Source of the DNA: Virgibacillus doumboii
Lineage (GTDB): Bacteria > Bacillota > Bacilli > Bacillales > Amphibacillaceae
Length of the DNA stretch: 64,000 bases
Direction: 5' to 3'
Assembly (NCBI RefSeq): GCF_902806455.1
Contig: NZ_CADCWQ010000001.1
Coordinates: forward strand, 1,488,001 to 1,552,000
The notes beneath the pieces were generated by a model. That model searched no databases, was not told the DNA's origin, and saw only the letters and a program-made list of their open reading frames with translations. The position numbers and the translations under genes are program-made. Every line of letters begins with the position of its first letter. Position 1 is the stretch's first letter. Below, one piece after another: positions 1-64,000 of the stretch.

Positions 1-152
1 CTGATTTGACAGAGCGCGAGTTTCGGATTACAAATGAAAAAACGGATATTGTTTTTCCAGGATTAGGATGGGTAACTGTTCCGAATGGAAATATAACAGT
101 AGCTGCCCATAGTCCTAAAGGTGTTAATGTAACGTTACGAAAATCATTTTAA
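1..152 (+). CDS. yqeH: YqeH GTPase, C-terminal end (partial)
   Basis: The frame open from the window edge to the TAA at 150-152 encodes about 49 residues, including VFPGLGWVTV and AHSPKGVNVTLRKS. This matches the C-terminal end of the circularly permuted GTPase YqeH, which helps assemble the 30S ribosomal subunit. The GTPase and zinc-finger parts lie outside the window. The gene sits 15 bp upstream of aroE, as in B. subtilis (yqeH-aroE-yqeI-nadD-yqeK), which supports the call. Only the tail is visible, so the function rests on this motif and synteny. Confidence 0.85.
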   Translation, partial: DLTEREFRITNEKTDIVFPGLGWVTVPNGNITVAAHSPKGVNVTLRKSF

Positions 153-167
153 CAGAGGGGGACTTTT

Positions 168-1010
168 ATGGAACTCAAACTGGGTCTTATCGGTTATCCG
201 GTGAAACACTCACTGTCACCGTGGATTCATAATCGGTTAATGGAAAGAGCAACTATAGCGGGAGACTATTCTGTTATCGAAATCGGTCCCAATGATTCAT
301 TTGAAGAAAAATTGGAACACATGAAAGACAGTGGTATGACTGGATTCAATATTACGGTTCCATACAAAAAGAAAATCATCCCATATCTGAACCAATTAGA
401 TAACAACGCCAGGCTGATTGGTGCAGTTAACACAGTAGTAAATAAAAATGGTGAATGGATAGGCTATAATACAGATGGGACCGGGTATGTTACAGGATTA
501 AAAAATAACTACCCAAATCTATTTGGTGACGCAACAAGGATTTTGCTTATCGGCGCTGGCGGTGCTGCACGTGGTATTTATCATGGTTTGATATCAGAAG
601 GGTTTAAATGTATTGATCTAGCCAATCGGACCACGTCCAGTGCTGAGAAAATCGCTGAATTGCGGAATTCGGACACAAAAACTTCCATTCTGACTCTAAA
701 GGATGCCGAAGAAACGATTAATGATTATGATTTGATAATCCAAACTACATCGGTTGGGATGAAACCGGAAGCAGAAAAAAGAATCATTTCAGCAGCTTCC
801 GTTAATCCAAATAGTGTTGTAAGTGATATTGTTTATCAGCCAATTGAAACAAGATTTTTGGCCGATGCAAAAAAGGCTGGTGCTTCGATACACTATGGAC
901 ATACGATGCTTTTATATCAGGCACAATATGCATTTGAACTTTGGACAGGAAAAAAAACACCTGTTGATAACATGGAATCCCAATTAAAAACTGTTTTGGA
1001 AGGAAGGTAA
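168..1010 (+). CDS. aroE: Shikimate dehydrogenase
   Basis: Reduces 3-dehydroshikimate to shikimate with NADPH in the chorismate pathway (cytoplasm). At 280 aa it has the usual family length. The substrate half shows PVKHSLSP (about 11-18), NITVPYK (61-67) with the catalytic Lys67, GAVNT (86-90) and NTDG (101-104) with the catalytic Asp. The nucleotide half has the Rossmann glycine motif GAGGAARG (129-136), followed by NRT (153-155) and SVGM. Near the C-terminus GHTMLLYQ carries the conserved Gln. The ATG is preceded by AGAGGGGG. It lies 2 bp upstream of yqeI in one operon. Confidence 0.97.
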   Translation: MELKLGLIGYPVKHSLSPWIHNRLMERATIAGDYSVIEIGPNDSFEEKLEHMKDSGMTGFNITVPYKKKIIPYLNQLDNNARLIGAVNTVVNKNGEWIGYNTDGTGYVTGLKNNYPNLFGDATRILLIGAGGAARGIYHGLISEGFKCIDLANRTTSSAEKIAELRNSDTKTSILTLKDAEETINDYDLIIQTTSVGMKPEAEKRIISAASVNPNSVVSDIVYQPIETRFLADAKKAGASIHYGHTMLLYQAQYAFELWTGKKTPVDNMESQLKTVLEGR

Positions 1011-1012
1011 AT

Positions 1013-1303
1013 ATGCTGACAGGAAAACAGAAACGTTACTTACGGTCAGAGGCACATCATTTAAAACCAATTTTTCAGGTGGGGAAAACAGGTGTAAATG
1101 AAAACATGACCGTGCAAATCAGTGAAGCATTGGAAAAGCGGGAGTTGATTAAAGTAAGTGTCTTGCAAAATTGTCTTGAGGATAAAGAGACAGTTGCAGA
1201 ACAATTATCGGACGGAACCGATGCGGAAATCGTACAAATTATCGGAAAAAATATTGTGCTTTATAAAGAATCGCACGATAACAAGCAAATTCAGTTACCG
1301 TAG
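1013..1303 (+). CDS. yqeI: YhbY/YqeI-type RNA-binding protein (CRM domain)
   Basis: A 96-aa protein made of a single CRM (YhbY) domain. It has the family N-terminus MLTGKQKRYLRSEAHHLKP, the FQVGKTGVNENM segment with the glycine-rich loop, and a basic surface. Members bind pre-50S particles and RNA; the exact B. subtilis role is not settled. It starts 2 bp after aroE and ends 11 bp before nadD, inside the conserved yqeG-to-yqeM operon, which implies co-expression with ribosome-assembly genes. Other frames open over this gene are shadows. Confidence 0.93.
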   Translation: MLTGKQKRYLRSEAHHLKPIFQVGKTGVNENMTVQISEALEKRELIKVSVLQNCLEDKETVAEQLSDGTDAEIVQIIGKNIVLYKESHDNKQIQLP

Positions 1304-1314
1304 AGGGGGTTTTC

Positions 1315-1878
1315 ATGAAACATATCGGTATTTTAGGCGGCACCTTTGATCCTCCACATATTGGTCATTTAATAATTGCTGAAGAAGTACGGCTGGCGCT
1401 TGAACTTGACGAAGTGTGGTTTATGCCGTCACATGAACCGCCACATAAACAAAAAGCTGTTGTTGATACTTCTGATCGTGTTGAAATGGTAGAACGAGCA
1501 GTTGAAGGAAATCCCGATTTTAAAATAATTATGATTGAAGTTAACCGTTTAGGAAAGTCATACACGTTTGATACAATGAAACTATTGAAACAGGAAAATC
1601 CGGATGTTAGCTTTTATTTTATTATTGGTGCTGACATGGTCGAGTATTTACCGAATTGGAAACATATTGATGAACTGATGGATATAGTCAGATTTGTTGG
1701 TGTGAAACGCAAAGGCTATCGGGTGGAAAGTGATTACCCAATTACGGAAGTGGAAATCCCGCTAATTGAAGTATCCTCAACAAAACTAAGAAAACGGTTG
1801 AAAGATAATATTCCAGTAAAATATATGGTACCTGAATCCGTAGAAAATTATATTAAGGAGAAGCGTCTGTATGAATAG
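1315..1878 (+). CDS. nadD: Nicotinate-nucleotide adenylyltransferase
   Basis: Transfers AMP from ATP to nicotinate mononucleotide to form deamido-NAD, a required step of NAD synthesis. The 187-aa protein has the nucleotidyltransferase signature GGTFDPPHIGH (8-18) with the HIGH motif at 15-18, and the C-terminal ATP-binding SSTKLRKR motif (about 154-161). An AGAGGGGG ribosome-binding site precedes the ATG. The last 8 bp overlap the start of yqeK, so translation is probably coupled. Length and motifs are typical, with nothing missing. Confidence 0.97.
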   Translation: MKHIGILGGTFDPPHIGHLIIAEEVRLALELDEVWFMPSHEPPHKQKAVVDTSDRVEMVERAVEGNPDFKIIMIEVNRLGKSYTFDTMKLLKQENPDVSFYFIIGADMVEYLPNWKHIDELMDIVRFVGVKRKGYRVESDYPITEVEIPLIEVSSTKLRKRLKDNIPVKYMVPESVENYIKEKRLYE

Positions 1879-2443
1879 AGATGAGGCAATCAGTATTATT
1901 AGACCTCACCTGAAACAGGAAAGGTTTGACCATACACTGCGGGTAACAGAAACGGCAGTGAACTTAGCAGAATTATATGATGAGCCTGTGGAAAATGTGG
2001 AACTGGCAGCAATTTTACATGATTATGCGAAATACTTTTCATTGGAAAAAATGCGAACGATTATTAAAGAAAGTGATCTTCCTGATAACCTGCTTGAATT
2101 CCACCATGAATTATGGCACGGACCGGTGGCTTCGGTAATTATTGAGCGTGAACACGGAATAACTGATCCCGGAATACAAAGTGCAATTCGTTATCATACG
2201 ACTGGTAAAGCGAATATGAGTAATTTTGATAAGATTGTTTTTGTCGCAGATTATATTGAACCCGGACGATCTTTTCCCGGAGTAGAGGAAGTTAGGGAAA
2301 TGGCCGAAACCAGCCTGAATGAAGCTGCCTGGATGGCATTGCGGAATACCATTCAGTTTCTGATTGGTAAACAGGTAACTGTTTTTCCTGACACTTTTTA
2401 TGCATATAATGATTTAACTAGACGTTTAAATGGAGGTAATTAA
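1871..2443 (+). CDS. yqeK: HD-domain Ap4A hydrolase, YqeK family
   Basis: A 190-aa HD-domain phosphohydrolase. The metal-binding set is visible: His21 (RFDHTLRV), His50-Asp51 (AAILHDYAKY), His83 (LWHGP), His109 (RYHTTG) and Asp127 (VADYIEPGR). The family is known to hydrolyse diadenosine tetraphosphate symmetrically to two ADP, which would place it in alarmone turnover. The ATG overlaps the 3' end of nadD by 8 bp. Its C-terminus is 4 bp from the rsfS start. Substrate is inferred from family work, not from the sequence. Confidence 0.93.
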   Translation: MNRDEAISIIRPHLKQERFDHTLRVTETAVNLAELYDEPVENVELAAILHDYAKYFSLEKMRTIIKESDLPDNLLEFHHELWHGPVASVIIEREHGITDPGIQSAIRYHTTGKANMSNFDKIVFVADYIEPGRSFPGVEEVREMAETSLNEAAWMALRNTIQFLIGKQVTVFPDTFYAYNDLTRRLNGGN

Positions 2444-2447
2444 ATTC

Positions 2448-2804
2448 ATGAATAATAAAGAAATCGTTCAGAAAGCCGCAACGGCATGTGATGATAAACG
2501 TGCTGAAGATATTGTTGCGCTGGATATGCAGGATGTTTCACTGATGGCTGACTATTTTCTGATTTGTCACGGGAGTAATGAACGTCAAGTCCAGGCGATA
2601 GCCAGATCAATTAAGGAATCGATGGAGGAACAGGATATTGACGTCAGACGAATGGAAGGCTATGAACAGGCACGTTGGGTTTTGGTCGATTTGGGTGATA
2701 TTGTTTGCCATATTTTCCATAAAGATGAGCGGTCATATTATAATCTGGAACGGTTATGGGGCGATGCTTCCAGAGTAGAACTTCAAGTTGGACATAACGG
2801 GTAA
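2448..2804 (+). CDS. rsfS: Ribosomal silencing factor RsfS
   Basis: Binds L14 on the 50S subunit and blocks subunit joining when nutrients are scarce. The protein is 118 aa. ADYFLICHG, RRMEGYEQARWVLVDLGD, and HIFHKDERSYYNLERLWGDA are the recognisable family blocks. The ATG at 2448 gives the family N-terminus MNNKEIVQKA and follows GGAGG at 2432-2436. The in-frame ATG at 2430 lies inside yqeK and has no ribosome-binding site, so it was not used. Confidence 0.95.
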   Translation: MNNKEIVQKAATACDDKRAEDIVALDMQDVSLMADYFLICHGSNERQVQAIARSIKESMEEQDIDVRRMEGYEQARWVLVDLGDIVCHIFHKDERSYYNLERLWGDASRVELQVGHNG

Positions 2805-2809
2805 TTTGA

Positions 2810-3553
2810 ATGTCATATCAGCAAATGGCTAATTTTTATGACCAGTTAATGATTGAAGCTCCCTATGATAAATGGAAAACATTTACCGAAGAAATGATTA
2901 AACAATCCGAAAAGACGGTTGAGTCAATTGCCGATTTAGGCTGTGGAACAGGCCAGATTACGACACGGTTGGCCCGCGAAGGATATAAGATGACAGGTGT
3001 CGATTTTTCCAGTGATATGCTAAGCATCGCTGAACAGCGTGCCAGTAATGATAATTTGCCAATTCAGTGGATTCATCAGGATCTTCGTTTTCTGGATGGT
3101 ATTAATAATTTGGATATGGCAATCAGTTATTGTGATGTAATGAATTATATAACGGAAGAGGACGAACTGCTTACTGTTTTTAAACGAGTAGCGAATGCAC
3201 TGAAACCAGGGGGTCTGTTCATTTTTGATATACACTCCCTTTACCATGTCCAGTATAATTTTGTGAATCAGACATTTGCGGATGTAACTGATGATCTTTC
3301 CTACATATGGTTTTGTTCTGAGGGAGAGGAACAAGGTGAAATGTATCATGATTTAACTTTCTTTGTAAAAGAACAGGGAGCATACACGAGGTTTGATGAA
3401 TCCCACCATCAGCGAACATTTCCAATTGATTTTTATTCACAATTATTAACTGCTGCAGGTTTTGAAATGAAACATTTATCGGCTGATTTTTCGTTAAAAA
3501 ATGAAAATATCGATGAACAGTCAGAGAGAATTTTTATAGTTGCTGAAAAGTGA
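2810..3553 (+). CDS. yqeM: SAM-dependent methyltransferase YqeM
   Basis: A 247-aa class I methyltransferase. Motif I ADLGCGTGQI (41-50) binds S-adenosylmethionine, followed by MTGVDFSSDML (motif II acidic residue) and LKPGGLFIFDIHS (post-II region). In B. subtilis the gene holds the same place between rsfS and comE; the substrate is unknown. It starts 5 bp after rsfS and ends the operon: its stop codon is the first base of the hairpin at 3553-3577. The fold is clear, the target is not. Confidence 0.9.
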   Translation: MSYQQMANFYDQLMIEAPYDKWKTFTEEMIKQSEKTVESIADLGCGTGQITTRLAREGYKMTGVDFSSDMLSIAEQRASNDNLPIQWIHQDLRFLDGINNLDMAISYCDVMNYITEEDELLTVFKRVANALKPGGLFIFDIHSLYHVQYNFVNQTFADVTDDLSYIWFCSEGEEQGEMYHDLTFFVKEQGAYTRFDESHHQRTFPIDFYSQLLTAAGFEMKHLSADFSLKNENIDEQSERIFIVAEK

Positions 3554-3587
3554 TCGGGAAAATATTATTTTTCCGATCTAATTTTTG
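3553..3587 (+). terminator. Terminator after yqeM (overlaps a possible ComK AT-box)
   Basis: Arms ATCGGGAAAA (3553-3562) and TTTTTCCGAT (3568-3577) pair with one G-T around a TATTA loop, followed by a T-rich stretch. This is a rho-independent terminator at the end of the yqe operon. The loop region also reads AAAA-N5-TTTT, the shape of a ComK AT-box. Confidence 0.7.
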
Positions 3588-3696
3588 AAAGGAGGAGAAA
3601 TGAAATAAATGTCGAATTAATATATTGTATGGCTTTAATGAATTCCTTCCCCCGTTTGTTTACCTACTAACTTTCTTCAAAGGACGTGACCCCAAA

Positions 3697-4287
3697 TTGT
3701 TTGAACTTCTCAAAAGAAATATCTTCCTGATTGTGATTGTTATCTCCATCATTATTTTTCTTTTTGTTAATAATGATGACAGCGATAAAATTGCTGGTGA
3801 ATCAAATATCAAAGTTAAAGAAATACCAATTGCCGAAACCAGTGAACCAAAACAGAAACAGCCTTCTTCACTTATAGTGGTTGACGTCAAGGGTGAAGTA
3901 GTCCGCCCGGGAGTATATAAAATGGAACCGGAGTCTCGTGTCAATAGTGTTATTCAAATGGCTGGCGGCTTCACTGAAGATGCAGATCAGACAATGGTAA
4001 ACCTTGCGCAAAAAGTACAGGATGAAATGCTTATCGTTGTTCCGAAAATCGGGGAAGTAACAGCTGCCGGTGGTAATGTCAGTACGAATAATGATAAATT
4101 GCGGATTAATTATGCTACACAGGAAGAAATCGAGATACTGAATGGAATTGGCCCTGCAAAAGCGCAGGCCATTGTTCAATATCGCGAAGAAAACGGTTTT
4201 TTTAAGACAGTTGATGACTTACTCGAAGTTTCAGGGATTGGTGAAAAAACACTTGAAAATCTGAAAGAAGATATACAGGTACCATAA
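3697..4287 (+). CDS. comEA: Competence protein ComEA, DNA receptor
   Basis: Membrane-anchored receptor that binds double-stranded DNA and passes it to the ComEC channel. From TTG 3697 the protein is 196 aa. It has one N-terminal membrane segment (about 8-24), a linker, an SLBB domain (VVDVKGEVVRPGVY onward) and a C-terminal double helix-hairpin-helix: LNGIGPAKAQAIVQYREENG and VSGIGEKTLENL. The start is uncertain. TTG 3697 follows AAAGGA (3679-3684) and gives the normal short cytoplasmic head; the frame is open back to a TTG at 3625, which would add 24 residues. A strong upstream ribosome-binding site at 3588-3597 serves only ATG-AAA-TAA. Confidence 0.9.
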   Translation: MFELLKRNIFLIVIVISIIIFLFVNNDDSDKIAGESNIKVKEIPIAETSEPKQKQPSSLIVVDVKGEVVRPGVYKMEPESRVNSVIQMAGGFTEDADQTMVNLAQKVQDEMLIVVPKIGEVTAAGGNVSTNNDKLRINYATQEEIEILNGIGPAKAQAIVQYREENGFFKTVDDLLEVSGIGEKTLENLKEDIQVP

Positions 4288-4354
4288 TTGTATTGACGAA
4301 AAATTAAGATTATATGTAAACTGTTAACTATATTATTAAAAGGAGCTATTTATT

Positions 4355-4915
4355 ATGGAACGGATTTCCTGGGATCAGTATTATATGGCACAAAGCCATT
4401 TGTTGGCACTTAGAAGCACATGCACAAGGCTTATGGTTGGAGCAACAATTGTCCGTGAAAAGCGAATTATAGCCGGGGGATATAATGGAAGTGTATCCGG
4501 GAGCGTGCATTGTATTGATGAAGGCTGTTATGTTATCGATGGTCACTGTGTACGTACAATCCATGCTGAAGCAAATGCATTATTACAATGTGCGAAATTC
4601 GGGGTTCCGACAGAGGGAGCCGAAATTTATGTAACACATTTCCCATGTTTGCAATGCTGCAAGCAAATTATCCAAAGTGGAATAAAAGCTGTATATTACG
4701 CTGAAGATTATAAAAATCATCCGTACGCCATTGAGTTATTTGAGGATGCTGGGGTTAAAACGAAAAAAGTGGAGTTGACCTACTTGGCAGTGGATACAAA
4801 TCATCAGGAAAAAGAAAAATATATCAACCATTTGCTTAGTGAACTTCACACGCATGCAGGTAAAGAGAAATTCGACGCCCTGGAGGCTGAAGCAAAGCAG
4901 TTATTTAATTTATAA
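4355..4915 (+). CDS. comEB: Competence-region dCMP deaminase ComEB
   Basis: A 186-aa zinc deaminase of the cytidine/deoxycytidylate family. The catalytic motif HAE is at 70-72 and the zinc cysteines are in PCLQCC (97-102). The sequence GGYNGSVSGSVHC is the nucleotide-binding loop typical of dCMP deaminases. dCMP deamination feeds dTTP synthesis. In B. subtilis comEB is co-transcribed with comEA and comEC but is not needed for DNA uptake. AAAGGAGC precedes the ATG. A short C-terminal extension after residue 150 is rich in charged residues. Confidence 0.95.
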   Translation: MERISWDQYYMAQSHLLALRSTCTRLMVGATIVREKRIIAGGYNGSVSGSVHCIDEGCYVIDGHCVRTIHAEANALLQCAKFGVPTEGAEIYVTHFPCLQCCKQIIQSGIKAVYYAEDYKNHPYAIELFEDAGVKTKKVELTYLAVDTNHQEKEKYINHLLSELHTHAGKEKFDALEAEAKQLFNL

Positions 4916-4925
4916 GGTGAACGCC

Positions 4926-7208
4926 ATGAAAGGATATTGGCATTTTCCGGTACTGGGCATAGTCAGCAGTGTATTTACAGTTATTTTTCACAGTAACTGG
5001 TTCATTTTATGTTTCTGCTTATGGATTCTGATTTTATACTATACGGAACGGTTAGGGAAGGTTGTTGTTCTGTTATCCTTAACCTTCTCCTTCTTTTTCT
5101 TCTTCTATATCCCCGATTTGGATCTGCATATCAAAGAAACAGTATCAGATACCACACAACAGACTAAGCTTGCAGGGCGAGTCGTAAGTTCCATAAATGA
5201 AACAGAAAACAAAATCGACTTCGTGTTAAAAGATGAACATTCCGAAAGAAAAGTAATTATCGTTTATTTTAAAAAAGATTTGAAAAAACTGGAACATAAC
5301 CTGAAATATGGATCCAGCTGTACAATATATGGTAAACAGGAATTACCGAGCACGAGCAGGAATCCCGGTCAATTCGATTATCAGAAGTATTTGTTATCAC
5401 AGGGGATTACCCATCAGGTGGTAATTGATTCGCTTGATAGTCTCGATTGCAGAGGTTCATCCTCATTGAATAAAATCTACTCTGCCCGGGCTGACCTGAT
5501 CAATTATGTAACAAAGCGACTCAGTCCAGAGACAGCAGCATGGCTGAATGCACTTGTCATCGGTGATGACTCCATGCTTAGTGAGGATACTATTGAATTG
5601 TTTCAGCGCTGGAGTTTGTCGCATATTTTGGCCATTTCGGGACTGCACGTTGGTTTAATCGTTGGATTGCTTTATTTTTTGCTCATCAAATTAAACCTGC
5701 TGACAAAGGAAAAAGCTCAGTGGCTCATCATTTTCTTCCTTCCTTTTTATGCGTTTTTAGCCGGGGGAGAACCGTCTGTATGGCGTGCCAGTTTAATGGT
5801 TCTCGTGTTTATGATTATAAGCAAAAGTAATTTTAAGTTTAGTGTTACGGATGTACTTAGTATCGTATTTATCGTGTTAATTGTACTGGACAAATTTATT
5901 GTTTACAGTATTGGGTTCCAATTATCGTTTAGTGTGACGCTTGGCCTGCTCCTCTCAAAAAATTGGTTAGCCCAAACAAATATATCATTCCTTTCGATCC
6001 TAAAGATCAGTTTTGTATCCCAAATGGTAATCTTGCCGCTTCAGATAACATATTTTTCAAATTTCCAGCCCCTATCGATTTTAATAAATGTAATGGTTGT
6101 TCCATATTTTTCTATTTTTGTAATTCCGCTTATGTTTTTCATCTTGTTGTTATCTCCGGTTGCTGGTTTTCTGATTCCGTATATCGACCTGTTTTTTAGT
6201 CACGTTCATCAAATTTTTTTAGCGTCAATTGATTTTATTGATCAAATTGGATATTTTCCATTTGCGATTGGATCTATTCCACCTTTTGCAACTGTATTGT
6301 ATTATGGCACTTTTTTAATCTTTATGAAAAGAATGGAGCAGGCAAATTTAAGGCAGGCATTTATGTATGGCTGTTTGCTTACCGGGATAATTGTTGCAGT
6401 TGCTATTCGGCCATACTTTTCCCCTGTTGGAACGATAACCATGCTTGATATCGGACAAGGGGATGCAATAGTTGTGGAGCTTCCTTATCGAAAAGGAGTA
6501 ATTTTAATTGATGCAGGAGCAAAAATGTCTTTCGGAGACAGCGAGGCAACTGATCAGGTATATAAGCAAATAATCGGACCGTATTTATTTTCCAGAGGCA
6601 TCCGTAAAATTGACGCACTGATTATATCGCATGAAGATACTGATCATATGGGGAGTTTGCCTTATTTATTGGGAGATATCGGTGTGCAAAAAATGTTTGT
6701 CAGTAATTACTATGATTTTAATGAGCAACATGCTGCAATAGTAAACACTTCCAACATGCAAATTGAGCGTGTTAGTCCAAACCAGGAAATTGTTATTGGA
6801 GGTCATCCGTTCATGGTGCTTTCCCCGGATCGGGATAAACAGTCAACTAATGAAAATTCACTTGTTTTATTCACATCATTTGGAGGGTTGTCGTGGTTGT
6901 TTACAGGAGATATTGGAAAAGATACGGAAACGGAATTACTATCCGCTTATCCGGATCTGATGGTTGACGTGCTGAAAGTTGCCCATCACGGCAGTAATTC
7001 ATCCACAGACAAACAGTTCCTTAAACAAATTCGGCCAGTCTATGGCTTAATTTCTGTCGGAATCAATAACGTCTATGGTCATCCGCATCAGGAAGTAGTT
7101 ACGTCACTTAAAGAAATGGGCATTGAAATATTAAGAACTGATAAGCATGGTGCAATCCAATTTCATTTTAATGAAGATAGGGGAACATTTTCCACTTATC
7201 TTCCATAG
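4926..7208 (+). CDS. comEC: DNA internalisation channel ComEC/Rec2
   Basis: Polytopic membrane protein that carries single-stranded DNA across the membrane during transformation. The 760-aa protein has the expected order: N-terminal membrane segments, a soluble OB-like region (about 70-180), the competence domain with many membrane segments beginning near LSHILAISGLHVGLI, and a C-terminal metallo-beta-lactamase-like domain. That last domain has SHEDTDHMGS and VAHHGSNSS, which carry candidate nuclease metal ligands. ATG 4926 follows AAGGTGA and lies 10 bp after comEB. The frame is open upstream into comEB, but no better start is there. Confidence 0.95.
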   Translation: MKGYWHFPVLGIVSSVFTVIFHSNWFILCFCLWILILYYTERLGKVVVLLSLTFSFFFFFYIPDLDLHIKETVSDTTQQTKLAGRVVSSINETENKIDFVLKDEHSERKVIIVYFKKDLKKLEHNLKYGSSCTIYGKQELPSTSRNPGQFDYQKYLLSQGITHQVVIDSLDSLDCRGSSSLNKIYSARADLINYVTKRLSPETAAWLNALVIGDDSMLSEDTIELFQRWSLSHILAISGLHVGLIVGLLYFLLIKLNLLTKEKAQWLIIFFLPFYAFLAGGEPSVWRASLMVLVFMIISKSNFKFSVTDVLSIVFIVLIVLDKFIVYSIGFQLSFSVTLGLLLSKNWLAQTNISFLSILKISFVSQMVILPLQITYFSNFQPLSILINVMVVPYFSIFVIPLMFFILLLSPVAGFLIPYIDLFFSHVHQIFLASIDFIDQIGYFPFAIGSIPPFATVLYYGTFLIFMKRMEQANLRQAFMYGCLLTGIIVAVAIRPYFSPVGTITMLDIGQGDAIVVELPYRKGVILIDAGAKMSFGDSEATDQVYKQIIGPYLFSRGIRKIDALIISHEDTDHMGSLPYLLGDIGVQKMFVSNYYDFNEQHAAIVNTSNMQIERVSPNQEIVIGGHPFMVLSPDRDKQSTNENSLVLFTSFGGLSWLFTGDIGKDTETELLSAYPDLMVDVLKVAHHGSNSSTDKQFLKQIRPVYGLISVGINNVYGHPHQEVVTSLKEMGIEILRTDKHGAIQFHFNEDRGTFSTYLP

Positions 7209-7225
7209 GCTAGAAATATATACAA

Positions 7226-7257
7226 AAAGAGACTGTTTGTTATCAGTCTCTTTGTTT
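7226..7257 (+). terminator. Terminator after comEC
   Basis: Arms 7226-7235 (AAAGAGACTG) and 7244-7253 (CAGTCTCTTT) form a 10-bp stem followed by TTGTTTC. It ends the com operon and lies between convergent comEC and yqzM. Confidence 0.85.
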
Positions 7258-7305
7258 CATCATATAAAATTTATGTTTTAAAGATGTTCCATAGGTAAAG
7301 TGCTA

Positions 7306-7440
7306 TCAGGAACCAACATAATTAAAAATAACACCGATGGCAAAAATTAGGACAAAGAAAACAAAAGAGAAACCAAAGCCTTTAATTGAATCGACAACGT
7401 CATTATTTTTTGACTGTACATTTTGTTCGAACTCGTTCAC
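7306..7440 (-). CDS. yqzM: Small membrane protein YqzM
   Basis: A 44-aa protein starting MNEFEQNVQSKNNDVVDS, then one hydrophobic segment (about 22-41) and the C-terminus VGS. This matches the short B. subtilis YqzM in length, sequence style and place (between comEC and holA, opposite strand). The start is GTG 7440, preceded on the minus strand by GGAGGGG. The frame is open another 35 codons upstream but with no ribosome-binding site. Function unknown. Confidence 0.85.
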   Translation of the reverse strand: MNEFEQNVQSKNNDVVDSIKGFGFSFVFFVLIFAIGVIFNYVGS

Positions 7441-7687
7441 GTTTACCCCTCCTATACAATTCCAAGTATAAAATAAATACATAAAAAAATCCACTTCAGC
7501 TAATAAAAATCCAACAAAAATTACTTTTTTAGCAAGAGTTAACATCTATACTTTTAGTTCAAAAGGTAAACCTAAAAATACAAACATCGTTTAAAGTGCA
7601 GTTCCTAGGTCTGGATTTTAAACGTTTATATAGATCCCGGGAGGAAATTATCCAGCAAATAATTTCCTTCCTCCCCATAAAAATTTC

Positions 7688-7716
7688 TTGCTATTCCAAT
7701 GCTGACGTTTTACGAT
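7688..7716 (+). promoter_or_regulatory. Possible sigma-A promoter for holA
   Basis: TTGCTA (7688-7693), 17-bp spacer, TACGAT (7711-7716), 30 bp before the holA start. Just upstream, 7639-7675 holds an imperfect hairpin built from GGGAGGAAATTAT and its complement. The match is moderate and untested. Confidence 0.4.
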
Positions 7717-7745
7717 TGATTATATCATATATTGGAGTGAACGGC

Positions 7746-8780
7746 ATGAAATACATGGATGTACTGCAGCAGGTTAAAACGAAACAGATACAGCCAGCCT
7801 ATTTATTATATGGAACGGAATCTTATTTCATACAAAATATAACAAAGCATGTCAAAAAAGCAGTATTGGGTGAAAACGAGGAGGACCTGTCTACATATGA
7901 CCTTGAAGAAACACCCGTCCAGGAAGTGATTGCTGATGCTGAGACATATCCTTTTTTCGGGGAAAAGAAACTAATTATTGCCAGTAATCCTTCATTTTTA
8001 AAAGCAAAACCCGATAAATTGCCATTTGAACATAACCTGGAAATATTGAACCAGTATCTTACACAGCCGGTTGACTATTCGGTGATTATATTTATCGCGC
8101 CATATGAAAAAATTGATGAACGCAAAAGAGTAAGCAAAACGCTGAAGAAGAATGGCGTTATTGCAGAATGTGTTCCCATTAAGGATTATGAATTAAGAAA
8201 TTGGATTAACAACCTTGCGGGGAGTTTGAAAATAACAATTGAAGATGATGCATATGAATTGCTTGAAGCAGAGTTGTCAACGGATCTTCATATGTTGCGG
8301 AATGAGCTGTCCAAGCTTTCTTTGTATGCTGGTGAAGGCGGTGTAGTTACACAAGAAATGGCCGAAAGTCTAATTTCCCATTCCGTAAATAACTCCTCAT
8401 TGCGGCTTGCGGACGCTGTAATGGAACGTGATTTATATCAGGCTGTTTCTATTTATAAAGATCTGGTAAAGATGAAGGAAGATCCAATTGGCTTAATTGC
8501 ATTACTGGCATTTCAATTCCGAACTATTTTACAGGTGAAACTTTTACGACAAAAAGGATATAGTCAGTTTCAAATGCAAAAGCAAATTGGGTCACATCCA
8601 TATGTAATTAAGATAGCCCTGAAACGAGAGGGTAAATTTACATTAAGCCGCCTGCAGGTAATAATTAATAAAATAACCGAAACAGATGCTTTAATCAAAC
8701 AGGGGAAAATGGAACAGGAACTGGCTTTTGAACTTTTACTGCACGAATTGGTGCAAAACAACCATGAAGCAGTAAAATAA
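7746..8780 (+). CDS. holA: DNA polymerase III delta subunit
   Basis: Clamp-loader subunit that opens the beta sliding clamp. The 344-aa protein starts MKYMDVLQQVKTKQIQPAYLLYG, the family N-terminus, and keeps the pattern of an N-terminal AAA-like domain (about 1-145), a middle helical lid and a C-terminal collar. ATG 7746 follows TGGAGTGA. An in-frame start at 7596 would add 50 residues unlike any family member and covers a hairpin and likely promoter, so it was rejected. Repeat R1 begins 1 bp after the stop codon. Confidence 0.94.
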   Translation: MKYMDVLQQVKTKQIQPAYLLYGTESYFIQNITKHVKKAVLGENEEDLSTYDLEETPVQEVIADAETYPFFGEKKLIIASNPSFLKAKPDKLPFEHNLEILNQYLTQPVDYSVIIFIAPYEKIDERKRVSKTLKKNGVIAECVPIKDYELRNWINNLAGSLKITIEDDAYELLEAELSTDLHMLRNELSKLSLYAGEGGVVTQEMAESLISHSVNNSSLRLADAVMERDLYQAVSIYKDLVKMKEDPIGLIALLAFQFRTILQVKLLRQKGYSQFQMQKQIGSHPYVIKIALKREGKFTLSRLQVIINKITETDALIKQGKMEQELAFELLLHELVQNNHEAVK

Positions 8781-8781
8781 A

Positions 8782-9391
8782 GGCTGTTTTCGTAAGTTAA
8801 GTTGCTTTTTTACTTCATTGTAGATATAAAATGCGCATTAACCGCCGCGAATGATCTCCGCTGCGGGCAGTCGCTTTCACACCTCCGGGTACCAAGGCGA
8901 CATCTGCTCAAAAAGTTCGTTTTCGCAGTGTCTTCATAGCCGCGGGCAACGCTTCAGCCTCCTCGGAAGAAAACCACTTCCTGCGGGGTCTTCAGCCGTT
9001 GGGACTGCGATTACTCGCCCCACCGAAAACCTTTTGCTTTTCCCGCAGGAGTCGACTGCCCTCCGCTCCAATCATACGCTGTTGTTATGTGCTAATCTAA
9101 AGGTTGTCTTAGGCTTATGATAACAGCAATTGAAACGTTATTCATCTAACCCAGCGAAGGAAATACATGCCCCTGCATCAGGGGTATGCCGACGTTGGCC
9201 TACAAGGCCGATTTTAGTCGGCCTTCCTTCTTACGGGAGCAGAGGCCTAGGTGAGACCACTGAGTGCGCCAGCACGAAGGGGGCTCATCAGCCGCCCACG
9301 GAAAGCGGAGTGTATTTCCGCAGCGGTGGTCCAACGCTCATATAAAGTTACTGCGCATAATCTATCTTTTGTGTCAAAAACAAAAACAGCC
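8782..9391. repeat. Mosaic interspersed repeat R1 (frame type I, long form)
   Basis: This 610-bp repeat fills the gap between holA and the rpsT terminator. It is bounded by GGCTGTTTT (8782) and AAAACAGCC (ending 9391), a 9-bp terminal inverted repeat. Inside are a first core with the stem GGGCAGTCG / CGACTGCCC, the inserted hairpin module (8877-8939), and a second core running from CCAGCGAAGGAAATAC to TATTTCCGCAGCGG near 9330. The second core contains hairpins such as CATGCCCCTGCATCAGGGG and AAGGCCGATTTTAGTCGGCC. Reading frames in it are fortuitous. No transposase is present. Confidence 0.9.
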
Positions 9392-9395
9392 AAAA

Positions 9396-9425
9396 TAAAA
9401 AACGATCCTTATCGGGGATCGTTTT
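9396..9425 (-). terminator. Terminator of rpsT
   Basis: On the minus strand AAAACGATCC / GGATCGTTTT (9399-9408 and 9416-9425 on plus) forms a 10-bp stem followed by T residues. It lies 30 bp past the rpsT stop and directly abuts R1. Confidence 0.85.
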
Positions 9426-9454
9426 GTTTATTATTAAAATATGCTTTTGTGTTT

Positions 9455-9721
9455 TTACGCACTCAATTCGTTTACTTTTTTAGATAAGCGTGATTTTTGG
9501 CGATTACCGTTATTTTCATGGATTACACCTTTTTGTACAGCTTTATCAATTTTCTTAATAGTTGTTTGTAATGCTTCTTTTGCATTTTCCACATCTTTTG
9601 CTTCAACTAATTTTTCAATGCGTTTGATTTGTGAACGCATATCTGATTTATATTGCAGATTTTGTTCATGTTTTGTTCTGTTTGTTTCCACTCGTTTGAT
9701 TGCAGATTTAATGTTGGCCAT
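9455..9721 (-). CDS. rpsT: Ribosomal protein S20
   Basis: The 88-aa protein starts MANIKSAIKRVETNRTKHEQN and ends RLSKKVNELSA. It is the small, lysine-rich, helical S20 that binds 16S rRNA early in 30S assembly. The ATG at 9721 is preceded by AGGAGGTG on the minus strand; an upstream in-frame start at 9745 would place that ribosome-binding site inside the gene. It is transcribed opposite to holA and gpr, as in B. subtilis. Confidence 0.97.
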   Translation of the reverse strand: MANIKSAIKRVETNRTKHEQNLQYKSDMRSQIKRIEKLVEAKDVENAKEALQTTIKKIDKAVQKGVIHENNGNRQKSRLSKKVNELSA

Positions 9722-9763
9722 TGTTTCACCTCCTAAATGTAACACCTTAAGATAACAAATTAT

Positions 9764-9792
9764 ATTTTACCAAACGCGTACAACCTATTCAA
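9764..9792 (-). promoter_or_regulatory. Sigma-A promoter of rpsT
   Basis: On the minus strand TTGAAT, a 17-bp spacer and TAAAAT (plus-strand 9787-9792 and 9764-9769) lie about 43 bp before the rpsT start. A hairpin CAACAGC/GCTGTTG (9790-9811) touches the -35 region. On the plus strand it is followed by T residues. Confidence 0.65.
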
Positions 9793-9882
9793 CAGCTTTA
9801 TTTTGCTGTTGTATTTTTTTAGCAGAAATAGTGAAGTCTATATATTGAAACAACTAATTAAGTGCGAAAGGGGAGTTTCAGA

Positions 9883-10977
9883 ATGGATGAAAATGAAGAA
9901 AGATACCAGGTGCGTACAGACCTCGCTGTAGAGGCAAAGGATATGTATGTTGAAAAGGAAGCTAAAGAGCAGGAGATAAAAGGTGTTACAACAAAAGAAA
10001 GAGAAGAAGATAATATAACTATTTCATATGTTGATATTGACGCTGAAGGCGAAAAACTTATTGGGAAAAAACCTGGATCATACGTTACGATTTATGCTGA
10101 TGGTGTGAAAAAGCAGGATACAAAGCGCCAGGAATCTGCTGCAAAAATATTTGCTAAGGAACTTGAGCAATTGCTCGAGAAGAACAATGTTCCCAATGAT
10201 GGGTACGGCTTAATAGTAGGACTTGGAAACTGGAATGTTACTCCGGATGCACTGGGTCCAATGACAGTGGAAAAAGTACTTGTCACAAGTCATCTGTTCA
10301 AGTTGGAACACGAGTCGGTCTCGGAAGGTTATCGTCCGGTTGCTGCGGTTACACCAGGGGTAATGGGTGTTACCGGAATGGAGACAAGTGATATTATTTT
10401 CGGGATTGTTGAAAAATTTAATCCGGATTTTGTCATAGCGGTTGATGCGCTTGCATCAAGGTCAATTGAACGTGTGAACGAGACAATCCAATTATCTGAT
10501 GCGGGGATTCATCCTGGTTCCGGAGTTGGCAATAAGCGTAAAGAATTAAGTCAGGATACATTGGGAATACCGGTTTTTGCGGTAGGAGTTCCGACTGTTG
10601 TTGATGCAGTGACGATTGCCAGCGATACAATTGATTTTATTTTGAAGCATTTTGGCAGGGAATTAAAAGAAAAAGATAATCCATCAAAATCACTGACACC
10701 AGCCGGATTAACATTTGGCGACAAAGAATTCACTGAAGAGGATTTGCCTGATGAAGAAAAACGCAAAACGTTTATGGGAATAGTAGGAGGTTTAACTGAA
10801 GAGGAGAAGCGGTCATTGATTAAAGAAGTACTGACACCAATAGGCCATAACTTGATGGTTACGCCTAAGGAAGTTGACGGTTTTATGAAGGATATGGGCA
10901 CATTGATTGCTAACGGGTTAAATGCTTGCTTGCATGAAACAGTTACTATCGAAAATTCTGCATCGTATACCAGGTGA
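9883..10977 (+). CDS. gpr: Germination protease GPR
   Basis: Endopeptidase that degrades the small acid-soluble spore proteins when spores germinate. The 364-aa zymogen begins [19 protein letters not shown]. The RTDLAVE segment resembles the autoprocessing and SASP-cleavage site, so about 15 residues should be removed on activation. Family blocks [35 protein letters not shown] and [16 protein letters not shown] are intact. ATG 9883 follows AAAGGGGAG; a GTG at 9862 is in frame but lies before that site. It is the marker that the organism makes endospores. Confidence 0.97.
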
Positions 10978-11027
10978 TCTAACACTCATGTAAAACTCTA
11001 TCAATTTTCTGAAATTAAAAGAATTAG

Positions 11028-11056
11028 TTCTATCTTTTGAAGTTATTTCATAGATT
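11028..11056 (+). promoter_or_regulatory. Possible sigma-E-like promoter of spoIIP
   Basis: TTCTATC, 14-bp spacer, CATAGATT (11049-11056), 35 bp before spoIIP. The -10 part resembles the sigma-E CATACAAT form; the -35 match is weak. Offered because spoIIP is known to be sporulation-controlled. Confidence 0.3.
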
Positions 11057-11090
11057 CTATCATTAAGAAATACTTCAAAGGGGTGGAACA

Positions 11091-12281
11091 ATGTATCTCG
11101 GGAATAAACCATCAAACCGAAATAAGAAGGTATTTAATCACGTATATAAAAAAAGTGGAATTTATTTAATATGTGTGATTATCCTGTTCATTTTTATCGG
11201 TTTATTAACTACAGCAGCACCTGCCTACCGATTTTCGTCTGAGAGAATAACCGATTGGACCAGTGACCTTGAGAGTTCCACCTTTTTATACCTTATGGGA
11301 ATGGAAAACCGGGCATTTCAGGAAGCATATCCAGATGACAAATCAGTACCGAATTTGTCAAACATGATCTTTCAAATGGCAACGAGTATCAAGCCAAGTG
11401 ATACAAGAAGCTTGTTGGGACGGGAATTACCTGGACTTTCAACCTTCGAGAGTGAAATTATTGTTGCTGGAGAGGGAACGAATTATACAAATTTACCGTT
11501 TGAATCAGCGCCGCCACTTGATGAAATTTTAAAAGATAGGGAAGCGGTTGTTGAAGAATCGGACGATTCCGAGGGTGAAAAGGAGGAACAGAAACAGGAC
11601 AAGGATCAAAATAAACCGAGCACCGGTGATAGAAATGTTGTGTTTATCTATAACACACATAATAGAGAATCATTTTTGCCTCATTTGCCTGATGTGACAG
11701 ATCCGGATTTGGCTCAGCACGGCGAAGTGAATATAACTAAAGTCAGTGACCGGTTTGCAAAAAGTCTTGAGGATAGCGGTATTGGTACGAGTGTTGATAA
11801 TACAGATATCATGAAGATTTTAAATAAAAATGGATGGAATTATTCTCAATCCTATACTGCGTCGCGAAAAGTTGTTAAGGAAGCATTTTCTTCGAATGAT
11901 GATATTCAGTATGTATTTGATTTGCATCGTGATTCACAGCCACGTAATAAAACGACTACAGAAATTAAAGGGAAATCATATGCAAGAATTGCGTTTGTCG
12001 TAGGAGCGGAATATGCAAGTTACGAAAAAAATCTTGCATTAGCAAATGACCTACATTATCTTATTGAAGAAAAGTATCCTGGCTTAAGCAGGGGTGTGTT
12101 TGAGAAAAAAGGTCCCAGAAGTAATGGTGTGTACAATCAGGATTTATCACAAAATTCACTCGTAATTGAATTTGGCGGAGTCGGTAATAACCTGAAAGAA
12201 TTATATCGCACTGCAGATGCAGTTGCAGAGGTATTCAGTGAATTTTACTGGGATGCTGAGAAAGTAAATAAAAACCGATAG
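11091..12281 (+). CDS. spoIIP: Stage II sporulation protein P, cell-wall hydrolase
   Basis: Amidase/endopeptidase that works with SpoIID and SpoIIM to strip septal peptidoglycan during engulfment. The 396-aa protein has one N-terminal membrane segment (about 23-45), an acidic linker near 150-175 rich in Glu, Asp and Gln, and a C-terminal catalytic domain. Zinc-site motifs are visible: IYNTHNRESFLPHL, VFDLHRDSQPR and LVIEFGGVGNN. The ATG follows AAAGGGGTGG. Position between gpr and a yqxA-like gene matches B. subtilis. Confidence 0.96.
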   Translation: MYLGNKPSNRNKKVFNHVYKKSGIYLICVIILFIFIGLLTTAAPAYRFSSERITDWTSDLESSTFLYLMGMENRAFQEAYPDDKSVPNLSNMIFQMATSIKPSDTRSLLGRELPGLSTFESEIIVAGEGTNYTNLPFESAPPLDEILKDREAVVEESDDSEGEKEEQKQDKDQNKPSTGDRNVVFIYNTHNRESFLPHLPDVTDPDLAQHGEVNITKVSDRFAKSLEDSGIGTSVDNTDIMKILNKNGWNYSQSYTASRKVVKEAFSSNDDIQYVFDLHRDSQPRNKTTTEIKGKSYARIAFVVGAEYASYEKNLALANDLHYLIEEKYPGLSRGVFEKKGPRSNGVYNQDLSQNSLVIEFGGVGNNLKELYRTADAVAEVFSEFYWDAEKVNKNR

Positions 12282-12292
12282 GAGGAATAAGC

Positions 12293-12607
12293 ATGCGTTC
12301 CCTGATTGTTCTTTTATTACTTGCAGTGTTTTTTTTAACAGGGTTGGTAGTAGGAATGGACCGTGAACAAAATGCGATGGATGCATCCCAGAATACCGAG
12401 AAAACGTCAGTTCAGGATAAAATGCAAGAAGCCCAGGAAGTACAGGAAGTAATGGTAGTAGAGCAAACTTCGAATAAAAGTGTTCAGACAGAAGATGCAC
12501 CAATGAATTTAACACAAAAAGCAGCAATGTTTCTGGAAGACGTTGTCGGCGGGATCTATGAAATGATTGTCGGCATGCTTTATCAGGTTGTTCAATTGTT
12601 TTTCTAG
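12293..12607 (+). CDS. yqxA: YqxA-like small membrane-anchored protein
   Basis: A 104-aa protein with an N-terminal hydrophobic segment (about 3-21), a polar Gln/Glu-rich middle (25-70) and a hydrophobic C-terminal helix (MAAMFLEDVVGGIYEMIVG-like region, about 80-104). It starts 11 bp after spoIIP with GGAGGAA before the ATG. B. subtilis has yqxA (DUF3679) at this place; size and layout fit, but I recognise it by position more than by sequence. It is probably co-expressed with spoIIP. Function unknown. Confidence 0.65.
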   Translation: MRSLIVLLLLAVFFLTGLVVGMDREQNAMDASQNTEKTSVQDKMQEAQEVQEVMVVEQTSNKSVQTEDAPMNLTQKAAMFLEDVVGGIYEMIVGMLYQVVQLFF

Positions 12608-12615
12608 TCTATATA

Positions 12616-13062
12616 GGATTTTTCGTAAAATATGTTGATTAGTATAAATCATAGTTGATATAAATTGCGACGTAACTTTATATAATGTTAGTCCGCCGCT
12701 GCGGAAATACACTTCGTTTTCCGTGGGCGGCTGATGAGCCTCTCCGTGCTAGTCGCACTGCGAGTCTCACCTAGGCCTTTGCTCCCGTAAGAAGGAAGGC
12801 CGACTAAAATCGGCCTTGTCGGCCAACGTCGGCATACCCCTGATGCAGGGGCATGTATTTCCTCCGCTGGGTTAGATGAATAACACTGCACTAGCTGTTA
12901 TCATAGGCAAAAGGCAAATTTAGATTATAAAATAACAACAGCGTTTGATTGGAGCGGAGGGCAGTCGACTCCCGCGGAAAGCGACTGCCCGTAGCGGAAA
13001 TCAAACGCGGCGGTTACGTCGCAGTTTATATCGACTTCACAAAACTTGAATAAAACACAGTC
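12616..13062. repeat. Mosaic interspersed repeat R2 (frame type I, shortened, inverted)
   Basis: About 447 bp, in the opposite orientation to R1 and R5. Left end GGATTTTTCGTA; the pair TGCGACGTAAC / GTTACGTCGCA frames the inside (near 12665 and 13012). It keeps the second core with its CCCCTGATGCAGGGG and GGCCGACTAAAATCGGCC hairpins. The first core is reduced to a bare hairpin: arms 12941-12967 and 12982-13008 (GCGTTTGATT / AATCAAACGC and GGGCAGTCG / CGACTGCCC) around a 14-bp loop. The hairpin module of the long copies is missing. Confidence 0.88.
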
Positions 13063-13096
13063 CCTCCAAAACCTGCCTATCCCTCCCTTCTACTAA

Positions 13097-13178
13097 TATA
13101 ATCGAATTACAGAAGCAAAAGGTGGCAGAAATTTTATTAAAAAATATGCCACTTTTTTTTGATTCACTTACGATTATA
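13097..13178. repeat. Palindromic element P1 (82 bp)
   Basis: Outer inverted repeat TATAATCG (13097-13104) / CGATTATA (13171-13178), inner arms AAAAGGTGGCA / TGCCACTTTT around an A/T-rich loop. A second copy is at 62852-62932. Both follow a mosaic repeat and precede a gene 150-160 bp downstream. The inner hairpin with its T-run could also terminate transcription. Confidence 0.7.
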
Positions 13179-13238
13179 GAAGTGAAGAGGATGGAAAAAA
13201 CACGCTCCATTAAATTTGGCTGCTCACTCTCATAGTTC

Positions 13239-13267
13239 TTGAATGTATCTGTCGCAATTGCTATAAT
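13239..13267 (+). promoter_or_regulatory. Sigma-A promoter of lepA
   Basis: TTGAAT (13239-13244), 17-bp spacer, extended -10 TGCTATAAT with TATAAT at 13262-13267, 72 bp before lepA. A second TATAAT at 13302-13307 has TTGACG 20 bp upstream and may be another start. Confidence 0.7.
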
Positions 13268-13339
13268 CCTAGTTATTGACGTCTTAAATTTGCACTTTTA
13301 CTATAATAGGTAGAAGACACGTAGGAGTGAGCATCACTA

Positions 13340-15148
13340 ATGGTGAAAAATCAAAGCAATGTACGTAATTTTTCAATTATAGCTCATATCGATCATGGAA
13401 AGTCTACTTTAGCTGATCGAATTCTGGAAAATACAAAAGCATTAACACAACGTGAGATGAAAGAACAATTTCTTGATGCGATGGATTTGGAACGTGAGCG
13501 TGGTATTACAATAAAATTAAATGCTGTTCAGCTCCATTATGAAAATAAGGATGGAGAGGACTATACATTCCACTTAATTGATACACCAGGACATGTCGAT
13601 TTTACATATGAAGTATCCAGAAGTCTTGCGGCATGTGAAGGTGCAATATTAGTTGTCGATGCAGCCCAGGGAATCGAAGCACAAACATTAGCGAACGTTT
13701 ATCTGGCTTTGGATAATGATCTGGAAATAATCCCCGTTATCAATAAAATAGACCTGCCCAATGCTGATCCTGAACGAGTTGCTGAAGAACTGGAGGACGT
13801 AATTGGCATCGATAAAGATGATGTTATTTTAGCATCAGCAAAAGATAATATTGGTGTTCCAGAAATTCTTGAGCGTATTGTAACAGATATACCTGCCCCG
13901 GCGGGTGAACCGGAAGAACCGTTAAAAGCACTAATTTTTGATTCATTATATGACCCTTATCGTGGCGTAATTGCTTACGTGTGTATAAAAGAAGGTTCGG
14001 TTAAAGTCGGGGACAAAATAAAAATGATGGCAAATGATAAAGAGTTTGAAGTCAATGAAGTTGGTGTATTTACACCAAAACCGGTCGCTAAAGACGGATT
14101 AACGGTTGGTGATGTAGGCTTCCTGACAGCATCCATCAAAAACGTAGGTGACTCCCGAGTCGGGGATACTATTACACTTGCAAATAATCCAGCCGTCAAT
14201 CCACTTCCGGGCTATCGCCGTCTGAACCCTATGGTGTTCTGCGGGATGTTCCCAATCGATTCCAATAAATATAATGACTTACGTGAAGCATTGGAGCGCC
14301 TGGAATTAAATGATTCGTCATTACAATATGAAGCAGAAACTTCACAGGCTTTGGGATTCGGGTTCCGCTGCGGATTCCTGGGATTATTGCATATGGAAAT
14401 TATCCAGGAAAGAATTGAACGTGAATTTAATATTGACTTAATTACAACTGCACCAAGTGTTATTTATGAAGTGGAACAAACAAATGACGAAATAATTGAA
14501 GTAGATAATCCGTCGGTTATGCCGGATCCACAGTTGGTTAAAGAAATCCGTGAACCTTTTGTAAAGGCAACCATTATGGTGCCGAACGAATATGTTGGTG
14601 CTGTTATGGAAATCGCTCAAAAGAAACGCGGACAGTTTGTCGATATGGAGTATCTGGATGATATCCGGGTAAATGTTGTGTACAAAATTCCATTATCCGA
14701 AATTGTATATGATTTCTTCGACCAGTTAAAATCACAGACGAAAGGGTATGCATCGTTTGATTATGATTTAATCGGCTATCATCAGTCAAATCTTGTAAAA
14801 ATGGATATACTGCTGAATGGTGAGACAATTGACGCCCTGTCGTTTATTGTTCATCGTGATTTTGCGTACGAGCGGGGAAAACATATTGTTGAAAAACTGA
14901 AAGAACTAATCCCGAGGCAGCAATTTGAAGTTCCTGTTCAGGCGGCAATAGGGAATAAAATTATTGCGCGATCTACAATCAAAGCAATGAAGAAAAATGT
15001 TTTATCCAAATGCTACGGTGGAGATATTTCAAGAAAACGAAAACTGTTGGAGAAGCAAAAAGAAGGTAAAAAGCGCATGAAGATGGTGGGGTCAGTAGAG
15101 GTCCCGCAAGAGGCGTTTATGGCGGTATTGCAAATGAATGATGATTAA
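13340..15148 (+). CDS. lepA: Elongation factor 4 (LepA), back-translocating GTPase
   Basis: Ribosome-dependent GTPase that can reverse translocation and help initiation. At 602 aa it has the family length. GTPase motifs are G1 AHIDHGKS (15-22), G3 DTPGH and G4 NKID; EF-G-like domains follow, then the LepA-specific C-terminus with [22 protein letters not shown] 13340 follows TAGGAGTGAGC. It leads the lepA-hemW-hrcA region as in B. subtilis. Confidence 0.98.
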
Positions 15149-15180
15149 ATATTTTTAATGGAGAGGGAGGACTTTAGCAT

Positions 15181-15231
15181 TTGTACGCTTTAGTTTTATC
15201 CCTTTTCTTCATGCAGAGGAGAACATTATGA
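15181..15231 (+). CDS. Possible 16-residue upstream ORF overlapping the hemW start
   Basis: TTG 15181 follows GAGAGGGAGG (15160-15170) and opens 16 codons reading MYALVLSLFFMQRRTL. Its TGA (15229-15231) overlaps the hemW ATG (15228-15230). The good ribosome-binding site otherwise has no gene, so this may be a translated leader coupled to hemW. It is short and hydrophobic and could be chance. Confidence 0.3.
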   Translation: MYALVLSLFFMQRRTL

Positions 15232-16388
15232 AAGCTAAATCAGTTTATATTCATATTCCATTTTGTCAGCAAATCTGTCACTATTGTGATTTTACGAAGT
15301 TTTTTTATAATGAAAAGCTTGCAACAGAATACATTGAAGCACTTACAAATGAAATAAATACAAATATTCATGATACCAATAATAAGGTAAATACTATTTT
15401 TATCGGCGGGGGAACACCAACTGCATTAAACATGGACCAATTGACGTCTTTAATGCAACTGATTGAGAAAAAATTCGATATTGAAAATTGTACTGAATTT
15501 ACCATTGAAACGAATCCTGGTGACCTTGACGAAGAAAAAATAAAACTGCTTAAAAGCTATGGGGTAAACCGGATTTCATTAGGTGTACAGGTGTTTGATG
15601 ATGCGATGCTTGAAGAGTTGGGGCGCCTGCACAAGGTGAAGGACGTGTATCGAACGATTAATCAACTCCGGCAGCATGGTTTTTATAATATTAGCATTGA
15701 TCTTATTTATGCGTTGCCGAATCAGACGTTGGAGCAGTTTAAAAATACGCTCGATGAAGCAATTTCGTTTGATTTGCCGCATTACTCAACCTATGCCTTA
15801 CAAATTGAACCAAAAACAATCTTCTACCAACGACATAAAAAAGGTAAGCTTCACCGTCCGCCACAGGAAGATGAAGTCCAAATGTACGAGCTTTTAAAAA
15901 ATACCATGCGCTCAAATGGCGTGAATCAATATGAAATCAGTAACTTTGCAAAAGAAGGATATGAAAGTCAGCATAACTTGACCTACTGGAATAATGACTT
16001 TTATTACGGGTTTGGTGCAGGGGCTCATGGCTATCTCCCTCGCAGGCGAACAGGAAATATACGACCATTACCGGCTTATGTAAAACAGGCAATGAATACT
16101 GGCCGGCCTATATTAAATACAGACGAAATCGGTTTAAAAGAAATGATTGAAGAAGAAATGTTTCTCGGTTTACGCAAGATGAACGGAATTAACAAGAAGC
16201 ATTTTTATGATAAATTCGGTTTCTCTTTTGAAACATTATATAAAGATAAAATTTCCAATCTTATTAAGAAAGGCTGGTTGACAGAGGATACTGAAAATAT
16301 CTTTTTGACGGATCAGGGAATGTTATTCGGGAACGACGTATTTGCGCAATTTTTACTGGGGGATAATGATTTAAAACATGTTCGTTGA
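15228..16388 (+). CDS. hemW: Radical SAM heme chaperone HemW
   Basis: A 386-aa radical SAM protein. The cluster motif is C-x3-C-x2-C: Cys13, Cys17 and Cys20 in PFCQQICHYCDF. GGGTPTAL and ETNPGDL follow as SAM-binding elements, and a HemN_C-like domain closes the protein. The single-residue spacing after CHYCDF, with no fourth cysteine, and the missing N-terminal extension mark HemW rather than coproporphyrinogen dehydrogenase HemN. HemW inserts heme into respiratory proteins. The ATG follows AGAGGAGA. Its stop overlaps the -35 of the hrcA promoter. Confidence 0.93.
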   Translation: MKAKSVYIHIPFCQQICHYCDFTKFFYNEKLATEYIEALTNEINTNIHDTNNKVNTIFIGGGTPTALNMDQLTSLMQLIEKKFDIENCTEFTIETNPGDLDEEKIKLLKSYGVNRISLGVQVFDDAMLEELGRLHKVKDVYRTINQLRQHGFYNISIDLIYALPNQTLEQFKNTLDEAISFDLPHYSTYALQIEPKTIFYQRHKKGKLHRPPQEDEVQMYELLKNTMRSNGVNQYEISNFAKEGYESQHNLTYWNNDFYYGFGAGAHGYLPRRRTGNIRPLPAYVKQAMNTGRPILNTDEIGLKEMIEEEMFLGLRKMNGINKKHFYDKFGFSFETLYKDKISNLIKKGWLTEDTENIFLTDQGMLFGNDVFAQFLLGDNDLKHVR

Positions 16389-16413
16389 CAAAAAAATAAG
16401 GATTTGATAATTT
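16385..16413 (+). promoter_or_regulatory. Sigma-A promoter of the hrcA operon
   Basis: TTGACA (16385-16390) overlaps the hemW stop codon. A -10 of GATAAT (16406-16411) lies 15 bp on, or TAATTT (16408-16413) 17 bp on. CIRCE begins 11-13 bp downstream, at the expected start of transcription. Confidence 0.65.
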
Positions 16414-16423
16414 ATTATTAGCA

Positions 16424-16450
16424 TTAGCACTCGGTAAGCAAGAGTGCTAA
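16424..16450 (+). promoter_or_regulatory. CIRCE operator (HrcA binding site)
   Basis: A perfect 9-9-9 inverted repeat: TTAGCACTC (16424-16432), 9-bp spacer, GAGTGCTAA (16442-16450). HrcA binds this element and represses the hrcA-grpE-dnaK-dnaJ operon. It ends 14 bp before the hrcA start. Confidence 0.98.
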
Positions 16451-16464
16451 CAGAGGTGATCATC

Positions 16465-17496
16465 ATGTTAACAGAAAGGCAATTATTGATTTTACAGGTC
16501 ATTATTGATGATTTCATCGAATCGGCACAACCAGTAGGATCACGTGCCATTTCCAAAAAAGAAAATATGGATTTCAGTTCTGCCACAATCAGAAATGAGA
16601 TGGCTGATTTGGAAGATATGGGCTTTTTGGAAAAAACGCACTCATCTTCTGGGCGGATTCCTTCTGAAAAAGGATATCGCTACTATGTCGATCATCTAGT
16701 CTCTCCACAAGTTGCAGAAGGTGATATAAAATTAATTAGAAACGTAATACAGGATGGTTTTTTCGAGTTTGAACAAATTGTCCAAAAGTCTGCAGAAGTT
16801 CTTTCTGATATCACAAATTATACCTCCATCATTTTAGGACCGGAAGTATTTGAAACCAAATTGAAGCAGTTGCAAATAGTAACACTGTCACCACAGACTG
16901 CTGTGGCAATATTGGTTACTAATACAGGACATGTTGAACATCGTTCGTTTTCAATACCTGAAGAAATAAGTTCTTCGGATTTGGAAAAAATGGTTAATAT
17001 ATTAAACGACCGGTTACATGGTGTTCCGATTATACAGCTGCCGGAAAAGTTAAACACGGAAATTGTTGATCTGATGAACAAATATATTACTGACTTTGAA
17101 AAATCATATGATTATTTGAAAGCTGCGTTTTTTAACGATCATCCAGTGAAACTTTATTTTGGCGGTAAAACGAACATACTTATGCAGCCCGAGTTCAGGG
17201 ATATTGAGAAAGTTCGGTCATTTTATTCCATGATTGAAAAGGAAGATGAAATAGCCAAACTGCTAAAAGATACTTCCAATGGGATTAAAGTAACAATCGG
17301 TCACGAAAATAAAGTGGATGCCATCAAAGATTTGAGCCTGATAACAGCAACTTATCAGTTAAATGAAGAGCAGATGGGAACAATCGCTTTGCTTGGTCCT
17401 ACGCGAATGGAATATAAAAGGGTAATTAATTTATTAAATGTGTTATCACACGAGATGTCAGATGCATTGTATTTGTGGTATAAAAATAATGAATAG
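16465..17496 (+). CDS. hrcA: Heat-shock repressor HrcA
   Basis: Represses class I heat-shock genes by binding CIRCE; its activity depends on GroEL. The 343-aa protein starts MLTERQLLILQVIIDDFIES and has an N-terminal winged-helix domain with SSATIRNEMADLEDMGFLEKTHSSSGRIPSEKGYR-type recognition segment (about 40-75), then a GAF-like domain and dimerisation region. ATG 16465 follows AGAGGTGAT. A GTG at 16444 is in frame but lies inside CIRCE, so it was not chosen. Confidence 0.97.
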   Translation: MLTERQLLILQVIIDDFIESAQPVGSRAISKKENMDFSSATIRNEMADLEDMGFLEKTHSSSGRIPSEKGYRYYVDHLVSPQVAEGDIKLIRNVIQDGFFEFEQIVQKSAEVLSDITNYTSIILGPEVFETKLKQLQIVTLSPQTAVAILVTNTGHVEHRSFSIPEEISSSDLEKMVNILNDRLHGVPIIQLPEKLNTEIVDLMNKYITDFEKSYDYLKAAFFNDHPVKLYFGGKTNILMQPEFRDIEKVRSFYSMIEKEDEIAKLLKDTSNGIKVTIGHENKVDAIKDLSLITATYQLNEEQMGTIALLGPTRMEYKRVINLLNVLSHEMSDALYLWYKNNE

Positions 17497-17627
17497 TTAA
17501 GTCTCTATAGGAAGTATCTATCAGATGGGAGGCTTTTCTCATCACTTCTTTATGTCTTTTTGTTTCATTAACTATTGCTTTCATGATATATTCTTACATG
17601 GCAATTTCATAATAGGAGGTGGCAGGA

Positions 17628-18224
17628 GTGGAAGAAAAAAATAAAGACACAATCAATCCGGATGAAGCAAATGAGTCAAAGGATGAAAATCAGGAAAACG
17701 TTACAGAAGTGATTGATGCAGATGAAACAGAAGATTTGCAACCAAATGATTCAGATGAGAGTAAAATGGAAAGCCTGATTGAAGAGGTTGATCAGTTGAA
17801 AAAGGAAAAAGATGAAGCATTGCAACGTTTGCTTCGAATCCAGGCAGAGTATGATAATTTTAAAAAACGTTCCCAGAAAGAAAAAGAGGCGGATCGTAAA
17901 TATAAAGCACAGGACTTAATTAATGAACTATTGCCTGCAATTGATAACTTTGAACGGGCATTACAAGTGGAAGTAAACGACGAATCAAAAGGTTTTGTTG
18001 ATGGTATTTCAATGGTATACCAGCAGATCAAGGATGCATTAAAGGCACAGGGAGCAGAAGAAATAGAGTGTGTCGGAAAACCATTTGATCCGAATCTGCA
18101 TCATGCGGTAATGCAGGTGGAAGATGAGAATTATGATTCCGATATTGTTGTGGAGGAACTGCAAAAGGGATACATGCTTAAAGACAAAGTTGTTCGTCCA
18201 GCAATGGTTAAAGTAAATAAATAA
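17628..18224 (+). CDS. grpE: Nucleotide exchange factor GrpE
   Basis: Releases ADP from DnaK. The protein is 198 aa. The first 60 residues are strongly acidic and probably disordered. A long helix follows (about 45-95), and then the beta-rich head with GKPFDPNLHHAVMQVED and KGYMLKDKVVRPAMVKV. GTG 17628 follows AGGAGGTGG (17612-17620) with 7-bp spacing; the GTG at 17619 lies within that site. It lies 131 bp after hrcA and 30 bp before dnaK. Confidence 0.96.
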   Translation: MEEKNKDTINPDEANESKDENQENVTEVIDADETEDLQPNDSDESKMESLIEEVDQLKKEKDEALQRLLRIQAEYDNFKKRSQKEKEADRKYKAQDLINELLPAIDNFERALQVEVNDESKGFVDGISMVYQQIKDALKAQGAEEIECVGKPFDPNLHHAVMQVEDENYDSDIVVEELQKGYMLKDKVVRPAMVKVNK

Positions 18225-18239
18225 TTGAATGAGTAGTGA

Positions 18240-20087
<1,848 letters not shown>

Positions 20088-20112
20088 TCGTTCATACGGA
20101 ATCAGTTAATTA

Positions 20113-20156
20113 AAAGTCAAAGTCAGGATTCTCTTGACTTTGGCTTTTTTACTTCC
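20113..20156 (+). terminator. Terminator or attenuator between dnaK and dnaJ
   Basis: AAGTCAAAGTCA and TTGACTTTGGCTT pair with one G-T, followed by TTTTTTA. Its place inside the heat-shock operon suggests partial termination that would keep DnaJ below DnaK. Confidence 0.75.
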
Positions 20157-20250
20157 AGGAAGCTACAACTGAAAAGAATGTTTGCTATCAAAGAATAAAT
20201 GATGATAAGATAGAACTTATGCAATAGTGTGTCGGGAGAGTGATTTACAA

Positions 20251-21366
20251 GTGAGTAAACGTGATTATTATGAAGTACTTGGTGTTGAAAAAGGTGCTTC
20301 AAAAGATGAAATAAAAAAAGCATATCGAAAGCTGGCAAGAAAATATCATCCAGATGTCAGTGAAGAAGAAAATGCTGCTGATAAATTTAAGGAAGCAAAA
20401 GAAGCTTACGAAGTGCTGAGCAATGAACAAAAGCGTGCACAATATGATCAGTTTGGGCATGCAGGTGCACAAGGTCAAGGCTTTGGCGGCGGAGCACAGG
20501 ACTTCGGCGGATTTGGTGATATATTTGATATGTTCTTCGGTGGCGGAGGACGCAGTCGGGATCCTAATGCGCCCCAGCAGGGTGCTGACCTGCAATACTC
20601 CATGATTCTTGATTTTGAAGAAGCAATCTTCGGTAAAGAAACCGATATTAATATACCAAAAGAAGAAAATTGTGAGACTTGTCATGGTTCAGGTGCGAAA
20701 CCTGGAACGAAGACAAAAACCTGTTCACATTGTAATGGCTCAGGTCAATTAAATATGGAACAGAATACACCATTTGGCCGGGTTGTTAATCGCCGTGTAT
20801 GTCACCATTGTAACGGTTCCGGTAAAATAATTCCTGAGAAATGTAATACATGCGGCGGAGCTGGCAGAGTGAAAAAGAACAAGACCATTCATATTTCTAT
20901 TCCGGCTGGTATTGACGAAGGACAGCAAATCAGAGTTTCCGGAAAAGGTGAACCAGGTGTCAACGGTGGACCTCCAGGAGATTTATTCGTTGTAATCCAG
21001 GTAAGATCTCATGAGTTTTTTGAACGTGAAGGAGATCATATCTACTGTGAATTACCACTTACCTTTGTTCAGGCGGCACTTGGTGATGAGATTGAAGTGC
21101 CAACAGTTCATGGGAAAGTTATGCTGAAAGTACCTGCAGGAACCCAGACAGGTAAAGTATTTCGTATGAAAGGTAAGGGAGCACCCAATGTTCGCGGGGC
21201 CGGTCATGGTGATCAGCACGTTCAGGTACGAGTAATTACACCAAACAAATTAACAGACCGTCAAAAAGAAATCTTGCGTGAATTTAATGAAATCAGCGGC
21301 AATGAAGCTACTGATGAACAAGAAAGCTCCTTTTTTCAACGATTCAAAAACGCATTTAAAAATTAA
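20251..21366 (+). CDS. dnaJ: Chaperone DnaJ (Hsp40, type I)
   Basis: Cochaperone that delivers clients to DnaK and stimulates its ATPase. The 371-aa protein has the J domain with HPD (in KYHPDVS), a Gly/Phe-rich linker ([18 protein letters not shown]) and four zinc repeats: [32 protein letters not shown]. The C-terminal client domains follow. GTG 20251 gives [12 protein letters not shown] and follows GGGAGAGTGA. The GTG at 20227 is in frame but gives an atypical extension. Confidence 0.97.
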
Positions 21367-21407
21367 GTTTTTACAGTTGAAGTCAATATTACAGTTTAAA
21401 AACTTAA

Positions 21408-21708
21408 AAGAGGCTGGGACAAGACAAAAACGATAACAGAAGAGACGACTTATACACAAATTAAGCGTAGGGAATATACGCAGACTCCTGTGGGAGGAAA
21501 GGCCTAGGTGAGACTCCGCAGCGCGGTAGCGCAAGGAGGCTCAACAGCCGCCCACGGCTAAAAAGACACTGCGAAAACGCACTTTTTGAGCAGATGTCGC
21601 CTTGGTACCCGGAGGTGTGAAAGCAAAGTATATTTCCGGAGCGGTTGTTTTGCACCTTTTTTCAATGTGTTCTGTTCCTTTTGATAAAAAACTTTTGTCC
21701 CAGCCCCC
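21408..21708. repeat. Mosaic interspersed repeat R3 (frame type II, with hairpin module)
   Basis: About 301 bp between dnaJ and prmA. The outer arms are GAGGCTGGGACA (21410-21421) and TTTTGTCCCAGCC (21694-21706). The core runs from GGGAATATACGC to GTATATTTCCGGAGCGG. The hairpin module is inserted at 21558-21620, between CCGCCCACGG and AAAGC. Unlike R7, the 3' arm is followed by C residues, not T residues, so it should not terminate transcription into prmA. Confidence 0.88.
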
Positions 21709-21753
21709 CATACATATATGATGTCACTTTTTCCTGGAAGTGGGTGGATTTTA

Positions 21754-22710
21754 TTGAAATGGTCGGAACTCTGTATCCATACGACAAATGAAGCTATTGA
21801 ACCTATCTCCAATATTTTGCATGAAACGGGTGCCAGCGGGGTCGTTATTGAGGACCCATTGGATCTGGTTCAGGAAAGAGATACTTTTTTTGGTGAGGTA
21901 TATGAACTGAATCCCGAAGAATATCCGGAAGAGGGAGTTTATATTAAAGCTTATTTAAAAGTAAACAGCTTTTTGGGTGAAACGGTTAACGAAATCAAAC
22001 AGGCCATTAATAATTTAATGCTTTATGATATAGATTTAGGAAGAAATCAGATAACACTCAGTGAGGTACATGAAGAAGAGTGGGCTACAGCATGGAAAAA
22101 ATATTATAAGCCTGTTAAAATATCTAAAAAGATTACAATTACCCCCACTTGGGAAGACTACACACCAGTTTCAAGTGATGAGTTAATTATTGAACTCGAT
22201 CCCGGGATGGCATTTGGTACCGGTACACACCCGACAACTGTTTTGAGTATTCAGGCTTTGGAACAATACTTGAAAGAGAACGATACGGTTATAGACGTAG
22301 GGTGCGGATCAGGGGTCTTAAGTATTGCTTCTGTTTTACTTGGAGCAGAACAGGTGCATGCCTTTGACCTTGATGATGTTGCGGTTAAAAGCACTAAAAT
22401 TAACAGTAAACTAAACAAAATCAATCAACAAATCGCAGTTAAACAAAATAATCTGCTGAATCAAGTAGACATGAAAGCGGATGTAATTGTTTCTAATATA
22501 CTTGCTGAGATTATAGTCCGATTTGTAAAGGATGCCTGGAATAACCTGAAATCAGATGGTTTGTTTATTACTTCAGGTATTATCCGTGCAAAAAAACAAA
22601 TGGTAATCGATGAACTTGAGAAAAATGGTTTTCAAATACTTGAAATGAACGAAATGGAAGATTGGGTAGCCATAATAGCTAAAAAGATTTCCCAGGAAAG
22701 TGGTGCTTGA
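21754..22710 (+). CDS. prmA: Ribosomal protein L11 methyltransferase
   Basis: Methylates lysines of ribosomal protein L11. The 318-aa protein starts MKWSELCIHTTNEAIEPISN, the family N-terminus. It has DPGMAFGTGTHPTT, motif I DVGCGSGVLS and the catalytic-site NILAEI. TTG 21754 follows GGTGG (21744-21748); the ATG at 21718 lies in frame upstream but has no ribosome-binding site and abuts repeat R3. prmA-rsmE-mtaB follow dnaJ as in B. subtilis. Confidence 0.94.
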   Translation: MKWSELCIHTTNEAIEPISNILHETGASGVVIEDPLDLVQERDTFFGEVYELNPEEYPEEGVYIKAYLKVNSFLGETVNEIKQAINNLMLYDIDLGRNQITLSEVHEEEWATAWKKYYKPVKISKKITITPTWEDYTPVSSDELIIELDPGMAFGTGTHPTTVLSIQALEQYLKENDTVIDVGCGSGVLSIASVLLGAEQVHAFDLDDVAVKSTKINSKLNKINQQIAVKQNNLLNQVDMKADVIVSNILAEIIVRFVKDAWNNLKSDGLFITSGIIRAKKQMVIDELEKNGFQILEMNEMEDWVAIIAKKISQESGA

Positions 22711-22711
22711 T

Positions 22712-23467
22712 TTGCAACGCTATTTTATCCCTGCTGATAATTGGTTAGATGAACAAGTTGTCATTACTGGTAATGATACACACCATATCAGTCACGTTAT
22801 GCGATTTCAGGCTGGAAATAAAATAATTTGTAATCATCCTGAAGGAAAGGCAGCAATATGTGAGATTACACTGCTGAACAATGATGAGATACATGCCGTT
22901 GTTAAGGATTGGCTGGATGAATCGAATGAACTGCCGGTCAGCGTTACCATTGCTCAGGGATTACCCAAGAGTGACAAACTTGAATTAGTTCTGCAGAAAG
23001 GTACAGAGCTGGGTGCTGCTGCATTTATTCCTGTACAGGCAGAGCGGTCTGTAGTCGTCTGGGACGGCAAAAAGGAAGAAAAGAAGCTGGTGCGTTTTTC
23101 AAAAATAGTTAAAGAAGCAAGTGAGCAAAGTCATCGAAATAAAATCCCGCAAATCAGCCAGGTAGTTTCGACGGAGAAATTGATAGAGGAAAGTTCGGAA
23201 TACGATGTGAAGCTTTTTGCTTATGAGGAAGAAGCTAAAACAATTGATTTTCAATCTTTTGGTACGATAATAAGTAAATTGGAAACTGGTAATCGGGTAT
23301 TGGTTTGTATTGGTCCAGAGGGTGGTTTTTCAGATAATGAAGCAACACTGTTAAAGGAAAATGGATTTTTTTCAGTACGATTGGGTCCTCGGATATTACG
23401 AACGGAGACCGCTGCTTTATATGTTTTAGCAAGTATTTCATATCAATTTGAAGAATTGGGGTGCTGA
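22712..23467 (+). CDS. rsmE: 16S rRNA m3U1498 methyltransferase RsmE
   Basis: SPOUT-fold enzyme that methylates U1498 of 16S rRNA. It is 251 aa from TTG 22712, giving MQRYFIPADNW, the usual start. The C-terminal knot is clear in GPEGGFSDNE and LGPRILRTETAALYVL. The start is a choice: GTG codons at 22700 and 22703 are in frame but crowd AGGAAAG (22694-22700). Depending on that choice it overlaps prmA by up to 11 bp. Confidence 0.92.
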   Translation: MQRYFIPADNWLDEQVVITGNDTHHISHVMRFQAGNKIICNHPEGKAAICEITLLNNDEIHAVVKDWLDESNELPVSVTIAQGLPKSDKLELVLQKGTELGAAAFIPVQAERSVVVWDGKKEEKKLVRFSKIVKEASEQSHRNKIPQISQVVSTEKLIEESSEYDVKLFAYEEEAKTIDFQSFGTIISKLETGNRVLVCIGPEGGFSDNEATLLKENGFFSVRLGPRILRTETAALYVLASISYQFEELGC

Positions 23468-23469
23468 TA

Positions 23470-24813
23470 ATGACAACCGTGGCTTTTCATACGTTAGGGT
23501 GTAAAGTGAATCATTATGAAACAGAAGGCATATGGAATATGTTTAAGGATAATGGTTATGAACGGGTCGATTTTAATCGTGAAGCAGATGTATATGTAAT
23601 TAATACGTGTACAGTGACTAATACCGGGGATAAAAAAAGCAGACAAGTTATCAGAAGAGCTGTCCGTAAAAACCCTGAGGCTGTCGTTTGTGTAACCGGC
23701 TGCTATGCTCAGACATCACCGGGTGAAATTATGGAAATTCCCGGTGTTGATGTAATTGTCGGGACGCAGAACAGAAAAAAGATGATTGACTACATTGAAG
23801 AACATCAAAAAACGCGTGAACCGATTAATGGTGTAACAAATATTATGAAGAATCGTGTGTTTGAAGAGATGGATGTACCGGAGTTTACAGACAGAACGCG
23901 TGCTTCTTTGAAAATACAGGAAGGATGTAACAACTTCTGTACATTTTGCATTATCCCATGGTCAAGAGGCTTACTCCGTTCAAGAGATCCGGAAAATGTA
24001 GTGGAACAGGCACAAAAGCTGGTTGATGCAGGTTATAAAGAAATTGTCTTAACCGGAATACACACCGCCGGTTATGGGGAAGACATGAATGATTACAACT
24101 TTGCAAAACTGCTTAGAGAATTGGAAACAAATGTTGATGGATTGAAGCGAATTCGCATCTCCTCCATCGAGGCAAGTCAGATTACTGATGAAGTAATCGA
24201 CGTACTTGATAAATCTGAAAAAATTGTACGTCATTTACACGTACCACTTCAATCAGGTTCCGATTCTGTATTAAAACGGATGCGCAGAAAGTATTCCAGT
24301 GAATTTTATAAGCAAAAGGTGGAAAAAATTCGTAAGGCTCTACCTGGACTGGCGATAACGTCTGACGTAATTGTTGGTTTCCCTGGTGAAACTGATGAAG
24401 AATTTATGGAGACATACAACTTTATAAAGGAAGTGGGATATTCAGAATTGCATGTTTTCCCATTCTCAAGACGGACTGGTACACCGGCAGCACGCATGAA
24501 TAATCAGGTGGATGAAGATGTTAAAAATGAACGTGTTAATCAAATGATAGAGCTATCGGACCAATTAGCTAAAGAGTATGCTTCTGACTATGAAAATGAA
24601 GTATTGGAAGTAATACCGGAGGAACGCGTGTCTGAAGAAAACACTGATATGCTTGTAGGTTATACAGACAATTACCTGAAAGTCAGATTCAATGGACCAA
24701 AAGATTTAATTGGAAAACTGGTTCGTGTAAAAATTACAAAATCCGGTTATCCATATAATGAAGGTACGTTTGTACGTGTAATGGATGATGCTGCTTTGAA
24801 TGCCACATCCTGA
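23470..24813 (+). CDS. mtaB: tRNA methylthiotransferase MtaB
   Basis: Converts t6A37 to ms2t6A37 in tRNAs reading ANN codons. The 447-aa protein has the N-terminal cluster cysteines Cys11, Cys47 and one of the CVTGCYAQ pair (74/78), the radical SAM motif Cys153-x3-Cys157-x2-Cys160 (CNNFCTFC), and a C-terminal TRAM domain. MTTVAFHTLGCKVNHYETEG is the typical MtaB start. ATG 23470 follows TGGGGTG. It ends the operon at a strong terminator. Confidence 0.96.
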   Translation: MTTVAFHTLGCKVNHYETEGIWNMFKDNGYERVDFNREADVYVINTCTVTNTGDKKSRQVIRRAVRKNPEAVVCVTGCYAQTSPGEIMEIPGVDVIVGTQNRKKMIDYIEEHQKTREPINGVTNIMKNRVFEEMDVPEFTDRTRASLKIQEGCNNFCTFCIIPWSRGLLRSRDPENVVEQAQKLVDAGYKEIVLTGIHTAGYGEDMNDYNFAKLLRELETNVDGLKRIRISSIEASQITDEVIDVLDKSEKIVRHLHVPLQSGSDSVLKRMRRKYSSEFYKQKVEKIRKALPGLAITSDVIVGFPGETDEEFMETYNFIKEVGYSELHVFPFSRRTGTPAARMNNQVDEDVKNERVNQMIELSDQLAKEYASDYENEVLEVIPEERVSEENTDMLVGYTDNYLKVRFNGPKDLIGKLVRVKITKSGYPYNEGTFVRVMDDAALNATS

Positions 24814-24839
24814 ATCCCGGAACAACTCCGGGATTTTTA
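24813..24839 (+). terminator. Terminator after mtaB
   Basis: AATCCCGGA (24813-24821) and TCCGGGATT (24827-24835) form a 9-bp stem followed by TTTTAT. The arms start in the stop codon of mtaB. Confidence 0.9.
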
Positions 24840-24921
24840 TCTGTGAAGCAGGATGCAATTTGAAAAACAGCATGATATGATAGGGAAGAGGTACGGACAA
24901 CATAATGAAAGGGAGATAGTA

Positions 24922-25593
24922 ATGAGCAAAGACCTTGCAAAGTATATTGACCACACACAATTAAAACCTGAGACAACAAAGGAAAAAATAGAACAAATTG
25001 TTGCAGAAGCAAAAGAACATGGTTTTGCTTCAGTATGCGTGAATCCTTTTTGGGTACCTTATTGCTATAGCGAATTAAAAGATACGGAAGTAAAGGTTTG
25101 TACGGTAATTGGATTCCCACTCGGTGCTACATCCACTGAGACAAAAAAATTCGAGACAAAGCAAGCAATTCAAGATGGTGCAACAGAGGTTGATATGGTA
25201 ATTAATATCGGTGCTCTTAAGTCCGATGATGATGAAACAGTTAAACGTGATATTGAAGCTGTTGTTGAAACTGCAAAAGGAAATGCTCTTACGAAGGTAA
25301 TAATTGAAACTTCATTATTATCGGATGATGAAAAAGCACGTGCCTGTAAACTTGTAAAAGAAACAGGTGCAGACTTCGTAAAAACGTCCACAGGTTTTTC
25401 CGGTGGCGGTGCGACGATAGAGGATGTTAAGTTAATGCGTCAAACTGTTGGTGATAAGATGGGTGTTAAAGCTTCTGGCGGTGTCCGTGATCTGGAGACC
25501 ACAAAAGCAATGATTGACGCTGGAGCAACCCGCATAGGCGCAAGTGCCGGAGTAGATATAATTGCCGGTAACAAGGGACAAGAGGATTATTAA
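24922..25593 (+). CDS. deoC: Deoxyribose-phosphate aldolase
   Basis: Cleaves 2-deoxyribose-5-phosphate to acetaldehyde and glyceraldehyde-3-phosphate in deoxynucleoside breakdown. The 223-aa class I aldolase has the Schiff-base Lys154 in VKTSTGF and the second catalytic Lys183 in [13 protein letters not shown] 24922 follows AAGGGAGA; an in-frame ATG at 24853 adds 23 residues without homology. In B. subtilis deoC (dra) is elsewhere with nupC-pdp, so its place here between mtaB and rpsU is a local difference. Confidence 0.96.
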
Positions 25594-26133
25594 AGACTCA
25601 TCTCGTAAATTTAACTTCGTAGTTGATATAAACTGCGAACTAAACCTATTTAGTAATAAGTTAGTAAGGCTCACTGACTACCGCAGCTGGAATATACTCG
25701 CTTTCACACCTCCGGGTACCAAGGCGACATCTGCTCAAAAAGTTCGTTTTCGCAGTGTCTTCTTAGCCGTGGGCAAGCGCCGAGCCTCCTCAGCTCGTTC
25801 CTCGCTTCCGAGTCTCGCCTAGCTTGTTCTTCCCACAGGAGTCTCGCATATTCCAGCTGCTGGTTTACAGGATTAAATCTATTCCGTTACTAAAAATTAT
25901 TGATTTATCAAGATAAAGTGAGCAGAACCCAGCGGAGGAAATACGCTGAGACTCCTGGGGGAGGACAGGCATCGGTGAGACCACTGAGTGCGCCAGCACG
26001 AAGAGGGCTCACCAGCCGCCCCCGGAAAGCGAAGTGTATTTCCGCAACGGTATCATAGCACTCAACTTTTTTCAAAGTAGTTCACAGTCTATGGATTTTG
26101 TATCAAATACAACAATCTATACGAAAATAGCTT
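25594..26133. repeat. Mosaic interspersed repeat R4 (frame type I, long form)
   Basis: About 540 bp filling most of the gap between deoC and rpsU. The left end resembles the GTTGATATAAACTGCGA type. The right end (about 26098-26133) reads TTTTGTATCAAATACAACAA then TCTATACGAAAATAGC, the complement of the left end of R5, R6 and R8. It contains a first core with the hairpin module at 25704-25766, an A/T-rich middle and a second core from CAGCGGAGGAAATACGC to TATTTCCGCAACGG. The second core is the CCTGGGGGA / GCCCCCGG subtype, matched by CTCACC. Confidence 0.88.
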
Positions 26134-26277
26134 TATTAAATAAATAGCCCGATAGTTATGGAAAACTAAATTTTAAGTTGACCTGCAAGTAGGGTTATAT
26201 TATAATTATCAAAGACATGTAAAGTTATACATGTTTGTACATTTTTTGTTTTGTGCTTCGGAGGGAGGGAAATTAGT

Positions 26278-26454
26278 ATGTCAAATACAACTCGCGTTCG
26301 TAAAAACGAGTCTCTTGAGGATGCTCTTCGTCGCTTTAAACGTAGTGTGTCAAAAAGCGGTACACTGCAGGAATACCGTAAGCGTGAACACTATGAAAAA
26401 CCTAGCGTTCGTCGTAAGAAAAAGTCGGAGGCGGCAAGAAAGCGTAAATACTAA
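26278..26454 (+). CDS. rpsU: Ribosomal protein S21
   Basis: The 58-aa protein reads [20 protein letters not shown] at its start and ends [12 protein letters not shown]. It is the small basic S21 at the 30S platform near the anti-Shine-Dalgarno region. ATG 26278 follows GGAGGGAGGG. Two other frames across it are open but encode nothing recognisable. It precedes yqeY by 15 bp, the widespread rpsU-yqeY pair. Confidence 0.98.
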
Positions 26455-26469
26455 AGAGGGTGCAAGAGC

Positions 26470-26916
26470 ATGACATTGATGGAACAGCTGAATCAGGATA
26501 TGAAGCTGGCTATGAAAAATAAGGATAAAGAAACACTTGGTGTTATCCGGATGGTCAAGTCTTCATTACAAAATGAAACGATAAAACTTGGCAATAAGGA
26601 ACTCTCTGAAGATGAAGAATTAACAGTTTTGTCAAAAGAGTTAAAGCAAAGAAAAGATTCCCTCCAGGAATTTAAATCAGCTGGACGCGATGATCTTGTT
26701 AAAAAATTAGAAACTGAAATCAATATTTTGCAGAAATATATGCCGGAACAGTTCACGGAAGATGAGCTGGAGGCACTAGTTCAGTCTACGATTCAGGAAG
26801 TTAATGCAACTTCCAAAAAAGATATGGGTAATGTTATGAGTGCAATCATGCCAAAAGTTAAAGGTAAGGCTGATGGTGCACAAATTAACAAACTTGTTCT
26901 TAAACATTTAAATTAA
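26470..26916 (+). CDS. yqeY: GatB/YqeY domain protein
   Basis: A 148-aa helical protein matching the tail domain of GatB. It begins [20 protein letters not shown] and includes [17 protein letters not shown] and [13 protein letters not shown]. The domain is thought to hold tRNA in amidotransferases, but the role of the free protein is not settled. GAGGGTGCAAG precedes the ATG. The hairpin at 26934-26957 ends the rpsU-yqeY unit. Confidence 0.93.
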
Positions 26917-26933
26917 CTCAAAAGTGTTTCTCT

Positions 26934-26960
26934 GGCCTTGTCAATTTAGACAAGGCCTTT
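26934..26960 (+). terminator. Terminator after yqeY
   Basis: GGCCTTGTC (26934-26942) and GACAAGGCC (26949-26957) form a perfect 9-bp stem, followed by TTT. Confidence 0.85.
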
Positions 26961-27099
26961 ATAAATTCTTTTTTTAGATGAAGTATATCATCATTACCGC
27001 TCGTTGTGGTACTATTTAACTAACAGGGATAAAATGAAACCATTTACATAGTTAAAACGTATAACTAAATGTCAGCTAAACAGGGAGGAGGGATGTTAT

Positions 27100-28437
27100 T
27101 TGTCTGGTAGCAGATACAGCCGGTACATAAAATATGCACTCATATTTATAACAATGGTCTCATTGTTTATTACTGCAGTTCCATTTATCGACGCTGATAA
27201 CAGTGGTGATGGAGAACTTGTATATGTTATTCCGATCGAAAATGAGGTTGAGCGTGGACTGGAAGCGTTTCTTTCCCGAACAACCGGAGAAGCAGAGTCT
27301 GAGGGTGCGGATCACATAATATTTGAAATTGATACCCCGGGTGGCGGAGTGGAAGCAGCAGGACAAATAGCGGAACTGTTACAGAGCCTGGATACAACCA
27401 CAACATCCTTTATTGTTAACAGGGCATTGTCAGCTGGATCTTATATAGCATTAAACACAGACAATATTTACATGAAACCCCAGGCAACGATGGGAGCCAG
27501 CGGAGTCATCAATCAGGACGGTACTGCTGCCAGCAAAAAAGCTCAATCAGCATGGTTGGAAGCAATGCGAAGTGCCGCTGAATCAAAAGGCAGAGATCCT
27601 TTATATGCGGCTGCGATGGCAGATTCAAGTATAGATCTTTCCGAATATGGAGCTGAAGAGGGAAAGTTTTTGACATTGGGACCATCATCGGCTGTTGAAG
27701 TTGGTTATTCGGACGGTACTGTTGAGGACCGAACAGGGTTATTAAGTGAATTAGGATTAACAAATGCAACTATCGTAGAAAAGGAAATGACATTTTCTGA
27801 AAGAGTCGCCCGGTTCATTACAAATCCTGTGGTGGTTCCAATATTATTATCCATCGCAAGTCTCGGCCTGATAGTGGAGTTGTATTCACCTGGTTTTGGG
27901 GTCCCTGGAATTATGGGAATCGTTTCGTTAATTCTATTTTTCTATGGTCATGTTGTTGCAGGTCTCGCTGGTTCTGAAGCTATCATATTATTAATACTTG
28001 GTATAGTACTGATTATAGCTGAGTTTTTTGTCCCTGGGGGAATCGTCGGTATACTCGGTATTGGTGCAATAGTTGGATCGCTCATTATGTCTGGTCAGGA
28101 TATCGGCCATATGTCGATGAGTATAGGGATTGCCTTTATTGTAGCAATAATTGCTTCTGTTATTTTATTTAAGACGATGGGGCTGGAAAAAGGGTTCTTC
28201 CGGCATATTATTTTGAAGGATCAGACAACGACTGAACTTGGTTATGTCTCATCTGTAAACAGGTTGGAATTAATCGGACTGGAAGGAAAGACTCTAACCC
28301 CATTACGTCCGTCAGGGACAGCTGAACTGGATGGCGAGCGCCTCGATGTTATATCTGAAGGAGGATTTATTCTGGCAAATGAACAAGTAAAAGTTGTTAA
28401 AGTAGAAGGAGCTCGTATTGTAGTTCGAGAATTATAA
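27100..28437 (+). CDS. yqeZ: YqeZ: membrane NfeD-family protein with serine-protease-like domain
   Basis: A 445-aa membrane protein. It has an N-terminal signal or anchor segment (about 10-30), a ClpP/SppA-like domain (about 35-225) with FEIDTPGGGVEAAGQIA and RALSAGSYIALNTD (candidate Ser nucleophile), four or five membrane segments (about 240-360) and a C-terminal OB-fold NfeD domain ending VKVEGARIVVREL. It is paired with flotillin floA, 19 bp downstream, as in B. subtilis, where yqeZ-floA-yqfB belong to the sigma-W envelope-stress response. The start is TTG 27100 after GGAGGAGGG. Confidence 0.93.
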   Translation: MSGSRYSRYIKYALIFITMVSLFITAVPFIDADNSGDGELVYVIPIENEVERGLEAFLSRTTGEAESEGADHIIFEIDTPGGGVEAAGQIAELLQSLDTTTTSFIVNRALSAGSYIALNTDNIYMKPQATMGASGVINQDGTAASKKAQSAWLEAMRSAAESKGRDPLYAAAMADSSIDLSEYGAEEGKFLTLGPSSAVEVGYSDGTVEDRTGLLSELGLTNATIVEKEMTFSERVARFITNPVVVPILLSIASLGLIVELYSPGFGVPGIMGIVSLILFFYGHVVAGLAGSEAIILLILGIVLIIAEFFVPGGIVGILGIGAIVGSLIMSGQDIGHMSMSIGIAFIVAIIASVILFKTMGLEKGFFRHIILKDQTTTELGYVSSVNRLELIGLEGKTLTPLRPSGTAELDGERLDVISEGGFILANEQVKVVKVEGARIVVREL

Positions 28438-28456
28438 CTAATTAGGAGGAATTTTA

Positions 28457-29455
28457 ATGAACATAGAACAATTTTTGCCAATTATAATAATTGCAGTTAT
28501 TTTAATTGTTTTGGCAGTATTATTTACGTTTATCCCGGTAATGCTTTGGATCAGTGCTTTAGCAGCGGGAGTTAAAGTCGGTATTTTCACTCTGGTTGGT
28601 ATGCGTTTGCGTCGGGTAGTTCCATCAAGAGTAATCAATCCGTTGATTAAGGCGCATAAAGCAGGACTAAATGTAAATACGAATCAACTGGAAAGTCATT
28701 ACCTGGCGGGTGGTAATGTTGACAGAGTAGTTAATGCTTTAATAGCCGCTCACCGTGCAAATATTGAATTGTCATTTGAGCGTGCAGCAGCGATTGACTT
28801 AGCAGGTCGTGATGTGTTGGATGCTGTTCAAATGAGTGTTAATCCGAAAGTAATTGAAACACCATTTATTTCGGGTATTGCAATGGATGGTATTGAAGTT
28901 AAGGCAAAGGCTCGTATTACAGTGCGTGCAAATATTGATCGTCTTGTCGGTGGTGCTGGGGAAGACACAGTAATCGCTCGTGTTGGTGAAGGTGTCGTAA
29001 GTACAATCGGTAGCTCGGAAGCACATACGAAAGTTCTGGAAAACCCGGATTCCATCTCTCATAATGTACTGGGAAGAGGATTGGATGCCGGTACAGCGTT
29101 TGAAATTCTTTCAATTGATATTGCCGATGTGGACATCGGTAAGAACATTGGCGCAATTTTACAGACAGACCAGGCTGAGGCTGATAAAAACATCGCTCAG
29201 GCTAAGGCGGAAGAACGCCGTGCAATGGCCGTGGCACAGGAACAGGAAATGGTTGCCCGTGTTGAAGAAATGCGTGCAAAAGTTGTTGAAGCAGAAGCAG
29301 ATGTTCCACTTGCCCTTGCAGAGGCATTACGTTCCGGAAATCTCGGTGTAATGGACTATATGAATTATAAAAACATCGATGCAGATACAGATATGCGTGA
29401 CACAATCGGAAAATTGTCACAGGATGATAAAGAGGAAAATGACAATAACAAGTAA
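28457..29455 (+). CDS. floA: Flotillin-like protein FloA
   Basis: Scaffold protein of membrane microdomains that affects signalling, secretion and membrane fluidity. The 332-aa protein has an N-terminal hydrophobic hairpin (about 6-50), the PHB/SPFH-like domain with [19 protein letters not shown], and an Ala/Glu-rich coiled coil ([20 protein letters not shown], about 230-285). AGGAGG precedes the ATG. Synteny with yqeZ and the length agree with FloA. Confidence 0.97.
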
Positions 29456-29482
29456 TGTATCAGCCTATAAAGGAGGGTTATG

Positions 29483-29959
29483 ATGGAAGTTATTTTTGTA
29501 ATCCTTGCAATTATTGGTGGTCTTGCGGGTTTTATTAAAGATAAATCCGATAATAACTCAGGTAAGCCAAAACGGACTTTTAACACACCCAAGCCATCAC
29601 CTACTCCGTCTGGCGGCAGAAATACAACAGCTCACCCCGTAACAGATTATGCCGGTGAAACTGTTTTAAATACAGCTTCGATTGAAGAACAACAAGAGGA
29701 ACAGCGTAACCGTCTTGCTGAGCGGATGCAGACACCAACACATAAAGCGATCCCCGGGGGAGAGCATGACGCGTTAATAGGCAATACGATTAAAGAACCG
29801 GAAAAAGACCTATCAGCTGAACAAAAAAGGCTTAGAAGACGTATTAAGACCAATTTGAATCAAAAAGGGTTGGTCAATGGAATTATTATGTCCGAAGTAT
29901 TAGGCCCACCGAGGGCTAACAAACCATATCGGAGTATTGTATCACAACGGAGAAAATAG
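29483..29959 (+). CDS. Membrane-anchored protein of unknown function (yqfB position)
   Basis: A 158-aa protein with one N-terminal hydrophobic segment (about 3-17), a basic, Pro/Ser/Thr-rich linker (25-60), charged helices (65-125) and the C-terminal motif SEVLGPPRANKPYR. That tail is familiar from uncharacterised Bacillaceae proteins at this locus, but I cannot name a family. ATG 29483 is 5 bp after AGGAGGG; the adjacent ATG at 29480 is only 2 bp from it. It is 27 bp after floA and probably co-transcribed, so a membrane role is likely. Confidence 0.75.
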   Translation: MEVIFVILAIIGGLAGFIKDKSDNNSGKPKRTFNTPKPSPTPSGGRNTTAHPVTDYAGETVLNTASIEEQQEEQRNRLAERMQTPTHKAIPGGEHDALIGNTIKEPEKDLSAEQKRLRRRIKTNLNQKGLVNGIIMSEVLGPPRANKPYRSIVSQRRK

Positions 29960-30004
29960 TTCAGGAAGGCTGTTTTCTAAAATATTGTAAAAACGGCCAT
30001 CAGG

Positions 30005-30059
30005 AAAGAACCACTTGCTTAGTAAGCGATTTGCTTACCGCAGAAGTGGTTCTTTTTTC
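30005..30059 (+). terminator. Terminator after the yqeZ-floA operon
   Basis: AGAACCACTT (30007-30016) and AAGTGGTTCT (30044-30053) pair perfectly around a smaller GTAAGC/GCTTAC stem, followed by TTTTTCT. Confidence 0.9.
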
Positions 30060-30062
30060 TTG

Positions 30063-30091
30063 TTCTTATCCTGGTGTGATAGTCATAAATA
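30063..30091 (+). promoter_or_regulatory. Possible sigma-E-like promoter of yqfC-yqfD
   Basis: TTCTTAT, 14-bp spacer, CATAAATA (30084-30091), 26 bp before yqfC. The -10 resembles sigma-E sites and yqfCD is a mother-cell operon in B. subtilis; the -35 is weak. Confidence 0.3.
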
Positions 30092-30116
30092 TGATTGTGA
30101 GAGGGGGACCATCCGG

Positions 30117-30398
30117 ATGAAAAAATTGCAGCAACGAATCGGTCCATTGTTAATGAAATCCTTTGCATTACCTTCTGACATTATGCTGGAGTTACCACGA
30201 ATCACAATGATTGGTCAAATACATGTTTATATTGAAAACCACAAAGGACTTATTGTTTACTCGGATACTGAGCTTAAGCTGAAAGCAAATAAGGGATACA
30301 TACAAATATTAGGGACGTCATTTGTTTTAAAAATGATGTTGCCTGAGGAAATATTGCTTGAAGGATCAGTAACTGAGGTGAAGTTTATACCAGATTAG
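30117..30398 (+). CDS. yqfC: Sporulation protein YqfC
   Basis: A 93-aa YabP-type protein with LELPRITMIGQIHVYIENHKG, a beta-rich fold. In B. subtilis yqfC and yqfD form a sigma-E operon needed for normal sporulation. ATG 30117 follows GAGAGGGGGACC. The frame is open upstream across the preceding terminator, which is why the longer form was rejected. It is followed after 21 bp by yqfD. Confidence 0.9.
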   Translation: MKKLQQRIGPLLMKSFALPSDIMLELPRITMIGQIHVYIENHKGLIVYSDTELKLKANKGYIQILGTSFVLKMMLPEEILLEGSVTEVKFIPD

Positions 30399-30419
30399 AA
30401 ATGTTCCAAGGGGGATGAC

Positions 30420-31634
30420 ATGAAACAAATACAAGGTTCTTTTATTACTGGATATGTAACTGTTTTAGTAAAAGGGAAAAGACCGGAACTTTTTTTTCAG
30501 GCTTGTAATGAACAGGGAATTACAGTATGGGATATTAAAAAGGAATCAGATAATACCTGTAAAGGTAATGTTAAATTAAACGCTATTGCATCACTTAGAC
30601 AGGTTAAACGTCGGACAGGCTATAAACTCAGGTTCGTTGACAAAAAAGGATATCCATTTATATTAAAAAGATTTTTGCGAAGAAAAGAAGTTATTTTGGG
30701 GTTACTGTTAAGTATATTGCTTGTTTTTTTCCTGTCAAATATAATCTGGGAAGTCAGGGTAACAGGTGTTCCAAAAGATATTGAGGAAAAGATAGACAAG
30801 CAGTTGGAGGAATATGGTATCCATCAGGGGGCATGGACATTCTCGCTGGCTCCCCCTACTGAAGTGCAGCAAAAGCTGGTAAATGATATTCCTGAATTGC
30901 TTTGGGTTGGTGTACATCAAAAGGGCACATCCTATGTTCTTGAAGGTGTAGAAAAAACCATTGTAAAGGAAGAGGAAGTCGAAGGGCCGAGGAACCTGGT
31001 AGCTACAAAAAAAGGTGTAATACAAAAAATGTATGTATCCAAAGGGCTGCCAAAAGTACAAGTGAATGACTATGTGGAGCCTGGAGACATTCTTGTTTCG
31101 GGTAAGCTTCAGTTTGATGAGAGCCAGGATAAGGATAAAAAGGAAAAGCAATTTGATTTAGTTGCAGCAGAAGGAGATATCATTGCAAAAACCTGGTATG
31201 AAACAGAGGTTACTGTACCGCTGACAGCTAATCATGAGCTCTTAACCGGAAAGAGTGAAAGCAAATATCATTTGAAAATAAATAATTTTGAATTACCAAT
31301 CTGGGGCTTCGGGTCACCCGATTATAAGGAAATTCACAGAGAAAGGGAAGGAAACAATCTGTATTTTTTAAAATGGAAACTTCCTGTAAAAATAGTAGAA
31401 ACCAAATTAAGTGAAAAAAGGTATAATCAAGTAGACAGGAGTAAAGAAGAGGCTGTAAATATTGGAATTGAACAAGCGAAAAATGAATTGAAGCTTCAGC
31501 TCGGTCCGGATGCAGAAATTGTTTCCGAAAATATTTTGCATGAATCAACCGGGAATGGTAAAGTTAAATTAACCTTATATATGGCTGTGGAAGAAGATAT
31601 TGTCAAAGAGGTACCAATAAATCAAGGAGATTGA
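30420..31634 (+). CDS. yqfD: Sporulation protein YqfD
   Basis: A 404-aa membrane protein. Cytoplasmic N-terminal region (1-90), one membrane segment at about 92-110 (EVILGLLLSILLVFFLSNIIW), then an extracytoplasmic domain with VTGVP, IPELLWVGVHQKGTSYVLEGVE and a lipoyl-like fold around YVEPGDILVSGKL. This is the YqfD family, expressed in the mother cell at the outer forespore membrane. The ATG follows AAGGGGGATGAC. It ends 2 bp before phoH, so phoH may receive some of its transcript. Confidence 0.94.
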   Translation: MKQIQGSFITGYVTVLVKGKRPELFFQACNEQGITVWDIKKESDNTCKGNVKLNAIASLRQVKRRTGYKLRFVDKKGYPFILKRFLRRKEVILGLLLSILLVFFLSNIIWEVRVTGVPKDIEEKIDKQLEEYGIHQGAWTFSLAPPTEVQQKLVNDIPELLWVGVHQKGTSYVLEGVEKTIVKEEEVEGPRNLVATKKGVIQKMYVSKGLPKVQVNDYVEPGDILVSGKLQFDESQDKDKKEKQFDLVAAEGDIIAKTWYETEVTVPLTANHELLTGKSESKYHLKINNFELPIWGFGSPDYKEIHREREGNNLYFLKWKLPVKIVETKLSEKRYNQVDRSKEEAVNIGIEQAKNELKLQLGPDAEIVSENILHESTGNGKVKLTLYMAVEEDIVKEVPINQGD

Positions 31635-31636
31635 TT

Positions 31637-32608
31637 ATGTCAGAAAACTTGAGAACAATTGAGTTACAATTAACTAACCCAAATGAAGCATTAGCTTTGT
31701 TTGGTATAAATGATAAATTTTTAAAACAGATTGAAGAACAACTAAATGTGTCCATTGTAACCAGAGGGGAACAAGTTAGTGTATCTGGCACAAATGAAGA
31801 TATTGCACTTGTCGAAGAAATTTTATTGACGCTTTTATCCATTGTGAGAAAAGGATTGAATATTGCCGAGCGGGATGTTGTGTATGCTGTTGAATTGGCC
31901 AAAGAAGGAAAAATAAATCAATTTGAAACACTTTTTGAAGATGAAATCACAAAAAATGCCAAAGGAAAGTCCATTCGGGTAAAAACGTTAGGGCAAAAGA
32001 AATATATTACAGCATTGAAAAATCACGATCTTGTTTTTGGCATTGGCCCTGCAGGTACCGGTAAAACATATCTTGCTGTTGTCATGGCAGTTCACGCATT
32101 GAAAAATGGAGATGTAAAACGTATTGTGTTAACCCGTCCTGCAGTTGAAGCCGGAGAAAGTTTAGGTTTCCTTCCAGGTGATCTTAAGGAGAAGGTTGAT
32201 CCTTACTTACGGCCTTTGTATGACGCATTACACGATGTTTTTGGAAGTGAACATACCATGCGTTTAATCGAAAGGGACACAATCGAAATTGCCCCATTAG
32301 CATACATGCGCGGACGTACACTTGATGATGCGTACGTTATATTGGACGAGGCGCAGAACACGACACCTGAACAGTTGAAAATGTTTTTAACCCGGTTGGG
32401 ATTTGGATCCAAAATGGTAATCACCGGAGATATAACACAAATTGACTTGCCAAAGGGAGTAAAGTCCGGATTACAGGAGGCAAAGCAACTGTTGTCTTCA
32501 GTTAATGGAATATCTTTTGTTTATCTGGATCAAACAGATGTGGTCAGACACCCATTGGTACAAAAAATTATTGATGCTTATGAAAAACAAAGTGAACCGC
32601 GTAAATAA
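31637..32608 (+). CDS. phoH: PhoH-family ATPase
   Basis: The 323-aa protein has an N-terminal KH-like region (1-110) and a RecA-like ATPase domain: Walker A GPAGTGKTY, Walker B VILDEAQN, and ITGDITQIDLP. PhoH proteins are RNA-linked NTPases often beside ybeY, as here (phoH-pgpH-ybeY). ATG 31637 follows AAGGAGA; TTG 31631 in the same frame is too close to that site. Confidence 0.96.
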   Translation: MSENLRTIELQLTNPNEALALFGINDKFLKQIEEQLNVSIVTRGEQVSVSGTNEDIALVEEILLTLLSIVRKGLNIAERDVVYAVELAKEGKINQFETLFEDEITKNAKGKSIRVKTLGQKKYITALKNHDLVFGIGPAGTGKTYLAVVMAVHALKNGDVKRIVLTRPAVEAGESLGFLPGDLKEKVDPYLRPLYDALHDVFGSEHTMRLIERDTIEIAPLAYMRGRTLDDAYVILDEAQNTTPEQLKMFLTRLGFGSKMVITGDITQIDLPKGVKSGLQEAKQLLSSVNGISFVYLDQTDVVRHPLVQKIIDAYEKQSEPRK

Positions 32609-32638
32609 AGTAAGACCCCAACTGGCGGGTCTTATTTC
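32609..32638 (+). terminator. Terminator after phoH
   Basis: TAAGACCC (32611-32618) and GGGTCTTA (32627-32634) pair, followed by TTTCTG. The short T-run makes it a moderate terminator. Confidence 0.6.
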
Positions 32639-32671
32639 TGTATCTATATCAACTGTTATGAGGTGAGCATA

Positions 32672-34816
32672 GTGAATAAACTATTCCATAGTATTGTGAA
32701 CTCATTACTTAAGATTCGGACTAAATGGATAACAATTATTTTGCCTGTTACAGTTTTAGGTGTCTTCTTTTTCCTTGTAACATTTAATAATGTTTATACA
32801 GAAACGTATGATATCGAACGGTTCACCAGTGTCAACGAGACAATACGCTCACCGATCACTATAGAAAATGAAGAGGAAACAAAACGAAAAACACGTGAAA
32901 CAGTCCAGTCAGTTGAAGACAGATATAATATATCATCTGAAATTACTACAGAACAGGTTGCATATGTGGAGGAAATATTTGATGCAATCAAAAAAATGGA
33001 ACGAGTAAGCAAGGGAAGTGTTCCGGAGTCTGTAGAAGAGAACACACCAGAAGAACTCACAAATCAGGAGAAGGTACAGCGTCTGAATCAAATATTGTCA
33101 ACTGAGATTACAGAAGAAGTAAATGACGGTATTTTGTATGAAATGGTGGAAGCACAGTCAAAAGCACGAGCAAAAGGAAAAGAACTGTTTATTACATCAT
33201 TGAATAAAGTATTGGAGAATGGTGTTAGGGTTGAAAATATTCAGAGTGCCAAAACAGAAGTGGAACAAAGCATAAAGTACTCTAATTTGGACAGCAGCAT
33301 AAAGGAACCATTAATTAAATTAACTGATTTTGCAGTTGTGGAGAATTCATTCTTTGATGTTGAAAAAACGATGGATGCCCGTAAAGAAGCTGCCAGTAAT
33401 GTGGAACCAGTTATTATCCGTGCGGGAGAAACCATCATCAGGGAAGGGCAGACAATTACCAATGAAATTTATGAGGAGTTGAAACTTGTCGGGCTGCTTG
33501 ACAATGAACGGAATGTTTTTCCCGTTATTGGATTAGTCTTATTGATACTATTAACAATTACTGTTATCGCTTATGAGATGAACACTGTTGCAAAAAACAA
33601 CAGCCTCGATAGGGGTAAAATCATTTCGATTTTATTAATCAGCTTTATAGTTGTTGCACTGATGAAAACAGTAAGCTTGTATACATCAGCAGCTAACCAG
33701 TTGTTTTTTGCAGTACCGGCAGCAACAGGGGCGTTGTTGATTAAACAATTACTCAATGAGCGATTCGCTATCGTGCTTTCTATTTTATATGCCATTTTGG
33801 GAAGTATTATTTTCAACGGTCAAATTCCAGGTTCGTTAAATGTTGAAGCAGGAATTTATTTCTTTTTCTCGCAAATGGCCGGTATTATCTTTTTAGCCAA
33901 TGTGAAGGATCGGCTGGCAATATTAAAATCCGGTATAGGAATGACTATTGTAAACATTACTGCTGTATTATTATTCTTATTTCTTTCGTTCGAAAAATAT
34001 ACCTTAAGCGAAATATTGCTGCATTCCGGATTTGGAATTATATCTGCATTCTTATCTGCGGTACTAACAATTGGTTTGTTACCTTTTTTTGAGACGGGAT
34101 TAGGTATTCTGTCAGATATTAAATTACTTTCTCTGGCAAGTCCGAATCAGCCATTACTCCGAAAAATATTGACTGAATCACCTGGTACATATCACCATTC
34201 AGTAATGGTTGCCAACTTGAGTGAGACAGCATGTGAAGCAATTGGAGCAAATGGCCTTTTGGCACGGGTAGGGGCTTATTATCATGATATTGGAAAAACG
34301 GTACGGCCACATTACTTTATTGAAAATCAATTAGCGATAAAAAACCCGCATGATATAATTGAACCAACGCAAAGTGCCGATATCATTATCAGTCATCCAT
34401 ATGACGGGGCTGATATGCTTAAAAAACATAAATTACCAAAAGAGATTGTTCAGATTGCTATGCAGCATCATGGAACGACCCTTTTAAAGTATTTTTATTA
34501 TAAGGAAAAGGAAAATAATCGTAATGTCAGAGAAGAAGATTTCAGATATCCCGGACCAAAGCCACAGACTAAAGAAGCGGCAATTATTTGTATTTGTGAT
34601 TCTGTTGAAGCAGCTGTAAGATCGCTTAAAGAACCAACAGAGGAAAAGATTGAGGAGATTGTAGCTTCAATTGTCAATGACCGTTTAATGGATGGACAGC
34701 TGAATGAATGTCCACTGACGTTAAGTGAACTGGAAAAAGTCCAAAAAACAATTTGCGAAACGCTAAAAGGAATCTTTCACTCGAGAATTCAATATCCTAT
34801 GAAGGAGGCAAAATAA
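32672..34816 (+). CDS. pgpH: Cyclic-di-AMP phosphodiesterase PgpH (7TM-HD)
   Basis: Hydrolyses c-di-AMP and so affects potassium, osmotic and wall balance. The 714-aa protein has an N-terminal membrane segment (about 17-37), a large extracytoplasmic domain (40-275), seven membrane segments (about 280-475) and a C-terminal HD domain: YHHSVMVANLSE, YYHDIGKTVRP, ISHPYDGADML and MQHHGTTLLKYFY. GTG 32672 follows GAGGTGAG; the GTG at 32663 lies inside that site. The stop overlaps the ybeY start (TAATG). Confidence 0.95.
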   Translation: MNKLFHSIVNSLLKIRTKWITIILPVTVLGVFFFLVTFNNVYTETYDIERFTSVNETIRSPITIENEEETKRKTRETVQSVEDRYNISSEITTEQVAYVEEIFDAIKKMERVSKGSVPESVEENTPEELTNQEKVQRLNQILSTEITEEVNDGILYEMVEAQSKARAKGKELFITSLNKVLENGVRVENIQSAKTEVEQSIKYSNLDSSIKEPLIKLTDFAVVENSFFDVEKTMDARKEAASNVEPVIIRAGETIIREGQTITNEIYEELKLVGLLDNERNVFPVIGLVLLILLTITVIAYEMNTVAKNNSLDRGKIISILLISFIVVALMKTVSLYTSAANQLFFAVPAATGALLIKQLLNERFAIVLSILYAILGSIIFNGQIPGSLNVEAGIYFFFSQMAGIIFLANVKDRLAILKSGIGMTIVNITAVLLFLFLSFEKYTLSEILLHSGFGIISAFLSAVLTIGLLPFFETGLGILSDIKLLSLASPNQPLLRKILTESPGTYHHSVMVANLSETACEAIGANGLLARVGAYYHDIGKTVRPHYFIENQLAIKNPHDIIEPTQSADIIISHPYDGADMLKKHKLPKEIVQIAMQHHGTTLLKYFYYKEKENNRNVREEDFRYPGPKPQTKEAAIICICDSVEAAVRSLKEPTEEKIEEIVASIVNDRLMDGQLNECPLTLSELEKVQKTICETLKGIFHSRIQYPMKEAK

Positions 34817-35280
34817 TGCATATCGATTTTCATGATGAAACAAAATCTGTTCCGCACGATTATGTTGACTTGCTGCAGCGTCTGCTTATTTTCACAGCAG
34901 AGAAAGAAGCAGTCTCAAGGGAGGCTGAAGTATCTGTGAATTTTGTAAGTAATAAAGAAATACAGGAAATTAATCGCAACTATCGTCAGCAGAATAAGGT
35001 TACAGATGTTATTTCGTTTGCTATGCAGGAAAAAGCTGATGATGAATTGGATATTGTTGGTGAAGACCTTCCATTAGTTCTTGGTGATATTGTTATTTCC
35101 GTCGATAAGGCTAAGGAGCAGGCAGAAGAATATAACCATTCGCTTGAAAGGGAATTAGGATTTCTCACAGTTCACGGTTTTCTGCATTTACTTGGTTATG
35201 ACCATATGAAGAAAGAAGATGAAGTTGAAATGTTTCAACGGCAGGAAGAAATTCTTGGAGAATTTGGCATTGAACGATAA
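34816..35280 (+). CDS. ybeY: Endoribonuclease YbeY
   Basis: Zinc RNase for 16S rRNA 3'-end maturation and ribosome quality control. The 154-aa protein has the zinc signature HGFLHLLGYDH (H-x3-H-x5-H) near residues 119-129 and the RNA-binding strand region DVISFAM. It starts within the pgpH stop (TAATG) with AAGGAGG upstream. Its last 11 bp overlap dgkA. Confidence 0.96.
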   Translation: MHIDFHDETKSVPHDYVDLLQRLLIFTAEKEAVSREAEVSVNFVSNKEIQEINRNYRQQNKVTDVISFAMQEKADDELDIVGEDLPLVLGDIVISVDKAKEQAEEYNHSLERELGFLTVHGFLHLLGYDHMKKEDEVEMFQRQEEILGEFGIER

Positions 35281-35638
35281 AAAAAGTAAACGGTCAATTG
35301 GATTTTCCTACGCATGGAATGGTTTGAGGGAAGTTTTGAAAACCGAGCAAAATGTTAAGAATCATTTTATGGCAGTTCCTTTCGTTATTGTGGCAGGGGT
35401 TATTTTTCAAATCGCTCTGGTAGAGTGGGCTGTAATTATACTTACAATCGGATTCGTCATCGTTACAGAGATGTTAAATACAGCTATAGAAAGACTGATT
35501 GATTATGTGAAGCCGGAAATTCATCCGCTTGCTGGAGTAATAAAGGATATTTCTGCAGGAGCAGTTTTACTGTCTGCAATCATTTCAGTAATAGTAGGAT
35601 TGATTATTTTCCTGCCAGAACTATATGAATTATTTTAG
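35270..35638 (+). CDS. dgkA: Undecaprenol kinase / diacylglycerol-kinase family
   Basis: Phosphorylates undecaprenol (Gram-positive members of the DgkA fold) and recycles the lipid carrier for wall synthesis. The 122-aa protein has three membrane segments and the signature EMLNTAIERLIDYV, followed by IKDISAGAVLLSA. TTG 35270 follows TTGGAG and gives MNDKKSKRSIGFSYAWNGL; a start further upstream inside ybeY is possible. cdd, which follows dgkA in B. subtilis, is absent. Confidence 0.92.
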   Translation: MNDKKSKRSIGFSYAWNGLREVLKTEQNVKNHFMAVPFVIVAGVIFQIALVEWAVIILTIGFVIVTEMLNTAIERLIDYVKPEIHPLAGVIKDISAGAVLLSAIISVIVGLIIFLPELYELF

Positions 35639-35640
35639 CA

Positions 35641-35668
35641 AAAACCTTCGACATATGAAGGTTTTTTA
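35641..35668 (+). terminator. Terminator after dgkA
   Basis: AAAACCTTC and GAAGGTTTT pair around GACATAT, followed by TTATA. It lies 2 bp after the dgkA stop. Confidence 0.88.
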
Positions 35669-35689
35669 TATTGGCTGGTTTTTATAAAA

Positions 35690-36300
35690 GGCTGTTTTCG
35701 TATAGATTGTTGTTTTTAATACAAAAGATATAAAATGTGCATTAACCGCCGCGATTGATTTCCGCTGCGGGCAGTCGCTTTCACACCTCCGGGTACCAAG
35801 GCGACATCTGCTCAAAAAGTTCGTTTTCGCAGTGTCTTCTTAGCCGCGGGCAACGCTTCAGCCTCCCCGGAAGAAAACCATTTCCTGCGGGGTCTTCAGC
35901 CGTTGGGACTGCGATTACTCGCCCCACCGAAAACCTTTTGCTTTTCCCGCAGGAGTCGACTGCCCTCCGCTCCAATCAAACGCTGTTGTTATTTTATAAT
36001 CTAAATTTGCCTTTTGCCTATGATAACAGCTAGTGCAGTGTTATTCATCTAACCCAGCGGAGGAAATACATGCCCCTGCATCAGGGGTATGCCGACGTTG
36101 GCCGACAAGGCCGATTTTAGTCGGCCTTCCTTCTTACGGGAGCAAAGGCCTAGGTGAGACTCGCAGTGCGACTAGCACGGAGAGGCTCATCAGCCGCCCA
36201 CGGAAAGCGAAGAGTATTTCCGCAGCGGGCGGACTAACACTATATAAAGTTACGTCGCAATTTGTATCTACTACGAGGTAAAATTTGCGAAATGCGCCTT
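35690..36300. repeat. Mosaic interspersed repeat R5 (frame type I, long form)
   Basis: About 611 bp, almost the same length, order and orientation as R1. Left end GGCTGTTTTCGTATAGATTG (35690). First core from TTCCGCTGCGGGCAGTCG to CGACTGCCCTCCGCTCC, with the hairpin module at 35781-35843. Second core from CCCAGCGGAGGAAATAC to TATTTCCGCAGCGG. The right end has GTTACGTCGCAA near 36249. It occupies the dgkA-era interval, where cdd stands in B. subtilis. The second core closely matches the reverse complement of R2. Confidence 0.9.
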
Positions 36301-36471
36301 ATAAAAAGACAGATCGCTGGTATTTATTTGGGTAAGTATCTGACATAGTAATTGTCGAATCATGCGGAATGAGAAAAACTTTTTAAAGGTTTTGTCATAT
36401 GCATATGAAACTGATTACATTTTATAGTATGATATAAATTAAATAGAAATAACTTCTGCGGAGGATACAAC

Positions 36472-37374
36472 ATGGATAACACATTCAAATCAGGTTTTAT
36501 CGCAATCATAGGCAGACCAAACGTTGGAAAGTCTACATTTATGAACAAAGTAATAGGGCAAAAAATTGCAATAATGAGTGATAAAGCACAAACCACCCGA
36601 AATAAGATTCAAGGTGTTTTAACCCAGGAAGATTCACAATTTGTATTTATCGATACTCCGGGAATTCATAAGCCCAAACACCGTCTGGGCGATTTCATGG
36701 TAAGAATTGCTGAAAATACGTTAAATGAAGTAGATGCAATATTATTTATGATAAATGCAAAAGAAGGATATGGAAAAGGCGATCAGTATATTATAGATCA
36801 CCTGCAGCAAACAAAACGTCCGGTTTTTTTAGTGATTAATAAAATAGACCTGGTTCATCCGGATGAATTGCTTCCTTTGATTGAACAATATAAAGACAAA
36901 TATAATTTTAAGGAAGTCATCCCTGTATCAGCACTTCAGGGAAATAATGTCACACATTTACTGGATGTTCTGAAAGCATATATTCCCGAAGGACCACAAT
37001 ATTATCCGGAAGATCAAATTACCGATCATCCCGAACGGTTTATCATTAGTGAATTAGTCCGGGAAAAAGCACTGGAGTTAACGAGAGAGGAAGTTCCGCA
37101 TTCGATTATGGTCGTAATTGAAAATATTGAAGAACGGGAATCAAATGCGGTTTTTATTCAAGCGACAATCGTTACCGAACGAAAAACCCAAAAAGGAATT
37201 CTTATCGGAAAACACGGGAGTATGCTAAAAAATATTGGCAAGAACGCTCGTAAAGATATAGAAGCATTACTGGGATCAAAAGTATATCTGGAACTTTGGG
37301 TGAAAGTTCAAAAAGACTGGCGTAATAAAGAATCCCAGCTCCGTGAATTCGGCTACCGCAGTGATGAATATTAA
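36472..37374 (+). CDS. era: GTPase Era
   Basis: Essential GTPase that binds 16S rRNA and helps 30S maturation. The 300-aa protein has G1 [10 protein letters not shown]3 DTPG, G4 NKID and G5 SALQG, and a C-terminal KH domain with [29 protein letters not shown] precedes the ATG. Repeat R5 separates it from dgkA. Confidence 0.98.
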
Positions 37375-37468
37375 ACTTGGTAAAATTTAAAACTCATTGT
37401 TACAGCTTCGGTGGGAATTCTAAGAATAGTACTTTTTCAAATTAGCTATAAGAAAGGTGGGGTTTCTT

Positions 37469-37618
37469 GTGATCGACTTTACCTGGAGATTATTTAGTCA
37501 AACAGGAAACATTGAAACCTATTTGTTATTGAAAGAGTTAGAACAAGGTAAAGGAAATTCAGGTGATGGAACAGAACAAGAAGGTGAAGAGGTATCATCA
37601 TTTGACACAAATTTATAG
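37469..37618 (+). CDS. yqzL: Small protein YqzL
   Basis: A 49-aa protein starting with GTG 37469 after AAAGGTGGGG. The N-terminal half reads MIDFTWRLFSQTGNIETYLL and then LKELE, closely like B. subtilis YqzL (47 aa) in the same place between era and recO. The second half is acidic. Function unknown. The conserved position, strong ribosome-binding site and length make it a real gene despite its size. Confidence 0.88.
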   Translation: MIDFTWRLFSQTGNIETYLLLKELEQGKGNSGDGTEQEGEEVSSFDTNL

Positions 37619-37663
37619 TGCATGCTAATTTTTTAATGGATGGCTCAAAGAAGGTGATACTTT

Positions 37664-38407
37664 TTGCTCGAAAAAATGGAAGGTATTGTCATTAAAACGC
37701 AAGATTACAGTGAATCACATAAAATAGTTACACTTTACAGCAACAAGCTTGGAAAAATCTCTGCACTTGCCAGAGGTGCCAAGAAACCAAAAAGCAGAAT
37801 GGCTGCGGTTACGCAGCCATTCATCCTTGGTGAATTCTTTGTTTATGTTAATTCGGGGCTAAGTACCATACAACAAGGTGACGTAATTGACTCGCTTCGT
37901 TTCATACGGGAAGATATTATAAAGACTGCATATGCGGCGTACGTAGTTGAACTCACCGATAAATTAACTGATTCACGTATACCAAATAAATATCTTTTTG
38001 ATCAGCTTTATCAGACTTTATGCTGGATAGGAGAACATAATGAAGCAGATATTCCAATCATGATGTTTGAGTTAAAACTGTTTGCAACAGCTGGATTTGC
38101 TCCGGGGTTGGACAGATGCGTGAATTGCGGAAATAAGGAATCTGCATTCTCCTTTTCAATTGCAGAAGGTGGGTTGATCTGTTCGAGATGTAAGCAAATA
38201 GACCCCGAATCAATTGTACTGCCTGACAAGATAGCAAAACTATTGAACATATTCGCAAATATCGAACTTGAGCGGATCGGAACCATTTCAGTAAAACCTG
38301 AAAATAAAAAATTACTTCGTCAGCTTATTGATGCCTATTATGATCAATATGGCGGCTATTTTCTGAAATCCAAACGTTTTTTGGATCAAATGGATAAACT
38401 TAAATAG
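37664..38407 (+). CDS. recO: DNA repair protein RecO
   Basis: Mediator that loads RecA onto SSB-coated DNA in the RecFOR pathway. The 247-aa protein has an N-terminal OB fold (MLEKMEGIVIKTQDYSE, KISALARGAKKPKSR), a helical domain and a zinc finger (CVNCGNKES and CSRC). TTG 37664 follows AAGGTGATAC and matches the family start; ATG 37676 is the alternative. Confidence 0.94.
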   Translation: MLEKMEGIVIKTQDYSESHKIVTLYSNKLGKISALARGAKKPKSRMAAVTQPFILGEFFVYVNSGLSTIQQGDVIDSLRFIREDIIKTAYAAYVVELTDKLTDSRIPNKYLFDQLYQTLCWIGEHNEADIPIMMFELKLFATAGFAPGLDRCVNCGNKESAFSFSIAEGGLICSRCKQIDPESIVLPDKIAKLLNIFANIELERIGTISVKPENKKLLRQLIDAYYDQYGGYFLKSKRFLDQMDKLK

Positions 38408-38418
38408 AAGTAATTTTG

Positions 38419-38447
38419 TTGACATTAAAGGACTAATACAGTATTGT
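38419..38447 (+). promoter_or_regulatory. Sigma-A promoter of the glyQS T-box transcript
   Basis: TTGACA (38419-38424), 17-bp spacer, TATTGT (38442-38447). Transcription would start just before the T-box stem I. Confidence 0.75.
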
Positions 38448-38471
38448 TTGTACATATTTTATAAGCAATTG

Positions 38472-38676
38472 AAATGCAATGATGGAGAATAGTACTTATT
38501 GATTTGCTGTTTGCAGCGAGTCCGGGCTGGTGGAAGCCGGATAATGGCACAGTAGGGAATGGCGCTCCTGAGCACGAAAGTATAAAGTGGCTCTTTACAA
38601 AAAGAGCAAGTAGGGTGGAACCGCGGAATACAACCCGTCCCTATGTCAGTTAAATGGCATAGGGACGGGTTTTTAT
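38472..38676 (+). promoter_or_regulatory. Glycine T-box leader with terminator/antiterminator
   Basis: T-box riboswitch that reads uncharged tRNA-Gly. Stem I begins with GGAG near 38482 and closes with CTCC at 38565-38568. The specifier loop contains GAATGGC with the GGC glycine codon at 38561-38563. The T-box AGGGTGGAACCGCG is at 38612-38625, whose TGGAA pairs with the tRNA acceptor end. The terminator stem ACCCGTCCCTATG / CATAGGGACGGGT (38633-38645 and 38658-38670) is followed by TTTTTA. It controls glyQ and glyS. Confidence 0.96.
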
Positions 38677-38714
38677 ATTATGGTATGAAAAATTGTTTTT
38701 GGAGGATGTGTAAT

Positions 38715-39593
38715 ATGACTATTCAGGAAATGATTTTAACGCTGCAAAAGCATTGGTCAGAACAAAATTGTATTTTAATGCAGGCATATGACGTTGAGAA
38801 GGGGGCAGGAACAATGTCTCCGATGACTTTGCTCAGAAGTCTCGGACCGGAACCATGGAATGTTGCGTACGTTGAACCTTCAAGAAGGCCGGCTGATGGG
38901 CGATACGGGCAAAATCCCAACCGACTTTATCAGCATCACCAATTTCAGGTAATTATGAAACCTTCCCCGGACAACATACAGGATTTGTACTTGGATTCAC
39001 TGAAGGCACTAGGAATAAATCCATTGGAACATGATATCCGGTTTGTGGAAGATAATTGGGAAAACCCTACACTGGGTGCTGCTGGTTTAGGTTGGGAAGT
39101 TTGGCTTGATGGAATGGAAATAACCCAATTTACCTATTTTCAGCAAATCGGAGGACTGGAGGCAAATCCGGTTGCTGTTGAAATAACATACGGTATTGAG
39201 CGTTTAGCTTCTTATATTCAGGATAAGGAAAACGTTTTTAATCTGGAATGGACTGACGGTGTAACAGTTAAAGATATTTTCCTGCAACCAGAATATGAGC
39301 ATTCCAAATACACATTTGAAGAGTCAAATACGGATATGTTGTTTCAATTATTTTCAATGTACGAAAATGAAGCGAAGCTAACAATGGAAAAAGGTTTGGT
39401 ATTTCCGGCATATGATTATGTTCTGAAATGTTCACATACATTTAATTTGCTTGATGCGAAAGGTGTTATTTCAGTTACCGAGCGAACAGGGTATATATCC
39501 AGGATTCGTAATCTGGCAAGAAGTATTGCTAAAGCATATGTGGATGAACGTGAACGGCTGGGTTTCCCAATGCTTAAGAAGGAGGCGGAATAA
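38715..39593 (+). CDS. glyQ: Glycyl-tRNA synthetase alpha chain
   Basis: Catalytic chain of the bacterial alpha2-beta2 glycyl-tRNA synthetase. The 292-aa protein starts [20 protein letters not shown] and has class II motifs including [12 protein letters not shown] and QHHQFQVI, then [15 protein letters not shown] 38715 follows GGAGGATG. It is under the T-box at 38472-38676. Its stop codon shares one base with the glyS ATG. Confidence 0.98.
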
Positions 39594-41677
39594 TGGCTGA
39601 AGATGTATTAATTGAAATAGGACTTGAAGAACTGCCTGCACGTTTTGTGGATACCGCAGAAAGTCAGCTGATAAGTATGACGAAGGATTGGCTCGATGAA
39701 TTACGGATTTCATATGATTCTATTACTTCATATTCCACGCCTAGACGACTTGCTGTTTTAATAAAAGATATCGCAGAAAAACAGACTTCATTTGAAGAGG
39801 AAGTAAAGGGCCCCGCTGAGAAAATTGCCAAGGATGATCAGGGGAATTGGTCGAAAGCGGCAATTGGCTTTACAAAAGGTCAGGGCAAGACAGTTGACGA
39901 TATTTATATGAAGGATTTAAAAGGCACAAATTATATTTATGTGAAAAAACAGATTGTAGGGAAAGAAACAGCTGAAATGCTCCCATCATTTGGCTCTATC
40001 ATTGAGTCGATTCAATTCCCGAAAAATATGCGCTGGGCTGAACAAACATTACGCTATGCCCGGCCAATTCGCTGGATGCTTGCACTATATGGTGAACAAG
40101 TTATTCCGTTCGAAGTAGCCGGAGTAGAAACAGGCAATTTCACGTATGGGCACCGGTTTTTAGGTGACAAGATTGTTTTGAGTTCACCGGAGAAATACCA
40201 GGATGTATTGAAAGACAATTATGTTATTGCTGATCCGAATGAGCGTGAACATTTGATAGTAGATGGAATTAAGAAGCTTGAAGAGGAGCATGGATATTAT
40301 ATCCCAGTAGATGACGGCCTGTTAAATGAAGTACGTAATCTCGTGGAATATCCAGCTGTTTTTGTTGGTTCTTTTGAACAATCATTTTTAAAGCTTCCAC
40401 CTGAAGTGTTAATTACATCGATGAAAGAACATCAGCGATACTTTCCGGTAAAGTCGAAAGAAGGAAAGTTACTTCCTTATTTTGTTGGCGTTCGAAATGG
40501 TGATAATAACGCAATTCAAACTGTAATTAAGGGTAATGAAAAAGTACTTCATGCACGCTTATCAGATGCACAATTCTTCTTTGAAGAAGATCAGAAGCAT
40601 TCGATTGATTACTACCTGGAGAAATTGGAGCGGGTTGTTTTTCAGGTGAAACTAGGGACAATAAGCGATAAAGTGAATCGAATTGTTCAGCTTACAAGTC
40701 AATTGGCAAAACAGTTGGATCTTGAGAATCAAACAACAGACAGGGCAGTCAGAGCGGCAAAGATCTGCAAATTTGATCTCCCTACAAATATGGTAGATGA
40801 ATTTACTGAGCTTCAAGGGATAATTGGGGAAACATATGCAGTCAATTTTGGTGAGGATAAAGCAGTGGCCAAAGCAGTTGCCGAACATTATATGCCAATC
40901 CAATCAGATGGACGGCTTCCGAATTCTATTGAAGGAGCTATCGTAAGTATTGCTGATAAACTGGATACAATCGTCGGGTGTATTTCAGTGGGATTAACAC
41001 CAACTGGTTCCCATGATCCTTATGGGTTAAGACGACAGGCTGCCGGTGTTTTAAGAATCCTCAAGGAACACGAATGGGACATTGCCGTTGAGTCATTGCT
41101 GGATATGACGCAAGCTCTATTTCAGAAGCAGGAAATTGAACAGGATGATCAGGATAAAACGAGAGCGGAATTAGATCAATTCTTCATGCTGCGTGCTACA
41201 TTTATTCTGAAGGAAATGAAAATTGAACAGGATGTTATTCAATCAGTTCTGCACAGGGAACTGGGTGTTGTTTCCTACACAGCAGCTAAAGCAAAAGTTT
41301 TATCACAAAAGCGAAATGATCATGCGTTTAAATCTGCCCAGGAGGCACTTGTCCGTGTGCTTAATTTGGCCGGGAAAACAGAATTGACGGATGTTGATCC
41401 GGCGTTTTTTGAAACAGATTCTGAAAAAGAACTTTTTGAGACATATCTGATAACAAAAGACGCATATAAAGATGCTAATGAAAGACAGCAGGCTGAAGTT
41501 GCCCTTGCTCAATTAGAGAATCTTGCACAACCGATTCACAACTTCTTTGATCATAATATGGTTATGGCAGATACGGAGACAATTCGTAACAATCGACTAT
41601 CCCTGGTAAACAATTTAGCAGCATTGATTACTGACTATGCTGATTTGTCAATGATCGAATGGAAGCAGCAGTTTTGA
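39593..41677 (+). CDS. glyS: Glycyl-tRNA synthetase beta chain
   Basis: Provides tRNA binding for the alpha2-beta2 enzyme. The 694-aa protein has the N-terminal family signature DVLIEIGLEELPARFV, FPKNMRWAEQTLRYARPIRWML, and a C-terminal HD-like and anticodon-binding region (FDHNMVMADTETIRNNRLSLVN). Translation is coupled to glyQ by TAATG. AAGGAGGCGG precedes it. Its length is close to the usual 680-690. Confidence 0.97.
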   Translation: MAEDVLIEIGLEELPARFVDTAESQLISMTKDWLDELRISYDSITSYSTPRRLAVLIKDIAEKQTSFEEEVKGPAEKIAKDDQGNWSKAAIGFTKGQGKTVDDIYMKDLKGTNYIYVKKQIVGKETAEMLPSFGSIIESIQFPKNMRWAEQTLRYARPIRWMLALYGEQVIPFEVAGVETGNFTYGHRFLGDKIVLSSPEKYQDVLKDNYVIADPNEREHLIVDGIKKLEEEHGYYIPVDDGLLNEVRNLVEYPAVFVGSFEQSFLKLPPEVLITSMKEHQRYFPVKSKEGKLLPYFVGVRNGDNNAIQTVIKGNEKVLHARLSDAQFFFEEDQKHSIDYYLEKLERVVFQVKLGTISDKVNRIVQLTSQLAKQLDLENQTTDRAVRAAKICKFDLPTNMVDEFTELQGIIGETYAVNFGEDKAVAKAVAEHYMPIQSDGRLPNSIEGAIVSIADKLDTIVGCISVGLTPTGSHDPYGLRRQAAGVLRILKEHEWDIAVESLLDMTQALFQKQEIEQDDQDKTRAELDQFFMLRATFILKEMKIEQDVIQSVLHRELGVVSYTAAKAKVLSQKRNDHAFKSAQEALVRVLNLAGKTELTDVDPAFFETDSEKELFETYLITKDAYKDANERQQAEVALAQLENLAQPIHNFFDHNMVMADTETIRNNRLSLVNNLAALITDYADLSMIEWKQQF

Positions 41678-41762
41678 ATTAAGATAACAGTATTTTCTTT
41701 TTCACTAATATAGTCTATAATATTGGGAAATAGTATGTCACATTTAGCAGGTAGGTGAAAAA

Positions 41763-42389
41763 GTGGAGTTATCGAACAGACAGGAGCAAATAATTCAAAT
41801 CGTGAAGGAAAATGGTCCGATAACCGGAGAGCATATCGCAGATCATTTAAGTCTTACAAGGGCGACGTTACGTCCGGACCTGGCAATACTGACTATGGCC
41901 GGATTTTTGGATGCCCGTCCAAGAGTTGGTTATTTTTATACTGGTAAGACCGGTTCGGAACTGCTGACAGAAAAGATAAAAAAGTTTAAAGTGCATGAAT
42001 ATCAGTCTGTACCAATTGTGGTAAAAGAAGATGCGTCCGTCTATGATGCCATTTCAACAATGTTTTTAGAAGATGTGGGAACTCTCTTTGTCGTGAACAG
42101 CAACTCCTTGCTGACGGGGGTTCTGTCACGAAAAGACTTATTAAGGGCAAGTATTGGAAAGCAGGATTTAGATGCTATTCCAGTACATATTATTATGACC
42201 AGGATGCCTAATATCACCGTATGTTACCGGGAAGATTTAATGATAGATGCGGCAAAAAAAATGATAGACAAGCAAATTGATGGGTTGCCTGTGTTAAAAG
42301 ACCCGGAAAAAGAACCTGAAATTGTAGGGCGGATAACAAAAACTACGATTACCAAAGCGTTTGTTGAATTAATAATGGATGAGCATTGA
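41763..42389 (+). CDS. ccpN: Transcriptional repressor CcpN
   Basis: Represses gluconeogenic genes (gapB, pckA) on glycolytic carbon sources in B. subtilis. The 208-aa protein has an N-terminal winged helix (NRQEQIIQIVKENGPITGEH, LSLTRATLRPDLAILTMAG) and two CBS domains (about 75-205) that sense nucleotides. GTG 41763 follows TAGGTGA. It is paired with ppsR 18 bp downstream, the known ccpN-yqfL operon. Confidence 0.95.
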   Translation: MELSNRQEQIIQIVKENGPITGEHIADHLSLTRATLRPDLAILTMAGFLDARPRVGYFYTGKTGSELLTEKIKKFKVHEYQSVPIVVKEDASVYDAISTMFLEDVGTLFVVNSNSLLTGVLSRKDLLRASIGKQDLDAIPVHIIMTRMPNITVCYREDLMIDAAKKMIDKQIDGLPVLKDPEKEPEIVGRITKTTITKAFVELIMDEH

Positions 42390-42407
42390 TAAGGAAGGAG
42401 CATAGAC

Positions 42408-43211
42408 ATGGGGGATAAATCATATGTTTACGTTTTATCTGATTCTGTTGGGGAAACTGCTGAGTTAGTTATTAAAGCAGGTCTTAGTCAATTTAATAAT
42501 GGGGAATACAAAATTCAGCGCGTACCATACGTTGAGGATGAGAAGACAATTGACGAAACGATTCAACTGGCACAGGAAAAAGAAGGGGTTATAGGTTTTA
42601 CACTTGTCGATCCGATTTTACGTAAATATCTGAATACAAAAGCAAAAGAAAAAAATATCGAAGCAATCGACATCATGGGTCCGATGCTGGATGCAATGGG
42701 ACGGGCTTTTGATAATAACCCGCGTCTTGAGCCGGGATTGGTGCATAAATTGGATGAGGATTACTTTAAGCGTGTTGAGGCAATCGAGTTTGCAGTAAAG
42801 TATGATGACGGAAGAGACCCTCGGGGGATTGCCCGTGCAGATATTATATTAATCGGTGTTTCGCGCACGTCAAAGACTCCTCTGTCACAATACCTGGCAC
42901 ATAAACGATTAAAAGTTGCCAATGTACCAATTGTTCCTGAAGTTGATCCACCAGAGGAATTATATGAAGTTAATCCGGATAAATGTATCGGTTTACGAAT
43001 CAGCCCCGAAAAGCTGTATGATATACGTAAAGAAAGGCTAAAGGCATTGGGTCTTGGTGATCAGGCTACTTATGCGAATATGGAAAGAATACATCAGGAG
43101 CTTGATTATTTTAATAAAGTAGTTGAAAAAATCGGTTGCAGAGTAGTCGATGTATCAAATAAAGCTGTTGAGGAAACAGCTAACGTAATACAGCACATGT
43201 TCAGACGGTAA
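42408..43211 (+). CDS. ppsR: Pyruvate,phosphate dikinase regulatory protein (kinase/pyrophosphorylase)
   Basis: DUF299 family enzyme (YqfL in B. subtilis) that uses ADP to phosphorylate, and phosphate to reactivate, PEP-forming dikinase or synthase. The 267-aa protein has a P-loop-like [15 protein letters not shown] (about 147-161), DSVGETAE near the N-terminus and VPEVDPP. AGGAAGGAG precedes the ATG. Being next to ccpN links it to the switch between glycolysis and gluconeogenesis. The dikinase target is not in the window. Confidence 0.93.
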
Positions 43212-43224
43212 TATAAGCAATTAG

Positions 43225-43255
43225 CATTCTACTTAATAAGTGGAATGTTTTTTGC
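43225..43255 (+). terminator. Terminator after ppsR
   Basis: CATTCTACT (43225-43233) and AGTGGAATG (43239-43247) pair with one G-T, followed by TTTTTTGC. Confidence 0.85.
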
Positions 43256-43259
43256 TTTT

Positions 43260-43524
43260 GGCTGTTTTTGTAAGGATTGTTGTTTTTGACACAATAAATA
43301 TATAATGCGACGTAACTTTTAAAAAAAAGAGTGAGTGCTGTAACACCGCTGCGGAAATACACTTCGCTTTCCGTGGGCGGCTGCCCGGCCCTCTTCGTGC
43401 TTACGCACTCAGTGGTCTCACCTAGGCCTTTCCTCCCACAGGAGTCTCAGCGCATTTCCTCCGCTAAAATTGCTTGATATATCCCGATAGTTCGCATTAT
43501 ATATCAACAACGAGGGTAAAAAGC
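43260..43524. repeat. Mosaic interspersed repeat R6 (frame type I, short form)
   Basis: About 265 bp. Left end GGCTGTTTTTGTAAGGATTG (43260), then TATATAATGCGACGTAAC. One core only, inverted relative to R7: from ACCGCTGCGGAAATACACTT to GCGCATTTCCTCCGC, of the CCTGTGGGA / GCCCACGG subtype. The hairpin module is missing. The right end is GTTCGCATTATATATCAAC. It lies between ppsR and dnaG. Confidence 0.86.
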
Positions 43525-43846
43525 AAAAAAATTTACAATTCAGCCACATTTTTCACTGGTAAATTTAAAAACTTTGTATTATAATTATTTTTTGTGTGAA
43601 AATTATATAATAAGTGTGTATAGAGGACGAGATGAGATATTCAGAATAATAAAACATTGGAAAATAAGAAGGAATCCCGATCAACTATGTAGAATTAAAG
43701 ATTATGAGAGGTACAATATTACAACTGGTTTATACAAAATCCTTCTAAGTCAGCAAACATTCTGGAAGGAAATTTTTTTCGACTTTCCAAAAAATATTGT
43801 CGAATTTTGCAGGGTTTTCTTAACTCGTATCGAATTACATTAAAAC
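43525..43846 (+). promoter_or_regulatory. Leader region before dnaG with possible attenuator
   Basis: A/T-rich, without a convincing gene. TATAAT at 43580-43585 may be a -10. A hairpin TCCTTC / GAAGGA (near 43741-43772) is followed by AAATTTTTTT. AGAAGGA near 43668 can pair with the TCCTTCT arm and would compete with it. GAGGACGAG precedes a five-codon reading frame near 43632. The 89-codon frame open across the region has no ribosome-binding site. Confidence 0.3.
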
Positions 43847-43858
43847 ATGGTGGTAAAA

Positions 43859-45673
43859 ATGCCAATTCAAATACCTGAAGAAGTAATTGAAGATGTACGT
43901 AAATCCAATGATATTGTTGATGTTATCGGAGAATACGTACAATTGAAAAAGCAGGGACGGAATTACTTTGGGCTTTGTCCGTTTCATGGTGAAAAATCTC
44001 CTTCTTTCTCAGTTACACAAGAGAAACAAATATTTCATTGTTTTGGTTGTGGCAAAGGCGGGAATATAATTACGTTTATTATGGAGATGGAAGAACATTC
44101 CTTTCATGAAGCGTTAAAACTTCTGGCCGATCGGGGCGGAGTAAAATTACCTGAAACCGGACAAGGAAAAGAGTCATCGATGTCCCGGGAAAATCAGAGT
44201 ATCCTTTCAGCCTATGAATGGGTTACAAAGCTATATCACCACCTGCTGCGATACACAAAAGACGGGAAAGAAGGCTATCAATACTTTAAAGACCGAGGAA
44301 TAAATGATGAAACAATTGATGTTTTCCAGCTGGGTTTTGCACCAAAAATAAAGGATTTTACAGCAGCGTTTCTGGAGAAAAAGGGATTTCATCAGCAAAT
44401 TTCGGTAAAAGCCGGTTTACTTTCTTCGCATGAGGATAATAGTGTTACAGACAGGTTTAGAGGAAGAGTCATTTTCCCGATCCGAAACCACTTAGGAAAA
44501 ACAGTAGGATTTGGCGGTCGTACAATAGGTGACCTGGAACCCAAATATTTGAACAGTCCGGAAAGTGAGCTGTTTCAAAAGGGACGATTGTTATATAATT
44601 TTGACTTGGCCAAAAAACATATCCGCAAAGAAAACGAAGTGGTGTTGTTTGAGGGATATATGGATGTCATATCTGCGTATCAGGCTGGTGTGAAAAATGT
44701 AGTTGCAACCCTTGGAACTTCACTTACCGAAAGCCAGGCGAAATTGTTAAGAAGATATGTCGATACGGTTATCCTTTGCTACGATGCAGACAAAGCGGGG
44801 ATTGAAGCAACCTATAAAGCCGCTGTTATACTGCGAAAGGCAGGCTGTTATGTTAAAATCGCAAATCTTCAGGACGATATGGACCCTGATAACTATATCA
44901 GAGAATATGGTTCAACAGCATTTCAGGATAAAGTCATAAAAGCAAGCAATACATTTATGAGCTTTTATATGCGTTACCTGAAAAAAGATTATAATTTAAG
45001 TCTTGAAGGAGATCGCATACAGTATATAGAAACAATCCTTAAAGAACTGGCGAAGATTGACAGCTCCGTTGAGAGGGAATATTACCTGAAAGAGCTCAGT
45101 AATGAATACAGTTTATCAATGGAATCATTAACACAGGAAATTCAGTCACATCGGCAAAAGATGGGTACTGACAAGGATAAGAGAGAAAAGAACAGATATA
45201 CTAATAGGGCATCACAGTTTAAACAGTCAAAAAAGTTACTGCCAGCTTTTCATAATGCAGAAAGACAGCTTATTGCACATATGTTGCAAGACATTGCCAT
45301 TACTGGTAAAGTGCAGGAGGAAATAGGTGCATCGTTTAATATCGATGAACATAAAATAATTGTTACACATTTATTTGCATATTATGAAGAAGGCCATCAG
45401 GCTGATATCAGTATGTTCATTGAAATGCTTAATGATGCTAAGCTCAGGCAAATCGTTACAGAGATTGCAATGATTCCTGTTCATGAAAATATCAGTGACA
45501 GGGAAATCAATGATTATATACGAATGATTCGTGCTGAAAACAGCAATAAAGATAGTATCCAGTCTCTTAAAGAAGAGCAGAGGTTAGCCGAGCAGCAAAA
45601 TGATCCCATAAAAGCTGCCAGAATAGGTATGAAAATCATTGAATTGCAGAAGCAATTAAAGAACACAAATTGA
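43859..45673 (+). CDS. dnaG: DNA primase
   Basis: Synthesises RNA primers at the replication fork. The 604-aa protein has the N-terminal CHC2 zinc finger (CPFHGEKSPSFSV and FHCFGCGKGG), the RNA polymerase core with TOPRIM motif LFEGYMDVISA and CYDADKAG, and a C-terminal helicase-binding region with NAERQLIAHML. ATG 43859 gives MPIQIPEEVIEDVRKS after GGTGG; ATG 43847 in frame adds four residues. It heads the dnaG-sigA operon. Confidence 0.97.
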   Translation: MPIQIPEEVIEDVRKSNDIVDVIGEYVQLKKQGRNYFGLCPFHGEKSPSFSVTQEKQIFHCFGCGKGGNIITFIMEMEEHSFHEALKLLADRGGVKLPETGQGKESSMSRENQSILSAYEWVTKLYHHLLRYTKDGKEGYQYFKDRGINDETIDVFQLGFAPKIKDFTAAFLEKKGFHQQISVKAGLLSSHEDNSVTDRFRGRVIFPIRNHLGKTVGFGGRTIGDLEPKYLNSPESELFQKGRLLYNFDLAKKHIRKENEVVLFEGYMDVISAYQAGVKNVVATLGTSLTESQAKLLRRYVDTVILCYDADKAGIEATYKAAVILRKAGCYVKIANLQDDMDPDNYIREYGSTAFQDKVIKASNTFMSFYMRYLKKDYNLSLEGDRIQYIETILKELAKIDSSVEREYYLKELSNEYSLSMESLTQEIQSHRQKMGTDKDKREKNRYTNRASQFKQSKKLLPAFHNAERQLIAHMLQDIAITGKVQEEIGASFNIDEHKIIVTHLFAYYEEGHQADISMFIEMLNDAKLRQIVTEIAMIPVHENISDREINDYIRMIRAENSNKDSIQSLKEEQRLAEQQNDPIKAARIGMKIIELQKQLKNTN

Positions 45674-45703
45674 AATTGAATGTTGTTGGAAGGAGGGGGA
45701 CTC

Positions 45704-46825
45704 ATGGCCGAAAATAAGCCTTCACAAACAAAAGAAAATGAAAATGAGCTTACACTGGATCAGGCAAAGGATCAACTGCTTGAGCTGGGAAAGAAGCGCG
45801 GCGTATTGGCTTATGAAGAAGTAGCTGATCGGTTATCCAGCTTTGAAATTGAATCCGATCAGATGGATGAATTTTATGAGTACCTAACAGAACAAGGTGT
45901 AGAAGTAATTGGTGATTCAGAAGAAGATCCCAAGATGCAGCAAATTGCAAAAGAAGAAGAATTTGACTTAAATGATTTAAGTGTACCACTCGGTATAAAA
46001 ATAAATGATCCAGTCCGGATGTATTTAAAAGAAATAGGCAGAGTGGATTTGTTATCGGCGGCAGAGGAAATCGATCTTGCACACCGAATTGAAGATGGCG
46101 AGGAAGAAGCCAAGAGGCGACTGGCAGAAGCGAACTTACGACTTGTTGTAAGTATTGCCAAACGCTATGTTGGTCGTGGAATGCTGTTCCTTGACTTGAT
46201 TCAGGAAGGAAATATGGGACTTATTAAAGCGGTGGAAAAATTTGATTACCGTAAAGGATTTAAATTCAGCACGTATGCAACATGGTGGATTCGCCAGGCA
46301 ATAACAAGAGCAATTGCCGATCAGGCGCGTACAATCCGTATACCTGTTCATATGGTTGAAACAATTAATAAGCTAATCCGTGTACAGCGTCAGTTATTAC
46401 AGGACTTGGGAAGAGAACCTACACCTGAAGAAATCGGGAAAGAGATGGAACTCTCACCGGACAAGGTTAGGGATATTTTGAAAATTGCTCAGGAACCAGT
46501 ATCACTGGAAACGCCTATCGGAGAGGAAGACGATTCCCATTTAGGTGATTTTATTGAAGATCAGGAAGCAGTTTCTCCATCTGATCATGCAGCGTATGAG
46601 TTGTTAAAAGAACAACTTGAAGATGTCCTTGATACCCTTACCGACCGGGAGGAAAATGTGTTGAGACTCCGGTTCGGACTTGATGATGGCCGGACAAGGA
46701 CATTGGAAGAGGTTGGAAAGGTATTTGGAGTAACCAGGGAGCGAATTCGCCAAATAGAGGCAAAAGCATTAAGGAAATTAAGACATCCTAGTCGCAGTAA
46801 ACGATTAAAAGATTTCCTTGAATAA
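45704..46825 (+). CDS. sigA: Primary sigma factor SigA (RpoD)
   Basis: Housekeeping sigma-70. The 373-aa protein has region 1.1 (30-80), region 1.2, region 2 with [20 protein letters not shown] and [20 protein letters not shown] (-10 recognition), region 3, and region 4 with [20 protein letters not shown] (-35 recognition). ATG 45704 follows GGAAGGAGGGGG. It is 30 bp after dnaG, the macromolecular-synthesis operon. Confidence 0.99.
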
Positions 46826-46926
46826 AATCGTTTCAGTCATTGAGTACTTACGTTGTGCACAATGGCTGTCCAATGAAATAAACTTAAACCTGGCCATGGG
46901 TTTTGGACTGCATCGGGGTGACTTCT

Positions 46927-47481
46927 ATGTCAGAAAATCGAATTTCTACAATTATTGAGGAAATCAATTATTGGAAAGAACATAAATTACTACCTGATGT
47001 TTACTGTGATTTTCTTTTGGCATTGTATACGAATGGTGAGGCTTCCGCTGAAGAGGCCACCGCAAAGAGCGGGATGAATTTTATTCATGTAGTTCAGCAT
47101 ATCCTGTTAGTCTCACTGTTGCCTTTTTCTTTTTTAGTCGTTTATTTTACGGAATTTCATGTTCTGCTAATAATAAGTATTTTATTGCTTTTTGTGATAT
47201 TTTCTTTTTGGATGTTTCGAAATAATAAACGAGACAGTTTAACTTATCACTTGTCACTGGCAACAATCCTTATGCTGATTTTATTAATGTCAGTATATGT
47301 CGCTGCAAATAGCAATGTCAGCCAGTGGTTTCTGCAGTTGCTGGTGTTTTGCAATTTTATACTCTGGTATTACTTTGGTTACAAAAATAGAATAAAATAT
47401 CTTAAAATTGTTAGTGTAATTGGTATACTGTTTGTTATCTTATATATAATGTTACAAAAATTTCACATCTTATCACTTTAA
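46927..47481 (+). CDS. Membrane protein of unknown function downstream of sigA
   Basis: A 184-aa protein with a soluble N-terminal 50 residues (IIEEINYWKEHKLLPDVYCD, LLALYTNGE) and four or five membrane segments after about residue 55 (LLVSLLPFSFLVVYF, LLIISILLLFVIF, LATILMLILLMSVYV, two more to the C-terminus). The N-terminal sequence is reminiscent of conserved Bacillaceae proteins at this locus, but I cannot assign a family. ATG 46927 follows GGGGTGA. No function is proposed. Confidence 0.75.
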   Translation: MSENRISTIIEEINYWKEHKLLPDVYCDFLLALYTNGEASAEEATAKSGMNFIHVVQHILLVSLLPFSFLVVYFTEFHVLLIISILLLFVIFSFWMFRNNKRDSLTYHLSLATILMLILLMSVYVAANSNVSQWFLQLLVFCNFILWYYFGYKNRIKYLKIVSVIGILFVILYIMLQKFHILSL

Positions 47482-47561
47482 AGATACTATGTTTTCGAGT
47501 AAAATAAATATAGCTTTTATATCACAATAAAATAAGGGGATTACATAAAGGAGGTACCACG

Positions 47562-47963
47562 ATGAGTAAAAATGCGGTTGTTCCTTATGCAATTGTTGCA
47601 GTGGTAGGGATACTGTTAGTGATTGTTATGTCAGTGGTAGGTTTAAACCAGCAAGAGGCAATTCAGAATCAAGAACAAAACGGTGGTGAGAAACAGGAGC
47701 AATCAGGTGAATCAGGAGGAGGAGAAACAGCTTCTACTGATGCCGCGAAAATATATGAAAACACTTGTGCATCTTGTCATGGAGCTGATTTGTCCGGTGC
47801 AGTAGGTCCTGCTCTGAACAAAGTAGGCAGCAAGTATGATAAAGCAGAAATTAAGGAAATTATTAAAACCGGTTTCCCTGATGCACAACCACCAATGCCA
47901 GGCGGATTAGTTCAGGGTGCAGAAGCTGATGCTCTTGCACAATGGCTATCAGAGAAGAAGTAA
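47562..47963 (+). CDS. cccA: Membrane-anchored cytochrome c-550
   Basis: A 133-aa cytochrome c with an N-terminal membrane anchor (about 6-29), a Gln/Glu/Gly-rich linker (30-60) and a class I heme domain: the heme-attachment motif CASCH in NTCASCHGADLSG and the axial Met in PPMPGG. It faces the outside and carries electrons toward cytochrome oxidase. AAGGAGGT precedes the ATG. The place after sigA matches cccA of B. subtilis. Confidence 0.95.
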   Translation: MSKNAVVPYAIVAVVGILLVIVMSVVGLNQQEAIQNQEQNGGEKQEQSGESGGGETASTDAAKIYENTCASCHGADLSGAVGPALNKVGSKYDKAEIKEIIKTGFPDAQPPMPGGLVQGAEADALAQWLSEKK

Positions 47964-47991
47964 TCAGATATACTTAATAGTTAATCACACG

Positions 47992-48036
47992 AAAAAGAGT
48001 AAGCTTAACTGTCATACAGCAGGCTTACTCTTTTAT
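47992..48036 (+). terminator. Terminator after cccA
   Basis: AAAAGAGTAAGC (47993-48004) and GCTTACTCTTTT (48023-48034) form a perfect 12-bp stem. Its T-rich arm serves as the tail. Confidence 0.8.
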
Positions 48037-48063
48037 GCTATGAAGAGGGAGTTAACTAGAAAG

Positions 48064-48804
48064 ATGACAGCAAATAACAACTCGATTAATCTATCAACGC
48101 GCCTGCAAAAAGTTGCAGCTTTTTTGCCAAATGGAGCCAATTTTGCTGATATCGGTTCAGATCATGCTTATCTGCCATGCTATGTATGTTTACAGGACCA
48201 GACAGCTCATGCCATAGCCGGTGAAGTAAATGAAGGTCCTTATTACAGTGCACTAGAGACAGTGGAGAGATATATGTTTGCCAAAAGAATAGAGGTTAGA
48301 TTGGGTAATGGATTATCTGTCCTGCAAAAAGATGAAGTAAATCAGGTTGTAATTGCAGGTATGGGAGGTGCGCTTATCAGGACTATTCTTGACGAAGGAA
48401 AGCAATCCCTGGACACTGTACAGCGTATTATTGCACAGCCGAATATTGATGAGCGAAGTGTGCGATACTGGTTTTATGAAAATGGTTATACGATTTCCAA
48501 TGAGGCGATACTGGAAGAAAACGGACATATTTATGAAATTATTGTTGCAGACAGGAAAGCCGACGGAAGTCAGTACATACCGGACTTATTTGAAAAGCAG
48601 CTCTTATTTGGGCCAATTTTATTGAATGAGAAATCAGATATTTTTATTCAGAAATGGAAACACGAACGAAATAAGCGGCGCAGAGTACTCGATGAGATGA
48701 AAAAAGCAACTGAAAAAGACAAACAGAAAATCAGCGCTTTTGAAAAGGAATTATTGTGGATAGAGGAGGTTTTAGGTGATGACAACAGTAATCCAAAATC
48801 GTGA
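48064..48804 (+). CDS. trmK: tRNA (adenine-22-N1)-methyltransferase TrmK
   Basis: Makes m1A22 in tRNA. The 246-aa protein has ADIGSDHAYLPCY (SAM motif I), AGEVNEGP, VIAGMGGALI (with the catalytic-loop glycines) and QPNIDERSVRYW, followed by a C-terminal coiled coil. ATG 48064 gives the family start with STRLQKVAAFLPNG; AGAGGGAG lies 14 bp upstream, rather far. It overlaps yqfO by 26 bp. trmK-yqfO is a conserved pair. Confidence 0.93.
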   Translation: MTANNNSINLSTRLQKVAAFLPNGANFADIGSDHAYLPCYVCLQDQTAHAIAGEVNEGPYYSALETVERYMFAKRIEVRLGNGLSVLQKDEVNQVVIAGMGGALIRTILDEGKQSLDTVQRIIAQPNIDERSVRYWFYENGYTISNEAILEENGHIYEIIVADRKADGSQYIPDLFEKQLLFGPILLNEKSDIFIQKWKHERNKRRRVLDEMKKATEKDKQKISAFEKELLWIEEVLGDDNSNPKS

Positions 48805-49894
48805 TATTTTTCGAGCGATGGAAAAATGGGCTCCACAGCATTTGGCTTATGACTGGGATAATGTCGGGCTGCAGGTTGGCTCATTTCAGAATGAAGTAAA
48901 AAAGGTCATGGTTACACTTGATGTATTGGAAACTGTCGTTGATGAGGCAATTGAAAACGATGTTGACCTGATCATTGCGCATCATCCATTATTATTTAAG
49001 TCGATGAAGCAGGTGAATGTTGATTCACCACAGGGAAACATTATCCAAAAATTAATACAGCATAATATCTCTGTTTATGCTGCCCACACCAACCTGGATA
49101 TTGCTGCAGGCGGCGTGAATGATATGTTATGTGATTTATTAGGTGTACAAGATAAAGAAGTGCTTCTAAACAGCCGAACAGAGAAGCTGGTGAAAATTGC
49201 CGTATTTGTACCTGAATCTCATGCGGATGAAGTACGTAACGCCTTAAGTGAAAAGGGGGCCGGACATATTGGTAATTACAGTCACTGCACGTTTCAATCG
49301 GATGGCCAAGGAACATTTAAGCCTCTTGAAGGAACAAATCCGTATATTGGCTCACAGGAAAAATTGGAATTTGTCGATGAAGTTAAAATAGAAACCATTC
49401 TGCCTGAAAATAAACTATCACAGGTTGTTGATGCTATGATTGCCGCACATCCATACGAGGAACCTGCTTATGATATTTACCCGATGGAAAATAACGGACA
49501 AACGTACGGTATAGGACGTATTGGTACATTAAATAAAAATATGACCTTAAAACAGCTGGGTGAACATGTAAAAAAGACACTTAATGTTCCAAATCTGCGA
49601 ATTACAGGTGACTTGTCAAAGGATGTTAAAAAGGTTGCTATTTTGGGTGGAAGTGGAGAAAAGTATATTCATGCAGTTAAACAAATGGGTGCAGATGTAT
49701 ATATTACAGGCGATATGACCTTCCATACAGCACAGGATGCATGGCAAATGGGATTGTCGGTTATTGATCCTGGACATCATGTTGAAAAAGTAATGAAAGA
49801 TGCTGTGAAAAAATACTTGGACAGTTTTTTTGCCGACGAACAGATAGAAGTTACTGTATCACATTCCAATACAGAACCATTTCGGTTTATTTGA
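48779..49894 (+). CDS. yqfO: Nif3-like dinuclear metal protein YqfO
   Basis: A 371-aa Nif3/YqfO family protein. The two halves of the Nif3 domain (about 1-125 and 240-371) hold the metal ligands: AHHPLLFKS (His pair), AAHTNLDIA, GHHVEK and an internal GGSGEKYIH. A CutA/PII-like insert (about 130-230) lies between them. Its function is unsettled; members bind two metals and have been called GTP cyclohydrolase-like. ATG 48779 follows GAGGAGG and overlaps trmK. Confidence 0.93.
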   Translation: MTTVIQNRDIFRAMEKWAPQHLAYDWDNVGLQVGSFQNEVKKVMVTLDVLETVVDEAIENDVDLIIAHHPLLFKSMKQVNVDSPQGNIIQKLIQHNISVYAAHTNLDIAAGGVNDMLCDLLGVQDKEVLLNSRTEKLVKIAVFVPESHADEVRNALSEKGAGHIGNYSHCTFQSDGQGTFKPLEGTNPYIGSQEKLEFVDEVKIETILPENKLSQVVDAMIAAHPYEEPAYDIYPMENNGQTYGIGRIGTLNKNMTLKQLGEHVKKTLNVPNLRITGDLSKDVKKVAILGGSGEKYIHAVKQMGADVYITGDMTFHTAQDAWQMGLSVIDPGHHVEKVMKDAVKKYLDSFFADEQIEVTVSHSNTEPFRFI

Positions 49895-49966
49895 TGCAAG
49901 AGTAACCATTCTGAATTATAATAGAGAAAGTCAAGTCCGCGCAACACCGAAAAGGAGCAATACAGC

Positions 49967-51283
49967 ATGGAATACAAATTTAATCAGTTTCAGTTTCAGC
50001 CTGAACTCAGTGATGTTATCGACCAATTGGCGTTTAGAAAACCGTCAGAAATACAACAGAAAGTAATACCTGCAATTTTGAAGGGGACAAGCGTAATTGG
50101 TCAGTCCCATACAGGGTCAGGAAAAACGCACGCATATTTATTGCCATTGTTTAATCAAATCGATTCAAGCAAACGTGAAGTACAGTTCGTTATTACTGCA
50201 CCTACTCGTGAACTGGCCATGCAAATCCATGAAGAGGTCAGAAAAATAATCCATTACGCAGGGAAAGAACAAATATGGATTGCCAAATTGCTTGTTGGCG
50301 GAACAGACAAACAAAAGATGATGGAAAAATTGAAGGAACCGCCACATATCATTGTTGGTACTCCAGGCAGAATTCTGGACATGGTTAAAGAAGAAGCCAT
50401 TTCCATTTATTCTGCTGCATCTTTTGTTATCGATGAGGCTGATCTAATGCTTGATCTTGGGTTTATTAATGATGTCGATCAATTGCTTGTACGCGCCAAA
50501 AAAGATGTACAGCTGCTGGTTTTTTCAGCCACCATTCCACAACGTCTGGAACACTTTTTCAGGAAGTATCTGGAGAACCCTTTACATGTTAAAATTGATG
50601 ACAAGCTTTCGCCGGAGAAGATGGAACATCGATTAGTTCCTTTAAAACACCGAAATGCTTCGGATATTATTATGGATATATCAAAAACGATCCATCCATA
50701 TCTTGCCATTATTTTTACAAACGGTAAGGATAATGCCAATGAGCTGGAAGGTTTACTCCAACAAAAAGGTCTTAACGTCGGCCTCATTCACGGAGGGTTA
50801 AAGCCCAGAGAAAGAAAACGTGTATTAAAAGATATACAAAACCTCAGATATCAATATATAATCGCTACGGATCTTGCATCAAGGGGAATTGATATTAAAG
50901 GGGTAAGCCATGTCATCAACGCTCAGCTTCCTAAAGAAGAAGATTTTTATATTCATCGTGTAGGAAGAACCGCACGTGCCGGAATGGAAGGTACAGCAAT
51001 CAGCCTATATGACGAACAAGATATCAAGCTGATAGACAAGCTGGAACAGAAAGGTTTAACATTCACATTTTACGATATAAAAAATGGTGAATGGAAAGAG
51101 TCAAAAGCCTGGAATGAGCGTGGATTACGTACAAAAAAAACAACTGATGTCGATGCCGAGGCATGGAAACACGTCAGAAAAGCCAAAAAAGTTAAACCAG
51201 GCTACAAAAAGAAAATGAAAAAGCAAAAAGATCAAATAAAAAAGCAGATGCTAAAGAAAACAAAAAACAAACGAAATAAATAG
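49967..51283 (+). CDS. cshB: DEAD-box RNA helicase CshB
   Basis: A 438-aa ATP-dependent RNA helicase linked to cold-shock and ribosome assembly. Motifs: Q motif [13 protein letters not shown], Walker [23 protein letters not shown] (VIDEADLML), SAT (FSATIPQ), [10 protein letters not shown] and [10 protein letters not shown]. The last 60 residues are very lysine-rich, as in CshB. AAAGGAGC precedes the ATG. It is followed 11 bp later by nfo. Confidence 0.95.
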
Positions 51284-51294
51284 GGGTGGAGACA

Positions 51295-52188
51295 TTGTTA
51301 AAAATTGGATCACACGTTTCGATGAGCGGGAAGAAAATGCTGTTAGGTTCCAGTGAGGAAGCTGTTTCTTATGGTTCCAATACATTTATGATTTATACCG
51401 GCGCACCGCAGAACACACGCAGAAAGCCGATAGAAGAGCTGAATATTGAAGCTGGTCAGGACCACATGCAGGAAAATGGAATTGATGACATTGTTGTTCA
51501 TGCTCCATATATAATCAATATTGGGAACACAGTGAAACCCGAAACATTTGAATTGGGAGTAAACTTTTTACGGAATGAAATTGACCGTACGGCTGCAATT
51601 GGTGCAAAACAAATCGTCCTGCATCCGGGTGCACATGTCGGAGCCGGTGCAGATAAAGGAATTGAACGAATTATTGAAGGCCTGAATGAGGTGCTTGAAA
51701 AGGATAAAGATGTTCAAATAGCACTGGAAACAATGGCAGGTAAAGGATCTGAGATTGGACGCACGTTTGATGAATTAGCTAAAATTTTTGACAGAGTTAC
51801 ACATAATGAAAAATTGTCCGTTTGCCTTGATACATGTCACATCCATGATGCGGGGTACAATGTTGTAAATGATTTTGATGGGGTTCTGGACGAATTTGAC
51901 AAAATTATCGGTGTTGACCGTCTGAAGGTAATTCATGTTAATGACAGTAAAAATGAACGAGGAGCCCATAAAGACCGTCATGAAAATATCGGATTTGGGC
52001 ATATTGGTTTTGATGCATTGCATTATGTAATTACACATCCGCAACTGGAACATTTACCAAAAATATTGGAAACTCCTTATGTGGGTGAAGATAAGAAAAA
52101 TAAAAAGCCTCCATATAAATTTGAAATTGAAATGATCAAAAATGGATCATTTATTACGGATTTAAAAGAAGAAATTGTAAACCAATAA
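51295..52188 (+). CDS. nfo: Endonuclease IV
   Basis: AP endonuclease that cuts abasic sites in base-excision repair; also spore DNA repair in B. subtilis. The 297-aa TIM barrel starts [16 protein letters not shown] and has zinc ligands in [41 protein letters not shown] and [12 protein letters not shown] 51295 follows AGGGGTGG; the GTG at 51286 lies within that site. Repeat R7 begins 5 bp after its stop codon. Confidence 0.97.
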
Positions 52189-52192
52189 GGAG

Positions 52193-52438
52193 AAGAGGCT
52201 GGGACATAACAAAATAGTGTTGCGCAAAAGACGAACAATGTATGGAAGCAGCGGAGGGAATATACGTAGACTCCTGGGGGAGGAAAGGCATCGGTGAGAC
52301 TACGAAGTGCGTTAGCGCTTCGGAGGCTCACCAGCCGCCCCCGGAAAGCGAAGTATATTCCCGGAGCGGTTTCATACACCATTTCCACTATGTTCGGTTT
52401 CTGTTTTTGATAAAACACTTTTGTCCCAGTCTCTTTTA
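52193..52438. repeat. Mosaic interspersed repeat R7 (frame type II, short form)
   Basis: About 246 bp between nfo and convergent yqfT. Outer arms AGAGGCTGGGACA (52194-52206) and TGTCCCAGTCTCT (52422-52434), followed by TTTATTT, so this copy should terminate nfo transcription. The single core runs from AGCGGAGGGAATATAC to GTATATTCCCGGAGCGG. It is the CCTGGGGGA / GCCCCCGG, GGTGAG / CTCACC subtype, with an 8-bp tip CGAAGTGC / GCGCTTCG. It lacks the hairpin module. Confidence 0.88.
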
Positions 52439-52454
52439 TTTAGTTTTATAATAA

Positions 52455-52739
52455 TTAATTAAATAAGTGTCCCAGACCATATGTTTTGATAATTTCCCGG
52501 AATAAACTGAATGCTTTTTGAGCTGTATCCCTATCTGTAATGCGTTCAAGTTCTTCAAATAATTTTGTACGGCTTTGAGCATCAAAAGGGTCTATTGGAT
52601 GATTTTGTATATATGTTGTAATCTGCTTTGCCTGATTCCTGGAAATATGAAAACCATATTGGTGACTGTAATGCAGAAGTTCATCTGGTGTAAGTTGTTT
52701 CATTTTTTGGGTAACCAGATCCTTAATAAATTTTGACAT
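52455..52739 (-). CDS. yqfT: DUF2624 protein, YqfT-like
   Basis: A 94-aa helical, charged protein beginning MSKFIKDLVTQKMKQLTPDE and continuing LLHYSHQYGFHISRNQAKQI. It resembles the short B. subtilis YqfT (DUF2624), next to nfo. The ATG is preceded on the minus strand by AAGGAGACT. Role unknown. It is convergent with nfo, with R7 between them. Confidence 0.8.
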   Translation of the reverse strand: MSKFIKDLVTQKMKQLTPDELLHYSHQYGFHISRNQAKQITTYIQNHPIDPFDAQSRTKLFEELERITDRDTAQKAFSLFREIIKTYGLGHLFN

Positions 52740-52911
52740 ATTTAGTCTCCTTAAAAAGTTTCTGATTCACTATATGCACATTAAGAAAGAAAATTACCTT
52801 GGACAACACAAAGGAGAAGGAAGAGTGGTTTCCATAAACTACCATTATTATATTGCGCTTGTCTCCATAAACTAAAAACGCACCTCACTAAAGGAAAGCG
52901 AGGTCTTGCCG

Positions 52912-53325
52912 ATGGACGAACAAAATCGCAATACAAATTACCCGGGTGGAAACGCACCGAACCAGGAAGAACAACCAGACACACAGGATATGGTAGCAAC
53001 AAATTTAAATGGCCAGCAGCCCTATCCGACAGAAACACAAAGTAGAAGAGATGATGAGGAATTTGCTGCTGAAATGACCGCGGATGATATTAATGAATCT
53101 GTCGAAAATGATGATGAAGGCACACAGGTTAACAGTGCTTTTGGATGGATTGCCTTGTCGTTATCCATCATTTCGTTTTTTATCATGCCGATCATCCTTG
53201 GAGGTGCAGGGGTCATACTTGGTTTTATTTCAAAAAGCCGAGGTGCAGATACGTTAGGTAATACTGCTATCGTTGCTGGTGCAATATCGATTTTAATTAG
53301 GTTGTTTGTTCTTCCGTATGTATAA
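52912..53325 (+). CDS. yqfX: YqfX-like two-helix membrane protein
   Basis: A 137-aa protein with a long polar, acidic N-terminal part (1-75, rich in Asn, Glu and Asp), and two membrane helices: FGWIALSLSIISFFIMPIIL (about 80-99) and AIVAGAISILIRLFVLPYV (about 119-137). This is the layout of YqfX in B. subtilis, next to yqfT and yqfZ. ATG 52912 follows AGCGAGGTC. Function unknown. ispG (yqfY), its neighbour in B. subtilis, is absent. Confidence 0.7.
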   Translation: MDEQNRNTNYPGGNAPNQEEQPDTQDMVATNLNGQQPYPTETQSRRDDEEFAAEMTADDINESVENDDEGTQVNSAFGWIALSLSIISFFIMPIILGGAGVILGFISKSRGADTLGNTAIVAGAISILIRLFVLPYV

Positions 53326-53329
53326 CCTG

Positions 53330-53362
53330 AAAAGAGGCTGATTAAATGTCAGCCTCTTTTTC
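53330..53362. terminator. Bidirectional terminator between yqfX and yqfZ
   Basis: AAAGAGGCTG (53331-53340) and CAGCCTCTTT (53350-53359) form a 10-bp stem with T residues on both strands. The yqfZ stop codon lies in its loop. Confidence 0.85.
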
Positions 53363-53692
53363 ATATACAGGAAAATAATAAAATGTATTTGTCTTTAGCT
53401 TCTCAGGATCATTAACAGTTGGATTTAAAGCTTCAAAATCAGCAATAATCTGCTTTATGTCCATCGTGTTTATTTTCTGTTGGTTTATTTGTTCAACTAT
53501 TGATAATACTGTTTCTCCCTGCTGTACTTTTACCCTCATAACTGTCAGGTCATTTGCCTCCTCACTATTGTATTCATTTTCATATTGATTATTTGTGGAA
53601 TTTAAAGGAGTTCCAACAGTTAAATCTTTATACAAACTAATTATAAATAATATAATAAACATATATAAAAGGGTTTTTTTAATATTATTCAT
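53342..53692 (-). CDS. yqfZ: YqfZ-like membrane protein with LysM-like domain
   Basis: A 116-aa protein with an N-terminal membrane segment (about 5-20), a polar Asn/Glu-rich linker (30-50) and a LysM-like domain: VKVQQGETVLSIVEQIN, LNPTVNDPEKLKTNTFYYFP. The domain suggests peptidoglycan binding. B. subtilis YqfZ has the same layout and place. The ATG follows AAAGGAG on the minus strand; the ATG at 53716 upstream would put that site inside the gene. Confidence 0.75.
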   Translation of the reverse strand: MNNIKKTLLYMFIILFIISLYKDLTVGTPLNSTNNQYENEYNSEEANDLTVMRVKVQQGETVLSIVEQINQQKINTMDIKQIIADFEALNPTVNDPEKLKTNTFYYFPVYEKEADI

Positions 53693-53765
53693 CTTTTTTT
53701 CTCCTTTATGAAACAAATTACTTCATTAAAACGTATATCTATTGGTAGGAAAAGGAGGCTTGCAA

Positions 53766-54398
53766 ATGGATGTTTTTTCATTGGATTGGATAGGGTTTGT
53801 GATCACTGGCTTTGGCACCTTATTTTTAATCGGTGAACTGCTTGTTAACATGCGCGGATTTTTTGGACTTATGGGTATAAGTTTTATTACTGTTTATTTT
53901 GCTGCTTATCTGGAAACAGGCTCCTTTATCATAATGCTTATTATTTATATTGTTGGCTTATTACTTATTATCATTGATGGAAAGATAATAAATGATGGTA
54001 CACTTGCTACAATCGGTTTAGCCTGTATGCTGATAGCAGTAGCATTGACAGCACCGAACCTTACAGCAGGTATGTATGCGGTTATAGGAGTTCTTTTAGG
54101 CGGATTTTCATCGTTTTTTTTCCTGAAAGTGTTTAAGCGGCGTGATATGTGGTCAAAAATAGCGTTAGTGGATCAGCTGACAAAAGAGGCAGGATATAAC
54201 TCCATGAGTGAGGATTATGGGAATTTAATGGAGAAAGAAGGAATTACTGTAAGCAATTTGCGTCCGGTTGGAACAATACGCATTGACAACAAAAATTACA
54301 GTGCTGTTTCGAATGGAGAATGGATTCCCAAAGACAGTGAAATAAAAGTTGTTCATGTAGACGGTACAAAAATACTGGTTGAAAATAAAATTGATTAA
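53766..54398 (+). CDS. NfeD-like membrane protein without protease domain
   Basis: A 210-aa protein with four membrane segments (about 8-125) and a C-terminal OB-fold NfeD domain (about 145-208) with LRPVGTIRIDNKNYSAVSNG and IKVVHVDGTKILVEN. It has no ClpP-like domain, unlike yqeZ. Short NfeD proteins usually act with stomatins or flotillins, none of which is beside it here. ATG 53766 follows AAAGGAGGC. A terminator follows directly. Function is inferred only at the family level. Confidence 0.88.
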   Translation: MDVFSLDWIGFVITGFGTLFLIGELLVNMRGFFGLMGISFITVYFAAYLETGSFIIMLIIYIVGLLLIIIDGKIINDGTLATIGLACMLIAVALTAPNLTAGMYAVIGVLLGGFSSFFFLKVFKRRDMWSKIALVDQLTKEAGYNSMSEDYGNLMEKEGITVSNLRPVGTIRIDNKNYSAVSNGEWIPKDSEIKVVHVDGTKILVENKID

Positions 54399-54400
54399 CA

Positions 54401-54450
54401 AAGATAATACTCGTTGAATCAAATATGATTCATGAGTATTATCTTTTTTA
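54401..54450 (+). terminator. Terminator after the nfeD-like gene
   Basis: AAGATAATACTC (54401-54412) pairs with GAGTATTATCTT (54434-54445), with an inner TGAATC/GATTCA stem, followed by TTTT. Confidence 0.92.
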
Positions 54451-54629
54451 TTTCTGCATTAAAAATACAGTATTAGGGTAGTTAATAAATATAACAGATT
54501 TTTAGGATGTACTCGAATGTAAATTTTATGTTAATTTTTTTAGTATTACTTTACAAAACACCAATAGTGCTTTAATAATGGTGAAGGTATGTGACATATT
54601 TCAGCATGTTTTGAAGGGTGGAATTATTT

Positions 54630-56255
54630 TTGGATATCGATGTGCAGACGCTGATATTTGAGTTTGTTGGTGGATTGGGTATTTTCCTCCTCGGTATTAA
54701 ATATATGGGGGATGGTTTACAAAAGTCTGCTGGTGACAGGCTCAGGGATATTCTTGATAAAACAACCAGCAACCCATTCCTCGGTGTATTGTCTGGTATA
54801 ATCGTTACAATTCTTATTCAAAGCAGTTCAGGAACAACTGTATTAACTGTTGGTTTGGTTAATGCAGGTTTCATGACACTGCGACAAGCTATTGGCGTTA
54901 TTATGGGGGCTAACATTGGTACAACCGTTACTGCTTTTATTATCGGTATTGATTTGGAGGCCTATGCGCTGCCAATCATAGCTGTCGGGTGTTTCCTGCT
55001 ATTTTTCTTTAAGAACCAAAAGATACAAAATGTCGGACAAGCTATTTTTGGTTTTGGGGCGTTATTTTTAGGCTTAAAACTTATGGGCGGTGCGATGGCG
55101 CCACTCGAAAATGTTCAGGCTTTTCATGATTTAACTGTAAGTATGAGTGAAAACCCTGTATTAGGTGTTGTCATTGGTACAATTTTTACAGTTGTTGTGC
55201 AGAGTTCCAGTGCTACTATCGGTATACTGCAAGGATTGTTTTCTGAAGGTGCGATTGAACTCAAGGCAGCATTGCCGGTTTTATTCGGTGATAATATAGG
55301 AACTACTCTTACAGCTATATTAGCTGCAATTGGTACAAGTGTAGCGGCTAAACGAGCAGCGTTTGTGCACGTTATTTTCAACCTGGTAGGCACCACCGTA
55401 TTCCTGGTTTTATTAGGAGTGTTCACAAATTATGTTCTGTACCTGCAGTCAAGTTTGGATTTAAATCCGGAAATGACAATCGCATTTGCGCATGGAAGTT
55501 TTAACTTAACAAATACGATTATTCAGTTTCCATTTATTGGAGCTCTTGCATGGATTGTAACAAAGATTGTTCCCGGTGAAGATACCCTTGTAGAATATAA
55601 ACCAAAGCACCTGGATCCTATTTTTATCCAGCAATCATCCACTTTGGCATTGGATCAGGCCAGAGCGGAAATAATTCGTATGGGCGAGTATTCATATAAG
55701 GGTCTGGAAGAAACAAATAAATATCTTACAACGCAATCACAGAAACACTCAGAGATGGCAATGCAAATAGAAGGTGCATTAAATAATCTGGATCGTAAAA
55801 TAACGGATTATCTTGTTGAGTTATCCGGAGAGTCCATGTCTGAACTGGAAAGTGCAAAGCATACTGCATTAATGAATTCTGTTCGCGACTTTGAACGAAT
55901 CGGTGATCATTTTGAAAATATTATTGAATTAATCGATTATAAAATTTCCAACAAAGTTCATTTAACCGAGCAAGCACAGGAAGATTTGAATAATATGTTT
56001 GATTTAACCATTTTAACAGTCAAACAGTCAGTTAAGGCATTGGATAATATGGATCGTGAGGAAGCATTAGCCGTAATCCAGAAAGAAGACGAAATTGATA
56101 AAATGGAACGAAACTATCGTAAAAAACATATTATCAGAATGAATGAAGGCTTATGCAGTGGTTCGGCAGGAATTGTTTTTGTAGATATAATCAGTAATCT
56201 TGAACGTATTGGGGATCATGCGGTAAATATCGCCGAAGAAGTGTTAGGAGAATAA
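54630..56255 (+). CDS. Na/Pi cotransporter family protein with C-terminal PhoU domain
   Basis: A 541-aa transporter of the NptA/PNaS family. The membrane half (about 5-310) contains two repeats with the signature QSSS: ILIQSSSGTTVLTVGLVNAG and VVVQSSSATIGILQGL, each followed by GANIGTT or GDNIGTT. The C-terminal half (about 340-541) is a PhoU-like helical domain with RDFERIGDHFENI and SNLERIGDHAVNIAEE. It should import phosphate with sodium. TTG 54630 lies 10 bp after GAAGGGTGG; GTG 54618 is the alternative. It stands alone between two terminators. Confidence 0.93.
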   Translation: MDIDVQTLIFEFVGGLGIFLLGIKYMGDGLQKSAGDRLRDILDKTTSNPFLGVLSGIIVTILIQSSSGTTVLTVGLVNAGFMTLRQAIGVIMGANIGTTVTAFIIGIDLEAYALPIIAVGCFLLFFFKNQKIQNVGQAIFGFGALFLGLKLMGGAMAPLENVQAFHDLTVSMSENPVLGVVIGTIFTVVVQSSSATIGILQGLFSEGAIELKAALPVLFGDNIGTTLTAILAAIGTSVAAKRAAFVHVIFNLVGTTVFLVLLGVFTNYVLYLQSSLDLNPEMTIAFAHGSFNLTNTIIQFPFIGALAWIVTKIVPGEDTLVEYKPKHLDPIFIQQSSTLALDQARAEIIRMGEYSYKGLEETNKYLTTQSQKHSEMAMQIEGALNNLDRKITDYLVELSGESMSELESAKHTALMNSVRDFERIGDHFENIIELIDYKISNKVHLTEQAQEDLNNMFDLTILTVKQSVKALDNMDREEALAVIQKEDEIDKMERNYRKKHIIRMNEGLCSGSAGIVFVDIISNLERIGDHAVNIAEEVLGE

Positions 56256-56263
56256 ATAATCAG

Positions 56264-56297
56264 ATTAAAGAGGTGCAAATGCGCCTCTTTAATTTTC
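56264..56297 (+). terminator. Terminator after the Na/Pi cotransporter gene
   Basis: TAAAGAGGTGC and GCGCCTCTTTA pair across AAAT, followed by ATTTT. Confidence 0.88.
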
Positions 56298-56331
56298 TGA
56301 TAAGGGTATATTAAATTGGTTATTGTTCTCA

Positions 56332-56360
56332 TTGAAAAACTGATTAGAAAATGCTATAGT
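56332..56360 (+). promoter_or_regulatory. Sigma-A promoter P1 upstream of the tRNA cluster
   Basis: TTGAAA (56332-56337), 17-bp spacer, TATAGT (56355-56360), about 200 bp before tRNA-Asn. Confidence 0.6.
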
Positions 56361-56418
56361 ATTTATTGGTGCTTCTGCGCCTTTGACGTACATATTCCGA
56401 TGATTAGTAAAAAAGTTA

Positions 56419-56447
56419 TTGACAGATTCTGTCGTACATGGTAAATT
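56419..56447 (+). promoter_or_regulatory. Sigma-A promoter P2 upstream of the tRNA cluster
   Basis: TTGACA (56419-56424), 17-bp spacer, TAAATT (56442-56447), about 113 bp before tRNA-Asn. The -35 is a perfect match. Confidence 0.6.
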
Positions 56448-56559
56448 ATATTTCGTCGCTAATAAATTTCAAAACCAACGCAACGTTATTGAATAAGACA
56501 AGCATTATGACTAGCGCAATAATAAGGTTGGTCAGTATCAAAAAGTATATTAGTAATAT

Positions 56560-56634
56560 TCCACAGTAGCTCAGCGGTAGAGCGATCGGCTGTTAACCGA
56601 TTAGTCGCAGGTTCGATTCCTGCCTGTGGAGCCA
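56560..56634 (+). tRNA. tRNA-Asn (GTT)
   Basis: Cloverleaf with acceptor TCCACAG / CTGTGGA, anticodon GTT at 56592-56594 in loop CTGTTAA, T-loop TTCGATT and encoded CCA. It is the first gene of the cluster. Confidence 0.97.
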
Positions 56635-56637
56635 TAT

Positions 56638-56714
56638 GGCGGTGTAGCTCAGCTGGCGAGAGCGTACGGTTCATACCCGTGAGGTCGGGGGTTCGATCCC
56701 CTCCGCCGCTACCA
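56638..56714 (+). tRNA. tRNA-Met (CAT), elongator type
   Basis: Acceptor GGCGGTG / CGCCGCT with a G-T first pair, anticodon CAT in loop TTCATAC, encoded CCA. It matches the elongator tRNA-Met form as I recall it from B. subtilis, and lacks the initiator's unpaired first base. Confidence 0.92.
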
Positions 56715-56732
56715 TAATAAAAACAATATAAT

Positions 56733-56809
56733 GGCGGTCGTGGCGAAGTGGTTAACGCACCGGATTGTGGCTCCGGCATTCGTGGGTTCGATCCCCACCG
56801 GTCGCCCCA
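56733..56809 (+). tRNA. tRNA-His (GTG)
   Basis: Anticodon GTG at 56767-56769. The extra 5' G (56733) faces C at the discriminator, the hallmark of tRNA-His. Acceptor GCGGTCG pairs with CGGTCGC; CCA is encoded. Confidence 0.95.
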
Positions 56810-56823
56810 TAAATACTTAAAAA

Positions 56824-56900
56824 GGACCCTTAGCTCAGCTGGTTAGAGCTATCGGCTCATAACCGATCGGTCGCAGGTTCGAGTCCTGCAGGGTCCACCA
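56824..56900 (+). tRNA. tRNA with CAT anticodon, probably Ile2 (lysidine)
   Basis: Acceptor GGACCCT / AGGGTCC, anticodon CAT at 56858-56860 in loop CTCATAA, encoded CCA. The body resembles Bacillus tRNA-Ile2, whose C34 is changed by TilS to read AUA, rather than the Met tRNAs. Identity is inferred. Confidence 0.8.
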
Positions 56901-56908
56901 TTTTACAC

Positions 56909-57001
56909 GGAGGTATACCCAAGTCTGGCTGAAGGGATCGGTCTTGAAAACCGACAGGCGGGTCAAACCGCGCGGGGGTTCGAATCCCTCTACCTCCTCC
57001 A
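56909..57001 (+). tRNA. tRNA-Ser (TGA)
   Basis: A 93-nt class II tRNA with a long variable arm. Acceptor GGAGGTA / TACCTCC, anticodon TGA at 56945-56947 in loop CTTGAAA, T-loop TTCGAAT, encoded CCA. The discriminator base reads T (56998). Confidence 0.95.
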
Positions 57002-57046
57002 TACATATTTAAATTGGAACGTGAATTGCACAGAAACCAAACATCA

Positions 57047-57192
57047 TACGGCTCGGTAGCTGGCCGCCTACACCAATGTATAATCTCCCATGTGCAGGCC
57101 TGCGAGGAGTGCAACATCACTGAATAGTCTTGCAACACGACGAGCATAACACACTTCAAAAGAAGCGAGATCAGAATAACAAATTAATATAA
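57047..57192 (+). pseudogene. Decayed tRNA-Phe copy A with spacer repeat
   Basis: Begins with GGCTCGGTAGCT (57050-57061), the first 12 nt of tRNA-Phe, then diverges. The following CATGTGCAGGCCTGCGAGGA and GCAACACGACGAGCA blocks recur in copy B. No anticodon or 3' half is present. Confidence 0.7.
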
Positions 57193-57194
57193 TA

Positions 57195-57350
57195 TACGGC
57201 TCGGTAGCTCAGTCGGTAGAGCAAGCCGCCCTCTTCATCGAATTTTCTGCCATGTGCAGGCTTGCGAGGAGTGCGACATCACCGAAACAGCTTGCAACAC
57301 GACGAGCAGAAAAGTATTATAAGATGCGAGAATAAAATAAAGAATCAAAA
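57195..57350 (+). pseudogene. Decayed tRNA-Phe copy B with spacer repeat
   Basis: The first 26 nt of tRNA-Phe (57198-57223) are identical to the intact gene at 57359, then the sequence runs into AGCCGCCCTC. After about 30 nt it carries the same CATGTGCAGGCTTGCGAGGA and TTGCAACACGACGAGCA blocks as copy A. It cannot fold as a tRNA. Confidence 0.75.
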
Positions 57351-57358
57351 TTTCATAT

Positions 57359-57431
<73 letters not shown>

Positions 57432-57440
57432 CCTTTTTTC

Positions 57441-57466
57441 AACAAGCAGACAGCTTGTTTTTTTAT
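57441..57466 (+). terminator. Terminator of the tRNA cluster
   Basis: AACAAGC (57441-57447) and GCTTGTT (57453-57459) pair across AGACA, followed by TTTTTA. Confidence 0.8.
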
Positions 57467-57545
57467 TTATGAGTGTAAATTCAGCACTAATCATGCTTAT
57501 TGTTTTAGTTTGATGTTTAGCACCGAGTGTAACGAAGGTGCTAAC

Positions 57546-57770
57546 ATCAAAACGTGCGAGCAAGCCATCAAAACGTGCGAGCAAGCCATCAAAACGTGCG
57601 AGCAAGCCATCAAAACGTGCGAGCAAGCCATCAAAACGTGCGAGCAAGCCATCAAAACGTGCGAGCAAGCCATCAAAACGTGCGAGCAAGCCATCAAAAC
57701 GTGCGAGCAAGCCATCAAAACGTGCGAGCAAGCCATCAAAACGTGCGAGCAAGCCATCAAAACGTGCGAG
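57546..57770. repeat. 21-bp minisatellite, 10 identical units plus a partial unit
   Basis: The unit TCAAAACGTGCGAGCAAGCC plus A is repeated ten times without a visible change (57547-57756), then 14 nt of an eleventh. Because 21 is a multiple of three, several frames on both strands stay open and translate as SKRASKP or similar repeats. None has a ribosome-binding site, so I treat it as non-coding. It lies between the tRNA cluster and sodA. Confidence 0.93.
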
Positions 57771-57929
57771 TACATATTAATAGGTTTAGCCGCTGTCGAT
57801 CTGAAACGTTCTAGCGAAAATGATAATAATGTGACCTTGTTTTTCCCTTAATGTTTTACATATTTCAATTCGGGAATTTAACCACTAGGGCTATTTACAT
57901 TATTATCACAGTATGAATATGCATATAAT
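57771..57929 (+). other. Intergenic stretch before the sodA promoter
   Basis: A/T-rich sequence with no gene I can support; nothing recognisable apart from short T-runs. Confidence 0.6.
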
Positions 57930-57958
57930 TTGCAAGTGTCTTATAGCTCTGATAATCT
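57930..57958 (+). promoter_or_regulatory. Sigma-A promoter of sodA
   Basis: TTGCAA (57930-57935), 17-bp spacer, TAATCT (57953-57958), 64 bp before sodA. The leader then contains a perfect 9-bp stem ATTAAAAGG / CCTTTTAAT (57962-57970, 57984-57992) with no T-run after it, perhaps an mRNA-stabilising hairpin. Confidence 0.6.
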
Positions 57959-58021
57959 TGTATTAAAAGGGTGAATTTTCAATCCTTTTAATAACATAAT
58001 TATTAAGGGAGGAACTTAAAA

Positions 58022-58633
58022 ATGGCAAAATTTGAACTACCAGAACTACCATACGCTTACGATGCTTTAGAACCTACAATTGACAAAGAAACAATGAACA
58101 TTCACCATACAAAGCATCATAATACTTATGTTACAAAATTAAATGGTGCATTGGAAGGACAGGCAGACCTTCAGGACAAATCACTTGAAGATCTTGTCAG
58201 CAACCTTGATGCAGTACCTGAAAATATCCGTACCGCTGTTCGTAACAATGGTGGCGGACATGTAAACCACAGCTTGTTCTGGAAGGTAATGTCACCAAAT
58301 GGCGGTGGCGAACCATCAGGCGAATTAGCAGATAAAATTAACAATAAGTTCGGCAGCTTTGACAAGTTCAAAGAAGAATTTGAAGCAGCTGCAAAAGGCC
58401 GCTTCGGTTCCGGCTGGGCTTGGTTAGTTGTAAATAATGGTGAAGTTGAAGTTATGAGTACACCGAACCAGGATTCACCATTAATGGAAGGAAAAACTCC
58501 ACTATTGGGTCTTGATGTTTGGGAGCATGCTTACTACCTGAAATATCAAAACAAACGCCCTGATTATGTTGCTGCATTCTGGAATGTAGTGAATTGGGAT
58601 GAAGTAGCTAAAAACTATAATAACGCTAAGTAA
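58022..58633 (+). CDS. sodA: Superoxide dismutase (Mn/Fe)
   Basis: Converts superoxide to peroxide and oxygen. The 203-aa protein has all metal ligands: His in [12 protein letters not shown] (about 28), His in [10 protein letters not shown], and Asp and His in LDVWEHAYY. The [11 protein letters not shown] and [10 protein letters not shown] segments fit the Mn type. GGGAGGAAC precedes the ATG. A strong terminator follows. Its place before yqgE-pbpA-pst matches B. subtilis. Confidence 0.98.
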
Positions 58634-58647
58634 GTTTAGCGGCTATA

Positions 58648-58679
58648 AAGGCACGGGATACAGTTCCCGTGCCTTTTTA
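58648..58679 (+). terminator. Terminator after sodA
   Basis: AAGGCACGGGA and TCCCGTGCCTT form an 11-bp stem followed by TTTAT. Confidence 0.93.
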
Positions 58680-58759
58680 TGCAGACAAAATTTCTCCCGA
58701 TAATTGCATATCTTAAAGCTATTTGCTCACACTATTAACGATAAAAAGGAGCAATAGAT

Positions 58760-60034
58760 ATGCATAAAAGCTTACAATTCTTGGCGGGAAAAGTGGATAT
58801 AAATCGGGATTTAATTTTTTTGCTGATTATAGGAGGGCTCTATTCATTAGGGATTTTCCTGTCCAATACTTTCGTCAATATATACTTATGGAAGCAATCC
58901 GGGGATTACGTTACAATTGCAATGTATAATTTAGGAGTATATTTATTTCAGCCGGCAACATTTATTTTGGCCGGAAAAATTGCTAAGAAAGTTGATCGTG
59001 TTATTGTTCTTCGACTAGGGGTAATATTTTTATCTCTATTTTTTTTGAGTGTACTTATTATAGCTGAAAAGGCATCAACATATAATTTCCTGTTGGGTGC
59101 CATACTGGGAATTGGGTATGGCTTCTATTGGCTTGCATTTAATGTGTTAACATTTGAAATTACGGAACCTGAATCACGTGACTTTTTTAATGGATTTCTC
59201 GGGGTTTTGCAATCATTTGCTGGGATGATCGGGCCGCTGATGGCGGGTACGATAATTGCAAACATGGAAGCAAATATTGGTTATACTACAATTTTCACCA
59301 TATCATTTGGATTATTTATTGGTGCGGTTGCCTGCAGCTTTATCCTGAAACGACGTCAAGCCGAGGGAAGATTTCATTTTAAACGTGTTCTGCAGGAAAA
59401 AGGGCATAATAAAAATTGGAATAAAATACTAATGGCACATGTTGCCCAGGGTTTACGAGAGGGGATTTTCCTGTTTGTCATAGCCATTTGGGTTTTTATC
59501 ACCACTAAGAGTGAATTTGCATTAGGGATGTTCAATTTATTCTTATCGGGGTTATCTTTAGTTTTCTATTTCATTGTAACGAAGTGGATTAAACCATCCT
59601 TGAGAAAAAAAGCAATACTGGCAGGTGGATTAATTTTATATTTTTCTATCTACATCATCTTGTTCAGTATAAGTTATACACAACTTATTATTTATGCAGC
59701 AGTAATAGGTATTGCCTATCCAATTATAACCGTACCGTATGTTTCTTTGACGTATGATGTTATCGGTAAAGCATGGAAAGCAAAGGAATTCCGTGTAGAA
59801 TATATAGTAGTCAGGGAACTATTCGTCAATATTGGAAGAGTAACCTCCATATTAGCTTTCCTGGTTTCCATCACGATTTTCCCTGCTGAAAAGATCATTC
59901 CATTTTTACTTGCAATTTTTGGTTTGGGACATCTGATCATTTATTTCTTTGTAAAAGATATTTATTTAGGCAGTTCGCAAAATAAAGAAGCAATAATAAG
60001 AGAACAGCAAATAACAGATGAAAAAAATCGGTAA
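58760..60034 (+). CDS. yqgE: MFS transporter, YqgE-like
   Basis: A 424-aa protein with about 12 membrane segments and the major-facilitator layout: two six-helix halves split by a basic loop near 195-230 (LKRRQAEGRFHFKRVLQEKG). ILGIGYGFYWLAFNVLTFEI is typical of this uncharacterised group. The substrate is unknown. It lies between sodA and pbpA like yqgE in B. subtilis. AAAAGGAGC precedes the ATG. Confidence 0.85.
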   Translation: MHKSLQFLAGKVDINRDLIFLLIIGGLYSLGIFLSNTFVNIYLWKQSGDYVTIAMYNLGVYLFQPATFILAGKIAKKVDRVIVLRLGVIFLSLFFLSVLIIAEKASTYNFLLGAILGIGYGFYWLAFNVLTFEITEPESRDFFNGFLGVLQSFAGMIGPLMAGTIIANMEANIGYTTIFTISFGLFIGAVACSFILKRRQAEGRFHFKRVLQEKGHNKNWNKILMAHVAQGLREGIFLFVIAIWVFITTKSEFALGMFNLFLSGLSLVFYFIVTKWIKPSLRKKAILAGGLILYFSIYIILFSISYTQLIIYAAVIGIAYPIITVPYVSLTYDVIGKAWKAKEFRVEYIVVRELFVNIGRVTSILAFLVSITIFPAEKIIPFLLAIFGLGHLIIYFFVKDIYLGSSQNKEAIIREQQITDEKNR

Positions 60035-60040
60035 TACCTG

Positions 60041-60069
60041 TTAGAATTTAATAAGATAAATGCTATAAT
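60041..60069 (+). promoter_or_regulatory. Extended -10 promoter of pbpA
   Basis: TGCTATAAT with TATAAT at 60064-60069 and a weak -35 TTAGAA (60041-60046) at 17 bp, 34 bp before the pbpA start. Confidence 0.55.
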
Positions 60070-60103
60070 AGGTACAACGATTTTATTTTTGAGGGGAAAA
60101 AAT

Positions 60104-62185
60104 ATGGTTGAAAAAAAGAAGAAAAAGAGAAAAGCTCAACTTCCCTTTCGCTTGAATATACTTTTCTTTATAGTCTTTTTGTTGTTTTCGGTTCTGATTC
60201 TCCAGTTAGGTGTCGTCCAAATATTGAATGGGGAAGAATTTCAGGCGGAAATCAATCGGACAGATAAAGATTATACAGAAAAGCCGGTACCACGGGGGAA
60301 AATTTATGATCGGAATCATAATCTGATTGTTGATAATAACCCGCAGTATTCCATTACCTACACACCGGCAAAAGGGACACAGGCGAAAGAAAGGCTTGAT
60401 GTAGCGGAGAAGCTGTCTGAATATATTTCAATGGATCCTGGAAAAGACGGAGATTACAATGTCACAGAACGTAATAAAAAAGAGTATTGGTATTTAAAAA
60501 ATACGGAAGAAGCTAAGGATCGTCTAACCGCCAAAGAGATTGAAGAGATGGAAACAAGTGAAGAATACAGTACGATTCTTGAACGTATCAAAAAAGAAGA
60601 AATTGATAATTTTACTGATCACCAGCTTGAGGTAATGGCTATTAAAAAAGAAATGGATAAAGCAATGACATTAACACCACAAGTTATTAAAAGCGAAGAC
60701 GTAAGCCCTAAGGAATTTGCGCGGGTAGCTGAACACTTGAGTGTATTAGATGGGGTTAATGCAACTACCGATTGGGATCGTGAAAAAACGTATGAAGATA
60801 CATTCAGTAATTTTATCGGAACAATTACCTCGGAATCACAGGGGATTTTGGCTGAAAAAGAGGAATATTATTTAACCAGAGGCTATAAACGAAATGACCG
60901 TGTTGGCAGAAGCGGAATGGAAGAGCAATATGAATCCGTTTTACGGGGCCGCAAGGAAAAAATTGAATATACCACGAATAAAAACGGTAAGGTAATTGAC
61001 TCGGAAGTAGTAGTCGAAGGTCAGCGTGGTAAAGATTTAGTTCTGACAGTTGATATGGAACTTCAAAAAGAGCTGAATAAAATATTGCGCAGGGAATTAA
61101 AGACTGCCATTGAAAAATTTCCATATCAAAACCAACACATGAAAGATGCAATGGCAGTGGTAATGAACCCGCAAACTGGTGAAATATTGGCTGCGGCAGG
61201 ACAGCACTATGACCGGAAGAATGATGAATTTCAAAACGCCGGTCTTAAAACCCTTTATGCTGCTCATGAACCGGGGTCTTCGGTCAAGGGTGCGACTGTT
61301 CTTGCTGGGTATGAATCAGGGGTTATCGAACCCGGTCAAAGCTTTGTTGATGCGCCGATTAATATTAAAAGTACACCTGAAAAAAGTTCATATCGGAATT
61401 TGGGCATAGTAGACGATCTTGATGCATTGAGATTGTCATCCAACGTTTACATGTTTTATATTGCGATGCGCATGGGTGGCGATTTCAATTATCAGCCGAA
61501 TCAGCCGTTAAACTTTGATGTTGCTGCATTCCAGGAAATGCGTAACTATTACAGTCAGTTTGGCCTTGGTGTACCAACAGGTGTCGATTTCCCATACGAA
61601 TCAGTTGGTTTTGAAGGTGATGACCCGCTTGCAGGTAACCTGCTTGACTTAGCTATTGGACAGTATGACACGTATACAACGATGCAACTGGCACAATATG
61701 TATCAACCATTGCCAACGATGGATACCGTGTCCGCCCGCATTTTCTGAAACAAATCAGAATGCCGGTACCGCATGAAGAAGGGCTTGGTCCGGTATTTAG
61801 AAGCTACGAGACCGAATTCCTGAACCGGCTCGAAATGGATAAGCATCTAATCGAGCGCGTACAGGAAGGCTTCCGTCAGGTATTTCAGGAACCGGGTGGA
61901 ACTGCTGAGTATTATTTTGGAAACAAACCATATGAAGCTGCCGGAAAAACCGGTACTGCTCAAAAAGCAGTTTATAAAAAAGGTGTAAAATATGATACGC
62001 AAAATTTGACGTTAGTTGGTTATGCACCGTACGACAATCCTGAGGTGGCATTTGCTGTCGTTGTACCACATACAGGAATTGTTAATGGTCAGCATCCAAT
62101 CAACCATAAAATCGGGCAGGGAATTTTGGATACGTACTTTGAATTAAAAAAGGAAAGAGGCCAATCCTCACAAGATAGCGAATAA
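60104..62185 (+). CDS. pbpA: Penicillin-binding protein, class B transpeptidase
   Basis: Cross-links peptidoglycan of the lateral wall (PBP2A of B. subtilis). The 693-aa protein has a short basic N-terminus, one membrane helix (about 17-38), a dimerisation domain (PRGKIYDRNHNLIVDNNPQY) and a transpeptidase domain. The active-site motifs are SSVK (in EPGSSVKGAT), SSN (in LSSNVYMFY) and KTGTAQ. ATG 60104 follows GAGGGGAA; ATG 60089 in frame lies before that site. A terminator follows. Confidence 0.94.
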   Translation: MVEKKKKKRKAQLPFRLNILFFIVFLLFSVLILQLGVVQILNGEEFQAEINRTDKDYTEKPVPRGKIYDRNHNLIVDNNPQYSITYTPAKGTQAKERLDVAEKLSEYISMDPGKDGDYNVTERNKKEYWYLKNTEEAKDRLTAKEIEEMETSEEYSTILERIKKEEIDNFTDHQLEVMAIKKEMDKAMTLTPQVIKSEDVSPKEFARVAEHLSVLDGVNATTDWDREKTYEDTFSNFIGTITSESQGILAEKEEYYLTRGYKRNDRVGRSGMEEQYESVLRGRKEKIEYTTNKNGKVIDSEVVVEGQRGKDLVLTVDMELQKELNKILRRELKTAIEKFPYQNQHMKDAMAVVMNPQTGEILAAAGQHYDRKNDEFQNAGLKTLYAAHEPGSSVKGATVLAGYESGVIEPGQSFVDAPINIKSTPEKSSYRNLGIVDDLDALRLSSNVYMFYIAMRMGGDFNYQPNQPLNFDVAAFQEMRNYYSQFGLGVPTGVDFPYESVGFEGDDPLAGNLLDLAIGQYDTYTTMQLAQYVSTIANDGYRVRPHFLKQIRMPVPHEEGLGPVFRSYETEFLNRLEMDKHLIERVQEGFRQVFQEPGGTAEYYFGNKPYEAAGKTGTAQKAVYKKGVKYDTQNLTLVGYAPYDNPEVAFAVVVPHTGIVNGQHPINHKIGQGILDTYFELKKERGQSSQDSE

Positions 62186-62203
62186 ATAACACTTTAGCTA
62201 ATG

Positions 62204-62238
62204 ACCTGAACCTCCATTATCCGGGGTTCAGGTTTTTA
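62204..62238 (+). terminator. Terminator after pbpA
   Basis: ACCTGAACC (62204-62212) and GGTTCAGGT (62224-62232) form a 9-bp stem followed by TTTTAT. R8 begins 5 bp later. Confidence 0.9.
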
Positions 62239-62242
62239 TCTT

Positions 62243-62836
62243 GGCTATTTTCGTATAGATAGTTTTTTTGACACAAAAGATATATAATGCGACGTAACTG
62301 CTGAAATGTTTTCTATAAGTCTCACTCCTCACCCCACCGTCCGGGATCGCTCCGAGCGGATGTTTTCCATATCGGGGTACCAAGACGACATCTGCTCAAA
62401 AAGTTCATTTTCGCAGTGTCTTCTCAGCCGCCGGCACGGCCTCAGCCTCCGTTGCGAAAACCACTCTGAGGGGTCTTCGGACTTGTGCTGGGACTGCGAT
62501 TACTCCTCCCACAGAAAACCTTTGTTCCCGCAGGAGTCACCGCCCTCCGCTCACCCGGACTAGTGAAGTGGTATCATGTGTTTTCAATCACGATTACTAC
62601 TCCAACCGAAAGTTCATAAACGTAGAACCAGCAGAGGAAATATGCTGAGACTCCTGTGGGATGAAAGGCCTAGATGAGACCGCTGAATGCGTACGCACGA
62701 AGGGGGCTCAACAGCCGCCCACGGAAAGCGAAGTGTATTTCCGCAGCGGTGTTATAGCACTCATTTTTTAAAAAAAATTACGTCGCATTTTATAACTGCT
62801 ACGGGATAAAATGCTGCAAAATCCACTAAAGCAGCC
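62243..62836. repeat. Mosaic interspersed repeat R8 (frame type I, long form)
   Basis: About 594 bp between pbpA and pstS. Left end GGCTATTTTCGTATAGATAG, then TATATAATGCGACGTAAC; right end has ATTACGTCGCATTTTATAAC (about 62777) and closes at AAAGCAGCC. The first core is strongly diverged but keeps the hairpin module (about 62372-62427). The second core runs from CAGAGGAAATATGC to TATTTCCGCAGCGG and is the CCTGTGGGA / GCCCACGG subtype. Palindromic element P2 follows 15 bp later. Confidence 0.87.
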
Positions 62837-62851
62837 TTCACCTTTCACATA

Positions 62852-62932
62852 TATAATCGTTTCCCGAGTTAAAAAGGTGGCATGAAAAAATATATTTTTC
62901 ATGCCACTTTTTTACGTTCTGGCTCGATTATA
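62852..62932. repeat. Palindromic element P2 (81 bp)
   Basis: Second copy of the element at 13097. Outer arms TATAATCG (62852-62859) and CGATTATA (62925-62932), inner arms AAAAGGTGGCATGAAAAA and TTTTTCATGCCACTTTTT. Here the inner hairpin is longer and nearly perfect. Confidence 0.72.
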
Positions 62933-62970
62933 GTAGTAAGCAAATAACTTTTTTCAATTAATCTAGTAAA

Positions 62971-63009
62971 TTTACGTAATATTTACAATCAATTAATAGG
63001 GTGTTAATA
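62971..63009 (+). promoter_or_regulatory. Four PhoP-box repeats before pstS
   Basis: TTTACG (62971-62976), TTTACA (62982-62987), TTAATA (62993-62998) and TTAATA (63004-63009) are each separated by exactly 5 bp, the spacing of Bacillus PhoP binding sites (TTAACA-like repeats every 11 bp). A -10 TATGAT at 63019-63024 follows without a good -35, as expected for an activated promoter. Confidence 0.82.
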
Positions 63010-63089
63010 CTAATGTTTTATGATGTATTTGCAGGGAAGGAAATACAGAATCCTTTCCAGACAAACTACCACATTTAGGGGGCTTACAA

Positions 63090-64000
63090 ATGAAGTCAAA
63101 GTTTTTATTAACACTTGCAATGTCACTGCTCTTATTTTTCCTGGCAGCTTGTGGCAATGGAGATGGAAGCGAAAGCACATCTGGATCAGGATCTGACGGT
63201 GGTGAAGGAAATGGAGAAGGTGAAGAAACTTCAACAGAAGTAACAGAAGTTATGGTTGATGGATCATCTACAGTATTCCCGATTATGGAAGCTGTTGCCG
63301 AGGAATATCAAAAAGAAAATCCGGATGCCCGGGTTAATATTGGTACATCTGGAAGCGGCGGCGGTTTTGAAAAATTTGCTGCAGGTGAAACACACATCTC
63401 AAACGCTTCTCGTCCGATAAAAGCGGAAGAAAAACAAGCACTTGAAGAAGCTGGTATTGAGTATACAGAATTTGAAGTAGCGCTTGATGGCCTATCTATT
63501 GTTGTTAATAAAGAAAATGACTGGGTTGACCAGTTAACAGTTGACGAACTCAAAAAAATGTGGTCTGAGGGTGGCGGCGTAACTACCTGGGCTGATGTAC
63601 GCGAAGGATGGCCAGAGGAAGAAATTAAGTTCTTCAGTCCTGGGGCAGATTCCGGTACATTCGATTATTTCAGCGAAGTTGTATTTGGTGAAGATGCGGA
63701 AATACGTAAGGATGCGTCTTTATCAGAGGACGACAATGTTCTGGTTCAGGGTGTAATGGGTTCTAAAAATGCCATCAGTTACTTTGGATATGCGTATTAT
63801 CTTGAAAATAAGGACAATTTAAAAGTAGTTCCGATTGTAAACAGTGATGGAGAACCGGTAAAACCCACCCAGGAAACGATCCAATCCGGCGACTATAATC
63901 CGTTTTCAAGACCATTATTCATCTATGTGAAAAATGAAGCAATGCAAAATGAGTCTGTAAATAACTTCACAAAGTATGCACTTGAAAATGCCGGAGAAAT
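63090..64000 (+). CDS. pstS: Phosphate-binding lipoprotein PstS (partial, 3' end outside)
   Basis: Captures phosphate for the PstSCAB ABC importer. The first 303 residues are visible and the frame stays open to the window edge. The lipoprotein signal MKSKFLLTLAMSLLLFFLAA is followed directly by the lipobox Cys (LAAC), then an acidic Gly/Ser/Glu linker. Phosphate-binding blocks are VDGSSTVFPIMEAVAEEY, GTSGSGGGFEKFAAGE, SRPIK and PGADSGTFDYFSE. ATG 63090 follows TTAGGGGGC. PhoP boxes upstream imply induction under phosphate limitation. Confidence 0.97.
   Translation, partial: MKSKFLLTLAMSLLLFFLAACGNGDGSESTSGSGSDGGEGNGEGEETSTEVTEVMVDGSSTVFPIMEAVAEEYQKENPDARVNIGTSGSGGGFEKFAAGETHISNASRPIKAEEKQALEEAGIEYTEFEVALDGLSIVVNKENDWVDQLTVDELKKMWSEGGGVTTWADVREGWPEEEIKFFSPGADSGTFDYFSEVVFGEDAEIRKDASLSEDDNVLVQGVMGSKNAISYFGYAYYLENKDNLKVVPIVNSDGEPVKPTQETIQSGDYNPFSRPLFIYVKNEAMQNESVNNFTKYALENAGE

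Follow-up and report, generated by a model that had tools for sequence, protein, structure and literature searches.

Eight intergenic gaps of the window, a stretch of 64,000 nucleotides of the Virgibacillus doumboii contig NZ_CADCWQ010000001.1, are occupied by repeats, with at least one core of about 120 nt in each (Table 1). Among them are the deoC-rpsU and ppsR-dnaG junctions and the junction upstream of era, where the gene preceding era has no family match. In the window the core is found by nine covariance model matches at E<1e-8 and by four weaker ones. Its layout is AGCGGAGG-[P1]-GACTCCTGNGGGA ... GAGAC-[tip]-GAGG-GGCTC ... CCCNCGGAAAGCG-[P1'], with the 5' arm rebuilt in three copies. 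The motif CCTGKGGGA is present seven times, where 0.40 occurrences would be expected in the window; six mark repeat cores, and the seventh, at 28033, falls within an ORF and belongs to no repeat.

Two types of ends flank the cores in this genome, here called the G class (GAGGCTGGGACA) and the T class (GGCTGTTTTCG). In the elements at 8782-9391, 25700-26050, 35690-36298 and 62243-62836 a second, divergent core is found upstream; in the last of these the minus-strand core (62435) gives a partial model match only and is longer by eye. The target-site duplication of the element upstream of era, TTATAAAA, is exact. Searched with Rfam at gathering cut-offs, none of the window repeats gave a match to a ribozyme, riboswitch or leader.

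Table 1. Repeat elements, cores and target-site duplications in the 64-kb window.
Feature	Positions	Strand	Remarks
IS1595-type MITE, two divergent cores	8782..9391	+	covariance-model R1/R2 matches; GGCTGTTTTCG ends read in sequence
Core with 64-nt module, within element 8782..9391	8956-9074	-	E 1.7e-5
Core with rebuilt 5' arm, within element 8782..9391	9204-9326	+	
Core with rebuilt 5' arm, and short match to a second core (12951-12997, +)	12696..12997	-	outer ends not clearly recognisable
G-class element, GAGGCTGGGACA...GTCCCAGCC ends, one core (21462-21640) with 64-nt module	21410..21707	+	L248, 298 nt
Core (CCTGTGGGA/GCCCACGG) with 64-nt module, divergent partner of core 25929..26050	25700..25863	-	model match
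Core, G-C type (CCTGGGGGA/GCCCCCGG), between deoC and rpsU	25929..26050	+	model match; gene names by family match
IS1595-type MITE, two divergent cores, upstream of era	35690..36298	+	model matches; sister-species comparison
Divergent cores of the era-side MITE	35862-35973; 36117-36228	-; +	E 9.6e-5 for the minus-strand core
Left target-site duplication TTATAAAA of the era-side MITE	35682..35689		read in sequence
Right target-site duplication TTATAAAA of the era-side MITE	36299..36306		read in sequence
IS1595-type MITE, one core (43346-43467), between ppsR and dnaG	43260..43545	-	L251, 286 nt
G-class element, one core (52248-52369), G-C type	52195..52433	+	L072, 239 nt
IS1595-type MITE, two divergent cores (about 62334-62545, -; 62628-62749, +)	62243..62836	+	L090, 594 nt

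Fold and covariation of the core

The domain is one long interrupted hairpin composed of an outer stem P1, a core stem P2, a stem P3 and a tip. The first RNAalifold consensus came without stem P3, and a manual structure was therefore used and checked against single-sequence folds. A sequence-only reading of the window had described compensatory base changes between the repeat copies, an observation which is confirmed here. All core-stem sequences that it named are correct, a T-A pair being replaced by G-C on both sides: the stem is CCTGTGGGA with GCCCACGG at 21462, 43346 and 62628, and CCTGGGGGA with GCCCCCGG at 25929 and 52248. With its R numbers assigned to the copies by inference from copy order, the outer stem GGAAATA/TATTTCC given for copies R4, R6 and R8 stands except for the 5' arm at 43346, which is GGAAATG. 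The tip at 52248 (GTGC/GCGC) includes a T-G pair, and the interval of 21480..52380 assigned to the observation leaves copies R1, R2 and R8 outside.

The three copies with a rebuilt 5' arm (at 9204, 12696 and 36117) also have a broken C-A core pair. In the alignment of 37 copies of this genome, from which module-bearing and rebuilt-arm copies and some near-duplicates are left out, the variable core pair is U-A in 21, C-G in 8, G-C in 8 and broken in none. In 121 sequences it is C-G in 67, T-A in 37, G-C in 14 and C-A in exactly 3; C-A is also what the sequence shows for the three rebuilt-arm copies of the window.

In the own-genome alignment 89.0% of the cells are paired, against 83.3% when shuffled and at most 44.8% when the partners are slid. 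The corresponding values for 64 aligned sequences from many genera are 91.8%, 71.6% and at most 47.5%, with double changes at 24 of the 27 pairs and a covariation score of 0.459 against 0.141. This second alignment leaves out five window copies with a rebuilt arm or module and uses 64 of the remaining 83 sequences.

The paired changes had been taken as a sign that the fold matters, with R-scape on many copies as the check, and this is supported by the test which we ran with our own script resembling R-scape (G statistic, background-corrected, null simulated on the tree), the significant pairs all lying in the proposed stems. For the 64 sequences eight column pairs were significant, eight of eight in these stems, and when the test was restricted to the 27 pairs of the structure 16 passed, where 150 simulations gave 0.09 on average and never more than 2. 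For the 121 sequences, aligned by MAFFT without structure and compared with a null on the FastTree tree (60 simulations), three pairs reached E<0.05 over all pairs, again all three in the structure, and 14 of the top 20 out of 6903 column pairs were structure pairs. Before this set was made, 24 overlapping, mostly antisense, rows were removed from 112 model matches.

In the main alignment 61 of the 64 sequences had been fetched with covariance model R1, which leans towards pairing copies. A model- and alignment-free check of P1 was therefore made as a control, on 115 loci retrieved with a sequence pattern lying outside this stem. The pattern gave 121 matches; a recognisable 3' motif was missing within 260 nt in 26 of them, and 89 distinct matches were kept. 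In the best 9-nt window the genuine P1 arms share 7.19 Watson-Crick pairs, where swapping arms between elements yields 5.41 (sd 0.09, maximum 5.65, 300 permutations). The stems are thus kept by compensatory change across many genera, and we regard it as nearly certain that the fold is under selection.

Beside P2 the letters A23, C24, A34, A99 and G101 are invariant in the 64 sequences, and the P1 columns average 60% identity; the nearly invariant letters next to P2 are GACT, A34 and AAAGCG. Over the whole element, conservation of the unpaired columns (70%) does not exceed that of the paired ones (72%). In single-sequence folds some of the invariant letters are themselves paired, as G22-C102, C24-G101 and U25-A100, at positions that vary too little for covariation to show.

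The core contains 119 G-U cells and 52 A-C cells, corresponding to about 53 and 26 inferred events (p=0.003). The G-U:A-C ratio of the terminal inverted repeats, which are expected to work as double-stranded DNA, is 24:24 in 41 G-class elements and 73:64 in 37 T-class elements, the latter being a noisy control in which 261 of 1073 cells are other mismatches. The G-U excess of the core over the terminal repeats has p=0.001 by cells, which are not independent, and p=0.03 for events against cells. Because G-U exceeds A-C in the core and not in the terminal repeats, folding on one strand, the sense strand, is favoured; the G-U excess alone does not separate RNA from single-stranded DNA.

This asymmetry also bears on a mutational origin of the compensatory changes, in which template switching or hairpin repair between palindrome arms restores complementarity. 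Two G-class elements folded whole do give long fold-backs, and the T-A, G-C and C-G forms of the variable pair differ by two substitutions with only 3 of 121 sequences mismatched, as such a process would have it. However, arm-to-arm repair predicts equal numbers of G-U and A-C, which is what the terminal repeats have and the core has not, and it would not hold the letters beside P2 invariant across genera, so we consider this origin highly improbable.

Carriers, mobility and distribution

A T end used as query retrieved 251 plasmid records, mainly short matches from unrelated genera. In two of four plasmid matches examined the T ends bound a broken transposase gene (L466, 4002-5304, and L469, 4003-5562); the piece in L469 matches NF033547 with 106.6 bits (cut-off 75) and that in L466 the IS1/IS1595 zinc domain with 44 bits (cut-off 28). 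The other two, H18 and H3, have no transposase gene beside the end. For 42 T-end pairs, some of them without a core, the flanking 8-mers agree at 5.76 of 8 positions, against 3.21 (sd 0.20) when permuted; flank identity peaks at width 8, and 18 of the 42 pairs have at least 7/8 matches. These ends and the 8-bp target-site duplication are those of IS1595-family insertion sequences, so the T-class carrier is very probably an IS1595-type MITE. The GGCTGTTTTCG... terminal repeats, the duplication and the lack of any transposase seen are common to the MITEs of this family. The elements described here differ in their conserved structured core, which at E<=0.1 is absent from both IS1595-type plasmid copies with transposase pieces, and in that the same core is also found between GAGGCTGGGACA ends.

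In the 28 G-class elements listed, a few of which have doubtful ends, the core is preceded at 52-53 nt by GAGGCTGGGACA and followed after about 64 nt by TGTCCCAGCCTC, or after a longer stretch when the module is present. A plasmid search with the G-class end gave 11 records, mostly short matches. These ends are assigned to no family, with an IS1182-type element as a candidate. An ISL3 origin was rejected, because the ends differ at the one ISL3 transposase match found in the genome. ORFs beside 120 clusters of cores were clustered by BLAST. Inspected by eye, the families present in at least three loci consisted of repeat-derived frames and ABC transporters, with no transposase in the elements and no linked protein partner seen among these adjoining ORFs.

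The two closest sister species are without the insert at the deoC-rpsU junction, at the junction before era and at the ppsR-dnaG junction, with no R1 match in them; the sequences align cleanly on the left of the era insert and less well at the other two junctions. With model R1, 11 other genomes of the genus had no core at the rpsU and era junctions. At the dnaG junction three of these 11 carry cores of their own (L190, L197 and, weakly, L198). The elements look mobile, and the repeats are best explained as non-autonomous transposons carrying one or two structured RNA-like domains.

Model R1, built from 37 own-genome copies, gave at least 145 core matches at E<=0.001 in the 3.9-Mb genome, from the best 150 of 1017 candidates. 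These form the 120 clusters, 95 with a single core, 24 with two divergent cores and 1 with convergent cores; some partners were missed, as is seen from three tsr24 matches situated no more than 100 nt from cores that had been called single. Six of the clusters overlap an ORF of at least 80 aa, frames mostly inside the element being set aside. The core is present in at least 71 of 80 genomes sampled, the own genome included, and in 26 of 33 families (best 44 candidates per genome); when 30 genomes chosen from those with matches were searched again, every one matched, with counts reaching at least 119. Of 398 genomes sampled evenly across the phylum and searched with model R2 (best 8 candidates each), at least four match, namely the own genome, two of the order and one of the class, and at least three of the seven order-level genomes do so, own included.

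Records with the core include, among the matches listed, Oceanobacillus, Neobacillus, Peribacillus, Sporosarcina, Ureibacillus, Scopulibacillus and others; the genera named here we take to be Bacillales. One record, at 92.9 bits, is filed as Arthrobacter and may be contamination or transfer. The core as query gave two plasmid records, longer or other queries gave 15 and 5, and no match to the core was found in phages.

Gene context, relatives and possible function

Function of the domain as RNA is the best reading, and a probable one. A rival is that the fold is needed as single-stranded DNA, in a hairpin extruded during replication or transposition and recognised by the transposase or a host enzyme. 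The apparent mobility of the elements and the fixed register of G-class cores to their ends would fit this, and G-T pairs are tolerated on sense-strand single-stranded DNA too. The missing core in the two transposase-bearing IS1595-type copies, together with its presence between quite different ends, nevertheless indicates that it is not a general requirement of transposition, and a plain hairpin has no need of invariant letters beside P2; we judge a DNA role unlikely. Orientation relative to genes is compatible with such a role as well: single cores between co-directional genes have the same sense in 36 cases and the opposite in 25 (p=0.20). This lack of a clear strand preference does not fit a simple cis-acting mRNA element.

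By crude ORF calls, the genes flanking the clusters are co-directional in 80 cases, convergent in 33 and divergent in 7, and all neighbours in the same loci are so in 207, 55 and 43. The convergent to divergent ratio thus differs, 33:7 at clusters against 55:43 for all neighbours (p=0.003). This points to promoter regions being selected against, with no strong orientation in cis. The same excess of convergent flanking genes would be expected if the elements were mainly transcription terminators or boundaries between genes, and G-class ends do form a hairpin, with TTT immediately behind it in 13 of the 28 elements listed. Yet avoidance of promoters is expected for any insertion, and a terminator does not require a covarying multi-helix core with invariant letters, which makes this explanation a distinctly improbable one.

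The nearest known structured RNA is tsr24, an S. aureus small RNA present in Rfam (RF02577), whose name reportedly has the same origin as that of Tsr25. Its best score over 16 loci is 28.9 bits, below the gathering cut-off of 50, and in this genome 27.4 bits. At permissive limits it matches cores 11 times in 10 of the 16 loci with E from 0.012 to 2.8; unrelated families appear at similar E-values in the same table, so that single matches mean little. Over the whole genome 33 of 41 tsr24 matches (E<=10) lie on R1 cores, all on the same strand, and cores make up 0.44% of the genome; three of the eight off-core matches abut cores. At the same E, 5 of 14 control genomes have matches, none above the cut-off. 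Common to both are GACUCCUG-GGGAG ... CCC-GGAAAGCGAAG, and in the tsr24 consensus, CCUGAGGG ... CCCUAGG, the variable core pair is A-U, which adds a fourth type. The core, unlike this small RNA, is a high-copy mobile domain of many genera. It is probably a distant homologue of tsr24, judging from these likenesses, and is not a member by Rfam's rule. PMC11257911 traces the naming of Tsr25 to Carroll et al. 2016.

In the mechanism we propose, which completes an explanation towards which we lean slightly, an IS1595 transposase would act in trans on the T-class ends, and the domain would be transcribed from a neighbouring promoter or its own and work as RNA. The sense-strand fold may present the conserved bulged helix to a host protein or processing enzyme, by which the element would gain a stable, tolerated transcript, as a small RNA or as an mRNA 3' structure; this role is suggested by the likely relative tsr24. 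We put forward tentatively, as a possibility, that the core is an RNA domain of Bacillales with its own protein-binding core, adopted by at least two unrelated transposon-end systems with more than 100 copies per genome at most, and that it forms a dispersed RNA network including tsr24 of S. aureus. Small mobile repeats are usually seen as passive palindromes; here the interior and not just the ends is structurally constrained across many genera, and this interior is common to two kinds of transposon ends. If the domain is RNA, it would offer a testable answer to the high-copy persistence of such repeats, and the staphylococcal small RNA would join a large family. The covariation-supported model can be used to annotate many intergenic regions.

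A literature search that included literal core words and took in few subscription papers found no description of this repeat family. One paper lists the Bacillus stem-loop repeats bcr1, Bant-1 and Bhal-1 as multi-copy and able to fold, and a title cited there ascribes mobile-element characteristics to bcr1 (PMC2267715). The elements resemble these repeats by description, and identity with Bhal-1 of B. halodurans is possible.

Variation within the core

The core is a folded repeat of about 120 nt (stems P1, P2 and P3 and a tip) carried by non-autonomous transposon-like elements. A module of 64-70 nt, AGAAGACACTGCG...GGTACCC, has 45 distinct contexts in the own genome and in 41 of them interrupts the core at a single junction, located between CCCNCGG and AAAGCG. 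The module was not found, at up to 10 mismatches in 50, in the loci collected from other genomes, which were mostly picked as full-length matches, and it may represent an optional structural domain. In three window copies the 5' arm is remade with a common hairpin-rich insert, GCCCCTGCATCAGGGG...GGCCGATTTTAGTCGGCC, which in all three disrupts the variable pair of core stem P2 (T-A, G-C or C-G among copies). When compared by eye, a second repeat of the window, TGCGAGGAGTGC...GCAACACGACGAGCA, resembles the tip-loop insert of some cores (L041, L042, L050, L051).

Features located in the window
Feature	Position	Remark
64-70-nt module, example	about 21557-21620	
64-70-nt module, example	about 25700-25770	
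Rebuilt 5' arm	about 9165-9240	
Rebuilt 5' arm	about 12780-12860	
Rebuilt 5' arm	about 36075-36145	
T-box leader	38470-38645	match at gathering level
Second repeat	57058-57311	within tRNA cluster
Tandem array	57503-57817	21-nt period, about fifteen units

The ISL3 transposase locus and a core in an Arthrobacter record

The sole ISL3 transposase match of the own genome (L213, contig C1 around 1630182-1630883) is flanked by the inverted ends GTCTTCGGAATATATAGTGGA and adjoined by a second ORF. A record titled Arthrobacter beigongshangensis contains a strong core, scoring 92.9 bits, at L356:4562-4674.

Known RNA elements

The T-box leader ends at an ORF whose start is at 38643. In another genome, a SAM riboswitch (L134:1314-1417) adjoins a pair of cores.
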